NCBI RefSeq assembly: GCF_032191465.1
Contig: NZ_JAQOUE010000001.1
Span: 1,302,001-1,366,000, forward strand
Reading direction: 5' to 3'
Source of the DNA: Candidatus Nitronereus thalassa
GTDB taxonomy: Bacteria > Nitrospirota > Nitrospiria > Nitrospirales > UBA8639
Length of the DNA stretch: 64,000 nucleotides
Shown: positions 1 to 64,000 of the stretch, in pieces
Layout of the letters: every line of letters starts with the position of its first letter
Numbering within the stretch: position 1 is the stretch's first letter
The notes under the pieces: generated by a model
Told to the model about the DNA's origin: nothing
Seen by the model: the letters and a program-made list of their open reading frames with translations, nothing else
Databases searched by the model: none
Made by a program: the position numbers and the translations under genes

Positions 1-113
1 TCCACATTTCCAGGATCTGATTCCAAGGTCACAAAATGCTGGTCAAGCGACTCCAGCATTTCCGCACTTTCGGCGAGGAAGTCACCTAAGATTTCTTTCA
101 TTTCTTCATTCAT
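1..113 (-). CDS. cheA: CheA histidine kinase, N-terminal fragment (cut by window edge)
   Basis: Only the first 37 codons lie in the window; the rest continues beyond position 1. The start is the ATG whose complement is at 111-113. The visible residues begin MNEEMKEILGDFLAESAEML, the pattern of the first helix of the Hpt (P1) domain of CheA, which would receive phosphate on a histidine just outside the window. It lies 110 bases downstream of cheZ in the same direction, so it is probably the last-seen gene of the cheR-cheY-cheZ operon. A second, complete CheA lies at 18273-20381, so the genome has at least two. Another Hpt-containing chemotaxis protein is possible, because only the first helix can be read. 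Confidence 0.7.
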   Translation of the reverse strand, partial: MNEEMKEILGDFLAESAEMLESLDQHFVTLESDPGNV

Positions 114-223
114 AGAAGACCCCGTTTATTCAATCAGATATGCATTACCGACTGCCGCTGTTTCCATTTGTCCAACAAGGTTCTCTTGGACCAACTCTTC
201 CTTTTCACAACCATGGTGCACGG

Positions 224-868
224 TTAGTTAAAACCAAATTCGCCAAGGATGTCGTCCACCAAATTTTGTTCCAACGCCGTTTTGTTCGAAGCTTCTAATT
301 GTTTAAGCATTTCATGGCCTCGACCGTCTTGCTTCGATTTTATTTCATCCTGCTTCAATCCAAATACCACCACCAGCTTCAGCAGCTTGTGTTGAATGTC
401 TTCCAAGATCGTCACCAATTTCTTCACTCGCTGGGCCACTAAGTCTTGGAACGACAAGGCGACGGTGATTTCCATAAGCTGGGCTTCATCCTGCCCCAAC
501 CTCTGGATCACGGAGGCAATCCGCTCTCGAGCCGGCCCCTGGTCTTCTGCACCCGCCAAAAGCGTTTGCGTCTCTTCCAAAGACTTCATGACCGTGGCGC
601 GACTGTCCAAAATCTTTTCCGTCAAACTCATGACTTTATGGGTGCCCTCTTCAGTCATGGTCGCCAGTTCTTGTAAAAAATTATTGGCATCTGGTAGCGT
701 GCTGGCCGTCGACGCCACTGGTGATTCCATATCACGAATCGCCCGTGTAGTTGCTTCCACAAATTTCGCCAACTCCCCGAGTTCTTCATAGATCGTCCGA
801 TCTTCAGCCGATTCCAAAGGCGTAGGATCTTCCTTCTCTTCCGTCTCAAAACTGCGGTCCATCAACAT
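224..868 (-). CDS. cheZ: CheZ, CheY-P phosphatase
   Basis: Cytoplasmic phosphatase that speeds dephosphorylation of CheY-P. The 214-residue product is mostly helical. Near residues 139-150 it has the catalytic motif SFQDLVAQRVKK, with Asp142 and Gln146 matching the D-x-x-x-Q pair of E. coli CheZ (Asp143/Gln147). The C-terminus VDDILGEFGFN matches the CheY-binding tail of the family. The start is the second in-frame ATG, at 868: the AAGGGAG ribosome site abuts the first ATG (874) but sits six bases before this one. It follows cheY by about 50 bases, so substrate and phosphatase are probably co-transcribed. Confidence 0.93.
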   Translation of the reverse strand: MLMDRSFETEEKEDPTPLESAEDRTIYEELGELAKFVEATTRAIRDMESPVASTASTLPDANNFLQELATMTEEGTHKVMSLTEKILDSRATVMKSLEETQTLLAGAEDQGPARERIASVIQRLGQDEAQLMEITVALSFQDLVAQRVKKLVTILEDIQHKLLKLVVVFGLKQDEIKSKQDGRGHEMLKQLEASNKTALEQNLVDDILGEFGFN

Positions 869-918
869 GAGCATCTCCCTTGGTCGTAAGTTTTCCAGTC
901 AGGATATCTATGTGTGAA

Positions 919-1320
919 CTAGGCGTTAACCGTCTTTTTGGCAAATATTTTTTGCAATTTTTCCAGCAACGCATCCGGGGTAAAGGGTTTCACTACATAG
1001 TTGCTCACTCCAGCTTGAACGGCTTCAATGATATTTTCTTTTTGGGCTTCCGCCGTCACCATCAACACCGGAACGCTTTTGAGTTCGGGGTCGGCCCGGA
1101 TGGCACGAAGCATGTCAATCCCCATCATGACGGGCATATTCCAATCAGACACTACAAGGCCAAACCCGCCGGCCCTCAGTTTCTTCAACCCCTCTTCTCC
1201 ATTTTCCGCTTCCTCAATATTCGAATACCCAATCTGCTTCAGCACATTTTTGACGATTCGCCGCATCGTGGACATATCATCAACCACTAAAACCTTGATG
1301 GAAAAATCTAAATCTGACAT
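919..1320 (-). CDS. cheY: CheY, flagellar-motor response regulator
   Basis: Single-domain receiver of 133 residues. It has the acidic pair (Asp14/Asp15), phospho-acceptor Asp59 in VVSDWNMP, the switch Thr in VLMVTAEA and Lys in YVVKPF. The WNMP and AEAQKENI stretches are typical of motor-binding CheY rather than a generic receiver. It should be phosphorylated by CheA, bind FliM (whose N-terminal CheY-binding motif is present at 34042-35022) and be reset by the adjacent CheZ. A second CheY is at 20457-20828. Confidence 0.93.
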
Positions 1321-1355
1321 GTGTCTTCCTCCCGTAAATCGTTATCAAACTCTTG

Positions 1356-1769
1356 TTAGGCGATGGGCATCGGATTCGTTTGGCTTGATGATGACACGAC
1401 TCGGATCAATTCCTTGAGCAGCAACTCTTGAGAAATCGGTTTGGTTAAAAACACCGAAACTCCAGCTTCCAACCCACTCTTCCGTTCACGTTCTTCACCC
1501 TGTGTGGTCAACATAAGTATGGGAAGATCCCGATACACCGGGTGCTCCTTCAGGGATTGGGTTAACTCAATTCCATCCATTTGCGGCATATTCAAGTCCG
1601 TAATTACGGCGGCACAGGATTCCCGTCCTAATTGCTCTAGGGCTTCTAACCCATTTTCCGCCATCAACACTTCATACCCAGCTTCTCGAAGGTACATGGA
1701 AAGCAGCCGACGGGTCATTCGGCAGTCATCCACCACCAAAATTACTGATCCCAGTTTGCCTTCATCCAT
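1356..1769 (-). CDS. CheY-like single-domain response regulator
   Basis: A 137-residue receiver without an output domain. Acidic residues are at 14-15, the acceptor Asp is at about 58 (VITDLNMP), and TTQGEERE and LTKPI complete the active site. The longer N-terminus and the C-terminal tail (SSSSQTNPMPIA) separate it from motor CheY. The start ATG shares one base with the cheR stop (TAATG), so it is translationally coupled to cheR. It could be a phosphate sink or could signal to a non-motor target; the sequence does not decide. Confidence 0.85.
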   Translation of the reverse strand: MDEGKLGSVILVVDDCRMTRRLLSMYLREAGYEVLMAENGLEALEQLGRESCAAVITDLNMPQMDGIELTQSLKEHPVYRDLPILMLTTQGEERERKSGLEAGVSVFLTKPISQELLLKELIRVVSSSSQTNPMPIA

Positions 1770-2821
1770 TATCGGGTTCCTCGGGGTTCACTCTTTAGTG
1801 TTTTGGTATCTATTTTCATTTCGGGGCTAGAAACCTTCCCAGAAATAGAGTTTCCGGTTCCTACCGGAACCAACCGAGAAGGTTTGTCAGGTGTTTGCCC
1901 ACTGTGAGCCTCCCCATCCTTCCACACCTGAATGCCTGTGGGCCTCGAGCTCGTGTCTATAGAAGGAGTCGTGGGAATCGCCACAGGTGTACCAGCCTTG
2001 CGGTACATCACAGTTTTATTCCAAGGAATGGGATGAAATAATCGGTTCACACCACTCAGAGACTCGGAGAATCCAATCATCAAAACGCCGGATGCCTGAA
2101 GTGAGTCATAAAAATTCGTAATAATTTTTCGTCGGGCTTCCTGATCAAAATAAATCAGCACGTTTCGACAAAAGATGACGTCAATGTCTCGAAACGATCG
2201 CATCCGCAGGGAGTCAAACAAATTCAGGCTGGAAAATGTGACAAATTTACGAAGGGCTGGCCCCACGGTGTACACGCCATCCGAGAACGTAAAATATTTC
2301 TGCAACAATGGAGGGGTAATATTACGCACCGAATACGGACCGTACACGCCAAGACGAGCCGCCTCTAGAATTTTCTCACTCAAATCCGTCGCGACAATTT
2401 GAACATCCCAATTGGCCAACGCTGGAAATTCTTCCATGATGATCATAGCCAAGGTGTATGGTTCTTCCCCTGAAGAACATCCAGCGCTCCAAATGCGAAG
2501 CTTGCGCACTTTATCCCGTGCAGTGGTGACCTGCGGTACAATCACCTGTTGAAAACAATCCAACTGCGCCTTATCTCGAAAAAAGAAGGTTTCGTTCGTG
2601 GTCACACAATTGAACAATTCTACAATTTCCTTTTCACGCTGTGGGTCAAATCGCAAAAATTTGTAGTACTCCTCAAAATTTTGACAATGAACAGCCAGGA
2701 GTCTCGATTGCAATCGAGATTCTAAAAGATATTTTTTAGAGTCTGGAAATTCTAGCCCACTCTTTTGGTAGATGAACTCCCGTAAAGTCTGGAATGTTTC
2801 GGAGGATAGCGAAGAGGTCAT
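1769..2821 (-). CDS. cheR: CheR, chemoreceptor methyltransferase
   Basis: SAM-dependent methyltransferase that methylates receptor glutamates. It has an N-terminal helical domain (1-80) and a Rossmann domain with the CheR signatures IWSAGCSSGEEPYTLAM and DVIFCRNVLIYF. After about residue 285 comes a Ser/Thr/Pro/Lys-rich tail of about 65 residues with no recognisable domain, making it longer (350) than the common 275-290. The start ATG overlaps the stop of the HEAT-repeat gene in an ATGA junction, and the stop overlaps the next receiver gene. A second, tail-less CheR is at 13439-14314. Confidence 0.92.
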   Translation of the reverse strand: MTSSLSSETFQTLREFIYQKSGLEFPDSKKYLLESRLQSRLLAVHCQNFEEYYKFLRFDPQREKEIVELFNCVTTNETFFFRDKAQLDCFQQVIVPQVTTARDKVRKLRIWSAGCSSGEEPYTLAMIIMEEFPALANWDVQIVATDLSEKILEAARLGVYGPYSVRNITPPLLQKYFTFSDGVYTVGPALRKFVTFSSLNLFDSLRMRSFRDIDVIFCRNVLIYFDQEARRKIITNFYDSLQASGVLMIGFSESLSGVNRLFHPIPWNKTVMYRKAGTPVAIPTTPSIDTSSRPTGIQVWKDGEAHSGQTPDKPSRLVPVGTGNSISGKVSSPEMKIDTKTLKSEPRGTR

Positions 2822-4767
2822 AGGACCACTCCCTCGCTCGCTTGAGGCTCATGAAGTTGAGCAAGGGCATGATTCACCACGCGTTGTAGTTCTGGCTCTT
2901 CGACAAACTGAAGTCGAGACAAGGGTTCTATGGCTGACCGATCCTTCAATGTGCCCAATGCTTCGGCTACCGCCAATTTCAAAAGCGGCGGGGCTTCCTC
3001 TAATAACTCGATGAAGAACGGCACGATCGAAGAGTCTTGAATGGCCGCTAGTTGTTCCACCGCCCTTGACCGGACCCACACATCTGGATCTTCCGCAGCT
3101 ACCTTCCGCAAAATTGACAGCGTGCGAGGTCCAGAGTAACGCCCTAAGGCTTGCACCGCAGACTGACGTATGTGGGGATGCACATCGGTGGATGAAGTGA
3201 CAAGAATCTCAAAGATTGATTCGTCCTGCACTGTACTCAGCCGATCCACGATTTGAAGTCGCACACGCCATTCAGAATCACCGAGGTGCCTTATCAACAG
3301 CGCCAGATCAGGCTGGTCTAAGGGTGTACTCCAATTCGCCACGACGGCTTCACGAACTTCTACCCGAGGATGCCCCAGCAACCTTTCCAGCGTTTGTAAC
3401 GAATGAGGCCCTGAAAGAGCCACCATGGCCCGCACTTGCTCTTGCACGACGTCAGGGTATGGTTCGACTTCAATCTGCGCTTCCAAAACCGCACCGGCTT
3501 TTTGAATACCGTGCATTCCCACAAGACGAGCCGCTTCAGCTCTGATGTAGCCACTTTGATCTTGGAGCGCCATCATGACCGAGGATTCAACTCCTTGGAT
3601 ACCAATGCGTTCCAGAGCCACTAATGCGGCACGACGAACCTCACGATTCTCTGATCGCACAACCAACTCCCCAAGGGCCGGTACCGCCAAAGACGCGCAT
3701 CGGCCGGATAGGGCCTGGATGCAAAACAATGCGATCCTCTCATCTTGATTTTTTGCGGATTCGATTAATTGGGATTCCTCTCCAATTTCCGTCAAAGCAT
3801 CTAGGACCGCAGCGTGAATCTTGTCCTCCATAAATTGCTGGCACGTTAAAAACTGAAGCAGCGCAACTGTGGCACGAGAGTTTCCCAACAATCGCAACCC
3901 TTGAAGCGCCGCAAGCTGAACTTCCGATTCTCGGGATTTCAATGCTCCTACCAATTCCGCAAATAAAAATTCCTGAAGTTCTTCTTGACGAAACACCCAA
4001 GAATCTTCTCCCACCAACTTCACAATCGTCACGAACAGAAGGTGACGTAACGGTAGCCGAGCCATTGGCAAGATCTCTAATAAGTCGGGAAGGCATTCGG
4101 GATTGCCAATTTTTCCAAGCGCCTCGACCACGGCGTCTTGAAGAGCCGAAACGTCGGAAGTTAGTAGGTCCAAAAGGGCAGGTAATGCCTGATCATCACC
4201 CAAATTTCCAAGCGCATTGATCGCACTGAACACCACCCATTCCTCAGGATCTTGCAGGAGGGCAATCAACGGGACAGCGGCTCGAGAATCCCCAAGATTC
4301 CCCAAGGACTCCGCTGCGGCTGAACGCACGTTGGGGCAAGAATCATTCAATAACCCCAACAGCCCATCCACGGCTCGAGGCCCACGAATATGTCCCAGGA
4401 TATCTGCGATAATTTTTCGTATGTGTGGATCAGAATCTGCGGCCGCATGAAGAATCGGAACAACCGCTGGGGCGGCCAGCTGCTGTAAGACTTCTATGGC
4501 CAGACTTCGGAGATGAACCGCGGCATGTAGTAGAGGTAGCACATGGATCACAACCCTTTCCGGCTTGAAATCCATTAACGAATGAATGGCCGCATCCTGC
4601 ACGGCCACATGAGCGTCACTTAATGCGGCGACAAGGATTTCAATCGTCCCGTCCTGTGCCCCGGGCAACTGAGCATCCTGCTTCAGTTCCTCAATTGCAG
4701 TACGACGTACCGCAAAGTCCGGGTTTTGGAGAAGCGTCCTTGCCACACCATTCGTCATGAAAACCAC
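2818..4767 (-). CDS. HEAT-repeat scaffold-like protein
   Basis: A 649-residue (646 if the ATG at 4758 is used instead of the GTG at 4767) soluble protein made almost wholly of HEAT/PBS-lyase-type repeats of about 31 residues. Examples are AVDGLLGLLNDSCPNVRSAA, AVPLIALLQDPEEWV and HPHIRQSAVQALGRYSG. No signal peptide, membrane segment or catalytic motif was seen. Such alpha-solenoids usually mediate protein-protein contacts. It overlaps cheR by four bases (ATGA), so it is coupled to the chemotaxis genes. A scaffold or adaptor role in chemotaxis is inference. Confidence 0.88.
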   Translation of the reverse strand: MVFMTNGVARTLLQNPDFAVRRTAIEELKQDAQLPGAQDGTIEILVAALSDAHVAVQDAAIHSLMDFKPERVVIHVLPLLHAAVHLRSLAIEVLQQLAAPAVVPILHAAADSDPHIRKIIADILGHIRGPRAVDGLLGLLNDSCPNVRSAAAESLGNLGDSRAAVPLIALLQDPEEWVVFSAINALGNLGDDQALPALLDLLTSDVSALQDAVVEALGKIGNPECLPDLLEILPMARLPLRHLLFVTIVKLVGEDSWVFRQEELQEFLFAELVGALKSRESEVQLAALQGLRLLGNSRATVALLQFLTCQQFMEDKIHAAVLDALTEIGEESQLIESAKNQDERIALFCIQALSGRCASLAVPALGELVVRSENREVRRAALVALERIGIQGVESSVMMALQDQSGYIRAEAARLVGMHGIQKAGAVLEAQIEVEPYPDVVQEQVRAMVALSGPHSLQTLERLLGHPRVEVREAVVANWSTPLDQPDLALLIRHLGDSEWRVRLQIVDRLSTVQDESIFEILVTSSTDVHPHIRQSAVQALGRYSGPRTLSILRKVAAEDPDVWVRSRAVEQLAAIQDSSIVPFFIELLEEAPPLLKLAVAEALGTLKDRSAIEPLSRLQFVEEPELQRVVNHALAQLHEPQASEGVVL

Positions 4768-4970
4768 TCATTGGATTGGCGTCTCTGAAGATGTGACTAT
4801 CCACACAGGACAACTTGTTAATACCTCTCCATTTGAGAAGCCCAACATCCTATATGGCTCACTCATCCCCACCATGTATGTAGACCTAATTCCACGTTTG
4901 CTTGAAACGCGAACCAAATACGTACATCCACATGCGTGTTGAAGGAACGCCGAGGGCTACGTAACAAAAA

Positions 4971-5177
4971 TTAAGATTGTTTTGCCGATGTCGCGGCAGC
5001 CGAAACTTCGTCAATCCCAGCGCTTTGCACCCACGACTCAATTTCTTCGCGCACGAACCGCCAATGCTTCCCGACTTTGTGACCAGGAAGACGCCGTTCG
5101 CGTGCCAATTTGTAAATCGTAGACTTCGGCACTTTGAGAAACGACGAGACTTCACTCAATGTGAGTAGATCTCTCAT
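4971..5177 (-). CDS. Small excisionase/MerR-type helix-turn-helix protein
   Basis: A 68-residue protein consisting of one winged HTH of the HTH_17/excisionase type: TLSEVSSFLKVPKSTIYKL followed by the wing GHKVGKHWRFVREEIESW. It has a good ribosome site (GAGGT, seven bases before the ATG). A sigma-28-type promoter lies about 40 bases upstream, so expression should follow FliA. No integrase or other phage gene lies nearby, which argues for a regulator or DNA-architectural role rather than an excisionase. The target is unknown. The next gene downstream is the HEAT-repeat gene, about 200 bases away. Confidence 0.82.
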   Translation of the reverse strand: MRDLLTLSEVSSFLKVPKSTIYKLARERRLPGHKVGKHWRFVREEIESWVQSAGIDEVSAAATSAKQS

Positions 5178-5214
5178 GTTTTTACCTCATTAAAACTGTT
5201 TCTAGTTGATTGGG

Positions 5215-5242
5215 TTATCGGAGTAGGAATCGACAAACTTAA
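5215..5242 (-). promoter_or_regulatory. Candidate sigma-28 (FliA) promoter for the HTH gene
   Basis: On the minus strand TTAAG (5238-5242) and TCCGATAA (5215-5222) are separated by 15 bases. The -10 matches seven of eight bases of the enterobacterial FliA consensus GCCGATAA, and the -35 continues as TTAAGTTT, close to TAAAGTTT. It lies 38 bases before the ATG at 5177. This is the best of five sites in the window with identical spacing. Confidence 0.7.
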
Positions 5243-5348
5243 GGAAGATTTTCCTCAAATAGGCAAATTTGTTCTCAGGTCATTTTTTTCTGATATGAAC
5301 GTTTGGAATTCTCGCTAACTTAGCCCTGAGGAGCTTAGCTATTCACCA

Positions 5349-6299
5349 TCATTGCGGAGATGGAGAATTGGAAGAACCGTCCCCCAAAGCTCCATATTGC
5401 ACGGTAAGCATCACCTCATTGCCACAACCAAAATATTGGATTTGAGGAATCATCGTTTTCACCAAAAAAATTCCTCGCCCTGATCCTGCTAAGGCGGGAA
5501 TGGAATCGACATGGCCATGGAGAAGAGGTTCCCAATCAAACCCTTCACCTTCGTCCTGAATGCGACAATGAAAAACATGCTTGGCTGGATCATTTTCCAT
5601 CCACACCTTCACCCGACGATTGGCATAGAGTGGAAGTTTCCGACGTGCCTCCAATAATGCGTCATAGGTATCCTCCATCAAGGCCGTACGCTTCTCCTCC
5701 GCCGTAATCCCTAAATTTCCATGCTCAACGGCATTGATCAATAACTCTTGCAAACCCATTCGGACATGCAATTGACCACCTTCGGACAACCAGACATCCA
5801 CAGGTCGAAGCATGGTCGTCAGAATTCCACCTAAACTATCAAGGTTATTTTCGATTTCGAATGACCACGTCACCTTCTTGAGGGACTGTAATGCCTGGGT
5901 TTCTGTGGATCTTGCACGAATGAGTGAAAGAGACCGTTGAACGGTGTTCTTTAATTCCGAAATTTGAAACGGTTTATGCAAATAATCACTGGCTCCAGCT
6001 TTTAACGCGGCGACCGCTGTAGCCTCATCTCCATATCCCGTCACCATGATCACCGGACAATCAGGACAGCGGGCTTTGACTTGATGAGTTAACGACAACC
6101 CATCCATGTTCGGCATTCGAACATCGGTGATCACGAGACTCGGGTTCTGTTGTTCAAACACTAACAGAGCCTCATTGCCATCGGAAGCCACACACACCTC
6201 TAATCCCAATAGGATGATGGTTTCTCTTAAACAATCCAAAGTCACCGGATCATCATCCACCACCAGTACTGTCTCAGGATGTTGTGAGGGAAAAGCCAT
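5349..6299 (-). CDS. Receiver-HATPase (RsbW-like) response regulator
   Basis: A 316-residue fusion. Residues 10-125 are a receiver with acceptor Asp59 (VITDVRMP) and LHKPF. Residues of about 150-310 are a GHKL ATPase of the anti-sigma-factor kinase type: N-box ELLINAVEHGN, G1 box IQDEGEGFDW, G2 box GSGRGIFLVKTM. No HisKA dimerisation domain is present, so this resembles RsbW/SpoIIAB-type serine kinases whose substrates are STAS proteins. Two STAS genes are nearby (11099-11455, 22061-22363). It is the last gene of the STAS, HD-GYP, hybrid kinase, receiver-HATPase series. Phospho-control of its kinase activity is inferred from the architecture. Confidence 0.88.
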   Translation of the reverse strand: MAFPSQHPETVLVVDDDPVTLDCLRETIILLGLEVCVASDGNEALLVFEQQNPSLVITDVRMPNMDGLSLTHQVKARCPDCPVIMVTGYGDEATAVAALKAGASDYLHKPFQISELKNTVQRSLSLIRARSTETQALQSLKKVTWSFEIENNLDSLGGILTTMLRPVDVWLSEGGQLHVRMGLQELLINAVEHGNLGITAEEKRTALMEDTYDALLEARRKLPLYANRRVKVWMENDPAKHVFHCRIQDEGEGFDWEPLLHGHVDSIPALAGSGRGIFLVKTMIPQIQYFGCGNEVMLTVQYGALGDGSSNSPSPQ

Positions 6300-6336
6300 A
6301 TCGCCTTCAATCTTTTATGGTAATAGGTTGAAAGAT

Positions 6337-9324
6337 TCAGGAGTTTTTCTGGGCACAGAGGTGGTGGAGATACTCCTGAAATTCCCGAAATAGTTGTGTC
6401 ATCTTTTCGGATAATTGTTGAAAGACAAGTTCCGCCTTGTCCCCTCGTTGTTCAACAGCGAGTCGCTCAAGGTCTGCGGCCAAAACCATCAGGGAATCGA
6501 CGCGAAATGCTCCAACCGAACCCTTGAGGGTATGGGCCGAACGTTCAATCGTTATTAAATCTTGATCATCAAGCGCCTGACGAATTTTTGATAACGTCGC
6601 CGGCCCGATTTCCAGAAACATTTCAATTAACTCGTGCAACAATACCGGATCACCATCCAGATGAGACAGCGCAATACTGGGGTCCCAAATCGTGGATTCC
6701 CCACATGGAGTGACATCGTCAGACGATGGCATTCCTTCACTATTGTCGTCACTCAAGGTGACACATGTCGAATCATGAGTCTCGTCTAATTCTCTGTCCC
6801 ATGCGGACTCTTGAAGCGGCAACCAAGTGGTCAACATATCGACCACAGCCGACATGCGAAGCGGTTTCACCAAATAATCATCCATCCCAGCCGCCAGACA
6901 TTTTTCTCGATCTCCTGGCATGGCATTGGCAGTCATGGCAATGATGGGGACGTGATCCCTATGCCGTCGCTCCAAAGTTTTTTTGCCATCATTCTGTTTT
7001 TCGGCATCACGGTTGCTCCCCAGTGCTTCATGCTTTCTCATTTCTTGGGTAGCTTGAAGACCATCCATATGGGGCATTTGCCAATCCATGAAGACAAGGT
7101 CATACCGTGTCGTCACAAAGGCTTTGTAGGCCTCTCGCCCATTGCTCACCGCATCGACTTCGACCCCCGATTTTTGTAACATCCCTAGGACTACTTTGAG
7201 ATTAATCGGGTTATCCTCTGCCAATAATATTCGTCCCTGAAATCCCTTGGCGGGAGAAGTAAGCCCCTTGATCACACCCCCCTGAGCTTCTGATTTTTCG
7301 GGCACCGCTTCTCGGCGGGATAAGGCACCAGGCTGATTGAGTAACGATTGAAGGCATTTGTATAGCCTGGACCGGCGTAAGGGCTTGGTCAGCCATAAAT
7401 CTCCACCAACCTCGGAAGCCAACTCGCTACTTCTCCTATTGCCACGAAGAAGAGGAACTAAGGGGACCTTGGCTGTCCCCATCGCATCTTGAAGAGCTTG
7501 CAGGATTGATGAAGGGGCGGTTTCCAGCCCCTCACAATCAATGATGGCCATATCGAACACCTGAGGATTGGAAGACAGCCCTTGAAGGGTTTGAATCCCC
7601 TGCGAAAGTGAATCTACGCTATGACAAGACACTCCGACTGCTTCCAACGACGCTTCGATGCTCTTCTTCGTAGGGGCATGGGCCTCCAAAAGTAACACTG
7701 CCCGGTCTTGCAGCATGGAACGTTCAGTGGCAAACATTGCAACTGCGTGATCCGGGTAAAATTCAAACGGGATGGTGACCCAAAACTCACTCCCTTGCTC
7801 TGGGAGAGAAGTGACTCCGATGCCCCCCCCCATCAACTCCGCCAGTTGTTTGGAAATCGCCAACCCCAAGCCTGTCCCCCCATACTTTCGCGTCATCGTG
7901 GAATCGGCCTGTGAAAATGCCTGAAATAATCGATGTTGCCCTTCCGGGGTAATGCCAATCCCCGTATCCCGAACGGAAAATTTTAACTCCACGGTCTTCA
8001 GGTCTGTGCGACCAACAGCCAACGTATCAGAGTGAGCGTCTCGAGCTTGAGGTTTAATCTCAACAATCACCTCTCCTCGCTCTGTAAATTTTATTGCATT
8101 ACTAACAAGGTTAGTCAGGATTTGCCGCAATCGCATGGGGTCCCCTCGTAGGCCACCGGGCACATCATGAGAGACCCACCCTGATAAATGGAGCCCCTTA
8201 TCGTGAGCTCGCAACGCAAGAATGTCTAACACATCCTCCAGCAATTCCTGCAAATCAAAATCGATGACTTCAAATTCGAGCCGACCTGCTTCAATTTTCG
8301 AGAAATCCAAAATGTCATTAATAATACTCAAGAGGCCTTCGGCGGATTTTTGTATCGTCTCAGCATCTTCCTGTTGTTCAGCAGACAAGGAACTGTCGGC
8401 GAGCAATGCCGTCATGCCAATGATTCCATTCAACGGAGTACGAATTTCATGGCTCATTGTCGCCAGGAACGCGGCTTTCGCCTGAGTCGCAGCTTCTGCC
8501 TTCGTTAAGGCTTCATCCAATTCAATATTTTTACGGCCGAGCATTTCGACAAACTGGCCGAGTTCATCAGCCGCGTTCTTCCGCTCAGTCACGTCAATGC
8601 CATAACCTCGAACTAACTGTAGTTCTATCAATGGGCAAAAGAGCCACGCATATTGTTTATGCCCCACATCCACCTCAACGTCTTGCTCCGATACTCCTGA
8701 CTCCAAACATCGCCCAACGATGTTGGACACATCATGAGGCAACGCCGCGGAGAACCCTTCGTCACGAAATCCTGCCTGTTGCATCAACCGGGTCATGGAA
8801 GGATTCGCATACAGCATATTGGCTTGGCTATCCAACTCAACAATTGGGAAGGGACTTTCCTCTGGGATCGAGGCCAACCGACGCAGATTTTCCTCCATTT
8901 GAATCTGGGTGGCCAAATCTCGAAAACTTAGAACAATCCCTGACGCTCCCTCATCAACCAGAGGCGTACATGTCAATTCAACCACCAGCCATTCTCCATT
9001 CCGAGCCTTGAGGCCCGCTCGGGGGAGCCATAAAGGTTTCCCTGTCTGTAAAGCTTGAATAATGGGGCAGACGTCTTCATTTGAGGAAGACTGACTTGAT
9101 GAACATTGAGTCAATTCATGAAAGGACCGACCCTGGCAGACCGATTCACCCCAACCCAGAAGCCTCACCGCTTCCTGATTTAGGGTTTGGATGATGCCAC
9201 GCTGATCCACCGTACACACCGCAACCGCTAAGGAATTGAGCACCGCCCGATTGGTCGCATGAAACCAACGTAATTGTTGCTCCAACGACCCCTGCGATCC
9301 TATTGGTGATCTATTTTGTGACAT
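6337..9324 (-). CDS. Hybrid histidine kinase PAS-PAS-HisKA-HATPase-REC-REC-Hpt
   Basis: A 995-residue BarA-like multi-domain kinase. Two PAS-like domains cover about 20-140 and 150-250. HisKA has His292 (SHEIRTPLNG). The HATPase spans about 395-520 (VRDTGIGITP, YGGTGLGLAI). A first receiver (541-665) keeps Asp596 and LTKPL but lacks the usual acidic pair, so it may be degenerate. A second, complete receiver has Asp747 (VFMDWQMP). A C-terminal Hpt has His931 (SAHTLKGSVGAF). No membrane helix was seen, so it is probably cytosolic. The Hpt could pass phosphate to a separate receiver; the adjacent receiver-HATPase 37 bases downstream is the obvious candidate (inference). Confidence 0.93.
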   Translation of the reverse strand: MSQNRSPIGSQGSLEQQLRWFHATNRAVLNSLAVAVCTVDQRGIIQTLNQEAVRLLGWGESVCQGRSFHELTQCSSSQSSSNEDVCPIIQALQTGKPLWLPRAGLKARNGEWLVVELTCTPLVDEGASGIVLSFRDLATQIQMEENLRRLASIPEESPFPIVELDSQANMLYANPSMTRLMQQAGFRDEGFSAALPHDVSNIVGRCLESGVSEQDVEVDVGHKQYAWLFCPLIELQLVRGYGIDVTERKNAADELGQFVEMLGRKNIELDEALTKAEAATQAKAAFLATMSHEIRTPLNGIIGMTALLADSSLSAEQQEDAETIQKSAEGLLSIINDILDFSKIEAGRLEFEVIDFDLQELLEDVLDILALRAHDKGLHLSGWVSHDVPGGLRGDPMRLRQILTNLVSNAIKFTERGEVIVEIKPQARDAHSDTLAVGRTDLKTVELKFSVRDTGIGITPEGQHRLFQAFSQADSTMTRKYGGTGLGLAISKQLAELMGGGIGVTSLPEQGSEFWVTIPFEFYPDHAVAMFATERSMLQDRAVLLLEAHAPTKKSIEASLEAVGVSCHSVDSLSQGIQTLQGLSSNPQVFDMAIIDCEGLETAPSSILQALQDAMGTAKVPLVPLLRGNRRSSELASEVGGDLWLTKPLRRSRLYKCLQSLLNQPGALSRREAVPEKSEAQGGVIKGLTSPAKGFQGRILLAEDNPINLKVVLGMLQKSGVEVDAVSNGREAYKAFVTTRYDLVFMDWQMPHMDGLQATQEMRKHEALGSNRDAEKQNDGKKTLERRHRDHVPIIAMTANAMPGDREKCLAAGMDDYLVKPLRMSAVVDMLTTWLPLQESAWDRELDETHDSTCVTLSDDNSEGMPSSDDVTPCGESTIWDPSIALSHLDGDPVLLHELIEMFLEIGPATLSKIRQALDDQDLITIERSAHTLKGSVGAFRVDSLMVLAADLERLAVEQRGDKAELVFQQLSEKMTQLFREFQEYLHHLCAQKNS

Positions 9325-9464
9325 GCAAACACCTTTGATCAGCCAGCACGATTACCGCCTCATTGAGCCAAAACTTTTCAGCAGCGCTAGGTTGCTGATT
9401 AAAATGGCTCAGGGGGCACAAACAACACAGCCTAGAATGCGGCACCATGTGCGATCGGTAAGAT

Positions 9465-10844
9465 TCAAGCTGAAGCGCCGACAGTCATATATTTTTCAAC
9501 CTGAATTTGTTCCTGATGCGCATCTAACAAGGACCGAATCGATCGGGCTGGATCCCCAGGTGCCGAATCATTCAGGTCAATAACAATGGGAACCGGATAA
9601 GGAAGATGGTCGGGCCCCACAATCAACTTGATCTTGGGTTTAAGCAAGCTCGTAGGATTCGTCATAACGACCACTCCCTGCTCCCCGGTGGACAGCTCAA
9701 CTAGACTCCCTAAAGGATACACACCCAAACATTGAATCAGGCGTTCGATGGGGCGTAAGGAAAAACGACCTTGTTGCGCCTCATGGTACAATTCTCTTAA
9801 AACCAATGCCGTAGGCCGAGAAGGCCCTGCGCCCCAATTGCTCGTCAACTTGTCAAACTCATCGACCAAGCCCACGACCTGGCTCAAAAGGGAAAGGACC
9901 GAACCTTGAAGTCCATGTGGCTCTCCCGTTCCATCCGATCGTTCATGATGCTCCAAAATAATCTGTTTAATACCTGGAGAAAGTTCGGTAGAGGATTGCA
10001 CCATGGCATATCCCAGCTCCGCATGTTTGGACAGTAACTGACGCTCTGCCTCTCCGGCCGTTTTCCTTTTTCGGACCAAATTGTTGGGTAACCGAACATA
10101 GCCGAGGTCATGGAGCAGGGCACCCATGGCGAGAGTTTTCAATTCTTTTTCCTCCCATCCCATTTCAATTCCCAAGACGACGGATAGGGCACAGACATCT
10201 ACCACATGGTGGTAGAGATATTTATCAACCGAGGAAAGATTTTGGATCAGGATAATCTGAGAAAAGGCTTTTGGATCATCTACGACATTCTGAACAATGT
10301 CGTGAGCCATATTCTCCAGCGCTGGCTGGTCGATCGGCTCTCCTGAATGCACTCCTTCAAATACTTTTTGGACGGCGCGTACGGCTTCATCACGGACACG
10401 TTGGGCACCCTCTTCTGGTGTCAGCTGAGGACTGTCGGATGGTCTGGACCCAGAGCCAGAATCCATTCTGAAAGACGGGGCAAGCGAATCCTTAGGATGT
10501 TGGGGGTTATGATCATCACATGATTCGGCCATTCTAACATCAGAAACTTTATTCGGAATGTCCGATCCTAGTTCGGGCAAAACGGTTTCATCCACAACAG
10601 ATGATTCAATTCCCTGCGGCTCATTGGCATCGGGTGTATCTGGAGCACTAGACTCCTCAACGTCCAGCCCCTTAGAGGTTTCAATAACCACGGTCCGAAC
10701 ACCGGACTGCCGTAACCGTTCCACTTCCCCTATATTTTTTATGATTCGGTGGTGCAGGATGAAAGGAGTATTCCACCAACTTTGGTCCATGCCCATGAGA
10801 AACATGCCGGGTTTAAGCTGATCTAATGAGATCTGTTTTTTCAT
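9465..10844 (-). CDS. Variant HD-GYP domain protein (DUF3391-like N-terminus)
   Basis: A 459-residue protein. The first 60 residues (MKKQISLDQLKPGMF, VVIETSKG) match the DUF3391-type region often found before HD-GYP domains. Residues 65-145 are acidic and probably disordered. The HD-GYP-like domain spans 150-400. The likely metal ligands are kept: His213, His245-Asp246, His274, His299-His300, Asp304. Two signature positions differ: HD-x-GK reads HDLGY, and the GYP triplet reads G-E-P (307-309). Active members hydrolyse cyclic-di-GMP; whether this one does is open. It sits between the STAS gene and the hybrid kinase. Confidence 0.85.
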   Translation of the reverse strand: MKKQISLDQLKPGMFLMGMDQSWWNTPFILHHRIIKNIGEVERLRQSGVRTVVIETSKGLDVEESSAPDTPDANEPQGIESSVVDETVLPELGSDIPNKVSDVRMAESCDDHNPQHPKDSLAPSFRMDSGSGSRPSDSPQLTPEEGAQRVRDEAVRAVQKVFEGVHSGEPIDQPALENMAHDIVQNVVDDPKAFSQIILIQNLSSVDKYLYHHVVDVCALSVVLGIEMGWEEKELKTLAMGALLHDLGYVRLPNNLVRKRKTAGEAERQLLSKHAELGYAMVQSSTELSPGIKQIILEHHERSDGTGEPHGLQGSVLSLLSQVVGLVDEFDKLTSNWGAGPSRPTALVLRELYHEAQQGRFSLRPIERLIQCLGVYPLGSLVELSTGEQGVVVMTNPTSLLKPKIKLIVGPDHLPYPVPIVIDLNDSAPGDPARSIRSLLDAHQEQIQVEKYMTVGASA

Positions 10845-11098
10845 GATGTTATGAATCGATGCTCAGCACTCCCTCATCCTAACAACCATGAAGCGAGAGA
10901 ACTGAAAAACAGGCAGGAACGTCCTGGAGAAACCACGGGTTTGAACCCGGTGAGAAAAACAAAAAAAGACCGGCCAGACAGGATTGTGGACCCCATCAAA
11001 ATAATGGGCTCGCCAATACCGCGTCACCCTTTCCCTTCATGGCAGACAAAGGGTTATTCCAAAAGTTTTGGAAGGCGCCTCTGCCAGACAGCTTTTTC

Positions 11099-11455
11099 TT
11101 AATGAGCGACGGCCACGGACTGATCAAACCCCGAGCATGCCTCTTCCACAGACGAAAACACTGGGATCATCCTGGGCACATTGGCAAGATCTAATATCTG
11201 CCGAACATACGACTGTGGATTTACCAAGGAAATACGACCTTCCTTTAGCTTCAGATTTTGATGGGCCACGACCAACAAACCTAATGCGGAGCTATCGACA
11301 AAGGATACTTTCTCGAGATTGAGAATCACATGGTGACATCCAGCTTGTTGAAGTCGATCCATGGCCTCTTTAAATTCCCGCCGGGATGCAAAATCAAACC
11401 GACCACTGATATCCAATACTGTCGCGGAACCCTGCTGATGTTCTGTCAACTCCAT
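11099..11455 (-). CDS. STAS-domain anti-sigma-factor antagonist (RsbV/HsbA-like)
   Basis: A 118-residue single STAS domain. The loop FVDSSALGLL holds the Ser55/Ser56 pair where SpoIIAA/RsbV-type antagonists are phosphorylated by an RsbW-type kinase. The start has a strong ribosome site (GGGAGGT before ATG). A sigma-28-type promoter lies about 150 bases upstream, so this is the first gene of the operon that continues into HD-GYP, hybrid kinase and receiver-HATPase. The likely partner kinase is the protein at 5349-6299 and the likely phosphatase is the receiver-PP2C at 23095-24321 (inference from families). Confidence 0.9.
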   Translation of the reverse strand: MELTEHQQGSATVLDISGRFDFASRREFKEAMDRLQQAGCHHVILNLEKVSFVDSSALGLLVVAHQNLKLKEGRISLVNPQSYVRQILDLANVPRMIPVFSSVEEACSGFDQSVAVAH

Positions 11456-11604
11456 GACGACCTCCCTAAAAAGGTAAACTCTGTACTTCGACTCGAACCA
11501 AAGATGTTATGCTCAATTCCTGGGGTGGCCCCCTGAAGAATTTCCCATGAATTCGATAATCTTGAGGAATCGTCTGATATTTATCAGGACAACCCGCTAG
11601 GGTA

Positions 11605-11632
11605 TTATCGGTGATCAAGACCTAGATCTTTA
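11605..11632 (-). promoter_or_regulatory. Candidate sigma-28 promoter for the STAS/HD-GYP/kinase operon
   Basis: Minus strand TAAAG (11628-11632), 15-base spacer, ACCGATAA (11605-11612); the -10 matches seven of eight bases of GCCGATAA and the -35 pentamer is exact. It lies in the 186-base gap between cheB and the STAS gene. Confidence 0.7.
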
Positions 11633-11641
11633 CCCAAAAGA

Positions 11642-12694
11642 TCACACTTGAGACACGCGATGTAAAATGTCAGCAGGTATTTCGCTTAAAGGTAGGATTT
11701 TATCGACCCCTCCAGCCTTAATGGCCTCCTTCGGCATTCCAAACACAACACAAGAGGCCTCATCCTGGCCGATCGTATAAGCTCCAGCACGTTTCATCTC
11801 TAAAAGACCGGCGGCCCCATCATTTCCCATTCCTGTGAGAATCACGCCAACACTGTTCGTTCCTGCATATTGGGACACTGATTGGAACAACACGTCAACC
11901 GAGGGTCGGTGCCGATTCACCGGCGGGTTTTGATTGGTCACGACATGATAGCGAGCACCGCTCCTACGAAGCTCCATATGAAAATTTCCAGGAGCAATGA
12001 GCGCTTGCCCCGGAATCACGCTATCGCCATCTTCGGCTTCCTTGACCCGAATTTGGCAAATTTCATTGAGCCGATCCGAAAAATGCTTAGTGAATCGCTC
12101 CGGCATGTGTTGCGTGATAATAATAGGCGGAGTATTCGGAGGAAGAACTTCAAGGATATCGCGCAATGCCTCTGTGCCCCCGGTTGACGCGCCAATGGCA
12201 ATAATCGTGTCTGTCGTTTTCAACATAGCCGATGAGGCCAACGAAGGTCGGACTTCTACTTCAGAATTCTTTCGTTTCTGCCGGGCCCGAACAGTAGATT
12301 GGGCCGCCGCTTTGACTTTATGAATAAGATCTTGCCCAAGATCTTCCATACCATGCCGAATATCTAAGGTCGGTTTGGTTGCAAAATCCACCGCTCCCAA
12401 CTCGAGTGCCCGAAGGGTAGTTTCACATCCTTGTTGGGTTAACGAACTGACCATGACCACAGGCATAGGATGACCCGTCATTAATTTTTCCAAAAATGTC
12501 AGACCATCCATCTTGGGCATTTCAACATCCAAGGTCAGGACATCAGGATTGAGGGTTTTTATTTTTTGTCGGGCGATATAAGGATCTGGAGCCGTACCTA
12601 TGACTTCGATTTCAGAATCTTGAGACAATATCTCTGTCAATACCCCGCGAATTAATGCCGAATCATCAACCACGAGAACACGTATCATTTTCAT
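11642..12694 (-). CDS. cheB: CheB, receptor methylesterase/deamidase response regulator
   Basis: A 350-residue protein with an N-terminal receiver (Asp11/Asp12, acceptor Asp56 in TLDVEMP) and a C-terminal methylesterase. The esterase carries the Ser of IAIGASTGGTEAL, the His of ITQHMPERFT and the Asp of TGMGNDGAAG. It removes methyl groups added by CheR and is activated by CheA. The ribosome site GGAAGGA precedes the ATG. It lies 94 bases after cheD in the cheR-cheD-cheB order. Confidence 0.96.
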   Translation of the reverse strand: MKMIRVLVVDDSALIRGVLTEILSQDSEIEVIGTAPDPYIARQKIKTLNPDVLTLDVEMPKMDGLTFLEKLMTGHPMPVVMVSSLTQQGCETTLRALELGAVDFATKPTLDIRHGMEDLGQDLIHKVKAAAQSTVRARQKRKNSEVEVRPSLASSAMLKTTDTIIAIGASTGGTEALRDILEVLPPNTPPIIITQHMPERFTKHFSDRLNEICQIRVKEAEDGDSVIPGQALIAPGNFHMELRRSGARYHVVTNQNPPVNRHRPSVDVLFQSVSQYAGTNSVGVILTGMGNDGAAGLLEMKRAGAYTIGQDEASCVVFGMPKEAIKAGGVDKILPLSEIPADILHRVSQV

Positions 12695-12787
12695 TACATT
12701 CCTTCCCCAAAATCAGAAGTAGTTTTATCTCCCCATGGTCCACGATCTCTTTCACTAGGCATGAATCTCAATCCTGAATATAGGCAC

Positions 12788-13381
12788 TTAGAAAAGCGTC
12801 ACATCACCAGCACTAACTTCTTTTTCAACAATCTGCTGGTATTGCTGTTCTTCTTTCACAATCTGTTGTCGTTGAATACCATCCAGTTTCTTTAATAGCA
12901 CTCTCCCAGATTCCGTAAAGTAATAGACCTTTCGCGGACACACGTCTCCGACATCAGCCTTGATAGGCTGCATACCTTCACGCTCCAAGTATTCTAGGGC
13001 CCACGCTGCATTTTTCGCCCCGACATCATTCCGACCTTCATAAATTTTTCCACCGCCAAACACCTTCACTTCAAAGCGACTCTTGTGGCCTCCTTGTCCC
13101 AACAATTCATTTACGAGTACTTCCATGGCATAACTACCATACCGCGCCGAAGGGCCCCAATGATCGTTTTCCACGTTTCCGCTAGGCGAAGCCAACATAA
13201 AATGATTCATACCGCCGATTTTGGTAACGGTATCCCTGATACACACCGAAATGCACGATCCGAGAACCGTATACACCACCATGGGCGCCCGACTCACAAA
13301 AAACTCGCCCGGCATAATCACGGCAATTTCATGAGGAAACCGCATATCTCGCATTCGCCGTATATGGCCAAACTCCATCAC
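12788..13381 (-). CDS. cheD: CheD, receptor glutamine deamidase
   Basis: A 197-residue CheD. The catalytic Cys is in TVLGSCISVCI (Cys43) and the His in GGMNHFML (His60). The start is either GTG at 13381 or the adjacent ATG at 13378, both behind a GAGGGAAG ribosome site. After the CheD fold comes a Glu/Gln-rich extension (about 165-190) ending GDVTLF. The last four residues VTLF also end the receptor-like protein at 20899-22029. Family role: deamidates receptor glutamines and in some species works with CheC; no CheC was seen here. Confidence 0.95.
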   Translation of the reverse strand: MMEFGHIRRMRDMRFPHEIAVIMPGEFFVSRAPMVVYTVLGSCISVCIRDTVTKIGGMNHFMLASPSGNVENDHWGPSARYGSYAMEVLVNELLGQGGHKSRFEVKVFGGGKIYEGRNDVGAKNAAWALEYLEREGMQPIKADVGDVCPRKVYYFTESGRVLLKKLDGIQRQQIVKEEQQYQQIVEKEVSAGDVTLF

Positions 13382-13438
13382 GACTTCCCTCTTCCCCCCT
13401 CTTGCGCTGGCGTTCCTTCGAAAATTCTCATTTCCAAT

Positions 13439-14314
13439 TTAGACCGATTTTCGATAGATCGTCGGTGCCACATAGGTAAAAGGATGATCGATCCATTGCA
13501 AACTTTCTGAATGTCCGATAAACAGATAGCCTCCTGGTTTTAAATATCGAAAAAACTTCGCCATCAGTTTGGCCTGTGTTGGACGATCAAAATAGATCAT
13601 GACGTTCCGGCAAAAAATGACATCTAATAAACTTTGAATGGGAAAAGATTCATCCATTAGATTAATGCGTCGATAGATGACCATCTGACGGACTTTGGGC
13701 TTAACCTTCACGTATCCTCGTTGTCCCCCGTTCCCTCGAAGAAAATGACGCTTCACCATCTCCGGCGGTAAATTCAATACACGCTCATCTTCGTACACTC
13801 CACGAGCAGCCTTCGCCAACACTCGTGTCGATAGATCCGACGCCAAGATTTTACAATTCCATTGACTCGGGTCGGGCACGGCATCTAATAAAGTCATGGC
13901 AATGGAATACGGCTCCTCTCCACTTGAGGAAGCGGAAGACCAAATTCGAATATGCTTGGATGGAGAGAGCGTGGGAATGATTTGTGCTTTTAAGAATTCG
14001 AAATGGACGGGCTCCCGAAAAAAATCCGTTTTATTAGTGGACAAGAGGTCCAGCATTTGCGTGAGCTCGCCAGAGTCCACTCCATTCACGACCAAATCAT
14101 AATAGGCTTGAAAGGAAGGCAACCCGAGGTGTCGAATCCGCTTGGATAGCCTGGATACGATCAATGTTTGTTTTTGTTCGGTCAGAGTAATCCCTGCCTT
14201 TTGATATAAGAGGCTTTGAATCTGTTGAAATTCATTGGTCGTAAGGGTCATATCCATCATAGACTCGTTCGTAGGCTCATGTGCCCCCTCGAAAGAACAT
14301 TCGAGAATCAACAT
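13439..14314 (-). CDS. cheR: CheR, second chemoreceptor methyltransferase
   Basis: A protein of up to 291 residues with the CheR signatures IWSSASSSGEEPYSIAM and DVIFCRNVMIYF and the ending SESLQWIDHPFTYVAPTIY. No TPR extension. The ATG at 14314 lacks a ribosome site; internal ATGs at 14260 (MMDM) or 14251 (MTLTTNEF) better fit the usual family start. It is first in the cheR-cheD-cheB operon, behind a sigma-28-type promoter at 14359-14386. It is the partner of CheB in adaptation of the receptors encoded at 15314-17545 and 20899-22029 (inference). Confidence 0.93.
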   Translation of the reverse strand: MLILECSFEGAHEPTNESMMDMTLTTNEFQQIQSLLYQKAGITLTEQKQTLIVSRLSKRIRHLGLPSFQAYYDLVVNGVDSGELTQMLDLLSTNKTDFFREPVHFEFLKAQIIPTLSPSKHIRIWSSASSSGEEPYSIAMTLLDAVPDPSQWNCKILASDLSTRVLAKAARGVYEDERVLNLPPEMVKRHFLRGNGGQRGYVKVKPKVRQMVIYRRINLMDESFPIQSLLDVIFCRNVMIYFDRPTQAKLMAKFFRYLKPGGYLFIGHSESLQWIDHPFTYVAPTIYRKSV

Positions 14315-14358
14315 GCAATCATATTTTTTGGTGAGATTTCACTTTGGTTGTGTGTTCT

Positions 14359-14386
14359 ATATCGGTGTTCATCAACAAGCCCTTTA
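14359..14386 (-). promoter_or_regulatory. Candidate sigma-28 promoter for cheR-cheD-cheB
   Basis: Minus strand TAAAG (14382-14386), 15-base spacer, ACCGATAT (14359-14366). Same architecture as the other FliA-type sites. It lies 45 bases before the first possible ATG of cheR. Confidence 0.68.
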
Positions 14387-14596
14387 CCAGATGTCATTAA
14401 AAGAACTTTCCTGAGATAGAACAATTCATTCACAGACACTTCAAGATCGCTTTTTCCCTAGGGCAATTAAAAAATGTTCGCACGTACTCTTTCAGACTCG
14501 TTTAACTTTGCCCCAGGGCGCATGTAAGAAAATAAAGACCCAAGTAAAAATTGGAGGAGGATTTCAACGTTCATCAGGCGAATCATCTCCCTTGTG

Positions 14597-14643
14597 ACAA
14601 AAAAAGCCCAGGGAAACTAGGCTAAACCTAGCGTCCCTGGGCT
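14597..14643 (-). terminator. Rho-independent terminator of the haem c gene
   Basis: A 10-base outer stem (14605-14614 with 14634-14643, AGCCCAGGGA/TCCCTGGGCT) encloses a second stem CTAGG/CCTAG. On the minus strand the hairpin is followed by a run of seven T. It starts about 20 bases after the stop codon at 14664. Confidence 0.9.
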
Positions 14644-14663
14644 CAGAAAATTCCGAGATAGCT

Positions 14664-15206
14664 TTATCGCATTCTGACGATAATTGCCCCCATGAAATCT
14701 CCCTTTTTCCAATCCTTCTTCGTCGTTTTGGGATGTTTATTATGACAATCGGCACACCCTTCAACAATAGCAAAATCCGCAGACATGCCTTTTGTCATAT
14801 TTCCATCTTCAAACGTCACCATTTTCTCTTTCCCGCTGGCCAGAGCCGCCAGCATTTCTTTTTCCTTGTCGGTCTTCGCCGCATTGGACGAGTACAGAGG
14901 ATTAGTCCCAACTAAGGTCAATTCAAAATCCTTAATTTCCGCGCCAATGGCCTTGACATATTGGGCAGGAAGCATAATCGAATGATCTTCCTTGACCCAA
15001 TCTTCATTAGGGCTCACGCCGCCCTTCTTAGCCTTGCCAATAATACCTTTGACATAAACTGTTCTCGCTGCTTTCGCGGTCGCAAGAATGTACTTAATCG
15101 CCGTATCCTTGCTCATGTCAGCCGCTTGGCCAGACGAAACAATAACGCCTGTCGCAAATACCACACCGACTCCCAACAATACCACTGTCTGCAATGTTTT
15201 CCTCAT
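14664..15206 (-). CDS. Periplasmic Tll0287-like (DUF3365) haem c protein
   Basis: A 180-residue protein from the ATG at 15206, which follows the near-perfect ribosome site TAAGGAGGGG. Residues 1-28 are a signal peptide (MRKTLQTVVLLGVGVVFATG). The body resembles the Tll0287-like/DUF3365 sensor fold. One c-type haem site lies near the C-terminus: C151-A-D-C154-H155. These domains are often the periplasmic part of sensor kinases or chemoreceptors; here the domain stands alone. It lies about 110 bases downstream of a chemoreceptor gene with its own sigma-70-like promoter and a strong terminator, so it is probably a single-gene unit. Redox, oxygen or NO sensing is inference. Confidence 0.85.
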   Translation of the reverse strand: MRKTLQTVVLLGVGVVFATGVIVSSGQAADMSKDTAIKYILATAKAARTVYVKGIIGKAKKGGVSPNEDWVKEDHSIMLPAQYVKAIGAEIKDFELTLVGTNPLYSSNAAKTDKEKEMLAALASGKEKMVTFEDGNMTKGMSADFAIVEGCADCHNKHPKTTKKDWKKGDFMGAIIVRMR

Positions 15207-15269
15207 ACATCCCCTCCTTAGGATAATACGGTGAATAGTAAACGCTTTTCCCATTACTGAGGATTGCGT

Positions 15270-15298
15270 ATTCTTTGCCGACTCCCCCTGTATGTCAA
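15270..15298 (-). promoter_or_regulatory. Candidate sigma-70 promoter of the haem c gene
   Basis: Minus strand TTGACA (15293-15298), 17-base spacer, AAGAAT (15270-15275). A perfect -35 and a moderate -10, about 65 bases before the ATG at 15206. Confidence 0.55.
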
Positions 15299-15313
15299 GC
15301 AATATTTACACTC

Positions 15314-17545
15314 TTAAAATTCCTCAAACTCATCATCTGTTCGCTCCCGGCTATTTTGCCCTTTGCCGGCACCAGCGCCGACTAGCTCAAAGGTTTCTTT
15401 CTTAGGAGCAGGAGAGTTAGGAGTTTTCTGTGGTGCTGATTGCCCTTTTTGCTTTGCCGTAACGGTTTTGGCCTCAGGACTGGATACCTGTAAGCGTGAC
15501 GACGCATTTTCCACCGCGGTTTTGAAAAATTCCACTTCTTGTTGCAAGGCACCAGCTTGCTGTTGCATCGATTGTGCACTAGAAGCCGCTTGTTCCACTA
15601 AGGCGGCATTTTGTTGGGTGGTTTGATCCATTTGCATAATGGCTTTGTTCACTTGGTCAATCCCGGCCGATTGCTCCTGCGAAGCTGCAGTGATTTCGGA
15701 GATAATATCCGTCACCCGTTTCACCGAGCCCACAATTTCCTCAAGCGTCTTTCCAGATTGATTCACTAACTCAGACCCATCACTGACCTTTTGCACAGAC
15801 TCACTGATGTGGTCTTTGATTTCTTTGGCGGCACTCGCCGAACGCTGCGCCAAGTTCCTGACCTCGGAGGCCACCACGGCAAACCCCCGGCCTTGCTCGC
15901 CGGCTCTGGCAGCTTCCACCGCTGCATTCAAGGCCAACAAGTTTGTTTGGAAGGCAATTTCATCGATCACATTGATAATGTCAGCAATCTTTTTGCTGCT
16001 TTTATTAATTTCTTCCATGGCATGAACTGCATCCGCCGTCACCTTGCCACCTTTTTCCGCTACTTCGCGAGCGGCAATGGCCAATTGATTCGCTTGCTTG
16101 GCATTATCCGCGTTTTGCTTCACAGTCGAAGTCATTTCCTCCATCGACGCACTTGTTTCCTCTAATGATGAGGCTTGCTCTGATGTCCGTTGTGAGAGAT
16201 CATCATTGCCCTGGCTAATTTCTGCTGAGGCGGTAGTCACTTGCTCTGCCGCCTGCCGGACTTGCCCAACCACCTTCGACACATTCTCGAACATACTATT
16301 GAGTGCCTCGCTCATTTTTCCTAACTCATCATTACTCGTCACCGGAATACGCTGAGTCAGATCTCCTTGGGCCGCGAGTTGAGCCACTTCGTTCACCCTT
16401 GTTAATCCTTGAGCCGCCTTACGACCAACGAACCACCCTATCGGGATAATAAAGGCTAAACATACCAGGGCCGTCATGAGAACTTTTTGCTGAATACCCA
16501 AGGCTTCAGCAATGGCTTCGGTTTCCGGGACTCTGACCAATACAGACCAATTCATTCCTGGGTAGCCTAACGCACCATCTAAATGTGTGAACCCCCCGGT
16601 CTGTGAAATCTGTTTCCGGGCATGTATCGCCGTAAGATACCCTGATTCTCCGGCAACCGCGCGTTGAGCAAACGGCACACCTTTGTCCGCCAAGTTCATG
16701 ACGAAAAGTGTGTTGGCTAAATCGTGAGTAATTACTTCTTTTCCCTGCCGCACGGGATCAAAGTCGATTAACACTTGTCCCTTATCTCCAAGTAAGGTTA
16801 ATTCTGCCCCCGGAAAACCAGCACCTTTCAACTCCTGATACGTTTTCTGGAATATTTCTTCCACAACAGAAAACTTGGCTCGGTTGGTCCAATATCCCAC
16901 CAGCTGTCCATCTCCATCGTATACCCGAGCCGAAAATCCCATGGTCAACCCATCATTTCCTGGATAGGCAGCTTTCACCATCGGATCCACATGGACATCC
17001 TCAATAAAGGTTCCGGTGGATTGATCGTTTCCCGGAGCGGTAAACGGCATTTTGGTGGTATACTGATCCGCTTCTAGGGCTTTAAACCAGGGGGTCTCTT
17101 TAAAATTTTTTGTCCATAAAGAACTCACATCAATAGGATTTCCCAAGGCATCCTTATAGTTAACGGCAATCAACTGCCCATTAGTATCCACCATCATAGT
17201 CAAATAATAGATTCCATAGGCCGCCACATATTTATTCATCACCTTGCTAATGGCATTCGTATCACTTCGATCCCCCCAATTGGATAAGCGGGTCACCACG
17301 TCATTGTATGTAAACGCCTGCACATCCCCATATCGCTCAAACAGGTTCCGATCAATTTGTTCGGATACCGCCACGGCCAGGTCCTGAAAACGAAGACCGA
17401 CTTTTTCTGTCATGCCCGTCGTCGCTTGAAAAGCAATCAATCCGATGGCAGCCATAGGAATAATCCCGAACACCGCGAACAGTGCGATCAACTTCCCCGT
17501 CACACTCCAATTTTTAAACGAAACCCATTTGGTCCACATATCCAT
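15314..17545 (-). CDS. Methyl-accepting chemotaxis protein with dCache-type sensor
   Basis: A 743-residue membrane receptor. TM1 lies near residues 17-37; a large periplasmic dCache-like domain covers about 40-345; TM2 is near 355-375 and is followed by HAMP. The cytoplasmic signalling hairpin has the canonical tip [21 protein letters not shown] Lys/Pro/Ala-rich linker leads to the C-terminus DDEFEEF; the acidic, aromatic end could be a CheR/CheB tether like the NWETF type (speculative). It is 83 bases downstream of cheW. The ligand is unknown. Confidence 0.93.
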
Positions 17546-17628
17546 GCCCCCTTTTTCCTTCTCCCTTTCCTAAAGAAAGGTCGTGATATCGAGAAATACC
17601 ATTACTATTAATACAATCATTTTTCTAT

Positions 17629-18144
17629 TTACTCGTTTTCCTTCGAGGCTACGGCTTCCACCTGTTCGATTTCCCGGTCTGACAGCACTCGATCAATATC
17701 CAGCAGCGTGACCAGTCGATCTCCAGTTGTCGCGATTCCATCGATGAAACTGGTATCTACTTTTACGCCCAAGGCTGGCGCTGGTTTCATGTCCTGCGCT
17801 TTCATCGTCAGAACATCGGACACCGAGTCGACAATCATACCCATTACACGACCCTGTACCACTACCACGACAATGACCGTGAAGCTGGTAAAGTCAATCT
17901 GCTCCATTCCAAATTTCATCCGCAAATTGATGATCGGCACAATGGTCCCACGAAGATTGAGGACACCCTTCATATAGGGAGGAGTATTGGGAATTCTTGT
18001 GACATCGGTATACCCTTTGATTTCTTGTACGGTGAGTATATTCACTCCATATTGTTCATCTCCCAGAACGAAGGTCAGATATTGCTTTTCCTCCTCGTCC
18101 CCGGTTATTCGTGATTCTTCACGCTCAACAACTGCCGTTGACAT
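17629..18144 (-). CDS. cheW: CheW, chemotaxis coupling protein
   Basis: A 171-residue CheW with the family core (YLTFVLGDEQYGVNILTVQE, VLNLRGTIVPIINLRMKFG, GMIVDSVSDVL). It couples receptors to CheA. A strong ribosome site (GGAGGAGGT) precedes the ATG. It lies between cheA and the dCache receptor, so the core signalling complex is encoded as a block. Confidence 0.96.
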   Translation of the reverse strand: MSTAVVEREESRITGDEEEKQYLTFVLGDEQYGVNILTVQEIKGYTDVTRIPNTPPYMKGVLNLRGTIVPIINLRMKFGMEQIDFTSFTVIVVVVVQGRVMGMIVDSVSDVLTMKAQDMKPAPALGVKVDTSFIDGIATTGDRLVTLLDIDRVLSDREIEQVEAVASKENE

Positions 18145-18272
18145 ACCCTACCTCCTCCATCAGATTTGGAATGGCCCTTGATGAACAGGGTCACTACGTT
18201 TCATACAATTCGGCTCATCATGTTCCCAACACTTTCGCCAATGGAGCAGTTTGTTCGCACAACCCCTGACAC

Positions 18273-20381
18273 CTACGCGGCCACACTTTGTCCATTGAGG
18301 GAATGACTGACTAACCCTTGCACATCAACAATCAACGCGACATGACCATCTCCCAGAATCGTCGCGCCGGCAATGCCACCCACTTTTTGATAATTTTGTT
18401 CCAGGCTTTTAATGACGACTTGTTGTTGCCCGACGAGTTCATCCACTAACACGGCCACCCGTTTTCCTTCTGACTCCACAATAACTAATAATGCCTGGCA
18501 AGGATCGGTGACTACCGGTGTTACCTGAAACGCTTCATACAAACGGAGAACCGGAAGCCATTCCCCGCGCAGACCGACTACCTCTCCACGTCCCGCCATG
18601 GTTTGTAATTCCGACCGCTTAGGTTGAATGGTCTCGGTGACAGACAATAGCGGAATAATGTATTGCTCCTCCCCAACGCGAACGGTCATTCCATCCATAA
18701 TCGCTAAGGTGAGAGGAAGTTTGAGCATCAGTCGTGACCCCTTGCCTTCTTGAGTCTGGATGGTCACGGCTCCACCCAACGCTTCAATGTTTCGTTTCAC
18801 GACATCCATACCCACTCCACGACCTGACACATCCGTAATTTTCTCTGCGGTGGAAAAACCCGGCCGGAAGATCAGTTGCCAGACTTGGTCATCGGGCAAG
18901 GTCTCCCCCTCGGAAATCACGCCATTGGCAACGGCTTTTTTCAGGATTTTTTCCCGATTCAAACCTCGCCCGTCATCTTCCACCGTAATGCAGATACTTC
19001 CACCTTCTTGATAGGCATTCAGCCGGATAGTGCCCAACTCACTTTTTCCCTCGGCCTTGCGATCTTCTGGTAACTCCAATCCATGGTCAGCAGAGTTACG
19101 CACTAAATGAGTCAAAGGATCTCCGATAGCCTCAATGACCGTCTTATCGAGTTCCGTTTCCTCACCTGACATGACAAGCTGAATTTGCTTGCCACTTTTT
19201 GACGCCAAATCTCTCACCAAACGTGGGAACCGTTGAAATGCTGTCCCGATGGGTAACATCCGGATAGACATCACCCGTTCTTGCAATTCTCGTGTATTCC
19301 GCTCCAATTGAAGGACTCGCTCTTGAAGAATGGGGAGTTGATCCAAAGTAAATCGTTCTCCTAAATCCGTAATCATGGATTGCGTAATAACTAACTCACC
19401 GACCAAATTAATGAGCTTGTCGATTTTTTCCGTATCCACACGAATCGAGGCCGCTTCACTCTTTTTGACACGAGAGACAGAGTCTTGCTGTTTTTGAAGC
19501 GCTTGCGCGACCTGTTGAGGAGCGACCACCTTGTCCTCGACCAAGATTTCCCCGATTCGCCTTTGTTTATTTAAACTCTCCTCGAGTTGCGCTTGAGTTA
19601 ATGCGCCTTCGTCTACCAGGATTTCGCCCACACGTTTGGTTTCTTGGCTGACAAATGTGGAGACCGGCTGCTCCGTAATCACTAATTCACTTCCATCACG
19701 CACAAAATCAAACACAGCATCGAGTTCTCTCACCGACTTATCCGTCTCCATACGGATCTGCCAGGCCAAGTAGCAGACCTCGGGATCCATCACGGCTAAG
19801 GCAGGCACGCGATTAGTTTTTACTCCCACCTCTAACACTTCCCCGAGTTCGGCGAGATCTTTAATGATGCGAGAAGGATCCAAACCACGCTGAAACAATT
19901 CAGACAACGGCACCCAATCCACACAGAGATGCGTTGGACCGGAAGGTCGAGAAGGAGCGGACGACGTGGCTTGAGGCGAAGAATCCGCTTGTTCTCCCAT
20001 TTGACAGGCCACAAGTTCGTCCTCGATGGGTTTTATTATCTCGGGGTCGAAACTGGCTCCACCTTGTGCCGCATCGAGTAATGACTTCAATGCATCCAAG
20101 CTTCGCAACAACACGTCGATCGTCCCCTGGGTAGCGACCATTTCTTGATTTCGAAGACGATCCAGCACATTCTCCATCTTGTGGGTCAGTTCTCCGATGG
20201 CCGTAAACCCAAACATACCCGCGTTCCCTTTAATGGAATGCGCAGCTCGAAATATTCGATTTAACAGGTCGAGATCATCGGCCCGCTGTTCTAAATCCAG
20301 CAAGCCGGTCTCCATGGTTTCGACATGCTCCGCAGACTCTACAAAAAAAGTTTCCTGAAATCTTGAAAAATCAATGCTCAT
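18273..20381 (-). CDS. cheA: CheA histidine kinase with tandem-repeat insertion
   Basis: A 702-residue chemotaxis kinase. Hpt (1-105) has His48 (RAAHSIKGNAGMFG). The region 150-240 may be a P2-like domain. Next come two copies of a 23-residue repeat (251-273 and 276-298; VGEILVDEGAL and IGEILVEDKVV). Then follow the dimerisation domain (310-375), the HATPase (VRNSADHGLE, DVSGRGVGMDVV) and the CheW-like domain to residue 702. It phosphorylates CheY (20457-20828) and CheB. The repeat resembles the short GEILVxxGxLT units of type II/IV secretion ATPase N-domains; its role in CheA is unknown. This is a different protein from the CheA fragment at 1-113. Confidence 0.95.
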   Translation of the reverse strand: MSIDFSRFQETFFVESAEHVETMETGLLDLEQRADDLDLLNRIFRAAHSIKGNAGMFGFTAIGELTHKMENVLDRLRNQEMVATQGTIDVLLRSLDALKSLLDAAQGGASFDPEIIKPIEDELVACQMGEQADSSPQATSSAPSRPSGPTHLCVDWVPLSELFQRGLDPSRIIKDLAELGEVLEVGVKTNRVPALAVMDPEVCYLAWQIRMETDKSVRELDAVFDFVRDGSELVITEQPVSTFVSQETKRVGEILVDEGALTQAQLEESLNKQRRIGEILVEDKVVAPQQVAQALQKQQDSVSRVKKSEAASIRVDTEKIDKLINLVGELVITQSMITDLGERFTLDQLPILQERVLQLERNTRELQERVMSIRMLPIGTAFQRFPRLVRDLASKSGKQIQLVMSGEETELDKTVIEAIGDPLTHLVRNSADHGLELPEDRKAEGKSELGTIRLNAYQEGGSICITVEDDGRGLNREKILKKAVANGVISEGETLPDDQVWQLIFRPGFSTAEKITDVSGRGVGMDVVKRNIEALGGAVTIQTQEGKGSRLMLKLPLTLAIMDGMTVRVGEEQYIIPLLSVTETIQPKRSELQTMAGRGEVVGLRGEWLPVLRLYEAFQVTPVVTDPCQALLVIVESEGKRVAVLVDELVGQQQVVIKSLEQNYQKVGGIAGATILGDGHVALIVDVQGLVSHSLNGQSVAA

Positions 20382-20456
20382 AGCATGCCCTTTTCACCAT
20401 CCCTGAAAATGTCATTGTAGTACCGTGGCTTTGCACCATCAGAGACTTCCCTTGAC

Positions 20457-20828
20457 TCACCCTGGCAAAACCTTTTTGATGACTTGCAACATTTGATCGG
20501 GGTTAAAGGGCTTCACAATCCAGCCCGTGGCTCCGGCTGATTGGCCTTCTTTTTTCTTGTCATCCGCCGACTCAGTGGTCAACATGAGTACCGGGGTAAA
20601 TTTGTGAGCCGCCATCCCTCGAATTTCCTTAATAAGAGAAATGCCATCCATATTCGGCATATTGAGATCGGTGATCACCAGGTTAGGTTTTGCACCGCCA
20701 TTGAGTTTGGCAACGGCTTCTTTTCCATCTCCAGCTTCCACGACCTCGAACCCCGCCCCCTTGAGCGTAAACGTTACCATTTGTCGCATGGAGACCGAAT
20801 CATCCACGACTAAAATTGTCTTGCTCAT
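20457..20828 (-). CDS. cheY: CheY-type response regulator, second copy
   Basis: A 123-residue single receiver with acidic residues 9-10, acceptor Asp54 (VITDLNMP), Thr in MLTTESADDKKKEG and Lys in WIVKPF. The TTESADDKKKEGQSAGATGW stretch is typical of CheY-like proteins that sit directly beside CheA. It lies 75 bases upstream of cheA in the same operon. It may serve the motor or act as a phosphate sink. Confidence 0.93.
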   Translation of the reverse strand: MSKTILVVDDSVSMRQMVTFTLKGAGFEVVEAGDGKEAVAKLNGGAKPNLVITDLNMPNMDGISLIKEIRGMAAHKFTPVLMLTTESADDKKKEGQSAGATGWIVKPFNPDQMLQVIKKVLPG

Positions 20829-20898
20829 ACACCTCCCCCTATACTTCCCAACACGTATTTGGCTTATTGGTTTTTGTGAACGTAAATCTGCTCACAGT

Positions 20899-22029
20899 TC
20901 AAAACAACGTTACGTTATCCTCCGATTCGTTCTTCGCCGACACCGTCGTGAGATCTGCGCCTTCTGCAATTGCGTTCATCACGGCTCGCTCAGACTCCAT
21001 GGTATAACTCTCGCCCAGTCCACGAAAAATAGAAGCTGCTTCCAACGCGACTTCCTGCGAGTACCCCTCTTTCTCCATTTTTTTAATGGTCTCCCGAATG
21101 GTCTCAAGAGGCTCATATACATGCTCAATTTTTTGGCGAGTGATATCTTGAAATTGCAATGAGACGACAATGCCCGCGATATCTTGTGCCAACACGTTGG
21201 CTTGGTCTGCACCCCGCGTGACTTTTTCTTCTAATTCCCTGTTGGTTTCCAAAATTGTTTTCGTAAAACCTTTTACTCTTTCCTGGGATTCCAACGTCAC
21301 CGTCATATCAACAGAGGCTAATTCTTCTAATCCATTCATGGCCCCCCGAGTGCATTCGGCAACGCCTTCACACATTTCCCGAATCTGGTTAGCCGCATGT
21401 CGTGATCGATTCGCTAACTTCGTGACCTCCTCAGCCACAACTGCAAACCCACGACCATGCTCACCAGCCCTTGCAGCCTCAATCGCGGCATTGAGTGCTA
21501 ACAGCCGGGTTTGATCTGCAATGAATTCCACCTCTTCAACCATCTGAGAAATCGACGCGGTACTCGTCACGGCTCCCTCCATGACTTGAACCGCTTGCAT
21601 GGTGATTTTTGAAGTTCGGAAGACATCTTGAACAAATCGATCCATGGTCTTGCTCGTTTCTTCCAATATATGTTTCACCGAGTGGATTTCACCAACCTCT
21701 TCAGATTCCTCTGTGTCAGCGACTAATAGCGAGTTCTCTTCCGCCTGTGTTCGTGCGCGTTGTGCAATATCCTGAAAACTCACGATCAATCCATCTGCCG
21801 CCCGACCCGTTTCCTCCACCACCATCTTGAGCTGAGCCACGAGGACCGGGGTCAATTCACTAAGACAAGCTGAAAAATCCTTCCAACTTTGTCGATACGC
21901 CTGATTCTCCTCACATTGTTGCTGACAACAAGCAAGTTGCTCCTCCAGCCAAGCTTGTTTTCTCTTGGCCACCACTCCCCAAGCCACTCCAAGCAGGCCA
22001 ATAAATATTCCGATTATGAGAGGCATCAT
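20899..22029 (-). CDS. Receptor-like protein with MCP signalling tip and CheZ-like motif
   Basis: A 376-residue protein with one N-terminal membrane helix (2-20), no HAMP and no periplasmic domain. The MCP hairpin tip is at about 165-215 ([20 protein letters not shown]). At 290-304 comes [15 protein letters not shown], which aligns with the CheZ helix of this window (ALSFQDLVAQRVKKL) and keeps the catalytic spacing Asp295-x3-Gln299. A degenerate copy, [10 protein letters not shown], is at 83-92. The protein ends EDNVTLF, sharing its last four residues with CheD. It could be a receptor-bound CheY-P phosphatase or simply a soluble-signal receptor; the motif is seen, the activity is inferred. 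It is second in the STAS2 operon. Confidence 0.85.
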
Positions 22030-22060
22030 GTTTAGCCTTTTTCTGGAAGATTATTCATCT

Positions 22061-22363
22061 TCACGATTTCATTACTGAGGAGATCGCAGGACCCTCCAAA
22101 AATTTTCCACAGCCAATAACCTCAAACTGCTCTTTGACGGCGGAGGGGACATTGGTAACCTCTAGAATCATTTCCTGGCAGGCAGAGACAACCAATTGGA
22201 CCCCTGATGAATCCATGCGTGAAACGTTGGCCAAATTCAGCTCCAAGTCTCCCGGCTTTTCACTCAAACCCAGGAGAGCCTGACGAAAATCCGCGGCTTC
22301 AAAAATCGTTAATTCACCCTCGGGCTGTAAAATTATGCGGCCGTTCTGTTCTTGAATCGTCAT
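22061..22363 (-). CDS. STAS-domain protein (second copy)
   Basis: A 100-residue STAS domain. The ATG at 22363 is preceded by TTGGAG eight bases away; a longer reading from TTG at 22378 would add five residues. The loop SRMDSSGVQLVV contains the Ser pair of the antagonist family (about Ser52/Ser53). It is the first gene of the operon with the receptor-like protein, cheY, cheA, cheW and the MCP. It is a candidate second substrate of the RsbW-like kinase at 5349-6299; STAS proteins at this position in chemotaxis operons are also known without proven partners. Confidence 0.82.
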   Translation of the reverse strand: MTIQEQNGRIILQPEGELTIFEAADFRQALLGLSEKPGDLELNLANVSRMDSSGVQLVVSACQEMILEVTNVPSAVKEQFEVIGCGKFLEGPAISSVMKS

Positions 22364-23094
22364 TTCTTTGTTCTCCAAGCCTAGACTTCCGAATTCACAA
22401 CGTCACTAACCTGCGGACATTCGGCTCTTCTATCATGAGAAAAACTTTCCCATTCATCCTTTCACTAATATTGGGAAAGCGTCCTGGTTCATCAAAATTG
22501 ACCCTTTTCTATCGGAGTTGACCTATTTCAGCTTAAGACTATTTCCAAAACGTTCGGCATCTAGATAAATATATTTCATTTCACGGTATATGAAACCCAC
22601 GATCAGCATTCTGGTGTTCTTTCAGAATCAGGCCGAAACTCACGTACGGTACTGCCTCTTCAAGGCGCATCGCTCGCCTTCATGGCGACAGGCCACGACT
22701 TCGATAGATAGGAATTTGGTTTTCTAGAGAACTGGAGACAAGAGAGGAGTAGGGTCCATGCCAGGCATCAAACCGTGGGGGCCTAATATGCCGAGGACAT
22801 GTCGCGCACCCAACATCCGAAATATTCCAGATTCGTTCAATCAACGGATTGGGACCTCCAACTTGCAGGCCGTATTCTCCTGCCCGTTTAGGTGTTTAGG
22901 GCTAGCAACAGAACGAGTTAACGTCTTTTATGTTGCCTCATATCTTCTTGAGATGTCTTCGGAGCAAGAAGTATTTACCTTTAGTAGATCATCGTTCAAA
23001 TACTTGCCATACCAAACCTAGGTGCAGTGAATATTGATCACTCGTCTTTCCAACAAAAACATCTATATTGGTGTCATCGCCAGGCAGTCTCTAC
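22364..23094. other. Large intergenic region between STAS2 and the PP2C gene
   Basis: About 730 bases with no convincing gene. It holds a sigma-28-type promoter at 22509-22536. A plus-strand ORF at 22758-23021 (87 residues, with GAGGAG upstream of its ATG) has no recognisable motif and odd composition, and I do not call it. Around 22634-22650 is CACGTACGGTACTG, vaguely like group II intron ends, but no intron structure or reverse transcriptase could be seen. Confidence 0.5.
22509..22536 (-). promoter_or_regulatory. Candidate sigma-28 promoter for the STAS2-che operon
   Basis: Minus strand TTAAG (22532-22536), 15-base spacer, TCCGATAG (22509-22516). Six of eight -10 bases match the FliA consensus. 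About 146 bases upstream of the STAS2 ATG. It would drive STAS2, the receptor-like protein, cheY, cheA, cheW and the MCP. Confidence 0.6.
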
Positions 23095-24321
23095 TCAGGA
23101 GAGTATTTCCAAACCCACTAACGCGACATCATCGAAAAAGGTGTCTTGATGTTGCCAATCTTTGGCTTGTTGGACGATCCATTGCAATCCTTGCTTTAAT
23201 GGTGTGGTATGAACAGCCTGACACGCGTTCTCAAATCCGGTACGATCCCACAACTCTTCAGCAGGAGAAAAAACCTCATAGATCCCGTCACTAAATAAAT
23301 ACAATCGATCACCCGACTGCAAAGACACTTCCTCACTTTGGTAGACTTCTTCGATACCAAATCCTATCGGCCACGTTTTAGCGCCAATAGGTTGAAGGGG
23401 TTGGTCATTTCGCGTCAGAACGACTGCCGGATGGCCAGCGGTAGCGTACCGCAAACGACGGGTGGGCAAATGAAGGGCCCCAACCCAAATCGTAAAATAT
23501 TCGCCCTCATCCGTCAGTGGATTTTCCTTATTGAGGCTGGCAATAATTTCTCCAGGATCATACGTTGGATGACTTTGGGCCATGTGGTCTGCCCGGAACT
23601 TTAATGCCAAGGACACGGCCCGCAAGGCAGGACCAATCCCATGCCCTGACATATCCAGAATGGCCAATCCAAGATATTCATCACTCCACCGAGTCACCTG
23701 AAATAGATCTCCTCCAAGGCCCAGCGACGGAATAAATTCCCAGTCTAATCGAATACCAGGGACAATTTCTCCCGCTTTCGGAAACAGTGAGGTCACAAAA
23801 TTCGCAGCAGATTTTAGCTCGGCATCCATTTCACTTTGTTTTTGAGCTATGACTTCATACGATCGTTCCAGGTTGTCAATTAATCGTTGGGTTCGAAGGC
23901 CGGCATTCACTCGAGCGGTAACTTCCTGATCGGATGCGGACTTGGTTAAGAAATCATCTGCCCCACGCTGTAACCCCTCAGCAATTTGGGCTGGCTGATC
24001 CAATGCGGTCATCAAGATAATTGGTGTTGATCGAAGTTTTTCATGAGCCTTCACGGCTTCGCACAGGGTCGGACCATCCATTTCCGGCATCATCCAATCA
24101 GAAATGATGAGATCCGCACCGTGTTCCTCCAAGATGGCCATGGCCTGTTTCCCATCTTCAGCTTCAATAATTTTATGGCCTAAACGTTCCAGGCGTCGCC
24201 GGGTAACCATTCGAGCCAGCTTCTCATCATCAACCAACAAAATGGTAGAAGGCGAAGACGAACCGGAAATCGCCTTCTCAAAACCAGGTTCTTCTGTCAT
24301 CAAATTTATGCGCTCAGTCAT
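23095..24321 (-). CDS. Receiver-PP2C (RsbU/SpoIIE-type) phosphatase
   Basis: A 408-residue response regulator. The receiver has acceptor Asp75 (IISDWMMP) and LTKSA in place of the usual K-P pair. A short coiled-coil follows (about 145-175), then a PP2C/SpoIIE phosphatase with the metal motifs LGGDLFQV, LDMSGHG, LFSDGIYE and FDDVALV. The start ATG at 24321 has AAGGAG upstream; the ORF is open to 24393. Family role: dephosphorylates a STAS antagonist. The two STAS genes nearby are the natural substrates (inference). A receiver-PP2C is also the core of P. aeruginosa HsbR. Confidence 0.92.
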   Translation of the reverse strand: MTERINLMTEEPGFEKAISGSSSPSTILLVDDEKLARMVTRRRLERLGHKIIEAEDGKQAMAILEEHGADLIISDWMMPEMDGPTLCEAVKAHEKLRSTPIILMTALDQPAQIAEGLQRGADDFLTKSASDQEVTARVNAGLRTQRLIDNLERSYEVIAQKQSEMDAELKSAANFVTSLFPKAGEIVPGIRLDWEFIPSLGLGGDLFQVTRWSDEYLGLAILDMSGHGIGPALRAVSLALKFRADHMAQSHPTYDPGEIIASLNKENPLTDEGEYFTIWVGALHLPTRRLRYATAGHPAVVLTRNDQPLQPIGAKTWPIGFGIEEVYQSEEVSLQSGDRLYLFSDGIYEVFSPAEELWDRTGFENACQAVHTTPLKQGLQWIVQQAKDWQHQDTFFDDVALVGLEILS

Positions 24322-24748
24322 TGCAGCTCCTTCGGCAGCCTCGTGCTCCCGTATTAAGTGAAATCGAGGATGATCCACCCCCAATATCGCCATCCACAGA
24401 ACCAGATAGAGATGAATAGTTTGACTGAACTTTCGGGATTTTATGAGTCGAACTTAATGAAGGGAAAATGAGGTTTGGCACCCAATGACGCGTAACAACT
24501 TTGAAACTCAAAGATTGAAAACTGAAATCACATTAATTGGCAACATTACACCATCAAAGACGCACAAATACTTTCCGATCTGACCTGGAACGTGAAGGTA
24601 GAAAACGTCAATACTCAAACGTTCACCTAAAACATGTGAACTTTGCCTATTCGATGGGTTTTCGAATGTTGGTAGGTATGTGATCGATAAATAGAAAAGC
24701 GGAGTCCTGAGGAAGGACAGGGCCTCGAAAACTAAAGATGAGCGATCT
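24322..24748. other. Intergenic region between the PP2C gene and fliA
   Basis: About 430 bases without a gene. It contains one sigma-28-like site (24430-24457) and an ACGCGTAAC word at 24488-24496 of the type seen in other gaps. No terminator with a T-run was found after fliA; a weak GTCCT/AGGAC stem near 24702-24718 lacks a T-run. Confidence 0.5.
24430..24457 (-). promoter_or_regulatory. Weak candidate sigma-28 promoter for the PP2C gene
   Basis: Minus strand TTAAG (24453-24457), 15-base spacer, CCCGAAAG (24430-24437). Only five of eight -10 bases match, but spacing and -35 equal those of the stronger sites. About 110 bases before the ATG at 24321. Confidence 0.45.
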
Positions 24749-25546
24749 CTACCGCGACAGTTTAGTGCTGAGTTGCGCTTTTAACCGAACCATTGCCTGC
24801 GCATGTAATTGGCAAATCCTTGATTCCGTCACGCTCAGCAACGTCCCGATTTCTTTCATAGTGAGTTCTTCGAAATAATATAAGGTCAACACCAACCGTT
24901 GTCGTTCAGGCAATCGGTCGATCGCCTCGGCCAGCACTTTCCGAGTATCTTCGGATAATAAGGACTCCAAGGGATTCGGCTGTTCGGTATCAGCCAACAC
25001 ATCTAATATTGAATGGGCATCATCATCCGACGTTCCCAAATCATCGAGACTTAGGACCACCGTTCCTTTTGCCTGCAGGAGGGTTTCATCGACTTCTTGG
25101 GCATCGACTCCAAGTTCTGCGGCCAATTCCTGCTCGGAAGGCGTTCGACCTTTTCTCTTGGTAAATTCATTCGCGGCATGTTGAATGCGGCCAATCCGTT
25201 CACGTACGGATCGTGGCACCCAATCCATGGATCGCATTTCATCGAGCATGGCCCCGCGAATACGGAACTCGGCATAGGTGCGAAACTTCACTTCTCGCGA
25301 AGAATCGAATTTACTGAGGGCATCCAAAAGACCGACGGTGCCAGCACTCATGAGGTCTTCCACATTCAAACCCGCGGGAACACGCATGGCAAGCCGTAGC
25401 GCCATATATTTAATGACCGGCACAAATTCCTTGATCAATACTTCCCGTTCTTCTCCTCGTATCCCAACGGACTTCGCAGCCTCCGTCGTCTTAAACCGAG
25501 CTTGTACTTTCCGCTTGGCTTGGGCCTCTGAGAGGGTCGATTTCAT
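24749..25546 (-). CDS. fliA: FliA, flagellar sigma factor (sigma-28)
   Basis: A 265-residue sigma-70-family factor of the FliA/WhiG group. Region 2 includes EDLMSAGTVGLLDALSKFD and KFRTYAEFRIRGAMLDEMRS; region 3 is MDWVPRSVRERI; region 4 ends LYYFEELTMKEIGTLLSVTE. It directs transcription of late flagellar and chemotaxis genes; candidate target promoters are listed in this table. It follows flhG by six bases. No FlgM anti-sigma factor was found in the window. Confidence 0.96.
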   Translation of the reverse strand: MKSTLSEAQAKRKVQARFKTTEAAKSVGIRGEEREVLIKEFVPVIKYMALRLAMRVPAGLNVEDLMSAGTVGLLDALSKFDSSREVKFRTYAEFRIRGAMLDEMRSMDWVPRSVRERIGRIQHAANEFTKRKGRTPSEQELAAELGVDAQEVDETLLQAKGTVVLSLDDLGTSDDDAHSILDVLADTEQPNPLESLLSEDTRKVLAEAIDRLPERQRLVLTLYYFEELTMKEIGTLLSVTESRICQLHAQAMVRLKAQLSTKLSR

Positions 25547-25552
25547 AATACC

Positions 25553-26434
25553 TTACGCTCCTTCCTGTCCAGGTGCCCACAGAACCGAAGGGCCAAAGAG
25601 TTGCAGCCCGCCATCCATCGATTGTTCTGCTCGCCATTCATTGATCGTCGCGACCAGTTCGACCAAGGCCCGACTCGACGGAGCCTTAGGATAGGCTTCC
25701 ACCACGGCCTTTTGCTGACAAACGGCCATAGACAGGTGGTCATCCAAGGGAACCCATCCAGCAAAATCCAGAGAGACGCTCAGAAATCGGTCCGACACCT
25801 TACTTAATTTCCGAAAGACGTCTTTGGCCTCTCGAACATGTTTCGCCATGTTGATTAAAATTCTAAAACGTTTTTGTCGGTAGCGAGTTGATAAAACCTT
25901 AATGAGCGCATAGGCATCCGTCAGTGAGGTCGGTTCCGGAGTCACCACCACCAGGACTTCGTTCGCGACCAAGCTAAAGTAGAGCACATTGGCCGCGATA
26001 CCAGCCGCACAGTCGATCAAGAGTAATTCCGGGGGTTTCGTCAATTGTGAAAATTGTGATTGCAGATGAATTTGCTGGTCATGACTCAAGCTGGTGAGAT
26101 CTTGCACGCCCGAGGTGGCTGGGAGAATTCGTACCCCCGATGGCCCGTCAATCACGACATCCTCTAACGATTGACGCCCAGCAATCACATCTTCCAAGGT
26201 ATAGGTCGGATTGAGGCCTAACAGGACATCCAGGTTCCCCAGCGCCAAATCGGCATCCATAATCATGACGTGAGATCCCTGTTTCGCTCCAGCCACGGCT
26301 AAGTTCGCCACGATATTGGTTTTCCCCACTCCGCCTTTCCCTGAACTCACGGCAATCACTTGAACGGGGGAATGGGTTTGGCCGGCACTGGCTCTTGCTC
26401 GTAGTCCGCTCGCTTGATCAATCTGGGTGACCAT
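25553..26434 (-). CDS. flhG: FlhG/FleN, MinD-like flagellar number regulator
   Basis: A 293-residue ParA/MinD ATPase. The N-terminus has the FlhF-activating motif DQASGLRARA (residues 6-15). The deviant Walker A is SSGKGGVGKTNIVANLA, followed by MIMDADLALGNLDVLLGLNP and LLLIDCAAGI. In polar flagellates FlhG limits the number of flagella and in some inhibits the sigma-54 master regulator. It lies directly between flhF and fliA. Confidence 0.95.
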   Translation of the reverse strand: MVTQIDQASGLRARASAGQTHSPVQVIAVSSGKGGVGKTNIVANLAVAGAKQGSHVMIMDADLALGNLDVLLGLNPTYTLEDVIAGRQSLEDVVIDGPSGVRILPATSGVQDLTSLSHDQQIHLQSQFSQLTKPPELLLIDCAAGIAANVLYFSLVANEVLVVVTPEPTSLTDAYALIKVLSTRYRQKRFRILINMAKHVREAKDVFRKLSKVSDRFLSVSLDFAGWVPLDDHLSMAVCQQKAVVEAYPKAPSSRALVELVATINEWRAEQSMDGGLQLFGPSVLWAPGQEGA

Positions 26435-26561
26435 AGGGTATTTCCTTATAAACCAAAAGTTGATATGACCATTGCTTCAACTCCGGCAAAAGCCGGCTTG
26501 CCAAAAGATACGGGACCTCGGCAAAACCATCCCGTTGTAGTGTGATGGTTGGCATTAACCA

Positions 26562-26588
26562 TTATCGGCATCTCGTGTGACGCGTTAC
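26562..26588 (-). promoter_or_regulatory. Candidate sigma-28 promoter for flhG-fliA
   Basis: Minus strand GCCGATAA (26562-26569), an exact FliA -10, with GTAAC (26584-26588) 14 bases upstream as a weak -35. It overlaps the end of flhF and lies about 130 bases before flhG, which would give FliA autoregulation. Confidence 0.55.
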
Positions 26589-27943
26589 GCCACTTCCACC
26601 CCAGCATGTTGACTTGATACCTGTTCCCAGGCAGCAGCCAGGTCGATGCGATCCAAAATGGACTTCTTCGTCGCTTGCTCCAAATCTTCAGGTACGCGCT
26701 GCCCCATGGAAAGGTAGGAAAGCGGAAGCCCCGTTTGATGGATGAGGTTGAACAATCTTCCTAATTGAGGCATTTCATCCAATTTGGTCAGTAGTAGACG
26801 ATGCACTGGAATACGGCTATACCGACGAACAATTTCTTCCTGGACGGTGAGGTCCGTCGGAGCCGACAACACCAAATGAGTTTCCAGTGCCAATTTTTGT
26901 TCGGCAATGGCTGCAAGCTCGCGTGCACCAGCTGGATCTTGTGGGCTACGCCCAGCGGTATCCACCAGCACCAAGCCCGCATCCGGATGCTTCGCAATAC
27001 ACATCGGCAATTCCGCTGGAGTGACCGCTACTTCAACAGGTACTTTGAGGATTCGCGCATAGACCCGAAGTTGCTCAACAGCCGCCACTCGATACGTATC
27101 AAGGGTCACGATCACGGTTTTAATCCGCGTGGGGCTTTGCATGAAATGACTGGCCAGTTTTGCGATGGTGGTGGTTTTCCCGACTCCCGTCGGTCCCACC
27201 AGCATCACAACTTTTTGCAGTCCTCCAGGAGTCACCAATGGTCCTGATGTGGAAACGACTTGCTCCATTTGGTCTCGCAATAACTCCGCGATAGTTTCGT
27301 CGCTGACCGTTCCCCCGGAGCCCACCGTTTCTCCCACCGTCCGAACAAGATTCGCCGCCAACGACGAATGAATGCCGGCAGCCACAAGGGCTTCATGATA
27401 CATGGTCATATCTTTGGGAAGCGTCGCGAGCCGATGAGCCGATCGATCGGCCAATACCTCTCCCATCAGGGCGCGAAACGATTCGAGTTCCCGGCGAATC
27501 GGCCCAATGACGGTATCTGGATCGGATCCCCCACTTCGCAACTCTTTCATTTCTTCCCGAAGATCGGCGATCTGCTGATTCACGGGATCAAGCAAAGCGG
27601 CAACCTTGAGGTGTTCCCCGAACGAAGGATTGGCTAGCGGTTCCGCTTCGGTTGAACTTTCATACCAATGCCTCTCCGCGACAAATTCAGGTTCCGCTTT
27701 TGGCTTTACCGGCATCGATACTCGGCGATTTTGATCATCGACGGTTTTCTTAGATTCCTTGGGGCTTGCCCCTCGATCGACCGCCGCCGTCACTTCAATC
27801 ATGGGCTGACTGAGCAACCCGAGAAATCGCCCGCCTTTATTAATACGCCGAGTCGACACGATGACGGCATCAGAACCGAGTTCCGCCTTGACCGCGCCTA
27901 AGGCTTCCTGAAGAGTTAATGCTTCAAATCGTTTAAGCTTCAT
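26585..27943 (-). CDS. flhF: FlhF, SRP-type GTPase for flagellar placement
   Basis: A 452-residue protein. The N-terminal basic B-domain begins MKLKRFEALTLQEALGAVKA, a variable middle follows, and the NG GTPase domain has LVGPTGVGKTTTIAKLA, TLDTYRVAAVEQLR, LVDTAGRS and TKLDE. It sets pole and number of flagella together with FlhG. The start overlaps the flhA stop by 11 bases (shared ATGAAGCTTAA), so it is translationally coupled. Confidence 0.96.
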   Translation of the reverse strand: MKLKRFEALTLQEALGAVKAELGSDAVIVSTRRINKGGRFLGLLSQPMIEVTAAVDRGASPKESKKTVDDQNRRVSMPVKPKAEPEFVAERHWYESSTEAEPLANPSFGEHLKVAALLDPVNQQIADLREEMKELRSGGSDPDTVIGPIRRELESFRALMGEVLADRSAHRLATLPKDMTMYHEALVAAGIHSSLAANLVRTVGETVGSGGTVSDETIAELLRDQMEQVVSTSGPLVTPGGLQKVVMLVGPTGVGKTTTIAKLASHFMQSPTRIKTVIVTLDTYRVAAVEQLRVYARILKVPVEVAVTPAELPMCIAKHPDAGLVLVDTAGRSPQDPAGARELAAIAEQKLALETHLVLSAPTDLTVQEEIVRRYSRIPVHRLLLTKLDEMPQLGRLFNLIHQTGLPLSYLSMGQRVPEDLEQATKKSILDRIDLAAAWEQVSSQHAGVEVA

Positions 27944-30032
27944 CTGGCATCCTCACCACTTCAATGGCTTGAATTTTGGCTTTGACATCAATTTCATTTG
28001 GAGAAAGCACTGTCAACGCCTGCACACTGGGCGCCACCAGGCGATACACATGGGATCGGATCACATGCGAACACAGCAACACAGGCTGATAGCCTCGCGT
28101 AATGACTCGTTCAATGGATCGACGCACATTTTCCAAAAATGTGTTCACAAAGGTTGGGCTCATGGATTGCACTTCCCCTGTCGGACTTGGCCGCAGTGCG
28201 TCAACTAACCGTCGGTCCAGCCCAGGGTCTAAACTAATCACCGGCAGCAACCCATCAGGCGTGATGAATTGACTCGTAATCGTTCGACCCAAGCTTTGCC
28301 GCGCATAATCCGTTAACACGTCAGGATCTTTCACCTGTGTGGCATAGTCTGCCACGCTTTCAAGAATCGTTCGCAAATCGCGAATAGACACGCGTTCTTT
28401 CAGAAGATTTTTCAAAATTCTTACAACCGTTCCTAGGGGCAACAACGTGGGAATTAAGTCATCCACGACCTTCGGATGCGTTTTGGCAATATTCTCCAAC
28501 AAACTCTGGACCTCTTGGCGACCAATCAGTTCATACCCATTCGCTCGAATGATCTCGGTCAGATGCGTTGCAATCACCGAGCCACAATCCACGACCGTGT
28601 ATCCCTCAACTTGAGCCTTCTCTTTGGTTTGAGAAGAAATCCATACCGCCGGCAATCCAAAACATGGATCTTGCGCTGGTTTGCCCTCTAATTCTCCCGT
28701 GGCCTGACCTGGATTAATCGCCAATAAATGCCTCGGGACCACCTCTCCTTTGGCCACCTGTACGCCCTTTAACATGATGCTGTATTCATTGGGACGCAGT
28801 TGAAGATTATCCCGTATATGCACAGGCGGAACGACCAAACCTAGCTCCTGGCCAGTCTGTTTTCGAATGCCACGGATACGTTCCAGGAGCTCCCCCCCTT
28901 GCGCCACATCCACCAAGGGCACCAATCCATACCCAACGTGAAGCTCAAGTAAATCAGGAGGGGTTACGACATCGGGAGCATCTCCCTTGGCCCCTTCTTC
29001 ACCCTTTTTTGGTGCAGCGGCCTTCTCTTTGACTGCCGCTGTTTTCTGGTGCTCTTTGAGAGCATAGGCCAATCCTGCCACCATGGCCCCCAACAACAGG
29101 AAGGCAAAATGTGGTAGGCCAGGAGTGAGCCCTAGTAGGAAAAGAATGCCGGCCACCATCCCAATCAAATCGGGATTAACAAATATTTGTTTGGTGATTT
29201 GTTCTCCCAAATTAGTGGAGGAGGCCGCCCGCGTAATGATGATACCGGCAGCGGTGGAAATAATGAGGGCCGGAATTTGAGCAACCAAGGCATCTCCCAC
29301 CGTCAGTAGCGTAAAGGTATGTGCGGCTTCCACTAAAGGCATGCCATACTCCAGCACCCCGATGGCCAATCCACCGACAATATTTATGAGAATAATAATA
29401 ATGGAAGCAATGGCATCCCCACGGACAAACTTACTGGCACCGTCCATGGACCCATAAAAATCAGCTTCTTCGGCAATGTCTTCACGACGACGACGCGCCG
29501 TCGCTTCATCGATCAAGCCAGCATTGAGATCCGCATCAATACTCATTTGCTTTCCCGGCATGGCGTCCAATGTGAACCGCGCCGCAACTTCCGCAATACG
29601 ACCCGCGCCTTTGGTAATCACGACGAAGTTAATGATAACCAAGATGGAAAAAACCACGATCCCTACGGCAAAATTCCCACCCACAACGAAGGAACCGAAT
29701 GATTTGATGACCTCGCCAGCCGCAGACATCCCTTCGCTGCCATTCAAAAGAATGACTCGCGTGGAGGCGATATTCAGAGCCAACCGAAAGAGCGTCACCA
29801 GAAGCAGAACGGAAGGAAATACGGAAAAATCAATTGGTCGTTTCGCATTCATGGTTACAAACAACACCAGAATGGCCAGCGTAATGCTAAAGGACAGAAA
29901 CAGGTCGAGCAGCAACGGCGGCAACGGGACCAGCATCAACATCAATAAGCCAATGACGCCCATCGGCAACAGGAAATCGTTATACGACCCGAACATGGCA
30001 CCCGGTTTTTCTATGGTCGAAGACACTGCCAT
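27933..30032 (-). CDS. flhA: FlhA, flagellar type III export gate
   Basis: A 699-residue inner-membrane protein with about eight N-terminal helices (20-325), the FHIPEP-type loop (about 140-210, with AEVAARFTLDAMPGKQMSID) and a soluble C-terminal domain that forms the nonameric export ring and binds late substrates. Normal family length. It is placed between flhB and flhF, with only six bases to flhB. Confidence 0.97.
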   Translation of the reverse strand: MAVSSTIEKPGAMFGSYNDFLLPMGVIGLLMLMLVPLPPLLLDLFLSFSITLAILVLFVTMNAKRPIDFSVFPSVLLLVTLFRLALNIASTRVILLNGSEGMSAAGEVIKSFGSFVVGGNFAVGIVVFSILVIINFVVITKGAGRIAEVAARFTLDAMPGKQMSIDADLNAGLIDEATARRRREDIAEEADFYGSMDGASKFVRGDAIASIIIILINIVGGLAIGVLEYGMPLVEAAHTFTLLTVGDALVAQIPALIISTAAGIIITRAASSTNLGEQITKQIFVNPDLIGMVAGILFLLGLTPGLPHFAFLLLGAMVAGLAYALKEHQKTAAVKEKAAAPKKGEEGAKGDAPDVVTPPDLLELHVGYGLVPLVDVAQGGELLERIRGIRKQTGQELGLVVPPVHIRDNLQLRPNEYSIMLKGVQVAKGEVVPRHLLAINPGQATGELEGKPAQDPCFGLPAVWISSQTKEKAQVEGYTVVDCGSVIATHLTEIIRANGYELIGRQEVQSLLENIAKTHPKVVDDLIPTLLPLGTVVRILKNLLKERVSIRDLRTILESVADYATQVKDPDVLTDYARQSLGRTITSQFITPDGLLPVISLDPGLDRRLVDALRPSPTGEVQSMSPTFVNTFLENVRRSIERVITRGYQPVLLCSHVIRSHVYRLVAPSVQALTVLSPNEIDVKAKIQAIEVVRMPDEA

Positions 30033-30038
30033 CGTGTG

Positions 30039-31121
30039 TTACCCTGCCATCCCTTCAGGCCCCTGTTTTAATCGATAGACATAGGCCAAAATTTCTGCCA
30101 CGGCTTTATATAAGTCCGCGGGAATCGTTCGTCCAACTTCCACAAGTTTATACAAGCCTTGCGCCACCGGTTTGTTTTCCACGATCGGAATGCCTGCCGA
30201 TCGAGCTACCTGTTTAATTTGTTCGGCCACATACCCTGCGCCTTTCGCCAGTACCATCGGCGCATCCGATTGGTCGGGATTATATTTTAAGGCGACGGCA
30301 AGATGAGTCGGGTTGGTAATCACCACATCCGCATTGGGGACGGTTTGCATCATTCGTTGCCGCGCACGGTCCCGTTGCAAACTCATGCGACGGGAGCGAA
30401 TCAAAGGATTCCCTTCTACGTCTTTCATTTCATCTTTGACTTCCTGTTTTGTCATGCGTTGGTCTTTGGTGAATTGCCACCGCTGATAGGCAAAATCGGC
30501 CACAGCCAACACCAATAAGACCAATCCAATCGACAGGGCCAATTGAAATAAGATTCGCCCGACCCGTTGAAAAATTTCTCCTACGGACAACCCAGGCAAT
30601 TCGATAATTTCCTCAAAATGCGCCACAATAATGAAATAGGAAATCCCACACAGAATGGCCAACTTCATGAGCGATTTCACCAACTCAACTACGCCTCGAA
30701 GAGAAAGAATTCTCTTGAGACCCGCCACCGGATTGAGTTTGGAAATTTTTGGCTGAAGCCCATCCTCGATCCATAGCGGTCCAGTTTGAAGAAGCGTCGC
30801 CAACACTCCCAACGTCATCGATACCACCGCAAAGGGCAGAACAATAACCATCCCGTTTTCCACCATGTTGACAATTAGGGCATAAAAAGTATCCGTCGTG
30901 ATGGCCCGGACACCAGCCGTAGCAAACCAATCCGTACTCGTCCGTTGAATATGCTGCCAAGCCAAGGGCGCCCACATCGCTATCATGCCCATGGCGCCAA
31001 AGAGCACGACAACAGGACTAAATTCTTTGGTCGAAGGCACCTGGCCTTTTTCACGTGCTTTTTCCAGCCGCCGCGAACTTGGCTGTTCAGATTTCTCCAT
31101 CCCATCTTCATTCTCAGCCAC
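30039..31121 (-). CDS. flhB: FlhB, export switch protein (autocleaving)
   Basis: A 360-residue protein with four membrane helices and a cytoplasmic domain with the self-cleavage site NPTH (VVITNPTHLAVALKY), which switches export specificity from hook to filament with FliK. The start is GTG at 31121, inside the end of fliR, with AGGAG seven bases upstream. No FliR-FlhB fusion: fliR stops eight bases into the overlap. Confidence 0.97.
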   Translation of the reverse strand: MAENEDGMEKSEQPSSRRLEKAREKGQVPSTKEFSPVVVLFGAMGMIAMWAPLAWQHIQRTSTDWFATAGVRAITTDTFYALIVNMVENGMVIVLPFAVVSMTLGVLATLLQTGPLWIEDGLQPKISKLNPVAGLKRILSLRGVVELVKSLMKLAILCGISYFIIVAHFEEIIELPGLSVGEIFQRVGRILFQLALSIGLVLLVLAVADFAYQRWQFTKDQRMTKQEVKDEMKDVEGNPLIRSRRMSLQRDRARQRMMQTVPNADVVITNPTHLAVALKYNPDQSDAPMVLAKGAGYVAEQIKQVARSAGIPIVENKPVAQGLYKLVEVGRTIPADLYKAVAEILAYVYRLKQGPEGMAG

Positions 31122-31899
31122 GACCCATCTCCTGTAACAACCCCGTCAACACTCCTTGTAATTCTAAGATGGTGTGCTGAAACAAGGAGGAAAAGAGGGG
31201 CAACCCAAATCCCAACACGAGAAGCCCTACGCTGATGGTCAATGGAAATCCCAAAAACAGGACATTCATCTGAGGCATGATTCTCCCAAGAATACCCAGC
31301 ACCAGGTAAATGAATAGGGTAACAGCGATCAATGGAATCGCCAGCTTGACCCCAAAATTAAAGGTCCGCTGCATGAGATCCACTGCATCCACCAATAACG
31401 GCGGATGAAACTGCGCCCCAAGGGGAGGAATCAAGGCAAAACTCGAACCCAACGCGAGCAGCAACAAATGGTGCCCATCCACCACAAAATAGAGAAGCGA
31501 GGCAATCATGACTAAAAAACTTCCCAGCACCGGAACTTCCACTTGCGTCACAGGATCTAATTGAACCGCCATACCAAATCCCAATTGAAACCCCATGATG
31601 CTCCCGGCCACTTCCACTGCGGCTAATAACAATCGTGTCGCAAATCCCAAGAACACCCCAATAAATAATTCCGACGCTAACCCCAAACTTAACTTCAAGG
31701 GTTCCAACCAATCAGGCTGCAACGTGGGGGCGACGAGAGGACCAAAGGCAAGGGTCACCGCCAACACCATGCCCGCCCGAACTCTCATGGGCACCATCTG
31801 GGAAGATATGATGGGAAACGCCGACAATATGCCCCCCGTTCGGACTAACACCAACACGAACCCCCAAAACTCTTGAAGACCAATTTCAAACTTTGCCAC
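31114..31899 (-). CDS. fliR: FliR, export gate membrane protein
   Basis: A 261-residue integral membrane protein with six predicted helices and the family segments ILSAFPIISSQMVP and GFQLGFGMAVQLDP. It forms the export gate core with FliP and FliQ. The start codon is GTG at 31899; fliQ ends six bases upstream. Confidence 0.95.
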   Translation of the reverse strand: MAKFEIGLQEFWGFVLVLVRTGGILSAFPIISSQMVPMRVRAGMVLAVTLAFGPLVAPTLQPDWLEPLKLSLGLASELFIGVFLGFATRLLLAAVEVAGSIMGFQLGFGMAVQLDPVTQVEVPVLGSFLVMIASLLYFVVDGHHLLLLALGSSFALIPPLGAQFHPPLLVDAVDLMQRTFNFGVKLAIPLIAVTLFIYLVLGILGRIMPQMNVLFLGFPLTISVGLLVLGFGLPLFSSLFQHTILELQGVLTGLLQEMGRG

Positions 31900-31905
31900 G
31901 GTACA

Positions 31906-32175
31906 TTACCTAATATAGCTAGGGATATTTCCCCACAACCCTGTCATGAATCCCAGAAACACCTTCATAAACCATGGGAAGCCGATTAACAGGACGAGAA
32001 AGATCATGACAATTTTTGGAACAAACGTAAGGGTGGCTTCATTGATTTGCGTCATCGCCTGGAATGCACCTACGAACAGGCCGACGACTAAGCTTAAAAT
32101 CAGCATAGGACCAGCCACCAACATGGTGGTCTCAATCGCTAATTGCGCCACATCTAAAACCGTTTCCGGTGTCAA
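31906..32175 (-). CDS. fliQ: FliQ, export gate membrane protein
   Basis: An 89-residue protein with two membrane helices (MLVAGPMLILSLVVGLFVGA and IVMIFLVLLIGFPWFM) and the conserved FQAMTQINEATLTFVPKI loop. The apparent start is a TTG at 32175, six bases after a GGGG ribosome site, because no ATG fits the family N-terminus MTPExV. Confidence 0.93.
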   Translation of the reverse strand: MTPETVLDVAQLAIETTMLVAGPMLILSLVVGLFVGAFQAMTQINEATLTFVPKIVMIFLVLLIGFPWFMKVFLGFMTGLWGNIPSYIR

Positions 32176-32305
32176 CGTTTAACCCCGTCAAGCGTGAGAC
32201 GTGAGGCGTGAAGTGGTAAACGTGAAACACATCTCATCATGGCCTTTGGAGTGCCATCGCGGCTATTCATCTTCCCTACCTTCATGTATTTTCGCTTCAC
32301 GATCT
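32176..32305. repeat. Intergenic CGTGA-type short repeats between fliP and fliQ
   Basis: A 130-base gap inside an otherwise tight operon. Positions 32190-32230 hold several imperfect CGTGA(G/A) units: GCGTGAGACGTGAGGCGTGA and then ACGTGAAAC. Related words occur in at least four other gaps of the window (33511-33525, 35061-35112, 40271-40290, 45975-45990). Confidence 0.5.
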
Positions 32306-33091
32306 TCAGTTAAAACTCTCCATGAGCGAACCGACAATCAGAAACCATCCATCTGCCAAGACAAACAAAATCAATTTAAATGGCAAAGAAATCATGATCG
32401 GAGGCAACAACATCATGCCCATGGACATCAAAATGCTGGCGACGATCATATCGATCACCAAGAACGGAATATAAATCAGAAATCCAATTTGGAATGCCGT
32501 GCGTAATTCACTCGTGACAAATGCCGGGATAAGCACGCGCAGGGGTATTTGCTCTGGACCTTCGGGAACACTTACCCCTGACAAATTCACAAATAATTCC
32601 AAGTCTTTTTCGCGCACCTGCTTCAACATGAATGTCCGAATCGGATCCATGGCCTGGAGCAGAGCATCTTCTTGTGAAAGTTGGTCTTGCATGTACGGGT
32701 CTAAGGCACGAACCTGAATTTGCTCCCACACGGGAGTCATAATAAATAAGGTCAAAAATAGGGCCAGCCCCACCACCACCTGATTGGGAGGGGAATGCAA
32801 CGTACCCATCGCCTGACGAACCAAGGCCAGCACGATCACAACGCGAGTGAACGACGTCATCATCATGATAAATGCCGGTGCCAAAGTCAGGGCAGTCAGC
32901 AGCAGCATGATTCTGATGCCGACTGTATATGACTGAGGCCCCTCCGGCCCTATCACATCGACATTAAAGGCCGTGCTCTGGGAACTTTGCGCCCATACCT
33001 CCACTCCCACCAACCCGAGAACCAGACACAGACTCGCACTAACAATGAATGGTGTTTTTGACATAGACAATTTTTTAAATAACAACCTCAT
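32306..33091 (-). CDS. fliP: FliP, export gate membrane protein
   Basis: A 261-residue protein from the ATG at 33091 (or 252 from 33064). The reading frame stays open to 33205 inside fliO, but that extension has no family similarity. An N-terminal signal sequence (LLFKKLSMSKTPFIVSASLC) precedes the mature part. Family segments are ALTLAPAFIMMMTSFTRVVI, ALFLTLFIMTPVW and SMGMMLLPPIMISLPFKL. It is the core pore subunit with FliQ and FliR. Confidence 0.95.
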   Translation of the reverse strand: MRLLFKKLSMSKTPFIVSASLCLVLGLVGVEVWAQSSQSTAFNVDVIGPEGPQSYTVGIRIMLLLTALTLAPAFIMMMTSFTRVVIVLALVRQAMGTLHSPPNQVVVGLALFLTLFIMTPVWEQIQVRALDPYMQDQLSQEDALLQAMDPIRTFMLKQVREKDLELFVNLSGVSVPEGPEQIPLRVLIPAFVTSELRTAFQIGFLIYIPFLVIDMIVASILMSMGMMLLPPIMISLPFKLILFVLADGWFLIVGSLMESFN

Positions 33092-33098
33092 AAATTGT

Positions 33099-33470
33099 TT
33101 AGGTTTCTGTCCTCTGCCCCACGACTCGAAATTTTTCTTTTGCAAACACTGCCGGCCATGATAACGATGGAAGTCCCAACCCCGTTCCTGGTCGAAGTTG
33201 TTCAATGCGGCGTGGATCGTCCACTCGAGTGAGAAGCGTCAGTTCTTTGGCCGTGCTCCCTAAAACCAACACTTCCCCGGCAAGCTCAACAAGGACAACT
33301 GATTTTCCCGGTCCTAATCGTAGCCCGCCCATCAAACGTAACGCCGGCCCTCCGCCTATGGCTCGTTGATCCCCGAGAAATCGTTTTACGACTAAGGCTG
33401 CTCCAGCCATGAGCAATAATACGGCTATCAGAGCCCCGGCCATTTTTATTGCCTCAGTCGCAAAATCCAT
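33099..33470 (-). CDS. fliO: FliO, export gate assembly protein
   Basis: A 123-residue protein from the ATG at 33470, which has AGGGGGAG just upstream. One membrane helix near residues 10-28 (ALIAVLLLMAGAALVV) is followed by a cytoplasmic domain with the FliO pattern LMGGLRLGPGKSVVLVEL. It helps assemble the FliP ring. It sits between fliN and fliP in the usual fliMNOPQR order. Confidence 0.88.
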   Translation of the reverse strand: MDFATEAIKMAGALIAVLLLMAGAALVVKRFLGDQRAIGGGPALRLMGGLRLGPGKSVVLVELAGEVLVLGSTAKELTLLTRVDDPRRIEQLRPGTGLGLPSLSWPAVFAKEKFRVVGQRTET

Positions 33471-33526
33471 ACTCCCCCTTGTTCGCACCTCATGGTACGA
33501 AATTCAAAATACGCCTCACGTCTTTC

Positions 33527-33949
33527 CTACCGTAACTTTTGGACTCGCTCTGTTGGGCTCACCACATCCGTCAACCGAACGCCAAACTTGTCATTCACCA
33601 TCACCACTTCTCCTCGCGCCACCAATTTATCATTCACCAATACTTCCAGGGGCTCACCGGCCAATTTATCTAACTCCACGACCGACCCTGGTCCCAGCTG
33701 AAGCAATTCCTTGACCAGCATTCGCGAAGAACCTAGTTGAGCGGACAACACCAAAGGAATATCTAGAATACGATCCATTTTTTCCGAATCCGCACTCGAC
33801 AACTTCGATCCTCCTTTTCCGGTTTTCGTCGGTTTCGTCGTGGTGACCTTGGTGAGTTTTTCATCCTCACCATCATCGGCCTCTATCACGGCATTGGCTC
33901 CTGCTGCTTCGGTGGACCCTGTTTCCACTTCTTCGACATCATCACTCAT
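33527..33949 (-). CDS. fliN: FliN, C-ring switch protein
   Basis: A 140-residue protein starting at the ATG at 33949, seven bases after GAGG (a closer ATG at 33955 abuts the ribosome site). An acidic, disordered N-terminus and a Lys/Thr-rich linker precede the SpoA domain (LDIPLVLSAQLGSSRMLVKE to VRLTDVVSPTERVQ). It is a component of the flagellar switch with FliM and FliG. Confidence 0.95.
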   Translation of the reverse strand: MSDDVEEVETGSTEAAGANAVIEADDGEDEKLTKVTTTKPTKTGKGGSKLSSADSEKMDRILDIPLVLSAQLGSSRMLVKELLQLGPGSVVELDKLAGEPLEVLVNDKLVARGEVVMVNDKFGVRLTDVVSPTERVQKLR

Positions 33950-34041
33950 AGCCATTCCTCACCAATCAGGATTGAGACAGTAATTAATTTCTTTTCGATT
34001 CTCCGGTTGTATATTCACCACCAACTTCATACTGGGATAAC

Positions 34042-35022
34042 CTATTCGGGAGGCAGCAATATTTTTTCCACCCGAAATTGCTGAACGCCATTTTGTTTCA
34101 CCCCAAATCCTAAAAATTTTGGAGTCCCTTCAATGCTCGCAAGTAATGGTTGGCTCGCGGCCTGTTCCAAGACCACCACGTCACCGGCGGAAAAATTCAA
34201 CAAGTCTTCAATCGCGATTGTGGTTGAACCCAATTCAATATTCATGGTGACGGTGGCTTCTTGAACTCGTGAGCAAAACCGAGCAACCCATCCTTGATCC
34301 ACTTCATACATATCGCTCTGGAAGCTGGTTTGCAGCTTTTCCCGAAGCGGCTCTAACATCGCATACGGAATACACAGATGCATGTCCCCTACGGCATCGC
34401 CTAACTCAATACCCACTGTGATGACGATTACGATTTCTGAGGGTATGACGATTGCAGCCAATTGCGGATTCATCTCAGAACGGACCGCCTTAATATCCAC
34501 TTGATGCACCGGCTCCCAGGCTTTCGCCAGATTCCCCAGAGCCATCGCCGTCACCCGGGTCATCACTCGCTGTTCGATCAGAGTAAAATCCTGACCCTCA
34601 GGTTTCACATGCGTCTGCCCTGATCCTCCAAAAAAGTGATCAACCAACAAATAGACCGTTTGAGCATCCGTGGCCATGAGAGCAAATCCTCGAAGGGGCT
34701 CCATAGACAGAATGGTTAAAAACGCCGGCAAAGGCAGCCGTTTTATAAAATCACCAAACTTCATGACCGCCTGGTTGGTGACAGTGACTTCAACGGGTTT
34801 CCGTAGCGCATCACCCAACCCCATCCGAAACAACCGCGCGAACTGTTGGTGGATAATGTCCAGGGTTGGCATTCGCCCCCGAACAATCCATTCTTGGTTG
34901 CCAAGATCATACGGGACCGGACCATCGGTAGGTTCTTCCGGGTCGGGGGTCGTATCAACTTCTCCCCCGGTGACTCCTCGAAGTAGGGCATCAACTTCGT
35001 CTTGTGAAAGAATTTTTTCCAT
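34042..35022 (-). CDS. fliM: FliM, C-ring switch protein
   Basis: A 326-residue protein. The N-terminal peptide ILSQDEVDALLRGV is the CheY-P binding motif. A CheC-like middle domain contains MEPLRGFALMATDAQTVYLL, and a SpoA C-terminus ends FRVEKILLPPE. The intact motif means CheY acts on this motor in the standard way. It is second in the fliLMNOPQR operon. Confidence 0.96.
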   Translation of the reverse strand: MEKILSQDEVDALLRGVTGGEVDTTPDPEEPTDGPVPYDLGNQEWIVRGRMPTLDIIHQQFARLFRMGLGDALRKPVEVTVTNQAVMKFGDFIKRLPLPAFLTILSMEPLRGFALMATDAQTVYLLVDHFFGGSGQTHVKPEGQDFTLIEQRVMTRVTAMALGNLAKAWEPVHQVDIKAVRSEMNPQLAAIVIPSEIVIVITVGIELGDAVGDMHLCIPYAMLEPLREKLQTSFQSDMYEVDQGWVARFCSRVQEATVTMNIELGSTTIAIEDLLNFSAGDVVVLEQAASQPLLASIEGTPKFLGFGVKQNGVQQFRVEKILLPPE

Positions 35023-35130
35023 GGATGTCTAAAAATCCTGAGGTGTTATCCTTGAAGAATGATACGTGAAAGAAACCGCGTGACAGGTTATTCCAACACT
35101 TCACGCATAACGCGTTACCCGCCGCGCCAC

Positions 35131-35640
35131 TTATTGAATTATGAAGTCTGTGAAGAAGACTTGCTTGACCTTTCCTTTTTTCATGATCGTATTTACCCGC
35201 CCTCCAATTTCATCACGCACCAACATCTTTCCATCCACGGTGCGTAAGGCTCTTGACTCCTTACTCGTCAGAAGCACAAGCAGGGCATCACGAATGGCAG
35301 GCTGTTTTGCCGTAAAATCCGTTTGTTCTTCTGGCCGATCCAATTGCACTTTAATGGAAACCTTGAGATACCGGAGCTGATCTCTATCGGCTAAATTCAA
35401 CACAAACGGTTCTAAGTCTATCACCGGCCCAACAAAGCCAGGCTCCGAGTCCGCTGTCGCTTCAACCTCACCATCCTCATCATTATGGGCCTTGGCTGTT
35501 TTTTCCGGCTCTCCTCCAGACATAAAAAAGAACCCGGCTCCTCCCCCAACAACGAGCACACCCAATAAGATTAGTAGTAACAGCTTCTTGTTTATGCCAC
35601 CGGAAACTGCCTCTTCACCTTTTTCTGCATCATCTGCCAT
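35131..35640 (-). CDS. fliL: FliL, stator-associated flagellar protein
   Basis: A 169-residue single-pass membrane protein. The helix LLLLILLGVLVVGGGAGFFF is near residues 19-39, followed by an acidic linker and a periplasmic FliL domain (FVLNLADRDQLRYLKVSIKV). GAGG lies seven bases before the ATG. It is the first gene of the operon behind the sigma-54 promoter at 35696-35712. Confidence 0.93.
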   Translation of the reverse strand: MADDAEKGEEAVSGGINKKLLLLILLGVLVVGGGAGFFFMSGGEPEKTAKAHNDEDGEVEATADSEPGFVGPVIDLEPFVLNLADRDQLRYLKVSIKVQLDRPEEQTDFTAKQPAIRDALLVLLTSKESRALRTVDGKMLVRDEIGGRVNTIMKKGKVKQVFFTDFIIQ

Positions 35641-35695
35641 AGCATGTCCTCACTCTTACACGTTCAATGGTCCCACTTAGCCTTACTTCAAATAG

Positions 35696-35712
35696 AGCAA
35701 CCTTCATGCCAA
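35696..35712 (-). promoter_or_regulatory. Sigma-54 promoter of the fliL operon
   Basis: Minus strand TTGGCATGAAGGTTGCT: GG and GC separated by exactly ten bases, as required for RpoN (consensus TGGCAC-N5-TTGCW). The expected start point is about 45 bases before the fliL ATG. The neighbouring NtrC-family activators (47123 and 51951) would be needed for opening. Confidence 0.85.
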
Positions 35713-35825
35713 AGACATTCTCAATTTCTTGACAGGGAGATACGTTCTCAATGCAGAAAACCCTTGGAAAAGTGCGTGAAAATCTCAAGGAACCGTACTG
35801 AAGTTTTTCAGGTAGTGGGGAATAT

Positions 35826-35864
35826 GTGTCAGAATTCTCGTCACACGAGTGGAAACTCTGACAC
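35826..35864. promoter_or_regulatory. Dyad that could be the enhancer for the fliL sigma-54 promoter
   Basis: Outer arms GTGTCAGA (35826-35833) and TCTGACAC (35857-35864) are perfect inverted repeats; inner arms CTCGT/ACGAG lie at 837-841 and 845-849. It sits about 140-180 bases upstream of the inferred start point, a usual enhancer distance. It could also be just a hairpin. Confidence 0.4.
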
Positions 35865-35975
35865 CTCAATACAGAGTTACCGAAACACGCCTTCTCTTGA
35901 AGATCATTCAGGCCCAATTCACCAACTTGAGAAACGATACCTGTGAGGTTGATGATTCCTGTTCGGCATTCAAAA

Positions 35976-36017
35976 ATTGAAAAGGGGACTTTTCTTCTCA
36001 CGAAGAAAAGTCCCCTT
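35976..36017 (-). terminator. Rho-independent terminator after flgE
   Basis: A perfect 16-base inverted repeat (35982-35997 with 36002-36017) with a four-base loop. Minus-strand transcripts then enter a T-rich tract (TTTCAATTTTTG). It begins 29 bases after the flgE stop and separates the hook/basal-body operon from the fliL operon. Confidence 0.93.
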
Positions 36018-36045
36018 CATCAACTGATAGTATCTGCGAAAGGAG

Positions 36046-37383
36046 TTATCGAGAAAGATTTACGAGTTCTCCCAAGAGATCATTCGTGGTGGTAATGATT
36101 CGCGAATTGGCTTGAAACGATCGTTGCATTCGAATCATGTTGACGAGTTCGTCTCCTAAATCTACATTTGAGGACTCCAACGTATTCGCCACCACGTTTC
36201 CAAAAGCTCCTGACCCTGGCCCCCCGGTCAGAGGAGCCCCAGAATCGGCAGACTCAATGAATAAGTTTCCTCCAACCGCATCAAGCCCATTGGGATTGGT
36301 AAATCGGGCGAGCGCGACCTGTCCAAGGTTCCGAGTGGTCCCATTCGAAAATCGACCAACAATAATACCGGTATCACTGATGGACGTACCGGTGAGCGTT
36401 CCGCTGGTTTGCCCATCTTGGGACAAGGTAAGCAAACTGGATGTTGCTCCGAACTGAGTCGTACCATCTAAGCCTGCAGTCGACCCACCACTATCGGTTG
36501 TAATGCTCGTTCCAAAATCGAATGTGATGGTTTGATCTGCAGCCGCACCACCGGTAAAATCTATTCCCCCTGCAGATGCTGAAGAAGCATCATAATAGGC
36601 CACAGACGTTTCCGTATCCAATGCTCCGGATGTCGTGAAAGTTAAGGACCCTGTAAAAATCAAGGCATTCGTCCCGGATAACGCCGAGGCATCGACTGTC
36701 ACCGAACTTGATGGCGCCACGACATTATAATTCCAGGTTAAATTGGCGGTCTTCGTAAAGTAAACGGTTAAATCATGGGCCGTTCCCAGCGAATCAAACA
36801 CCGTAATTCCTGTACTAAATTGTGAGGTTCCTGTTGGGTTGGCAATAGAGAATGTTGTTGCAGTCGACGACGCGTCCAAATTGGCCCCAACATCAACCGT
36901 GGTGGTAGGGGAAGCCGGCTCTTGTGTGGTCGACAGGACTAGACTGCCCGTCGTTCCAAGAATAGTTCCACTCGAATCTGCCTGAAACCCCTGTAAGATA
37001 AATCCTTTGGAATTGACAATTTGTCCAGCCGTGTTAACACTAAACTGCCCGTCACGAGTATAGAAATTACTTCCGTTAGCATCCTGGACATGGAAAAATC
37101 CATCACCATCGACGGCCAAGTCCAAAGAGTTGGAAGTGCTTTCCAAGGAACCCTGAGAGAAAAGGGCATCGACCCCGATAACACTGACACCCCGTCCCTC
37201 TGTCACTGCGGTGGAGGTTCCACCACCACCAATCGTCGCCCCAAAGAGATCACCGAACGATACCCGTCTGGCTTTGTACCCCGAGGTTTCGGCGTTGGCG
37301 ATATTATTGCCAATTTCGCCTAGCGCGCGACCCGTGGCACTAATTCCACTGATCGCGGTAAAAAATGCTGACTGGAGTCCCAT
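36046..37383 (-). CDS. flgE: FlgE, flagellar hook protein
   Basis: A 445-residue rod/hook-family protein. The N-terminus MGLQSAFFTAISGISATGRA and ANAETSGYKARRVSFGDLFG, and the C-terminus NVDLGDELVNMIRMQRSFQA, form the coiled core. The middle (about 160-350) is Ser/Thr/Gly-rich and forms the surface domains. Exported by the flagellar system without a cleaved signal. It is the last gene of its operon, behind flgD, as expected for hook and hook-cap genes. Confidence 0.95.
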   Translation of the reverse strand: MGLQSAFFTAISGISATGRALGEIGNNIANAETSGYKARRVSFGDLFGATIGGGGTSTAVTEGRGVSVIGVDALFSQGSLESTSNSLDLAVDGDGFFHVQDANGSNFYTRDGQFSVNTAGQIVNSKGFILQGFQADSSGTILGTTGSLVLSTTQEPASPTTTVDVGANLDASSTATTFSIANPTGTSQFSTGITVFDSLGTAHDLTVYFTKTANLTWNYNVVAPSSSVTVDASALSGTNALIFTGSLTFTTSGALDTETSVAYYDASSASAGGIDFTGGAAADQTITFDFGTSITTDSGGSTAGLDGTTQFGATSSLLTLSQDGQTSGTLTGTSISDTGIIVGRFSNGTTRNLGQVALARFTNPNGLDAVGGNLFIESADSGAPLTGGPGSGAFGNVVANTLESSNVDLGDELVNMIRMQRSFQANSRIITTTNDLLGELVNLSR

Positions 37384-37422
37384 GATTCACCTCTCTTTAA
37401 AAAGACTTTTACGCCTATTAGA

Positions 37423-38088
37423 TTAAAATACTGATATCACATCATCCGTGGATAATGACCGCCCACTGGCCAAAACTAGTTCACTTTGTCCACCTACCCA
37501 GGTGGCACTCTTCACCGATTCCCTCAGAAAGGTTGTGACTCCAACACTTTTCCCGTCGGCATTGATCGAATTCACAATGTATTGATATACCCCGGGCGGA
37601 ACCGGCTCCTCTTGATTGTTCAAACCATCCCATTTCACAGTTTGTTGGCCAGCGCCTTGGGCTTCAAGGTTTATTGTCCTGACTAAATTTCCTCCCAAGT
37701 CCATAATCGCGAGGGTTCCAGAGGCGCTCTCTCCCGTTAATTGATACACCACATTTCCTTCGCCATCACTATCAATTTCCACGGTATTCCCCGTCGCCAA
37801 CACCTCATGGCCTATGAGACTGACGGATTCCAAACGCCCTCGCTCATTCCCTTGGGCAATTAGTTGTTCAAGAAGCGATGTGGTTTGGGTTGCCTGTTCC
37901 AGAGAACTAAATTGGGCCAACTGAGCCACAAATTCTTCATTCGCGGTAGGATCGAGGGGATCTTGATTTTCCAACTGAGTGATAAACAACCGCAGGAACG
38001 TATTTTGGTCAAGCTCCTGTGAAGCCGTGGTTGGTTCATTTAAATTGCGAGTGAGTCCCAGATTTTCAATGACACTATTGACTTCCAT
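37423..38088 (-). CDS. flgD: FlgD, hook-capping protein
   Basis: A 221-residue protein with the conserved start QELDQNTFLRLFITQLENQD, NEEFVAQLAQFSSLEQA, and a later tudor/FlgD-Ig region (GNLVRTINLEAQGAG, TVKWDGLNNQEEPVPPGVYQ). It caps the growing hook and is lost when the hook is complete. 39 bases before flgE. Confidence 0.95.
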   Translation of the reverse strand: MEVNSVIENLGLTRNLNEPTTASQELDQNTFLRLFITQLENQDPLDPTANEEFVAQLAQFSSLEQATQTTSLLEQLIAQGNERGRLESVSLIGHEVLATGNTVEIDSDGEGNVVYQLTGESASGTLAIMDLGGNLVRTINLEAQGAGQQTVKWDGLNNQEEPVPPGVYQYIVNSINADGKSVGVTTFLRESVKSATWVGGQSELVLASGRSLSTDDVISVF

Positions 38089-38152
38089 GTTGCCCTCGCC
38101 TGGTTATGTGTTTCTCATCAACCTTTCATGCACACCAATGGACAAAAAAGGA

Positions 38153-39622
38153 TCACGCCACAAAATGCACACGGCCATCGGCCTCCACCCCTGCACCGAC
38201 TGGGATATCTGAATTTGGCAATTCCTCAGCTTCGCTCCCTCCTCCGCCTGAAAACTCTGGGGAAGAGGAATCGGACAGGTGCTGCCCAAACAACCCATGT
38301 TCACTCACTTCGGCGCCAAACTGCTTGAGTTCCAGACCCGCAGATGCCAGTTGCGCATCTAATTGCGGTTCATGTTGAAGCGCCAGATTCCTGAGCATCA
38401 ATTGATCCGTCACTAACTGGGCCGACACTTGGTGTTGCGTGACTGCCACATCCACTTGCACTTTGGTTTCATCCGCAAGCATCACTTCCATTTGCATGCG
38501 CTGAGGGGAAAGTACGTTCATCATACGGGAACGATCTACCATCGTATCAGTTCGGCCAGAAGATACCGATTCCCCGATACGAAAATCACTTCCCGACTCT
38601 GTCGCAATCGAAAAGCCACCGAAGATCTGCTTGGAAGCTTGGTGTTTATTGGCAAAAGCTCCTGCATTTTCCCGGTGATCTCCCGCACCAAATTCATTTT
38701 CAGCGGTCTCTCCCTCACCGAGCCCTCCGCCGGATAAATGAGAATTGGCAATGGCTTCCTGAACGGTCACTGGGGAAGTGGAAGACACGGGAGTGAACGA
38801 GCCTTGAAGAGGTTGTTGAATTGCCGGAGAAAACTGGCCCGTATTCACAGGGTCAATGATCGCCTGCCCCTGCTGAAATCCTCCATTCACAAATGATAGC
38901 GGGACATTGGGGATTGGAGCCCTGCTGCCTGATTGGAGAGGCAAGGACTGCTCTCGGGGAAAGACCAGTGACGGCTCTTCAGGCCCATTCGACCTTCCGG
39001 TAAATACCTCCGGTCGGATTTGCCCAGTTGAGGGCACTGTAGACTGCGTAGAATGTTGCGAGGAATTTGGAAGAACCTGGGAGGTAGGTTCTCCTCCCTT
39101 AATATTTTTCGCAGAAGGAAGGGAAGTTGACTGAAATTCTTGAGGCGTCGTCTCCACACTTTCAAGTCCACTCTCAAGCAAGGCAGAGGCTGTTGGAGCC
39201 GCTACTACCGATGAAGAATTTACGTCCGTCGAACTAATCTGAGAATTCAATGTTGTTGCGAGAGTTCCTGCATTCCCATTAAGCGGCAATTGCGGAATTC
39301 CTTTACCCTCACCAACGTGCTGATTAATGGGAACCAGAAGTGTCACCAGTGACCCCTCGCCCTCCCCATGTTGAGGATATGCCCTCCCGCCTTCTTCAGT
39401 TGTTTCTAGAGATGGCAATGTGGATTTTTCTGACTGGATTTTCCCATTAGGTAGGACCTTGGATGCTGGCGCCTGTTGATTTGCTTGGGCCAGGGCTGCT
39501 GGGAAAGAGGTTCCTGCGGACTGATCCACAGCCCCACTTTTCGTCAACAGCGCCCCTCCTCCCACTGGCTGAGAGTTCGCTACTGACACTTTTGGCACAA
39601 CTGGTGTGGGAATGAGATTCAT
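38153..39622 (-). CDS. fliK: FliK, hook-length control protein
   Basis: A 489-residue protein rich in Ser/Gln/Pro/Gly over the first 350 residues, as in FliK rulers. A better-conserved C-terminal domain (about 365-460) contains RMQMEVMLADETKVQVDVAV and LRNLALQHEPQLDAQLASAG, the Flg_hook type. It measures the hook and acts on FlhB. Identification rests on the C-terminal domain and on position between a MotE-like gene and flgD. Confidence 0.88.
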   Translation of the reverse strand: MNLIPTPVVPKVSVANSQPVGGGALLTKSGAVDQSAGTSFPAALAQANQQAPASKVLPNGKIQSEKSTLPSLETTEEGGRAYPQHGEGEGSLVTLLVPINQHVGEGKGIPQLPLNGNAGTLATTLNSQISSTDVNSSSVVAAPTASALLESGLESVETTPQEFQSTSLPSAKNIKGGEPTSQVLPNSSQHSTQSTVPSTGQIRPEVFTGRSNGPEEPSLVFPREQSLPLQSGSRAPIPNVPLSFVNGGFQQGQAIIDPVNTGQFSPAIQQPLQGSFTPVSSTSPVTVQEAIANSHLSGGGLGEGETAENEFGAGDHRENAGAFANKHQASKQIFGGFSIATESGSDFRIGESVSSGRTDTMVDRSRMMNVLSPQRMQMEVMLADETKVQVDVAVTQHQVSAQLVTDQLMLRNLALQHEPQLDAQLASAGLELKQFGAEVSEHGLFGQHLSDSSSPEFSGGGGSEAEELPNSDIPVGAGVEADGRVHFVA

Positions 39623-39664
39623 ATCACGTTACGCGTATGCGACAAGTCCAAGTATTCTTTTTAA

Positions 39665-40291
39665 TTATGGAGTCGTTGCTTCCCGCTTCCTCTTATGATA
39701 GTGCCGCAACCCTTGCGTTAACTTTGCAGCTTTCACGGGTTCAATACTCGCCAACATTCCAGCCGCCTTTTTATCTTTAATGCCCGCTAAAATATCTAAC
39801 GCTAAAGGTTCATTCATCTCACTGATGCGAAGGGCGGCTTCTTCCGGATCCATGGCCTCATACACTTTAATCAAGTGCTTCAATGATTCTTGGGATTGAT
39901 CAGTTTTCTCTGTAGATTTTTGCGATTCGCGAATCGCCATTGCCTCAGCGATGGCCTTTTCTTGCCGTGTTGCCAAGGCTTCTAAATCTCGACGCAGCGC
40001 CGCAAGCCGCTGCTCATCATCTTGAATACGTTCTTCCCGTTTTTCGATTTGCTGCAGCCGCGTTTGGAGTTTTTCAACTAAGGTCAACTCCGTTGACTTT
40101 TCATTCGAATCATTTTCCTCAGATGATTCTGAAGGAGGATCCGTGGCTTCGACTGCCGAGGAGCTCTTGGCTTCAGGATCAGTTGGCGAGGTCACTTCCT
40201 CGCTTCCTGTTCCGTATACCGGCACCACCACTGATACCAACAAGGCCAACCCCAATCCCATCCAAATTTTCATGATACGTGAAAGAGCCAC
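39665..40291 (-). CDS. MotE-like flagellar chaperone, MgtE-N/coiled-coil protein
   Basis: A 208-residue protein (202 if the ATG at 40273 is used rather than the GTG at 40291). An N-terminal membrane helix or signal (MGLGLALLVSVVVPVYG) is followed by an acidic Ser/Glu region, a coiled coil (about 70-125) and an MgtE-N-like domain (YEAMDPEEAALRISEMNEPL, AAGMLASIEPVKAAKLTQG). Proteins of this layout near fliJ/fliK are MotE family, a chaperone for motor proteins. Calling it MotE is based on architecture and position. Confidence 0.75.
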   Translation of the reverse strand: MALSRIMKIWMGLGLALLVSVVVPVYGTGSEEVTSPTDPEAKSSSAVEATDPPSESSEENDSNEKSTELTLVEKLQTRLQQIEKREERIQDDEQRLAALRRDLEALATRQEKAIAEAMAIRESQKSTEKTDQSQESLKHLIKVYEAMDPEEAALRISEMNEPLALDILAGIKDKKAAGMLASIEPVKAAKLTQGLRHYHKRKREATTP

Positions 40292-40294
40292 GGG

Positions 40295-40735
40295 TTAAGC
40301 ACCCTCCCGAACGGCAAGGACCCGCAAAGCTGCAAGGTCATCTTGTTCTTTTTGCTCGTGCCTCATGATTCGTTGTTGTCGGTCTGCATGTTTCTTGGTC
40401 ATAATCATTTCAATAATCCGCCGTGAGTGATAGGCATCCTTCAACTTGTCTTGCAATTCCGAAATTTTTTTCTCTTGGACTCCAAGCACCAAGGCCTGCC
40501 GTTCTAAGCGTTGACTGGTTTCTTCTAACCATCGATACCGTTCCTCTGTAAACGAACCTGCAATGCCATGAGGCAAGTTTCGTTCCAATTCCGAAGAAAT
40601 GGTTTCAAGATCTTCCCGAAGAATCTCTTGTTTCGTAATTTCTTGGCTTTTTTCCCATTCTGCCAAGGCTAATTCTTCTTTGATCATGTCTTCCACCTGC
40701 TTCCGAAATCGAACAATCGTGCCCCAATTCATCAT
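40295..40735 (-). CDS. fliJ: FliJ, flagellar export chaperone
   Basis: A 146-residue almost continuous coiled coil, rich in Glu, Gln, Lys and Arg, as in FliJ, which binds the FliI ATPase and FlhA. Sequence identity is low across this family, so position between fliI and the MotE-like gene is important evidence. 151 bases follow fliI. Confidence 0.85.
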   Translation of the reverse strand: MMNWGTIVRFRKQVEDMIKEELALAEWEKSQEITKQEILREDLETISSELERNLPHGIAGSFTEERYRWLEETSQRLERQALVLGVQEKKISELQDKLKDAYHSRRIIEMIMTKKHADRQQRIMRHEQKEQDDLAALRVLAVREGA

Positions 40736-40886
40736 TGACCTATGAATTTATTTCCTACTCGGAAAGAATTGACCTGCTGAAACTGCCCTGTGTCTTCGTT
40801 GCCAATTTTTACATAAACGATTCTGTGCGACGTGATGCATTCCGGGAAAAATGGTTTTCAGTACTTTTCACTTCACCCATGACTTT

Positions 40887-42218
40887 TCACGTTTTTTGTC
40901 CCACATGCTCCTGGGCCTGTGCTACTAATTGCTCTACTTCCTGCAAACTTGTTGCCAAATCGGCGTTTTCAGAGATGCCTTGCCGAAGAAATTGTGTAAT
41001 GGGATCCATCATTGAAACCGCCAAGTCCAGACGAGGATTCGACCCACTTCGGTACGCGCCCAAGTTAATCAGATCTTCTGCATTGCGGTAGAGTGACATG
41101 AGTTCCATCAAGGCACGTGCCGAGGTGAGATGTGAAGACTCGGAGATATCAGGCATGACGCGACTCACGCTTTGTAGCACGTCAATAGCAGGGAAATGTC
41201 CTCGTGAGGCCAACTCACGGCTCAACACAATATGGCCATCAAGAATGGCTCGAACAAAGTCAGCGACAGGGTCGGACAAATCATCTCCCTCCACCAGCAC
41301 CGTGTATAAACCCGTTAACGAACCCGTCATGGTCGGCCCCACCCGTTCCAATAAACGTGGAAGTACAGTAAAAACCGACGGTGGATAGCCTTTGGAGGTG
41401 GGCGGTTCACCCACGGCTAACCCCACTTCTCGTTGCGCATGTCCGACCCGGGTGAGGGAATCCATGAGCAACAGGACATCACGCCCCTGATCACGAAAAT
41501 ATTCGGCAATCGCCGTGGCAATAAAGGCTCCGCGCAATCGAACCAAGGGCGGTTGGTCTGAAGTCGCCGCGATCACGACGGTCCGCTTCAATCCTTCCTC
41601 TCCTAACTCCTTCTCAATGAATTCTTTGACTTCACGCCCGCGCTCACCGATTAGCGCCAATACCGTCACATCTGCGGCCGTTTGTCGGCACATCATGCCG
41701 AGGAGGACACTTTTTCCTACCCCGCTCCCTGCAAAAATGCCGACCTTTTGTCCACGACCACAGGTGAGTAGCCCATTGATGGCACGAACACCAAGATCTA
41801 AAGGTTGCGTAATACGAGCGCGGTCTAAAGGATTGAGGGAAGGAGAATAAAGAGGATAAGAGTCCGTCGTGGGCACCGGACCTTTGCCATCCAAGGGATT
41901 TCCTAAGCCATCAAGGACTCGCCCCAATAAACCTGATCCGACCCGGACCTGTGGATTGTCGGGTTGATACACGAGTCGACTGCCTGGGCCAATTCCGCGC
42001 ACTTCCCCCAACGGCATAACCAGCACACGATCATCTCGGAACCCAACGACTTCGGCTTCCACGCAATGACCGGCAGGAGATACTATTTGGCAACATTGCC
42101 CCACAGAAGAGACCGGCCCTGTTCCTTCAATCGTGAGCCCAACCGCTCGGCAGACCCGACCATGAATTTTGATGGGACGGATATCTTCAAGTCGTTGAAG
42201 GAGAGTCGTTCTCGGCAT
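40887..42218 (-). CDS. fliI: FliI, flagellar export ATPase
   Basis: A 443-residue ATPase of the F1-beta type. Walker A is FAGSGVGKSVLLGMM, Walker B is DVLLLMDSLTRVGHAQRE, and GYPPSVFTVLPRLLERVG is diagnostic. The start is set at the ATG at 42218 (MPRTTLLQRLEDI); the frame is open to 42335 inside fliH, and a TTG two codons earlier with AGGA upstream is an alternative. It powers unfolding and export of substrates with FliH and FliJ. Confidence 0.96.
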   Translation of the reverse strand: MPRTTLLQRLEDIRPIKIHGRVCRAVGLTIEGTGPVSSVGQCCQIVSPAGHCVEAEVVGFRDDRVLVMPLGEVRGIGPGSRLVYQPDNPQVRVGSGLLGRVLDGLGNPLDGKGPVPTTDSYPLYSPSLNPLDRARITQPLDLGVRAINGLLTCGRGQKVGIFAGSGVGKSVLLGMMCRQTAADVTVLALIGERGREVKEFIEKELGEEGLKRTVVIAATSDQPPLVRLRGAFIATAIAEYFRDQGRDVLLLMDSLTRVGHAQREVGLAVGEPPTSKGYPPSVFTVLPRLLERVGPTMTGSLTGLYTVLVEGDDLSDPVADFVRAILDGHIVLSRELASRGHFPAIDVLQSVSRVMPDISESSHLTSARALMELMSLYRNAEDLINLGAYRSGSNPRLDLAVSMMDPITQFLRQGISENADLATSLQEVEQLVAQAQEHVGQKT

Positions 42219-42852
42219 CAGACACAAGCATTTCCTGCCAGATGGCTTCGAGTTGTGTTTCGATGGTAGCGTTGATGAAATATTGACTGGACTCAATGAT
42301 ACATCCGCCGGCTTGAATCGTTTCATCCGCTTCAATACTTAGTTGAGCGGGCTTTCCATCAGCGCCGGGCAATGAGTCACGAAAAGATAGGAGATGCTCC
42401 ACTTCATTGGGATGTACCAAGACTCGAATCAATCCTTTCTCGGCAATACTGGAGATTATTTCTCGAACTTGGGTCACAAGGATATCCGGATCGAGACTAG
42501 TCTCACGATGAATGACCTTGCGGGCCATGGCCAAGGCAAGTTCCACGATATCGGCCTCGGCCTGTTTCGCTGACTGTACGCGCAAGTGCTCAACTTGGCT
42601 GATAAGGCTCAATGCCCTCGCCATTTCAGCCTCAGCAGGACCTTGGACCTCGGCTCGTCCTTGAGTACGCCCCGCTTCTACCCCGGATTCGTAGGCTTCC
42701 TGTTGCAGTTGCGAGCAATCATGGGGAGGTTCCTTCTCCTGTTCTGCCCGTTCTCGAGCCAGCCGTTCTTCGTCTAAATCCAGCGCTTCCCAACTTTCGA
42801 TAGCCAAGGAGCCTTTAACTTCTTTAATGACTTTAGACCATCTGCTCGGCAT
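42187..42852 (-). CDS. fliH: FliH, regulator of the export ATPase
   Basis: A 221-residue protein from the ATG at 42852, which has GGGAGGT upstream and overlaps fliG by 20 bases. The Gly/Ala/Glu-rich helical middle (YESGVEAGRTQGRAEVQGPA) and the C-terminal HrpE/YscL-like domain (VELALAMARKVIHRETSLDP) are typical. It overlaps fliI by 32 bases. It anchors FliI to the C-ring. Confidence 0.93.
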   Translation of the reverse strand: MPSRWSKVIKEVKGSLAIESWEALDLDEERLARERAEQEKEPPHDCSQLQQEAYESGVEAGRTQGRAEVQGPAEAEMARALSLISQVEHLRVQSAKQAEADIVELALAMARKVIHRETSLDPDILVTQVREIISSIAEKGLIRVLVHPNEVEHLLSFRDSLPGADGKPAQLSIEADETIQAGGCIIESSQYFINATIETQLEAIWQEMLVSDAENDSPSTT

Positions 42853-43828
42853 CCTTACCTCCCAGCGCGATTCGTCCTTCAGCCGCAAGTTTTTGTGCGA
42901 CTTTCAATATCGTCCGTTGGCTGGCTTCGACATCGCTCAACTTCGCCGGACCTTTGGCTTCCATATCATCTTTTAACGCATCGGCGGCCCGGCTCGACAT
43001 ATTCTTGAAGAATTTATCGCGTAAAACATCGTCTGCAGCCCGCAAGGCAATCATCAGGTCTTCTTTACTCACTTCGCGTAACAGTTCTTGCATGCCACGA
43101 TCATCAACAAATTCCAGATCCTCGAAGACGAACATCTTGGCACGTATTTCTTCGGTCAGTTTTTCATTACGAGATTCCAGTGATGACAGGATCGTATCCT
43201 TGACTTCCTTTCCAACCGTATTCAACACTTCCGCCACCATACCGGCACCACCAACGGGGACTGCATTTCGCCCCACCCCCACACGCAATTCTTCTTCGAT
43301 AACGGTGTTCAATTCCTCTAGCACACTGGGCAACACATCTTCTGTACATGCCATGCGGTACATCACTTCTTCACGTTTTTTCGCATTCAACAAACCAAGG
43401 ACTTGTCCGGCCTGGTCTGCATCAAGATTGGCCATGATGAGAGCACCGGTTTGAGGATGTTCATGTGTCAGCATATTGGCAATCGATGCCGCATCAAGAA
43501 CTTTGAGTGCTTCAAATCCTGCATTATCAGACGTACTTAATGAAGCCAAGATTCGTCGAGCCTTATCTCGACCCAACGCTTTATTCAACACCTTTGTAAG
43601 GAAGGTCTTCCCCTCAACCGATAGCCCTGAGGTCGCGGCTAATTTGGTGAATTCCGCCATCACCAGGGAATGATCTTCGCTGGCCACACTGGCGATCCCC
43701 CCAATTTCCTGTCCGACTTGTCGAATATCCTTGGGATCTAACATCTTCATGACTTCGATTGCAGCCTGTTCACCCATGGCTAAAAGTAAGATCGCTGCTT
43801 TTTCCGAACCTGTTAATTTCCCGGCCAT
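42833..43828 (-). CDS. fliG: FliG, C-ring torque protein
   Basis: A 331-residue protein from the ATG at 43828, which shares one base with the fliF stop (TAATG) and has GAGG upstream. It shows FliG N, middle (HPQTGALIMANLDADQAG) and C domains. The torque helix (KMFVFEDLEFVDDRGMQELL) carries the charged residues that meet the stator. Confidence 0.96.
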   Translation of the reverse strand: MAGKLTGSEKAAILLLAMGEQAAIEVMKMLDPKDIRQVGQEIGGIASVASEDHSLVMAEFTKLAATSGLSVEGKTFLTKVLNKALGRDKARRILASLSTSDNAGFEALKVLDAASIANMLTHEHPQTGALIMANLDADQAGQVLGLLNAKKREEVMYRMACTEDVLPSVLEELNTVIEEELRVGVGRNAVPVGGAGMVAEVLNTVGKEVKDTILSSLESRNEKLTEEIRAKMFVFEDLEFVDDRGMQELLREVSKEDLMIALRAADDVLRDKFFKNMSSRAADALKDDMEAKGPAKLSDVEASQRTILKVAQKLAAEGRIALGGKDAEQMV

Positions 43829-45468
43829 TATTTCGCCTCGATTGCCGACATAGCCGTCTCGGTTTCGTCTTTGATCCATTCTCGAATCACGAATGCCGCG
43901 GCTTGTGGATTTTCTATGGCCATGGTTACGGCCTGTTGCTCCGGAGAGATCACTTTCGCTTTCACCTCTTCCTGAGCCTCTAACTCACCAACTGTAGCCG
44001 GCAACCCTTTTGGCAAGGGTTGGTCCGATAGAGCCATCGGCGGTGTCACCAAATTCTTGACGAGCGGCTTGACCACGAGTAGCAGCACCGATAGCCCCAA
44101 CAACAAGAACACAAGCGGCTTCAGATATCCACCCCAAGTGATCAAGAAATCTTCTACGGCATGGATAGTTGTTTGGTCTTCCACATCAAGAGTGGCACTC
44201 TTGAATTGATGATTGACCACCTCGATTTGATCTCCACGTTTTTCAGAAAAACCCACGGCTTTTTTGATACTTTCCACCAACTTCGCCATGTCTTCTTCGC
44301 TTCGCGGCACATATTCCGACGTCGTCTCCCCAGATTCTTCATTCACCACGTCCTTATACGTGCCGTCCACCAAAACGGCGACGGAAAGGCGTTGAAGAGT
44401 GCCACTTGGCTCGATGACTTTGCTGACTTTTCGATTCACTTCGTAATTGACCGTCTCAGATTTGCGTTTCGCCTCTTTGCCACCGAGTCTGCCATCAGCC
44501 GGTTCTTCGTTTGGTACATTAGACCGCGTCCCAGGAACCCCGCTGGGGCCATCATCCCCAGTCACTTTTTCTTGGCTTCGCTGCTCACTGCGAACCACCT
44601 GCGTATCAGGATCGAACTGTTCCTCCGTCACTTCAACTTGCCGAAAGTCCAACATTGCCGACACGCGAACGACCGACATATCCGGTCCTAAGACCTGGTC
44701 CAACATGGTTTGCACGCGGCGTTCGAAATCTGTTTCGAGTGACCGCTGCATTTCCAATTGCGATCCGCTTAATTCAACTTGGCCGTCCTGTTCCGGCTGA
44801 CTGAGCACTTGCCCACGGCTATCCACCACGGTGACTTGGGCAGGATCAAGACCCTCCACACTACTAGCCACTAAATGCACGACGCCCTGCACCTGGGATT
44901 CGTTTAGCGTCCCTCCACGTTTTGGTGTGATCACGACTGCCGCACGAGAGGGCTCACGGTCACTGGTAAAGAGTCGACGCTCGGGAATCACGAGATGCAC
45001 ACGAGCACGTTGGACACCGGGCATTTGACCTATCGTCCTCGATAATTCTCCTTGTAAGGCACGACGGAAATTGATTTTTTGCGCATATTCCCCGACTCCC
45101 AAGTTTGAGCGATCAAAAATCTCAAATCCCACGCCACTGGCCTCAGGAAGCCCTTCACCAGCCATTTGAATGCGCAGTTCATGAACACGATCATTGGGCA
45201 CCATAATGGTATTCCCATTACCCACCATAGAATAGGGAACTTGTTGCGCTTCTAAACGGCCTGCGATCGCCTGAACATCTCCATCCTCTAAATTCGAGAA
45301 TAAGACCGACATGTCGGGTTCACGCCCCATGAGCATCAACACGGGAATTGCCGCAATACCCAACGCCAATAACGCCAGCAACCCCATCCGTTGTATGGAC
45401 GTTAATCGCTGGAAATTCTCCTTGGCGATATCCAGAATCGTTTTGGTCGTTTCTTCGATTTCAGCCAT
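43828..45468 (-). CDS. fliF: FliF, MS-ring protein
   Basis: A 546-residue protein. A membrane helix lies near 28-48 and a second near 450-470 (PLVFLLLGLSVLLLVV). The YscJ/FliF ring-building domains include NLEDGDVQAIAGRLEAQQVP and VQRARVHLVIPERRLF. The C-terminal cytoplasmic tail that binds FliG is present. Confidence 0.97.
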   Translation of the reverse strand: MAEIEETTKTILDIAKENFQRLTSIQRMGLLALLALGIAAIPVLMLMGREPDMSVLFSNLEDGDVQAIAGRLEAQQVPYSMVGNGNTIMVPNDRVHELRIQMAGEGLPEASGVGFEIFDRSNLGVGEYAQKINFRRALQGELSRTIGQMPGVQRARVHLVIPERRLFTSDREPSRAAVVITPKRGGTLNESQVQGVVHLVASSVEGLDPAQVTVVDSRGQVLSQPEQDGQVELSGSQLEMQRSLETDFERRVQTMLDQVLGPDMSVVRVSAMLDFRQVEVTEEQFDPDTQVVRSEQRSQEKVTGDDGPSGVPGTRSNVPNEEPADGRLGGKEAKRKSETVNYEVNRKVSKVIEPSGTLQRLSVAVLVDGTYKDVVNEESGETTSEYVPRSEEDMAKLVESIKKAVGFSEKRGDQIEVVNHQFKSATLDVEDQTTIHAVEDFLITWGGYLKPLVFLLLGLSVLLLVVKPLVKNLVTPPMALSDQPLPKGLPATVGELEAQEEVKAKVISPEQQAVTMAIENPQAAAFVIREWIKDETETAMSAIEAK

Positions 45469-45587
45469 GTACGAAACTTACCTTGCGCCCCCTTTCACAG
45501 GAGCCGTTGTCCCACATCGTCGCGAAACTCTTCCCACGAGTCTCATCCTTTTTGGTATTCTGCCCTTGATGTTATGTTGCTCAGACG

Positions 45588-45893
45588 TTAGATCTGCATT
45601 CGTGATACTTCTTGATACGCGTCAAGCAATTTGTTTCGCACTTGCATCATTAACTGAAAGGACAATCCCGCCTTTTCACCAGCGATGACCGCCTGGTGAA
45701 TATTCATATTTTCTCCGCGAGCCACGGCATCTTCCAATCTTCCGGCCTCATGCCCAATCCGGTTAACATTGTCAATCGCGCCTTTGAGCAATTCGACAAA
45801 GCCTTCGGATTCCACTTGCCGGCCAGGGGTCACGACCCCCCGTTCATTAATCTTTGCAAGCGATTCAAACCCTCGAATAGTCAGATCATCCAT
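45588..45893 (-). CDS. fliE: FliE, MS-ring/rod junction protein
   Basis: A 101-residue protein with the FliE core FVELLKGAIDNVNRIGHEA and VIAGEKAGLSFQLMMQVRNK. An AAGGAG ribosome site precedes the ATG. It connects the MS ring to the rod formed by FlgB and FlgC, which are encoded just upstream. Confidence 0.94.
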   Translation of the reverse strand: MDDLTIRGFESLAKINERGVVTPGRQVESEGFVELLKGAIDNVNRIGHEAGRLEDAVARGENMNIHQAVIAGEKAGLSFQLMMQVRNKLLDAYQEVSRMQI

Positions 45894-45999
45894 CAGAGCT
45901 CCTTATCCTTTTTGTCAAAGAATCGTGATGCATAATGGGTACAATATGGAATACGCCTTGTCCTCTGCTTCATGGATCACGTTTCACGTATGACGATGT

Positions 46000-46443
46000 T
46001 TACCGTGCCAAGTCCAGTACTCGTAGAGCCATACTTTTCCCAGCATCCAATACCGCAAGATTCGCTTCGTAGGCACGTGAGGTGGATAACAAATTCGTCA
46101 TTTCTTCCACTGAATTCACATTCGGCAACGACACAAACCCTTTCGAGTCGGCATCAGGATGTTTGGGGTCGTACACTTGTCGGGGTGGACGTGGATCAGA
46201 AATTACCTGAGAGATCCGGACCCCGCTTGGCTCGGCCGCTCCACCAAACGCTGCTGAAAACACTTGCTTGAAGGGCGATCCTTGCTGCACCGATTGAAAC
46301 ACGACATCCCTTCGCGTATACGGGCCTCCGTCCGGAGAACGCGTCGAACCTGCATTTGCCAAATTCCCGGCAATAATATTCAGCCGCTGACGTTGTGCCC
46401 CGAGGGCTGACCCTACTACTGAAAATAATCGATCAATATTCAT
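46000..46443 (-). CDS. flgC: FlgC, proximal rod protein
   Basis: A 147-residue rod protein with the N-terminal motif RLNIIAGNLANAGSTRSPDG and the FlgC C-terminal part VEEMTNLLSTSRAYEANLAV. A strong AAGGAGG ribosome site. Normal length. Second in the flgB-flgC-fliE operon. Confidence 0.96.
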   Translation of the reverse strand: MNIDRLFSVVGSALGAQRQRLNIIAGNLANAGSTRSPDGGPYTRRDVVFQSVQQGSPFKQVFSAAFGGAAEPSGVRISQVISDPRPPRQVYDPKHPDADSKGFVSLPNVNSVEEMTNLLSTSRAYEANLAVLDAGKSMALRVLDLAR

Positions 46444-46460
46444 AATACCTCCTTGTTTCG

Positions 46461-46532
46461 TTGCCAGTTACTCGTCGCTTGTTGCTCGTATTTCATTTTT
46501 ACGAGATATGACTCACCAACAACGAGCGACTA
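46461..46532. repeat. Imperfect inverted repeat with ACGAG units between flgB and flgC
   Basis: Plus-strand CTCGTCGCTTGTTGCTCGT (from 46471) faces CAACAACGAGCGAC (46517-46530), which is nearly its complement, in a 96-base gap between two tightly linked rod genes. No T-run follows, so it is not a classic terminator. It may be an mRNA hairpin or a short repetitive element. Confidence 0.5.
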
Positions 46533-46539
46533 TAAATGG

Positions 46540-46947
46540 TTATCGGCCTTCATTAATGGCACTCCGCCACCCATCGAATCGTCCTGCTAGGAACTGGGCC
46601 ACGGCCATATACATAAGATTGTTTTCGGCCATCTGCGTGAGTTCTTCCTCAAGGTTGACGGTATTTTGATCAGGCCCACCTCCCTGAAGGGGAGTCGTCA
46701 CGGATAAAAATTGACGCTCGCTCTCAGCAATGACCGGCAAATGATAGGGATGCGTTTTCATGGGTTGGAGCGGACCACCGCCATTCACGGCCGTTTGCAA
46801 GGCTTCTTTAAACGGCAGACGCATGGCGCGGTACCCAGGGGTCTCTTCATTTGCAATATTGGCCGCGACGGTTTCATGAATCGCCCCTCGCACATCGAGC
46901 GAGTTTTCATACAGTTTGGTTCCCCCATCCCAGGGTGTGATGACCAT
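46540..46947 (-). CDS. flgB: FlgB, proximal rod protein
   Basis: A 135-residue rod protein with VAANIANEETPGYRAMRLPF and the C-terminal heptad region LEEELTQMAENNLMYMAVAQ. GGAGG precedes the ATG. It is the first gene of the long flgBC-fliEFGHIJ-motE-fliK-flgDE series and sits behind a sigma-54 promoter. Confidence 0.96.
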   Translation of the reverse strand: MVITPWDGGTKLYENSLDVRGAIHETVAANIANEETPGYRAMRLPFKEALQTAVNGGGPLQPMKTHPYHLPVIAESERQFLSVTTPLQGGGPDQNTVNLEEELTQMAENNLMYMAVAQFLAGRFDGWRSAINEGR

Positions 46948-46973
46948 GTTCGTTTCCTCCTTCTGAGAAAATT

Positions 46974-46989
46974 AGCAACCTCAATGCCA
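46974..46989 (-). promoter_or_regulatory. Sigma-54 promoter of the flgB operon
   Basis: Minus strand TGGCATTGAGGTTGCT: GG and GC separated by ten bases, almost identical to the fliL promoter (TTGGCATGAAGGTTGCT). The inferred start point is near 46963, about 16 bases before the flgB ATG. The NtrC-family gene directly upstream is the likely activator. Confidence 0.85.
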
Positions 46990-47122
46990 GTTCGCGGCCC
47001 GACGTCTTTCTTGCCCACTTGGCTCCTTAAGGCGTCGTTGGTTGCCCTGTCACCTCGTTGACTGGGAACAATCGGCTAGATCGTTCTTGCCGATCTGCAA
47101 TCCTTGCCTATTCACTGTTTCG

Positions 47123-48487
47123 CTACACCTCAATCCCCAATTGACGGTATTCCCGTAACTTATTTCGCATCGTCCGAATACTAATGCCTAACTCTTTGGC
47201 CGCATGCGTACGGTTTCCTCCATGACGCTCCAAGGTTCGCAAAATGAGATCCCGTTCCATTTCCCAAATGGAACCCGTGGGTTCCACTGTAGTCACGACC
47301 TGTGGGGAAGCCGCATCAAACGCAAAATGTTCGATCCGCAAAGGACCACTGTCAGCCAGCAAGACGGCACGTTCAATCGCATTTTCCAATTCGCGAACAT
47401 TCCCCCGCCAAGAACGAGACTTCAAGCAGCCGAGAGCTTCGGGCGTAATCCCCACACCTGGACGATGATTTCTTTTAAATGATCGTTCCGCCAAATATTC
47501 TGCGAGCAATGGAATATCCTCTGGACGCTCGCGGAGAGGAGGAAGCGTGACCGGCATGACGCTTAATCGATAATAGAGATCTTCCCGAAAATTCCCAGCT
47601 TGTACTTCTTGCAACAAATTCCGATTCGTGGTGACTAAGACGCGGATATCCACGGAAATCGGCTGACGGGCACCAAGACGATCGACTTCACGTTCCTGAA
47701 GTACCCGAAGAAGTTTCGCCTGTAATCCGAGGCTCATTTCTCCAATTTCGTCCAATAATAGGGTGCCTTGATGAGCCAATTCGAATTTTCCACTACGTCG
47801 AGCCAGCGCCCCTGTAAAGGCACCCTTCTCATATCCGAATAATTCACTCTCCAATAACCCGTCAGGTAACGCTGCGCAATTGACCGCGACAAAGGGGCGA
47901 TTGGTTCTTGGGCTAATACTATGAATGTAGCGGGCTAAGATCTCCTTCCCAGTTCCACTCTCTCCCTGAATCAATACCGTGGCATTGCTAGATGCCACGG
48001 CTTCCACCATCTTCAAAATTTGCCGGACTCGTTCATTGCCGGTGAGGAACCCCACGGAAGAATTTTCTTCTACTGGAGAGGATATTTCCTCATTTAACCC
48101 GCAAGATTCTTGATGGATTCGTGAGATCATGCTTTCTAATTGCTGAAGCGGAAACGGCTTTTGTAGATAATCCGCCGCTCCAAGTTTCAAAGCTTGGACG
48201 GCCGTGTCGACCGTACTGTAGGCTGTCATCAACACTACGGGAATCGGATTCCCCGCGGCCCTGATATCTCTCAACATCTCGATACCGCCTTTTCCGGGCA
48301 TATTGACATCCGCAATCACCAACCACGTAGGCTGTTTTTCCAAATATTCCAACGCCTCATACCCGTCATGAGCCAGAACAACGGGATAGCCTTGTCCCCC
48401 GAGAGACTTGGATAAGGCCAATCGCATGTTCGAATCATCTTCGACCACAAGAATGACCGACTCTTCATATTCACACATTTCCTTCAT
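47123..48487 (-). CDS. NtrC-family flagellar regulator (FlrC/FleR-like)
   Basis: A 454-residue activator of sigma-54 promoters. Receiver with Asp60 (LVIADVNMPG). AAA+ domain with Walker A GESGTGKEILARYIH and the sigma-54 contact ELFGYEKGAFTGA. Fis-type HTH at the end (NRTHAAKELGISIRTMRNKL). The start ATG at 48487 overlaps the kinase stop (ATGA) and has GGGAGGGG upstream. It faces the flgB sigma-54 promoter, so an FlrC/FleR role is likely; the exact orthology is inferred from context. Confidence 0.92.
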   Translation of the reverse strand: MKEMCEYEESVILVVEDDSNMRLALSKSLGGQGYPVVLAHDGYEALEYLEKQPTWLVIADVNMPGKGGIEMLRDIRAAGNPIPVVLMTAYSTVDTAVQALKLGAADYLQKPFPLQQLESMISRIHQESCGLNEEISSPVEENSSVGFLTGNERVRQILKMVEAVASSNATVLIQGESGTGKEILARYIHSISPRTNRPFVAVNCAALPDGLLESELFGYEKGAFTGALARRSGKFELAHQGTLLLDEIGEMSLGLQAKLLRVLQEREVDRLGARQPISVDIRVLVTTNRNLLQEVQAGNFREDLYYRLSVMPVTLPPLRERPEDIPLLAEYLAERSFKRNHRPGVGITPEALGCLKSRSWRGNVRELENAIERAVLLADSGPLRIEHFAFDAASPQVVTTVEPTGSIWEMERDLILRTLERHGGNRTHAAKELGISIRTMRNKLREYRQLGIEV

Positions 48488-49695
48488 GACCCCTCCCTTC
48501 CTTGGGGAACCCATAAGGCGATGGTCGTTCCTTCTCCCGGTGCACTCTCACATTCCACCCATCCTTGATGGACATCCATAATCTGACGCACAATGGCCAA
48601 TCCCAATCCAGTACCTCCCCGACGTTTCGAGAAAAACGGTTCAAACATGCGTTCCTGATCTTCCTTTTGTATTCCACACCCATTATCTCGGACACTGATC
48701 ACCATCGCTTCGCGAGCGTGATTCCCTGCCAAACCCTCTCTCGATGTATCAATTGATACCCATCGACTCGAAATCTCGATCACTCCATTTTCCGTGGACG
48801 ATTGGATGGCATTGAGAAGGAGATTCAGCAACGCCTGTTTAAACAATGGTTCATCCACGCAGATCAATCTTGGAGAGTGCCGAAGATTTTCTGATACCGA
48901 GACCGATCGTTCCCGAATGGCGTGCATCCCCATCATGATGACATCATGCACAATCGTATCGAGAGGGACTGGATGAAAATTTGGTGCCACGTTCTTCGTC
49001 ATGAGCAATAAATTCGACAACACGTGATCAAGACTTCGGACCACCCTGGCAATTTGCTTGGCCAACGTTTGTCGTTCGGCATCATCTTGAATCGAGGTAC
49101 CCAGCAATGAGGCGAATAGCTCAATGCTCGCTAGTGGGTTGCGGATTTCATGGGCAATCGTCCCAATCATTTCCCCCATGACCGCCAACCGTTGCTGATT
49201 TGCCAGTTGGCCTTGAAGAGTGGTCAACATGGTGACATCTTTAAGGATTCGGATTCCTCCGTGCCCCCGAGGCCCGATCGCAGGCTGCATTTGATCGTAA
49301 CCAGTCAGGAAACGGTCGCCATGCCGAATTGAAGAAAATGGCACTTCAGGCAATCCACATGCCTTCCAGACTTGGAAGAGTGAATGTCCCATCATGTGTT
49401 GGCGAGTAGTTCCTAACAATTTCTCCGCCATCGCATTGACGGATATCACGCGACCCGTCGAATTCGTGGCCACCACCCCCAGCTCAAGCGTGCCAAGCAA
49501 GGAATCATGCTGCTGCCTCAAGCTGGCAATTTCCTGAAGCTTAGAGTCCAGGGCCAACGTATGTGCCCGGAGTTCCGATTCCAATTGATGCGGGGCAAGA
49601 TGAGAAAGTTCACGAGTCCCAGCATTGGCCGCAACAACATCACGGCTCAGACTAGGCACCGTCAATGATGACGTTCTACTTTTTGTTTTTCTCAC
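48484..49695 (-). CDS. PAS-type histidine kinase (FlrB/FleS-like)
   Basis: A 403-residue soluble kinase. Coiled coil near 30-65, PAS domain about 65-165, HisKA with GTIAHEIRNPLASIELFA, and HATPase with VRDNGCGIQKEDQ and RRGGTGLGLAIVRQ. No membrane helix, as in FlrB/FleS. The start is GTG at 49695, inside the end of the TPR gene, with GAGGAG upstream. It is the expected partner of the coupled regulator at 47123-48487. Confidence 0.9.
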   Translation of the reverse strand: MRKTKSRTSSLTVPSLSRDVVAANAGTRELSHLAPHQLESELRAHTLALDSKLQEIASLRQQHDSLLGTLELGVVATNSTGRVISVNAMAEKLLGTTRQHMMGHSLFQVWKACGLPEVPFSSIRHGDRFLTGYDQMQPAIGPRGHGGIRILKDVTMLTTLQGQLANQQRLAVMGEMIGTIAHEIRNPLASIELFASLLGTSIQDDAERQTLAKQIARVVRSLDHVLSNLLLMTKNVAPNFHPVPLDTIVHDVIMMGMHAIRERSVSVSENLRHSPRLICVDEPLFKQALLNLLLNAIQSSTENGVIEISSRWVSIDTSREGLAGNHAREAMVISVRDNGCGIQKEDQERMFEPFFSKRRGGTGLGLAIVRQIMDVHQGWVECESAPGEGTTIALWVPQGREGS

Positions 49696-51799
49696 GACGC
49701 TCCTCTGCTACGACCAATCGCAATTCCGTTTTCTGTGCAACCGCAGCGGCTCGGACGGCTGAAGCAAATTCGCCTGCAATATCATTTGACTTGGTTAATT
49801 TCGCTAGGATTTTTGTTGACTCATCGATTTTTCCAAGCTCCCGGTAGGTCACCGCCAATCGGTATTGCGCCCACACCTGAAGGTCGGAGGGTTCCAAAGC
49901 CTCAACCAACTGAGCATACTCCTGGTTCGCCTCTTGGATTTTTCCTCCGTCAAACAACACATCCGCATACATGAGGCGATCCTCATTCGTCGCCACTTTG
50001 TCGCGAATGAGAGCTTGATAGCCTTGAATCGCCTTTTCAATTTCTCCGGCCTGATGTTGGATACGAATAAGGCGTCGACGGATGTTGACCCGGTCTTCTT
50101 CTTCCGTCACATGAGCCAACACCGTGGAGTAATGGCTTTGAGCCGATGAAAAGTGTTTTTGTTCAAGTGCCAGCTCTCCCAATTTTGACGACACGTCGAC
50201 AATCCATCGCCCTTCCGGAAAATCTTTGACATAACGCTGACCGGCCTCCTGAATCGCTGTATCATCGTGCAATTGCGCCCCTACCAGCACTTTCTGGGCC
50301 AACGCGTCCTCTCGAATGGATGCCGAGGGATGTTTGGTTAACAGGCGGTCATACCACTCGATGGCCTGTTCGGGAAGTTGTAAATGACGGTACGCTTCTC
50401 CCATGACAAACATTAATTGGGGACCAGGAGTTAAAACGGCAAACATTTTCGGGTACACGTCAAAAAATGATGCCAGGCGGACCCAATCCTGCTGCCCCGC
50501 ATATTGCAAAAGAATATTTTTAATGGAGTCACTTGCTTTCGTTCCCCACGTGGTCTCGCTACTTGTCCCCAATAGGTGAATGTACCGTCTCATGGCCTCA
50601 TCATGATTACCTTCGGCTTCGTAACTTTCCGCCATCCATAGCGACACTTCATTGGCAATATCCCCGCCGGCCACCATGGCCAATCGTGCAGCTCGTTCTC
50701 GAAATTCGTTCCAAGTAATGGGAAGAGGAATACCTAACTCCGCTAACCGTGGTCGCACCTCGCCATTAAATACTGCATCTGGCCCTTTCTTCAGATCAGC
50801 ATGGACCCATCGAAGAATGGCGGCCTCGCCTGCATAGGCTTGCTCCTGACCAGGAAAACGTTTCATCGCTAAATGGGCAAACCACAAAGAGGGCACACTA
50901 TCCCCTTGCGCCCCAAGCAATTCCGCCAACCGTGACATGGATCGCCCAGCATCTTTGTGATAGGGATGCAAATTGAATGCACTGAGAAATTGTTGAATGG
51001 CTTCCTCGGTGTGCCCTAAGGCCAATTCCGTTAAGCCTCGCCGATACAGAGAACCAGCCGAGGCTCGAAGCAATTCAGGTTTTTCTAACTCCACGGTTTC
51101 ATACCAATACCGCGCTTGTTCCCAGGCCTGGGATGCAGCCGCTCCATCCGCTAAGCCCAGGGCAGCTTCAAGATGAAAGTCTTGCCATTCAGGATGATCA
51201 AGCACGCGTCGAAAAATTAAGGCTGCTTCAAGATTTTGTTCGTGGTTCAGGAAGTTAGTGGCTGCACCAATTAACACTCCCGGAGTTAAGGGATGGTCAG
51301 GATAGGCATCCAAAAATTGCTCAAACGAACCCTTTGCCTCAACGAACCATCCTCCCTGTACATAAAGATTTCCAATCTCACACAAGGCCCATGCACTGAA
51401 TTTACTCTCTGGGTAGCGGCGTCGCACGGCTTGTAGATGACCAATCGTTTCCAAAAATTCTTCGTTAGGATCATTTTTTAAAGCTAAAACGGTCGCAAGT
51501 GCGAACCGTGCTTCAATACTTTTCTCCCCTTCAGGATGCTCACGAATAAATGTCTGCAGCGCGCGGGAGGCTTCTTTGTGAAATCCGTCTTCCATAGCCT
51601 TCCGTCCCTCCAAGAAGGCGGGTGGGAGTTCACCTGTATCTGACAGTTCGCTCCAGGGGAAGGTATGGCAAGACGATGCCTCACCAGTTTGTGAGAACCC
51701 AAGTGTCAGCATTAAGACCATTCCATAGATCGTCAGAAGACGGGTCACACCACTACATCCTTTTCTGTCCATACGAACATTCAGCAATTTTTGGACCAT
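49676..51799 (-). CDS. Exported TPR-repeat protein
   Basis: A 707-residue protein with an N-terminal hydrophobic segment (LLTIYGMVLMLTLGFSQTG, about 21-40) consistent with export to the periplasm. Many TPR/Sel1-like helix pairs follow (EASRALQTFIREHPEGEKSI, EQAIEWYDRLLTKHPSASI, EKAIQGYQALIRDKVATNED). No enzymatic motif. It overlaps the kinase gene by 20 bases, so it is coupled to FlrBC-like regulation. The function is not recognised; such proteins assist assembly of envelope structures. Confidence 0.85.
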   Translation of the reverse strand: MVQKLLNVRMDRKGCSGVTRLLTIYGMVLMLTLGFSQTGEASSCHTFPWSELSDTGELPPAFLEGRKAMEDGFHKEASRALQTFIREHPEGEKSIEARFALATVLALKNDPNEEFLETIGHLQAVRRRYPESKFSAWALCEIGNLYVQGGWFVEAKGSFEQFLDAYPDHPLTPGVLIGAATNFLNHEQNLEAALIFRRVLDHPEWQDFHLEAALGLADGAAASQAWEQARYWYETVELEKPELLRASAGSLYRRGLTELALGHTEEAIQQFLSAFNLHPYHKDAGRSMSRLAELLGAQGDSVPSLWFAHLAMKRFPGQEQAYAGEAAILRWVHADLKKGPDAVFNGEVRPRLAELGIPLPITWNEFRERAARLAMVAGGDIANEVSLWMAESYEAEGNHDEAMRRYIHLLGTSSETTWGTKASDSIKNILLQYAGQQDWVRLASFFDVYPKMFAVLTPGPQLMFVMGEAYRHLQLPEQAIEWYDRLLTKHPSASIREDALAQKVLVGAQLHDDTAIQEAGQRYVKDFPEGRWIVDVSSKLGELALEQKHFSSAQSHYSTVLAHVTEEEDRVNIRRRLIRIQHQAGEIEKAIQGYQALIRDKVATNEDRLMYADVLFDGGKIQEANQEYAQLVEALEPSDLQVWAQYRLAVTYRELGKIDESTKILAKLTKSNDIAGEFASAVRAAAVAQKTELRLVVAEERREKNKK

Positions 51800-51950
51800 T
51801 TTTCCTTGGGACTCATCGGGACCATGACAACCGAGGAATAAAGGAAATTCCAGAAAATTGCAGATTAGGAGAAATGGACGGAAGGGAAAATGCTGTCAGT
51901 AGGTTGACACGAGAGTCAAAACACCGGGCACTGGGATAAGAACGCAGAGG

Positions 51951-53405
51951 TCAGGAAGGAGTGGAGGCTGTCCCTTGTCGTTGGGACACTGCAGAGGCCA
52001 ATGATCGTTTTTTGAGTTTTTCAATGAGAGTGGTACGATTGATTTGGAGTAACTGTGCAGCGCGGCTCTTCACCCAATTGGTCCGCTCCAACGCTTCCAG
52101 TATTAATCTGTTCTCAAATTCTTCTACCACTTGGCTCAAATTGATACCGGCCCCCGGAATTGAAGTAGATGCCGAAAGCGCAGGCACCACACTTGGTTGT
52201 TTGATTTTTTCTGGAAGATCTGAGATCTCAATTTGACCTTTTCGTTTTAAAATTGCCACTCGCTCAATTAGATTTGCCAATTCCCGAACGTTGCCTGGCC
52301 ATTGATAATCCGACAGTAAGGCCATGGCTTCTTCTGAGCAACCGGTCAGCTCGGCTTTTCGGCGTTGATTCAGTTGTTCCATAAAATGAGCTACCAAATG
52401 TGGAACATCCCCACTCCGTTGTCGAAGCGGGGGCACCATGATGGGCACGACATTGAGGCGATAATACAGGTCCTCGCGAAAACGTTTGGTATTGACCAAT
52501 TCCTCAAGATCTTGATTAGTGGCGGCCACAACCCGAGCATCAGTTTTCAAGGTCCGCGTACCGCCCACCCGCTCAAATGTACGTTCCTGCAGAACACGTA
52601 AAATTTTCACCTGGAGTGGCGGACTCAGGTCTCCAATTTCATCTAAAAAAATAGTGCCGCCTTCAGCCAGCTCAAACCGGCCAACTTTCGTGGCCACGGC
52701 GCCAGTAAAGGCACCCTTTTCGTGACCGAATAACTCGCTTTCCAATAAGGACTCAGGGATAGCGCCGCAATTCACCGGAACCAGAGGCCCTTTTCGCCGA
52801 GAACTATTATAATGAATTGTTTGGGCAAGTAACTCTTTTCCTGTTCCGCTTTCTCCAAGAAGCAACACGGTACCTTCCGAGTCCGCCACACATTCAATGA
52901 GGCGGAACACTTCCTTCATGACATCGCTTTGGCTAACGAGTTTCCCTAACCCATATTGCCCCTGTACCGTTCGACGCAATTCAACATTTTCATCTCGCAG
53001 CCGTTTCATGCGAAGCGCACTGGCGACGGTGGCGAGCAAAATTTCTCCTCCGAAGGGTTTTTCCAAGAAATCATGAGCCCCGGCTTTCATGGCTTCGATA
53101 CCCAAAGAGACAGAGCCATACCCGGTCATGACGATGGTTGCGGGAGCAGATGGCAAAGGGGCTATTCTTTTTAACAGTTCAATACCATTCAATCCTGGCA
53201 TTTGAACATCCGTCAGCACGACATCAAAAGACTGTTGCGCTACTAATTCGAGCGCATCACTTCCCGATCTCGCCTCGACGACTTGATACCCTTCCATCAA
53301 AAGCTGAGCCTGCAAAGCATCGCGTACATCCCCTTCATCCTCAACAATCAAAATATGTGCGGAGGCAGTAGTCATGTCAGGGCCTTGTCCTTCCATGGAA
53401 GCCAT
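51951..53405 (-). CDS. NtrC-family sigma-54 activator, second copy
   Basis: A 484-residue protein. Receiver with Asp66 (VVLTDVQMPG). AAA+ domain with GESGTGKELLAQTIHYN and FGHEKGAFTGA. Fis-type HTH near the end (KSRAAQLLQINRTTLIEKL). The ATG at 53405 has AAGGAG six bases upstream. No kinase gene is adjacent; the nearest is the FlrB-like kinase two genes away. It may be a flagellar master regulator or serve another system. Confidence 0.9.
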   Translation of the reverse strand: MASMEGQGPDMTTASAHILIVEDEGDVRDALQAQLLMEGYQVVEARSGSDALELVAQQSFDVVLTDVQMPGLNGIELLKRIAPLPSAPATIVMTGYGSVSLGIEAMKAGAHDFLEKPFGGEILLATVASALRMKRLRDENVELRRTVQGQYGLGKLVSQSDVMKEVFRLIECVADSEGTVLLLGESGTGKELLAQTIHYNSSRRKGPLVPVNCGAIPESLLESELFGHEKGAFTGAVATKVGRFELAEGGTIFLDEIGDLSPPLQVKILRVLQERTFERVGGTRTLKTDARVVAATNQDLEELVNTKRFREDLYYRLNVVPIMVPPLRQRSGDVPHLVAHFMEQLNQRRKAELTGCSEEAMALLSDYQWPGNVRELANLIERVAILKRKGQIEISDLPEKIKQPSVVPALSASTSIPGAGINLSQVVEEFENRLILEALERTNWVKSRAAQLLQINRTTLIEKLKKRSLASAVSQRQGTASTPS

Positions 53406-53920
53406 CAGTCGCTCCTTTTCTCAAAGTGGGCATCGTTCATTGCGTGAAGAACCGTCACATTCATCAGACATTATGCTTGTTGATATCGAATGGTCTCCAG
53501 TTAAATCTAAAGATTTTTTCAAAGTCTCCGATCAATATAGTAATAGGCCGTTCACATGTCCACGAATGGTCAAAACCACATCTTTCAACATTTATGTTCC
53601 CAGTAAGGATCATCCCAATGCATCCTGAAAAATCCCCCATGCCCCTTTTTATTCTATTTGATAGCAAAACAGGCTATCTCTATGGGCACCTGATGGCTTC
53701 CGGGCCTGAAGATCCTTTTCTTAATGATATGCTGGAATGGTGGAGCTCCCATTGCTCTGCCGTCCCCATTGGATTGGACTATCCAGGATTGACTGGCACG
53801 GCGCAAGCACAAAATACACTATCCTCGAATTAGTCTTTCGTTACTCTTCTCAACACATTTTTCAATTTTCTAAGTCTTATCAAACTCCACTGACGCGAAA
53901 GTCATTTCAAGCCTTCGCCA
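53406..53920. other. Intergenic region between the sigma-54 activator and lptD
   Basis: About 515 bases. It contains one small plus-strand ORF (53618-53833, listed separately). No terminator or clear promoter was found. Confidence 0.5.
53618..53833 (+). CDS. Possible small protein, 71 residues
   Basis: An ORF starting at ATG 53618, with TAAGGA nine bases upstream. The product is MHPEKSPMPLFILFDSKTGY and so on, ending NTLSSN. The first half has protein-like composition (ILFDSKTGYLYGHLMASGPE). It is the only plus-strand candidate between 1 and 61 kb and lies in a gap otherwise hard to explain. No family was recognised; chance ORFs of this size are common. Confidence 0.35.
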   Translation: MHPEKSPMPLFILFDSKTGYLYGHLMASGPEDPFLNDMLEWWSSHCSAVPIGLDYPGLTGTAQAQNTLSSN

Positions 53921-56218
53921 TTAGTTCGGTGACCAAGGCACTCCCACCTCGCCCCCCAACAAAGGACCTAAGATTGACTGGAGAAGGGCTGTACCATTTC
54001 CTTGTGTTGCCCCGATACCGCGAAGGGTTAAAACAAAATTAAATTGGTTTCTTTCGGGCAATCCATCGGCACCACCCAGTCGAATATAGTAAAGCCCCAG
54101 GGACCAACACCGACAGGGATTTTGGTACAGCCCCACCACATCCCATTCAGGCGTTTGTCCTTTGGCAAAATCATGATACACCTTTGACCCTGCGGTCCAG
54201 CCAAAAGGGGTCCGAACGGCTCCTCCTAATGTGAGAAAATTAATTTCCGATTGAGGAGCTAGGACTTCATTGAACGAAAGAGGATTCCAAATATCCCCAC
54301 GCTGGGAAATAGTTCCCGCTCGTGTATGTCGATGTCCAACCTCTATATACGCAGTCTGAGAAGCTTGCAACAAAATATTGGTATTGAACTGGCTAAATTC
54401 AACGTCCCCGGGATTAAAAAACGCATCGAATGAGACTGACGCATTACTCAATGACGGAGGCAGTTGGTCCCTGGGCAGGCCTACGATAGCACGTCCCCAC
54501 ATATCTGAAAAGTTACTTGCTTGGCCCGGAGCCCCTCCTAAGTGGTAACTTTGGGCAAAAAATAGATCTAACAATGTCGTGGACCCACTGCCTGAACGCT
54601 CATCCTTCAGACGAGTATTCACAGAATAGGTCACCAAATTTTTCTTAATGAGATTATCTACAGCATCAATCTGCAATAAATCGGATTGCTTCGTGTCCGG
54701 CACAAATTCGTAAAAAAGTCTAGGCTCGACGGTATGACGGAGCCGATGCCCTTGGCCCAGAGGAAACCGCCGGGACAAGTTGGAAAAGGCTTCAAATCCC
54801 AACCAGAACGTTCCACGATCTCGCGAATCATCCTGCAGTGAAGTACGACCATGTGAATACACCACCTCACGTAATTTCATTTGCGGGCGAAGGCCCACGA
54901 CATTTCCAAGATGCAGCCCTTGCGTTGATATTCCTGGCATCACATCTAAGCGGCTGACATGAAATCCCTGCTCCCGCCAAAAGTGAACAAAATTAGAATT
55001 CATATCCACCACCAGTATCTCATTGGCAAACGCAGGACTGGTATACCCATGCCCAATCTCCGGTAACCGTTGAAAAGTATTACGCCCACCAGAGTTCAAG
55101 GGTTGCAAATACTGGGCTTTTAAATAGGCGCTTCCTCCCGGCAAACGCTGGGTAACATTGAAAATGGATTCTTGGCTCGGCAAGGAACGGAACACGCCGG
55201 AACTGGTCAAATCCTGCAATAAGGTACGATCCGTGGCATAGTTCACGTTCATTTGAACAAAAAGGTCCTCATTCACCTGTTGTACATGGGCGCCGGTAAT
55301 TTGCGCCCGGCCTTTATCCAAATCGGTATCGTAGAGCGAACTTAATAACCAATTGCCCTTTGAACGGCGATTGATAATATATCGATAGGCCAGATCTCCA
55401 CCAAAACCGCGGTCAGTTAAAATTTGTGGCGTCACAAGTAGGTCTTGGCTCGGAGAAATTGCCCAAAAGAAGTCCTGTCGATATTGGAACCCCAAAACAT
55501 TATCGAACCCGGCAGTGGGAAGAAGAAAACCGGTTTTGCGAGCCCCGGGCATGGGATATTTGATCATTGGCAAGGGCAGAATGCGTTGGTTTCTGATTTG
55601 AAACCACACATTTTTGGCAAAAAGGCTATCGCCTTGCTCAAGATCTATGTCGGCAAAGGCAAAACTCCAATCAGGAATTTGCCCATCGTCCGCATCACAA
55701 TTCGTAAAGGTCCCGTCTTTGGCTCGAAAGTGTGTTTCGGAAAACCGTTGAAGCAAACGGCCGCGAACCCAGGTATTCGTTTCTTGTAACAAAATCTTTC
55801 CATTGGTAATCACTCCAGCTTCGGTATACACATTAATTTCCATCTCATCAGCCCAAACCTCAGTGACTTGATCGTTCAAATGCACCGCCCCCTTGGCTTG
55901 TAGGGCTCCAGAGAGTTTGTGAATCGTGGCCTCGTCTGCCGTTAATCGAAGTGGACCTTGAGTCACTATTACCGAACCCACGGCGCGAAAGACTTCTGTC
56001 ACGCGATCAAATTCAACTCGTTCCGCGGTAACGTCCAAAGGAGGGCGGGAAGTGGAATCTGTGCTTTCGGCAACTGGCAACGTCGGCTGGGCAGATGCAG
56101 AGATTGGAGAACCCCATCCCAATATCATTAATAGCACGCATACAAGAGCTCCCGCCCAACGACACCAAGGGTAGGAAAGAAAAAACTTCTTCGGTGGATT
56201 ACCCGACAAGGGGAGCAT
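53921..56218 (-). CDS. lptD: LptD, LPS-assembly outer-membrane protein
   Basis: A 765-residue protein from the ATG at 56218 (a GTG at 56239 is an alternative; both overlap folC). A signal peptide (GALVCVLLMILGWGSPISAS) is followed by an OstA/LptA-like periplasmic domain (about 50-170) and a beta-barrel (about 200-765) with the family segments KYPMPGARKTGFLLPTAGFD and LGLYYIRLGGADG. It inserts LPS into the outer leaflet. Its presence indicates a diderm LPS-bearing cell. Confidence 0.9.
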   Translation of the reverse strand: MLPLSGNPPKKFFLSYPWCRWAGALVCVLLMILGWGSPISASAQPTLPVAESTDSTSRPPLDVTAERVEFDRVTEVFRAVGSVIVTQGPLRLTADEATIHKLSGALQAKGAVHLNDQVTEVWADEMEINVYTEAGVITNGKILLQETNTWVRGRLLQRFSETHFRAKDGTFTNCDADDGQIPDWSFAFADIDLEQGDSLFAKNVWFQIRNQRILPLPMIKYPMPGARKTGFLLPTAGFDNVLGFQYRQDFFWAISPSQDLLVTPQILTDRGFGGDLAYRYIINRRSKGNWLLSSLYDTDLDKGRAQITGAHVQQVNEDLFVQMNVNYATDRTLLQDLTSSGVFRSLPSQESIFNVTQRLPGGSAYLKAQYLQPLNSGGRNTFQRLPEIGHGYTSPAFANEILVVDMNSNFVHFWREQGFHVSRLDVMPGISTQGLHLGNVVGLRPQMKLREVVYSHGRTSLQDDSRDRGTFWLGFEAFSNLSRRFPLGQGHRLRHTVEPRLFYEFVPDTKQSDLLQIDAVDNLIKKNLVTYSVNTRLKDERSGSGSTTLLDLFFAQSYHLGGAPGQASNFSDMWGRAIVGLPRDQLPPSLSNASVSFDAFFNPGDVEFSQFNTNILLQASQTAYIEVGHRHTRAGTISQRGDIWNPLSFNEVLAPQSEINFLTLGGAVRTPFGWTAGSKVYHDFAKGQTPEWDVVGLYQNPCRCWSLGLYYIRLGGADGLPERNQFNFVLTLRGIGATQGNGTALLQSILGPLLGGEVGVPWSPN

Positions 56219-57500
56219 ATGTGGATCCAGAGAACACACTTTTCACAGCACCGACGAGATATAAAGATCCCGTCACACAAACCAGGTCATGCGAGTTGGC
56301 TATTCGATGGGCCAAAGCCACGGCTTTCTCGGGTGTGGAGGCTTGATGTATAGGAACACTTCCCGTCAAAAGTCTGTCCTTCAATTCGTCCCCTGTCGCT
56401 AAACGAAAATGGTCAATCTGGGTACAAATAATGACATCGGCTAATGGCAGAAGTTCGGCAAAAAACGCCGCAATATTTTTATCCCGCATCATGGCCACAA
56501 TCATAATAAGCTTTCGACTAGGAACGTTTTCGATCATACCCTGCAAATGATGCGCCAACTTCCTGGCCGCCGCGGGATTATGTGCCCCATCGCAGACCCA
56601 GGTCGGATTGGTCATCAGCGTTTCCAAACGACCTTCCCACGACACAGAACTCAACCCTCGTACAATAGCCTCTCGTGAAATCACTCGACTGGCCATGACA
56701 CTCTTCTCTAGAAGGGCCACGGCGCAAGCCGCATTTACAAGTTGATGGGCCCCCTGAAGGGCACAGGAAAGCCCTGAAAAATGTTGCGTGGGTCCTTGAT
56801 ATTCAAAGACCCCTTCACCTTGAACATTGAGAGTAAAGTCCCTTCCATATTCACAGAGTGGAGCACCCTGCTCTTTGGCCTTTTGGGAAATCACGTCCCT
56901 AGCCGATTCATCCATTGTCCCTATAACTACGGGAACACCATTTTTGATGATCCCCGCTTTTTCAAAGGCAATGGCCTCAAGGGTATGTCCCAGATAGGCT
57001 TCATGGTCATATGAGACATTGGTAATCAAAACTCCACTGGGGTCACACACATTGGTCGCATCAAACCGCCCACCCATTCCGACCTCCAAGACCGCCACCT
57101 CCACCTCTTCCTCGGCAAAATACTGAAACGCCATCGCCGTCGCGGTCTCAAAAAAAGTAGGGGTGCAGCTCGAATGAGACCCCACGCGAAATCTTTGCAC
57201 AAGATCCACCACCCGAGATTCTGGAATCTTGACGCCTTGGACTTGAATGCGTTCGCGAAAGTCGATGAGATGGGGAGACGTATAGAGCCCCACACGGATA
57301 TTCGCCGCTTGGAGAATGGCGGCCGTCATCGCTGCCGATGACCCTTTTCCATTGGTTCCACCAATATGTAAAACCGAATACTTTCGCTCGGGATGATCGC
57401 ATTGAGCTAACAACGTTCGGATGGTATCAAGCCCAAGTTTGATGCCATGTTTTTGAAGGCCATAAAGGTAGGTAAGGCTGGCGTGGTACGACTCAGACAT
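56199..57500 (-). CDS. folC: FolC, folylpolyglutamate/dihydrofolate synthase
   Basis: A 433-residue Mur-ligase-family enzyme. ATP site HIGGTNGKGSSAAMTAAIL; YTSPHLIDFRERIQV; EVGMGGRFDATNV; and WVCDGAHNPAAARKL in the C-terminal domain. It adds glutamate to dihydropteroate and folates. Downstream of accD with a 112-base gap; no in-frame start lies further upstream before a stop. Confidence 0.95.
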   Translation of the reverse strand: MSESYHASLTYLYGLQKHGIKLGLDTIRTLLAQCDHPERKYSVLHIGGTNGKGSSAAMTAAILQAANIRVGLYTSPHLIDFRERIQVQGVKIPESRVVDLVQRFRVGSHSSCTPTFFETATAMAFQYFAEEEVEVAVLEVGMGGRFDATNVCDPSGVLITNVSYDHEAYLGHTLEAIAFEKAGIIKNGVPVVIGTMDESARDVISQKAKEQGAPLCEYGRDFTLNVQGEGVFEYQGPTQHFSGLSCALQGAHQLVNAACAVALLEKSVMASRVISREAIVRGLSSVSWEGRLETLMTNPTWVCDGAHNPAAARKLAHHLQGMIENVPSRKLIMIVAMMRDKNIAAFFAELLPLADVIICTQIDHFRLATGDELKDRLLTGSVPIHQASTPEKAVALAHRIANSHDLVCVTGSLYLVGAVKSVFSGSTYAPLVG

Positions 57501-57612
57501 TTCTTGCTTTGGCCATTTCCGCCAACTCTTGCCGATCTTTCCACAATATCAACGGTCGCCCGGGTGTTGACGAAAATGTGCGCAACACGGTTTTCCGTAA
57601 ACAGCAAACCAC

Positions 57613-58458
57613 TTAATGGGAATGCGAGAGATGTCTCAACACCACATGAACCGTGTCACGGAGATTGGGCCGGTTAACGATCGAATCGATCATCCCATGT
57701 TCTAAGAGAAATTCAGCACGCTGAAATCCATCCGGCAAGCGTTGCTTGATCGTCTGTTCAATCACCCGAGGCCCAGCAAACCCAATGAGCGCTTTAGGCT
57801 CAGCTAGAATGATATCACCCAACATGGCAATACTGGCCGTCACTCCCCCAAATGTCGGATCGGTTAATAAGGAGATAAAGGGCAGGCGTGCCTCATGAAG
57901 ACGAGCCACAGCTGCAGCGGTTTTGGCCATCTGCATGAGGGACAAAGCCCCTTCTTGCATCCGAGCACCACCAGATGTCGCCACCAGTAAAAAAGGATGT
58001 TTCGATTTCAAGGCCCGATCAACAGCTCGACAGATTTTCTCTCCCACAACCGAGCCCATACTCCCGCCCATAAACCGAAAATCAAACAGCCCGATAACAA
58101 GAGGTTTCCCTTGAATCAATCCTCCTCCGATCACCATCCCGTCTTTTCTCCCAGTTTTTTCTTGATACGTTTTTAACCGATCCACATAGGGCTGAGTATC
58201 AACAAAACCTAACGGGTCGGCCGGGGCGAGATCGGCTTCCCATTCTTGAAAAGTGTCTGGGTCCAGAAGAAGGTCGATACGTTCGTTCACGGAAAGCGGG
58301 AAATGATATTCACATTTGGGACAGAGTTTGAAATTTTTCTCGACTTCCTTTTGATACACAATGGCTCGACAAAAGGGACACTTTACCCACATCCCTTCAA
58401 CGATATTCAATTTCCCTTTTTCGGATTTATGTTTAGGGCCTTTTTTAAACCATGCCAT
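57613..58458 (-). CDS. accD: AccD, acetyl-CoA carboxylase carboxyltransferase beta subunit
   Basis: A 281-residue protein. The N-terminal zinc ribbon has Cys27, Cys30, Cys46 and Cys49 (KCPFC, LCPKC). The crotonase-like body includes LLVATSGGARMQEGALSLMQ and LTDPTFGGVTASIAML. It makes malonyl-CoA with AccA, which is not in the window. The accD-folC neighbourhood is common in bacteria. Confidence 0.96.
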   Translation of the reverse strand: MAWFKKGPKHKSEKGKLNIVEGMWVKCPFCRAIVYQKEVEKNFKLCPKCEYHFPLSVNERIDLLLDPDTFQEWEADLAPADPLGFVDTQPYVDRLKTYQEKTGRKDGMVIGGGLIQGKPLVIGLFDFRFMGGSMGSVVGEKICRAVDRALKSKHPFLLVATSGGARMQEGALSLMQMAKTAAAVARLHEARLPFISLLTDPTFGGVTASIAMLGDIILAEPKALIGFAGPRVIEQTIKQRLPDGFQRAEFLLEHGMIDSIVNRPNLRDTVHVVLRHLSHSH

Positions 58459-58710
58459 TATTAAGGAATCTCCATTAAGCCAAAAACCTCAGGACACAGG
58501 AGAGAAAATGTAACACAGCATCTACCTTCCATCAAGAAAATGAAATGAGTAGAGATCTGGCGACTATTAAGCAAAGGGGGTTAACAATCGGGAAATTCTT
58601 CAGATTTGCAGTCAAGGCATTGAGGAACGCACTAGCAAATATATTCCGAGAAAAAATAACCTGGAGACGGGATAAGCCAAAAGAAGGATCACGCGAACTG
58701 GGGAAGAGAC

Positions 58711-59769
58711 TCATCCTCCCCGAGCATGCATTTCGAGTCGAGGATCTTGCCGAAGCTTCTCAATTTCAATAAACCGGCCACGCATACTGGATTGTTCAAG
58801 ATTCTTACGGTCTTCAGCGCCACGATCCGTTCGAGATCCCCAGCCAGATCGGATTCGGCTGCGAACCTCTTCAAGATCTTTCAGGCGAAGAGGCTCCCGC
58901 AAATCAATGCCTTGTTTGGCATATAAGCAGAGGTACCAAAACCCATCGGCGGTCAAACGGCTACGATCACAGGTCGCACAAAATGGCGTGGTGGTGGAAG
59001 GAATAATTCCAAACGTTGTCCCGTCAGAGAGCAGAAAACGTTGGGCTGGGGCTGAACTATTTTCGATCAGCGGCTCGATGGGGCCATAGGTTTGTCGAAG
59101 TTGCAGCAAGATTTCGGCACGAGAGAGGACCTTGGTCAGGGACCAATCATTCGCGCCCCCCACATCCATATACTCAATGAATCGAACTTCGGCATTGACG
59201 GATTTCCCATATTCAATAAGGGCCACGAGTTCATCATCGTTAAAACCCTTGATGGCTACCGTATCAATCTTAAGCCCAGTAAACCCAACTTTTTCAACAA
59301 TGGCAATTCCTTCCAGGACACGATCAAAAGTTTCACGACGCGTTAATGTCTTGAATCGATCTGGCTTAAGAGTATCGAGACTCACGGTCACACGATGCAA
59401 TCCGGCATCGAACAACGCCTGGGCCTGTTCATTCAAAAGTATGCCATTGGTGGTGAGCGCAATATCCTGAATGCGGGCATGTTGCCCGATCATGCGAATG
59501 AGGGTCGGCAGGTCGCGCCGAAGCAGGGGCTCGCCCCCAGTTAATCGGATCCGATCCACGCCGAACTCAGCGAAAATGCTGACAAGGACATTGATTTCTT
59601 CAAAGGTGAGCAGGGTATCCCGAGGCAACCAGGCATATTCTTCTTCGGGCATGCAATACTGGCAACGGAGATTACAGCGATCCGTGACCGACAACCGTAA
59701 GCTCCGCAAAGGACGATCAAACGTATCCAACAATTCAGAGGTCATGGGTTGTCCTGACGCAAGGCTCAT
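58711..59769 (-). CDS. moaA: MoaA, GTP 3',8-cyclase (molybdopterin)
   Basis: A 352-residue radical-SAM enzyme from the ATG at 59769, which overlaps the upstream stop in an ATGA junction. First cluster: SVTDRCNLRCQYCMPEEE (C-x3-C-x2-C). The second cluster is near the C-terminus, PFCATCDRSRLTADGFWYLC. It ends in the family Gly-Gly (MHARGG), needed for activity. First step of molybdenum cofactor synthesis, together with MoaC. Confidence 0.95.
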   Translation of the reverse strand: MSLASGQPMTSELLDTFDRPLRSLRLSVTDRCNLRCQYCMPEEEYAWLPRDTLLTFEEINVLVSIFAEFGVDRIRLTGGEPLLRRDLPTLIRMIGQHARIQDIALTTNGILLNEQAQALFDAGLHRVTVSLDTLKPDRFKTLTRRETFDRVLEGIAIVEKVGFTGLKIDTVAIKGFNDDELVALIEYGKSVNAEVRFIEYMDVGGANDWSLTKVLSRAEILLQLRQTYGPIEPLIENSSAPAQRFLLSDGTTFGIIPSTTTPFCATCDRSRLTADGFWYLCLYAKQGIDLREPLRLKDLEEVRSRIRSGWGSRTDRGAEDRKNLEQSSMRGRFIEIEKLRQDPRLEMHARGG

Positions 59770-60488
59770 GGATGTTGCTCCACCCAGACCTCCCCTTCCG
59801 GAGTCTGTTCCAACTTCCAAATAGGGGTAATTTGTTTGAGTTCATCGATACACCATTTACAGGCTTTGAAGGCATCGGCTCGATGCTCGGCACCGATCAC
59901 AATCAACACGATATTTTCGCCAATATCGATGGCCCCATAACGATGAAGGATCAAGGCTTCGATAATGTCAAAGTCTTGGAGCGCCCGTTCGCGAATTTCC
60001 CGCAACTTTTTTTGCGCCATCCCTTCATAATGTTCAAAGGTAATACTACTCACATCTCGTCCCTGCGACCGGTCACGGGCCGTCCCCAGGAACGTAGCAA
60101 TGCCCCCAATCCGTTTGGATCGCTGCTTCACTCGTTCAATTTCTTCATCGATGGAGAAATTTTCCCTTTGGACGCGAACCAACATGGCTTCTTCAGCATC
60201 AACCGTAGACATGGTTTCGCTCTCCCTATTAGTGGCCCCGCCAGCAAAGGGCGGCAGCAAGGCAATTTCATCGGTGGGCGTCAATACGGTCTCTCCATGA
60301 GCAATATCATGGTTCACCGACACCAAGACTTTTTTCTTGAGCAGCAACTCTCCCAACTCGGGATTCAGAGCCTGAATCTTTTCGATAAGATCACTTACCT
60401 GGCCCTCCGCTGAAAGCTCGACGGTCAAGTCGGCATCTTGCTTCAACAAAGTCTTCAACATCCCAAAAAGTTTGACGGTCAGAGTCAT
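59766..60488 (-). CDS. MoaD-MoaE fusion (MoaX-like molybdopterin synthase)
   Basis: A 240-residue fusion of both molybdopterin synthase subunits. Residues 1-84 are MoaD, a ubiquitin-fold sulfur carrier ending PPFAGG. Residues 93-240 are MoaE ([51 protein letters not shown]). In standard MoaD the Gly-Gly is the C-terminus and carries the thiocarboxylate; here it is followed by [10 protein letters not shown] cleaved fusion of this type, MoaX, is known in mycobacteria. Met93 also has its own ribosome site (AGGGAGAG, seven bases upstream), so MoaE may be made separately. A frameshift at a GGGG run is a possible alternative. Confidence 0.9.
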
Positions 60489-61015
60489 GACTGCACACCA
60501 TTTCCTGAAGACAGGACTTCACACCCCGGACGCACGTAGGTGCCAGACTTCCCCCCCTCTTTAGAAACCAAAAACATGTCGCCAAAACTTATGCCTTTAT
60601 CTACGGCCTTACACATATCATAAACGGTTAAGGCCGCGACCGATACTGCAGTCATGGCTTCCATCTCCACCCCAGTCTGCCCCGCCGTTTTTACGGCGGC
60701 TTGAATGGTCAACGAGCACAGTCCGACACTGTCGGGTTCGGTATTTTCTTGGAAATCAATGTTCACACTGGTCACCATAAGCGGGTGACACATTGGGATA
60801 AGGTTGGGTGTTTGTTTCGCACCCATGACCCCAGCCACCTGCGCCACGGCCAAGACATCGCCCTTGGCAATTTTTCCCTCTTGGATGCGGCGTAAGGTTT
60901 CTGGCTGCATGAACACCCGCGCTTGGGCCACAGCCATCCGTTCGGTCGAGGCCTTTGCCGAGACATCCACCATTCTCGCCCGTCCTGAGTCATTGAAATG
61001 CGTGAAATCAGCCAT
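60485..61015 (-). CDS. moaC: MoaC, cyclic pyranopterin monophosphate synthase
   Basis: A 176-residue enzyme from the ATG at 61015 ([20 protein letters not shown]). The frame is open to 61174 but the extension has no family similarity, and a sigma-70 promoter lies inside it. Signatures: [18 protein letters not shown] and [19 protein letters not shown]. It acts after MoaA to form cPMP. The stop overlaps the start of the MoaD-MoaE gene (ATGA), giving a coupled moaC, moaDE, moaA operon. Confidence 0.96.
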
Positions 61016-61075
61016 AAAAGTACGGTGTAGTCCTAAGATTCCTAAATACTTTTTTCCCACAGCAAGGCGTGTGAC

Positions 61076-61105
61076 ATTATAGGAGTCGAGTGAAAAGCAG
61101 GTCAA
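61076..61105 (-). promoter_or_regulatory. Sigma-70 promoter of the moaC operon
   Basis: Minus strand TTGACC (61100-61105), 18-base spacer, TATAAT (61076-61081). The expected start point is near 61069, giving a leader of about 55 bases before the moaC ATG at 61015. This supports the short moaC start. Confidence 0.75.
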
Positions 61106-61130
61106 GCAAGCCGGGGCCTTTCCCTTCGCC

Positions 61131-61159
61131 TTGACACCCTCCCTCGGCTCTTTGACAAT
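61131..61159 (+). promoter_or_regulatory. Sigma-70 promoter of the FolB fusion gene (leaderless)
   Basis: TTGACA (61131-61136), 17-base spacer, GACAAT (61154-61159). A start point seven bases later falls on the A of the ATG at 61166, and no ribosome site precedes the ATG, so the transcript may be leaderless. Confidence 0.5.
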
Positions 61160-61165
61160 GCCGTT

Positions 61166-62092
61166 ATGGATCAAGGGTTAATAATAGAAGGCATTAGTTT
61201 CCAGGGCCATTGTGGGGTCACCCCTGAGGAACGATCGAGCCCCCAGCCCTTGCTTGTTGACTTGGAATTTTCCTGCTCTTCGGAAGATGCCATACAAACT
61301 GACATGCTCGCCAAAACCATTGATTACGCCCAAGTTTCCGATCGAGTGGTGGACATTGGGCGGTCCGAAGAATGCGCGTTAATTGAAACATTAGCAGATC
61401 GAATAAGTCGAGTGCTCTTAGCAGAGTTCCCCATTGACACCCTGCGCATATGGGTGCGGAAAGCCAAGCCCCCCCTGACTCATGTCTTAGGATCTGTAGG
61501 AGTCAGGCTGACCTACCGCCGATCTCAATTATCTCAAATCGTGGAAATGGGAGGCTCACGTCCCTCCTCATTTCTTGTGAAATATGCCTCGCAAATCCCA
61601 CCAGGCCGAGTGCTTGATCTTGCCTGTGGAACAGGGAGGCATGCTCTGTACTTGGCGAAGCAAGGATATGAAGTGGTTGGTCTTGATCGGAACACTGAGG
61701 CACTCGCAGCGCTTTCCAAAGCCGCGCAGGAACGACACCTTCCCAATGTGAAAGGGTGGGAACTTGATCTTGAGGTTGACTCAGAAAATCCTCCTTCTTT
61801 GGGGAACAATGAATTTTCAGGAGTACTCGTTTTCAATTATTTATATCGCCCGATTTTTTCGAGCCTTCTCAAGGCGCTGAAGCCGAAGGGGATTTTAATT
61901 TACGAAACATTTATTATCGACAACCATCACCAATACCAACATCCACGACGCAAAGAATTTTGCTTGGAACACAATGAACTGCTTCAACTAGCCACCGGAA
62001 TGCGCGTGCTCCACTATGAAGAAGGACAGCATCCTGACCCGATAGGCACTTCTCCCCCTTACACAGCCAGACTCGTCGCCCAAAAAGTTTAG
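61166..62092 (+). CDS. FolB-methyltransferase fusion
   Basis: A 308-residue two-domain protein. Residues 1-120 are dihydroneopterin aldolase (FolB): [10 protein letters not shown] with the catalytic Glu, [11 protein letters not shown] with Tyr54, and [17 protein letters not shown] with Lys101. Residues 130-308 are a class I SAM-dependent methyltransferase: [20 protein letters not shown] (147-166) and EVVGLDRN. No stop or start lies between the parts. FolB splits dihydroneopterin in folate synthesis; the methyltransferase substrate is unknown and a pterin is a natural guess. It is divergent from the moaC operon. Confidence 0.88.
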
Positions 62093-62108
62093 GAACCAAA
62101 GGATCTAC

Positions 62109-62954
62109 ATGCCACGCATAGATTTACATCTTCACACCACCTATTCGGATGGGAGTCATTCCCCCGCCGAGGTCATTCAATTCGCTCATGAGGCGGGGGT
62201 CACGGCTTTGGCCATCACGGATCATGACACTGTAGACGGTCTTCCCGAAGCGATAACCGCTGCATTGGACAAGGGAATCAAGGTGATTCCCGGAATCGAA
62301 TTGAGTTCCCGATTCGAAGGACAAGATACGCATATCCTGGGATATTTCTTCGATTGGCAGGATGGCACATTTCAAACCCGCCTCACTGAACAGCAAGAAA
62401 ATCGCGAACAACGAAACCCGCGTGTCGTCGACAAACTCAATCAACTTGGCTTGGAGCTGACGTATGAAGAAGTGAAAGCCATGGCAGGGACAGGCTCGAT
62501 TGGTCGGCCTCACATCGCCAACGTCTTAGTCGCCAAAGGATATGTCAGTTCAACCAAGGAAGCCTTTGATCGCTACCTCGCCGATGGCGCGTCAGCGTAT
62601 GTTGAACGTGAATCACCGGACACGCGCGAAGCCATAGCCTGGATTCGCGAAGCAGGAGGCGTGCCGGTGTTGGCCCATCCCCATTGGACGAAACGTAAAG
62701 GACCGGAACTGATCGAAATGTGTCGCACCCTCAAGGAAGCCGGGCTCATGGGCATCGAGGTGTTTTACAGCACCCACAGCAAGCGGCAAACCTCAGAATT
62801 TCTCGAACTGGCAAGAAAGCTAGACCTACTCATGACCGGAGGCAGTGATTTTCACGGCACCGCCAAACCAGGCATTTACGTTGGAAGAGGAAAAGGGGAT
62901 TTAAAAGTTACTGAAAAATTATTGGAACCCCTGAGGAAGAAAGTCAGAACCTGA
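62109..62954 (+). CDS. PHP-domain phosphoesterase (RNase AM/TrpH-like)
   Basis: A 281-residue enzyme of the polymerase-and-histidinol-phosphatase family. Metal motifs: IDLHLHTTYSDG (His7, His9), ITDHDTVDG, PGIELSSRFEG, VLAHPHW and GGSDFHG. Closest to the YciV/TrpH type, which removes 5' nucleotides or acts on 3',5'-nucleoside bisphosphates. GGATC lies upstream of the ATG, 17 bases after the FolB fusion, so the two are probably co-transcribed. Exact substrate uncertain. Confidence 0.92.
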   Translation: MPRIDLHLHTTYSDGSHSPAEVIQFAHEAGVTALAITDHDTVDGLPEAITAALDKGIKVIPGIELSSRFEGQDTHILGYFFDWQDGTFQTRLTEQQENREQRNPRVVDKLNQLGLELTYEEVKAMAGTGSIGRPHIANVLVAKGYVSSTKEAFDRYLADGASAYVERESPDTREAIAWIREAGGVPVLAHPHWTKRKGPELIEMCRTLKEAGLMGIEVFYSTHSKRQTSEFLELARKLDLLMTGGSDFHGTAKPGIYVGRGKGDLKVTEKLLEPLRKKVRT

Positions 62955-63000
62955 ACTAAAAGGTTGCCATAGAAAAATCTTGGAATTTTTTGAAAATGAA

Positions 63001-64000
63001 TTAATTGTCCGGCGCTTCGACGATGTGGTTTTCGAATCGGGTGCAGCCTTCAGCTAATAAGCGATTCGTCAGCATTTCACCGGGCCATTCAATGGGTAAG
63101 TCGGCGGTAAAGACCCAGACATCGGGCGATGTCCAGATAGGTCCATGGTCATCAGGAAGTTCGGGGTCGAACAAATCTGTCCACACCGGCATATACACCC
63201 CGTTTCCACATTGCGTATGCAAATGCACGATCGTCCGACTCCGAACCGGTGGGTCGAGATCGTGCCAGACGGCTGCGGTTTCATCGGCAAGGCGATGAAG
63301 ACGTACGGCATTTTGTGCATCGAACATGGCATAGGCGGCATAGACCGGAACTTCCAGGGAATTGGGCGCTAAAGCGATTTCCGGACATTGAGCCACGAGA
63401 CCTTGAATCAACGTTTCCCGATCGTCTTCTTCCATGGTTTCCGGCAACGAAGAATCTCCGGCGCCGATGAGTTCGAAAAATAAAAAGGCGGTGGACTCGA
63501 CTGGCGGATGCAATCGGGCCGCCACGGGTTGACGGCGATGTGAACTCGCCATCGCAGACACATGATCGTGTATTTTTTGAAGAGTTAGAAAATCGAGCGT
63601 GGTGTCGGTTAACAATCGACGTTCAACCGTAATCACCGTTCCCGGCTGAATGTGCAGGCAATTCCGCAATAATTCCGCTGTGCGTTCGGGGTCCAATTTT
63701 AATTGCAGGGGATTAGGCAAATTCGCCTGAAGCGGCAACTCAATGGCCCCAAGTACGGCATAGGCCGGTTTATCCTCCGGATCCCCGTCAATCATCACCG
63801 AACACGACGCTTCGGCAAGGAGATCAAATAACCATTCCGCCATTTCCTCATCCAGAGCGGCAAGTACGGTCAACACATCATACTCACGGTCCTGCTCTAA
63901 CAAGGCTTGCAGGACTTCAATCGCAAGTTCGGAGTCACCATGGTCATGACGCCGGGCGTTGATGAGATGAATCAGGTCGCGCGTTAACGGATCCGGGCGA
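63001..64000 (-). CDS. Unrecognised protein, N-terminus beyond window edge
   Basis: The frame is open without a stop from 63001 to the right edge, so at least 332 codons are seen and the start lies outside. A TTG at 63903 is unlikely to be the start because the coding pattern continues upstream (PDPLTRDLIHLINARRHDHG). Content is acidic and Leu-rich, with no signal peptide or membrane helix in view. Helical segments near the visible start (VLTVLAALDEEMAEWLFDLL) recall repeat solenoids; the rest is unfamiliar. It converges on the PHP gene with a 46-base gap. No function is proposed. Confidence 0.7.
   Translation of the reverse strand, partial: RPDPLTRDLIHLINARRHDHGDSELAIEVLQALLEQDREYDVLTVLAALDEEMAEWLFDLLAEASCSVMIDGDPEDKPAYAVLGAIELPLQANLPNPLQLKLDPERTAELLRNCLHIQPGTVITVERRLLTDTTLDFLTLQKIHDHVSAMASSHRRQPVAARLHPPVESTAFLFFELIGAGDSSLPETMEEDDRETLIQGLVAQCPEIALAPNSLEVPVYAAYAMFDAQNAVRLHRLADETAAVWHDLDPPVRSRTIVHLHTQCGNGVYMPVWTDLFDPELPDDHGPIWTSPDVWVFTADLPIEWPGEMLTNRLLAEGCTRFENHIVEAPDN

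Follow-up and report, generated by a model that had tools for sequence, protein, structure and literature searches.

Do the phosphatase, kinase and STAS proteins encoded in the chemotaxis and flagellar region of Candidatus Nitronereus thalassa act as one partner-switching module, and how would phosphate enter it? The window analysed is a 64-kb stretch of the 4.0-Mb genome. The features that bear on the question are the following.

5349-6299, minus strand: window kinase (H#1), receiver and RsbW-type HATPase (Pfam Response_reg and HATPase_c_2)
6337-9324, minus strand: hybrid histidine kinase, PAS-HisKA-HATPase_c-receivers-C-terminal Hpt (Pfam)
9465-10844, minus strand: HD-GYP-like protein, DUF3391 and HD_5 (Pfam)
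11099-11455, minus strand: STAS2, anti-sigma-antagonist type, 'VDSSALG' with the DSS site (Pfam, NCBIfam)
22061-22378, minus strand: STAS1, 'MDSSGVQ' with the DSS site (Pfam)
23095-24393, minus strand: receiver-PP2C, Response_reg and SpoIIE/RsbU-type PP2C (Pfam)
24749-25546, minus strand: fliA, flagellar sigma factor, FliA-type sigma regions (Pfam)

All domains claimed for these proteins by the initial annotation were found by Pfam where it had placed them. The starts it had given for STAS1 (22363) and the receiver-PP2C (24321) are ATGs inside the frames 22061-22378 and 23095-24393. The order of transcription is fliA, receiver-PP2C, STAS1, MCP-like, cheY, cheA, cheW, MCP, Tll0287-like, cheR, cheD, cheB, STAS2, HD-GYP-like, hybrid kinase, receiver-HATPase, with every gene of the run on the minus strand. 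The hybrid kinase gene is located 38 bp before that of the window kinase, and 17 kb separate the latter from the receiver-PP2C gene in this genome. FliA-type promoters gave no signal over the whole window (56 matches versus 46.4, s.d. 7.6, in shuffled sequences), and sigma-70-like promoters and terminators, scanned over 4701-12800 and 20300-25600, were found at about shuffle levels.

The HATPase domain of the window kinase scores 40.7 bits with PF13581 (cut-off 27.4), and Pfam reported no HisKA. The N box and the glycine boxes are conserved, residues N189, D249, G251, G253, G274 and G276 being invariant across 50 HATPase sequences. The protein matches Leptospira LvrC (PDB 9qih) over the full length, with a sequence E-value of 2.9e-27. 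The Foldseek match of the structure model (pLDDT 91.6) covers both halves (E 2.6e-22, TM 0.46, rmsd 13.9); VIA-align returned mostly receiver matches, so that the HATPase half was barely probed there. Compared with LvrC, the window kinase has the make-up of LvrC/TciR-type receiver-RsbW proteins, namely a receiver and a Bergerat domain over the full length, the receiver being canonical. HATPase_c_2 has 13 matches in the genome, of which the top two are receiver-HATPases, the window kinase and a protein encoded at C1:2991373. The remaining 11, in frames of 352-1270 aa, are probably mostly histidine kinases. The neighbours of the gene at C1:2991373 include beta-lactamase-like and thioredoxin genes.

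The SpoIIE domain of the receiver-PP2C scores 111.5 bits with PF07228 (cut-off 25), and the metal-site residues D229, D247, D369, D421 and D422 are invariant in 26 PP2C sequences. The structure model (pLDDT 88.0; below 50 for residues 1-18 and 32-45) superimposes onto Pseudomonas aeruginosa RssB (PDB 3eq2/3f7a) over 361 residues, with a Z-score of 28.7, an rmsd of 8.7 and 25% identity. The score with the NCBIfam RssB model is far under the cut-off (115 versus 700 bits). The PP2C domains of SiaA, Rv1364c and SpoIIE are also matched. Two SpoIIE-family PP2Cs were found in the genome, the receiver-PP2C and a 250-aa protein encoded at C1:717963, on which no receiver was found. Considered as a second RsbU-type phosphatase, the latter was rejected, as it was judged Stp/PstP-like by eye. 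The genome search thus revealed no receiver-bearing or RsbU-type PP2C besides that of the window.

STAS-only proteins have been reviewed (PMC8256260). Both proteins of the window consist of a STAS domain with a serine at the phospho-site. STAS2 scores above the NCBIfam cut-off for anti-sigma-antagonists (TIGR00377, 72.6 versus 53.45 bits) and STAS1 below it (34.2 versus 53.45 bits). The genome holds 11 matches to STAS2-like STAS at E 1e-6. Eight of them and STAS1 were compared with the STAS proteins encoded directly upstream of the PP2C of relatives. Among these nine, STAS2 was the best match for seven of the eight relatives; for the exception (G141), a different STAS of the genome scores slightly above STAS2. 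STAS2 is likely the substrate of the switch.

Conserved co-occurrence, on which the initial annotation had staked its proposal, was examined in 97 genomes, including 41 Nitrospiraceae, 33 of which have the PP2C. In the Nitrospiraceae, whose kinases group with that of L043 (titled Nitrospira sp.), the parts form a cluster in the order STAS, receiver-PP2C, free Hpt, receiver-HATPase. The kinase gene lies within 5 kb of the PP2C gene in 32 of the 33 genomes, and a STAS gene within 1 kb in 31, the PP2C gene of the other two (G018, G200) being at a contig end. PP2C and kinase are both present in 32 of the 41 genomes and both missing from eight; one has the PP2C only and none the kinase only (Fisher p 9e-8, uncorrected for ancestry, the genomes being related and not independent). 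An Hpt is encoded between PP2C and kinase in all 18 best-scoring loci (L013-L030), within a longer frame in L016, and five free Hpts were confirmed by Pfam. In G127 (L137), a hybrid kinase is encoded at this place in addition. In G155, a genome of another family, a STAS, a PP2C and a HATPase frame are present, but neither a receiver nor an Hpt was found. G145 has PP2C and Hpt genes, with no kinase gene close by. Genes or fragments like cheR1 or cheB are present just upstream in six of the eight long Nitrospiraceae loci read (L134, L136, L139, L154, L156, L157), and L135 and L137 have a different che set upstream. Since STAS2 directly follows cheB in the window, it occupies the position of the cluster.

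A kinase tree of 104 rows was calculated with IQ-TREE, omitting the partial row of G155, named proteins of at least 440 aa and PP2C fusions. The window kinase, five relatives from its own family and ten Nitrospiraceae kinases form one clade (support 99/92). It stands apart from a second type of receiver-HATPase of the window's family (H#2), a group whose support of 92/90 falls below the threshold. The kinase at C1:2991373 was left unplaced; of the kinases compared, an H#2 protein (G137_H2, 52%) matches it best. The comparison with relatives supports the linkage of the STAS2, PP2C and HATPase parts. The expected co-occurrence held in the Nitrospiraceae for STAS2, PP2C, Hpt and HATPase; linkage of the HD-GYP gene is confined to the family of the window, in which 21 of 24 genomes show it.

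The split of HsbR-like functions over two proteins extends beyond the order. Among 80 named loci with relatives of the kinase, a separate receiver-PP2C is encoded within 5 kb in 17, including seven of Methyloversatilis and two of Nitrospirota, with 15 outside Nitrospirota by title. The form is therefore widespread, which corrects the initial annotation, where it had been thought unusual. A STAS gene was found within 5 kb in 10 of the 80 loci. No PP2C was seen within 5 kb in 59, many of them on short contigs. Four of the 80 kinase relatives are receiver-HATPase-PP2C fusions, two of them confirmed by Pfam. In L080 (titled Nitrosomonadales), a receiver-PP2C, a hybrid kinase with Hpt and a receiver-HATPase are encoded in a row. 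No description of a split pair with two receivers was found among the titles and abstract openings listed in searches of open-access papers.

Receivers were scored at the positions of CheY D12, D13, D57, T87 and K109. Identical sequences were counted once, and the counts cover proteins with the N-box or D.SGHG pattern, which leaves out one kinase of G200 among others. The receivers of the window kinase (D, D, D, T, K) and of the PP2C both keep all five residues. The same is true in the window's family for 6 of 6 window-type kinases, 11 of 11 H#2 kinases and 12 of 12 PP2Cs, so that both halves could take phosphate. None of the 24 kinase receivers of Nitrospiraceae is canonical: the acidic pair is incomplete in all 24 and T/S is lost in 17, with D57 kept in 21 and K in 18. 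The PP2C receivers of Nitrospiraceae type are canonical in all 11 complete ones, one of which (L138) comes from another family; 18 of the 29 rows, truncated where the locus ends, were left unscored. Receivers are also canonical in 73 of 73 other named kinases and in 18 of 18 receiver-PP2Cs of the named loci. In the tree, the kinases with degenerate receivers form a group nested among those with intact ones, so that the loss in Nitrospiraceae is best read as derived. With its kinase receiver degenerate, Nitrospira would set the switch via the phosphatase receiver alone. The initial annotation had kinase and phosphatase set through separate receivers; the two intact phospho-sites agree with this, phosphotransfer to them being putative. 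On the aligned residues, the intact receiver pair of the window against the degenerate kinase receiver of Nitrospiraceae is the main new point.

Regarding possible outputs, two FlgM matches over the Pfam cut-off were found in the genome. One of them lies about 21 kb from the window kinase gene, on the same strand, and is just under the NCBIfam cut-off (36.9 versus 40.75). FliA is a candidate indirect target via FlgM. The HD-GYP-like protein is another candidate output. Its activity is in doubt because the presumed lysine of the HDxGK motif is replaced by Tyr or His in all six members of the window's family that were aligned, and GYP by GEP in the window; GYP is present in four of the six.

These results tip our judgement, if not by much, towards a partner-switching module akin to HptB-HsbR-HsbA or CrsR-CrsA, but with the work of HsbR divided between two response regulators. 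This reading is favoured because STAS, PP2C, Hpt and kinase are clustered in Nitrospiraceae and the window kinase belongs to their clade. It is also favoured by the STAS2 matches, by the two intact receivers, and by the receiver-PP2C being the only receiver-bearing or RsbU-type PP2C found in the genome. The row of genes in L080, the four fusions and the proximity of FlgM point the same way. As judged from sequence, the set is real and conserved in split form, its function being predicted throughout. The hybrid kinase (6337-9324), likely the phosphate source, would use its C-terminal Hpt to hand phosphate on to both receivers, that of the HATPase and that of the PP2C. The HATPase (5349-6299) and the PP2C (23095-24393) would set the phosphorylation of the STAS2 serine, and perhaps that of STAS1 also. 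The STAS state would in turn capture or release a target, which may be FlgM (and through it FliA), the HD-GYP-like protein encoded nearby, or else a sigma factor bound to the HATPase. From the domains, the catalytic and phospho-site residues, the linkage in relatives and the grouping of the kinases, we infer the phosphotransfer, the STAS phosphorylation, the sign of control, the kinase that opposes the PP2C and the output. The reading is weakened by the 17-kb gap, by the second receiver-HATPase at C1:2991373, by the many named loci with no PP2C seen nearby, by the host of TciR, Vogesella, which is described as lacking an RsbV homologue (PMC12826045), and by the arrangement in the window's own family.

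In the genomes of that family that were read, the PP2C gene is placed between fliA and the che genes, with a STAS1-type gene nearby whose product matches the STAS1 of the window. An H#2 gene lies within 1 kb of the PP2C gene in 19 of the 24 genomes that have it; six of these kinases were identified in the tree (G137, G166, G168, G170, G175, G179) and the others were called from position and alignment. Of the five exceptions, three have the window-type kinase (the window genome, G207 and G180); the other two, G189 and G183, are both 84% complete. The window-type kinase is present in six genomes of the family. The HD-GYP-like gene follows STAS2 in 21 of the 24 genomes, and a hybrid kinase with Hpt comes next in the loci read (G137, G166, G168, G170, G171). 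G207 belongs to the genus of the window and G166 to its family. Because H#2 adjoins the PP2C in most of these genomes, the receiver-PP2C and the window kinase, 17 kb apart, are a likely pair, though an uncertain one.

This arrangement could also reflect two modules without a common substrate, which we consider doubtful. The first, linked to the chemosensory array, would comprise the receiver-PP2C, STAS1 and H#2, the kinase having moved to another place in this genome; the second would comprise STAS2, the HD-GYP-like protein, the hybrid kinase and the window kinase. In favour of this division are the 19 genomes where the H#2 and PP2C genes are neighbours, those read having STAS1 immediately downstream, and three genomes (G137, G166, G171) that hold both kinases at separate loci. 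However, Nitrospiraceae place the same PP2C family with a STAS2-type STAS and a window-type kinase, and no second RsbU-type PP2C that could serve the second module was found in the genome. Moreover, no H#2 gene adjoins the PP2C gene of the window, and tblastn with four H#2-type proteins detected no remnant in the 716-bp gap (22379-23094; best E 0.32).

It is less probable still that the window kinase acts mainly as an anti-sigma factor under the control of its receiver, as has been proposed for LvrC. Its phosphorylation would then free or capture a sigma factor without any STAS taking part. Such a role is in keeping with TciR, which shares the architecture and whose host is described without RsbV homologue (PMC12826045). 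Yet a STAS gene lies beside the PP2C gene in 31 of 33 Nitrospiraceae clusters, and the kinase residues are conserved. Direct control of a sigma factor may be part of the split module, as CrsR is described to do both jobs (PMC6482189). It is very improbable that the parts are neighbours by accident, in an extensive region of chemotaxis and flagellar genes that has many receivers and where the order of parts varies between genera: they are linked in 31-32 of 33 genomes of Nitrospiraceae and recur in other phyla, with fusions.

A tentative and rather doubtful extension is that the two live receivers have different donors: the kinase would be fed by the Hpt of the hybrid kinase and the phosphatase by the chemosensory CheA encoded next to it, so that the STAS state would integrate two senses, and receiver decay would have cut the Nitrospiraceae to one input. 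That decay would then be a natural experiment in wiring. With the kinase receiver lost in Nitrospiraceae and kept in the window's family, a one-input and a two-input switch are ready for comparison. As the conserved set names the likely partners (STAS substrate, opposing PP2C and Hpt donor), the mechanism is directly testable.

The characterisation of receiver-RsbW response regulators has only just begun. TciR of Vogesella indigofera has a receiver and an RsbW-like domain, with relatives listed in Nitrospira, and the paper on it (December 2025) knew of no such regulator with a tested function (PMC12826045). It is likened by its description to the window kinase, with the same architecture, and its authors report a host without RsbV homologue (PMC12826045). 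LvrC, deposited as SenB (PDB 9qih), has a receiver and an RsbW-type domain over the full length, as the window kinase has, although the domain orientation differs (rmsd 13.9). Its sigma factor is given as unknown in the LvrC paper of April 2026 (PMC13269768). The passages on LvrC name no STAS or PP2C partner, whereas relatives of the window kinase sit with STAS, PP2C and Hpt. The receiver-PP2C shares its architecture with RssB of P. aeruginosa at only 25% identity.

In Shewanella oneidensis, crsR and crsA are located in the che1 locus (PMC9855816). Common to that system and the window are a switch among che genes and the combination of receiver, PP2C and kinase functions with a STAS; CrsR is described as a single protein controlling RpoS (PMC9855816), whereas the functions are split here. 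CrsR has one receiver, and RpoS binding by the HATPase domain is a defining trait of that system. The HptB-HsbR-HsbA pathway of P. aeruginosa has the same parts, namely Hpt input, receiver, PP2C, HATPase kinase and STAS (PMC6482189). HptB feeds HsbR, which is composed of a receiver, a PP2C and a kinase/anti-sigma domain, and HsbA binds FlgM when unphosphorylated (PMC6482189). The targets described there are FlgM and a cyclic-di-GMP enzyme (PMC6482189); here both outputs are candidates, and the protein proposed for cyclic-di-GMP is HD-GYP-like, not a diguanylate cyclase. That pathway has a free Hpt protein, whereas the Hpt of the window is the C-terminus of a hybrid kinase; that of the Nitrospiraceae relatives is free. 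Finally, HsbR unites its domains in a single polypeptide that has a single receiver (PMC6482189), in contrast to the two proteins of the window, each with its own intact receiver.

The gene of the receiver-HATPase kinase of the RsbW type (5349-6299, minus strand) is adjoined by a gene for a HEAT-repeat protein in the genomes G180, G207 and G171 as well as in the window. Three frames of the region are the following.
2818-4767, HEAT-repeat protein, 649 aa
14664-15302, Tll0287-like protein, between an MCP gene and cheR
46540-46947, frame of 135 aa amid flagellar genes

After the HEAT-repeat gene come cheR, one CheY-like gene, and then cheY and cheZ. The Tll0287-like gene is retained across several genomes of the window's family. 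A second chemosensory cluster, consisting of cheY, cheZ, cheA, cheW-type and MCP genes, begins at the left end of the window (224-1320; locus L122) and extends beyond it. The 135-aa frame had no Pfam match at E 0.001.

In the HD-GYP-like protein (9465-10844, minus strand), GYP is replaced by GEP and HDxG is followed by a tyrosine; GYP is retained in four of the six aligned members from the window's family.

Beside the receiver-PP2C gene, 716 bp (22379-23094) contain no convincing gene, at the place occupied by a receiver-HATPase gene in family relatives; no remnant of such a gene was found within this segment. Locus L144 of G125, a genome from the window's genus, carries in succession a histidine kinase, a second-type (H#2) receiver-HATPase and a short STAS frame. 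The receiver-PP2C was not found in G125 at E 1e-25.

All 24 RsbW-type kinases scored from Nitrospiraceae (loci L134-L137, L139, L154, L156 and L013-L030) have a degenerate receiver, yet the gene neighbours are retained.

Follow-up and report, generated by a model that had tools for sequence, protein, structure and literature searches.

The window, a stretch of 64,000 nucleotides from Candidatus Nitronereus thalassa, carries a Nitrospirota chemotaxis/flagellar cluster in the order STAS - candidate receptor-phosphatase gene - CheY - CheA - CheW - MCP ... CheR - CheD - CheB ... CheY - CheZ (Table 1; CheD and CheB were named by sequence recognition, not by family scans). A Tll0287-like gene (Pfam PF11845) at window positions 14664-15302 adjoins an MCP gene of the cluster. 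The candidate gene is the 376-aa ORF of the original prediction, present as described. Among 296 Nitrospirota genomes searched, 54 had a relative at E<=1e-25; together with genome-contig matches this set gave 62 distinct homologues. Of 55 loci, 43 have cheY as the first recognised gene downstream (39 of them within 200 bp), and cheA usually follows. Residues D54, N56, T84, E86 and K106 of the adjacent CheY match D57, N59, T87, E89 and K109 of E. coli CheY.

The CheZ that had been read at 224-868 is a real one, with coordinates extending to 874. A PF04344 match was found in all 54 genomes with the candidate gene, at E<=4e-8 in 52; in the other two (G219 and G295) the match may be the candidate gene itself. 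Since nearly all genomes with the gene also encode a separate CheZ, the gene supplements CheZ and is not a replacement for it. For the same reason, and with the separate CheZ in the same cluster, its predicted activity could be redundant.

Table 1. Genes and protein features of the locus, in window coordinates
Feature	Position	Strand	Basis or remark
Candidate receptor-phosphatase gene ('MCPZ')	20899..22029	(-)	376-aa ORF; PF00015; 62-member family
N-terminal membrane anchor, aa 2-20	21970..22026	(-)	mean Kyte-Doolittle 2.34 over 19 aa
CheZ-like N-terminal arm, aa 55-104	21718..21867	(-)	hhalign vs CheZ
FQD look-alike (earlier 'degenerate copy'), aa 83-92	21754..21783	(-)	F85, I88 conserved; D87 not
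MCP signalling hairpin, aa 118-238, nested between both CheZ-like arms	21316..21678	(-)	PF00015; helix breaks in low-confidence model; family alignment gaps
Receptor tip, aa 180-190	21460..21492	(-)	near-invariant in family
CheZ-like C-terminal arm, aa 243-321	21067..21303	(-)	hhalign vs CheZ
Catalytic-type motif, aa 290-304	21118..21162	(-)	invariant Q292, Q294, D295, Q299 in 62/62
D295 codon	21145-21147	(-)	
Q299 codon	21133-21135	(-)	
YTMESER, aa 342-348, conserved post-helix element	20986..21006	(-)	pattern in 54/62 members; R348 nearly invariant
C-terminal peptide EDNVTLF, aa 370-376	20902..20922	(-)	tail pattern counts
STAS-domain gene upstream	22061..22378	(-)	PF01740 E=4.1e-10; upstream in 9 loci
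cheY, directly downstream, proposed substrate	20457..20828	(-)	PF00072
cheA	18273..20381	(-)	sequence; conserved order
cheD	12788..13381	(-)	sequence recognition; C-terminal tail SAGDVTLF
Separate bona fide CheZ	224..874	(-)	PF04344 E=2.9e-17; contains ALSFQDLVAQRVKKL

Domain layout of the receptor-like protein

The Pfam scan assigned aa 141-273 to MCPsignal (PF00015, E=1.2e-26), and the signalling hairpin was matched in 62/62 family members. By domain content (hairpin plus conserved tip) the protein is an MCP; the tip is presumably its CheA/CheW-binding region. Periplasmic or ligand-binding domains and HAMP domains are typical, though not universal, in MCPs. No Pfam match to any of these was found in the 376-aa protein, which has one membrane segment, at its start; a TM-like N-terminal segment is present in 50/59 homologues.

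From the N-terminus, the segments are the anchor, the N-terminal arm (about 55-104), a joint at 105-117, the hairpin, a second joint at 239-242, the arm with the active-site motif, YTMESER, a linker predicted to be non-helical and EDNVTLF. Both joints coincide with helix breaks in an AlphaFold model built from a three-sequence alignment (window protein, L006 and L007), of which only the helix breaks were used, its pLDDT of 51.6 being too poor as evidence of fold; length also varies across the family at 105-114. The simplest reading of this layout is that an MCP hairpin is nested inside the hairpin loop of a CheZ. The idea that exactly ten heptads had been added to each arm was dropped because the N-terminal arm has a variable loop at 105-117.

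Motif conservation and similarity to CheZ

The motif of the window protein, S290-L-Q-F-Q-D295-I-T-R-Q299, follows the signalling tip as originally proposed. Its Asp and Gln match Asp143 and Gln147, the catalytic pair of CheZ. If the receptor tip and its flanks are set aside, no residues other than Q292, Q294, D295 and Q299 are invariant among the 62 homologues, and the initial concern that the Asp/Gln pair might vary in close homologues was not borne out. F293 is kept in 61/62, R298 and E302 in 59/62 and H303 in 54/62. Position 290 is S in 40 and A in 15 of 62, giving a family form [SA]xxFQDxxxQ (S290-xx-F-Q-D295-xxx-Q299 in the window protein) that matches the extended CheZ motif AxxFQ-DxxxQ published with its catalytic residues (PMC7750401). 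Counted from the tip Asn, the motif Asp lies 115 residues on in 54 members and 117-118 residues on in the remaining 8, and FxDxxxQ occurred in 0/60 ordinary MCPs from the same loci. These controls, together with strict invariance amid highly variable coiled-coil columns, rule out a chance match. In a tree built on the signalling hairpin only, without the motif columns, one change parts the ordinary MCPs from all motif-bearing receptors, including those of Pseudomonadota, with SH-aLRT 85 in a tree of few columns and many open forks.

A degenerate copy of the motif had also been noted at aa 83-92. F85 (54/60) and I88 (55/60) are indeed conserved there and appear to be packing residues. The Asp at D87 is not conserved (commonest residues E 8, S 8 and M 7 of 60), so we rejected this segment as a second active site.

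Each arm was compared by hhalign with a CheZ profile made from an alignment of Nitrospirota CheZ. The C-terminal arm reached a probability of 95.7 and a score of 55.2, against a maximum of 28.1 in 400 column shuffles (half of which kept the heptads) and 22.0 for ordinary-MCP windows. The N-terminal arm alone gave a probability of 78 and a score of 31.9 (shuffle maximum 21.0, ordinary-MCP windows 19.2), and the two arms jointly a probability of 97.6, compared with 12.5 for ordinary MCPs. P61/L67/V70/V71/T74/A77/A78 of the N-terminal arm pair in register with P49/L55/V58/V59/T62/A65/A66 of CheZ (E. coli numbering, counted from the chain sequence). The distance from T74 to D295, leaving out 105-242, is 83 residues; that from T62 to D143 in CheZ is 81. 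The MCP hairpin occupies the place of the CheZ hairpin loop. By hydrophobic moment D295/Q299 lie on the same outer face as the CheZ pair, and the helical-wheel match argues against a buried motif, the second doubt raised at the outset.

Library models, which do not depend on our alignments, point the same way. The Pfam CheZ model weakly matches 45/62 members at E<=0.1 (best E=3e-6), the window protein not being among them, and no member of the 62 was seen above the PF04344 gathering score of 30.7 bits. NCBIfam CheZ models align at the motif (E=0.008-0.016), as does the profile of A1 with E. coli CheZ 1KMI (E=0.11), and the BLAST alignment of the protein with the window's CheZ spans the motif region.

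The family thus shares with CheZ (PF04344; E. coli CheZ, PDB 1KMI) the AxxFQ-DxxxQ-type active-site helix, the opposing P..L..VI..TE.AA helix, their spacing and cheY adjacency. In contrast to CheZ it is membrane-anchored, carries an MCP hairpin for the CheZ hairpin loop and has another C-terminal tail: the CheZ-type amphipathic CheY-binding helix (ending DDLLxxxGF) is absent, with YTMESER and EDNVTLF instead. Because it falls short of the Pfam threshold and has no such helix, we do not file the protein as a CheZ. It resembles MCPs (PF00015) in the receptor hairpin with conserved tip and the N-terminal membrane anchor; unlike ordinary MCPs it has no ligand-binding or HAMP domain and has the CheZ-like arms and the invariant D/Q pair. 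The region equivalent to the MCP methylation sites is taken up by these arms.

At the array, the CheZ-like face might bind CheY-P, or a different receiver, without acting on it catalytically, and so buffer or localise it. Such a sink or dock would fit the different tail at the place of the CheY-binding helix, the existence of a separate CheZ and the conserved adjacent cheY. However, docking alone needs no invariance of both catalytic residues, as seen in 62/62 members and most Pseudomonadota relatives, and we regard this explanation as unlikely.

Relatives and the C-terminal tail

The wider search combined a strict DNA motif search with a profile of the C-terminal module, which matched 40/299 Pseudomonadota genomes at E<=1e-8. 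Receptors with this layout also occur in Pseudomonadota, where most relatives keep the catalytic residues; the combination of receptor and CheZ site is thus widespread in two bacterial phyla. In L133 and L147 the receptor tip has degenerated and the motif is kept. Stand-alone modules of about 157-196 aa also occur (L134, L135 and L157); in L134 and L135 (about 157-160 aa) the module lies between a ParA-like gene and cheY, directly upstream of cheY. By these arrangements the module is mobile and can exist apart from the receptor, and this speaks for its having its own function. A tblastn search of plasmids with the C-terminal arm gave no match.

Seven Pseudomonadota proteins of about 570-606 aa (L155, L159, L162, L163, L165, L167 and L169) are coiled-coil proteins with no MCP tip; they carry [FY]DDIxxQR, an IELF-like tail and two module-profile matches each, and are possibly a second class of CheZ-like proteins. 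CheW-CheZ fusions of about 390-440 aa were observed in Nitrospirota (L092, L093, L094, L106, L110, L118, L120 and L113). They tie a CheZ phosphatase to the array through fusion with an array component, as the present family would, but that component is a CheW adaptor, not a receptor, and in the first seven the CheZ is canonical, over the Pfam cut-off. CheT of Sinorhizobium meliloti is likewise a distant CheZ-like protein recognised by DxxxQ, and unlike our receptor family it is a separate protein. As told in PMC12654446, CheT was reported to dephosphorylate one CheY (Agbekudzi et al. 2024), and on that account remote CheZ relatives can be active.

Of the 62 family members, 41 end in [VILF]x[LFM]F, as do 13 of the 24 CheD proteins encoded at their loci; no other recognised protein there has this ending. 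L006 has two copies of the tail (QDNVELF...GDNITLF). Sharing of the tail between CheD and the receptor family suggests a recruitment peptide. One idea is that it may recruit CheR, since it agrees with E-W/V-E-x-F, a pentapeptide that has been proposed to bind CheR3 in Vibrio cholerae (PMC11940527); another, by analogy with the CheZ C-terminus, is that it may bind CheY.

The tail pattern bears on a reading that makes the motif a site of helix packing, or of recognition by CheR, CheD or CheB, within the methylation-helix region of an ordinary receptor, and puts its likeness to CheZ down to coiled-coil convergence. The motif does sit at about the level of the methylation helices in MCPs, and CheR, CheB and CheD are all encoded in the cluster. 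The absence of the motif from all 60 ordinary MCPs of the same clusters, the failure of heptad-preserving shuffles to reproduce the similarity of either arm and the occurrence of the module beside cheY without a receptor hairpin nevertheless make this reading quite improbable.

Three shorter paralogues of about 330 aa (L034, L040 and L041) keep the motif and are without YTMESER and the tail; the loci of L034 and L041 have no adjacent CheY, and the next recognised gene there is CheA. Such paralogues would suit an inactive relic of a CheZ fusion retained for array architecture, but the catalytic pair is strictly conserved in two phyla, which makes a relic highly improbable.

Proposed function

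We propose, with a probability of about 0.78, that the protein is an array-anchored, sensor-less chemoreceptor that also serves as a CheZ-type phosphatase acting on the neighbouring CheY, alongside the separate CheZ. The second CheZ-like arm and the adjacent cheY strengthen the original reading of a membrane-anchored receptor-phosphatase, with phosphatase activity itself predicted from sequence. CheZ turns off CheY, the motility signal, and in its mechanism Gln orients the attacking water and Asp positions a Lys of CheY. The present protein very probably works in a similar way. With no sensing domain and with CheZ active-site features on both arms, it probably becomes part of the signalling array and ends the array's signal.

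In a homodimer, each subunit would contribute two antiparallel helices to a four-helix bundle of the CheZ kind, the post-tip helix bearing Asp295 and Gln299 and the pre-tip arm giving the opposing CheZ-like helix. The MCP signalling hairpin, which takes the position of the CheZ loop, would let the protein dock in the CheA/CheW array, where CheY-P from the neighbouring CheA would be dephosphorylated. Gln299 would orient the attacking water and Asp295 would position the conserved Lys of CheY.

A bolder version, to which we hold only tentatively, has one coiled-coil assembly act as CheY phosphatase as well as kinase-controlling receptor. Receptor state would gate the phosphatase, kinase and phosphatase would be controlled reciprocally in one particle, and CheZ and receptors would share a nested-hairpin ancestry.

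In models of chemotaxis, the receptor/kinase and the CheY phosphatase are distinct components that come together at the array through binding. We found no description of a receptor-CheZ combination in open-licence papers, so its novelty is provisional, and current libraries match the family as generic MCP only. Here receptor and CheY phosphatase seem to be one polypeptide, conserved beside its own cheY in Nitrospirota and with relatives in Pseudomonadota. The placement, and possibly the control, of signal termination inside the array becomes a directly testable question, and the layout suggests how receptor hairpins and CheZ-type bundles may be related.
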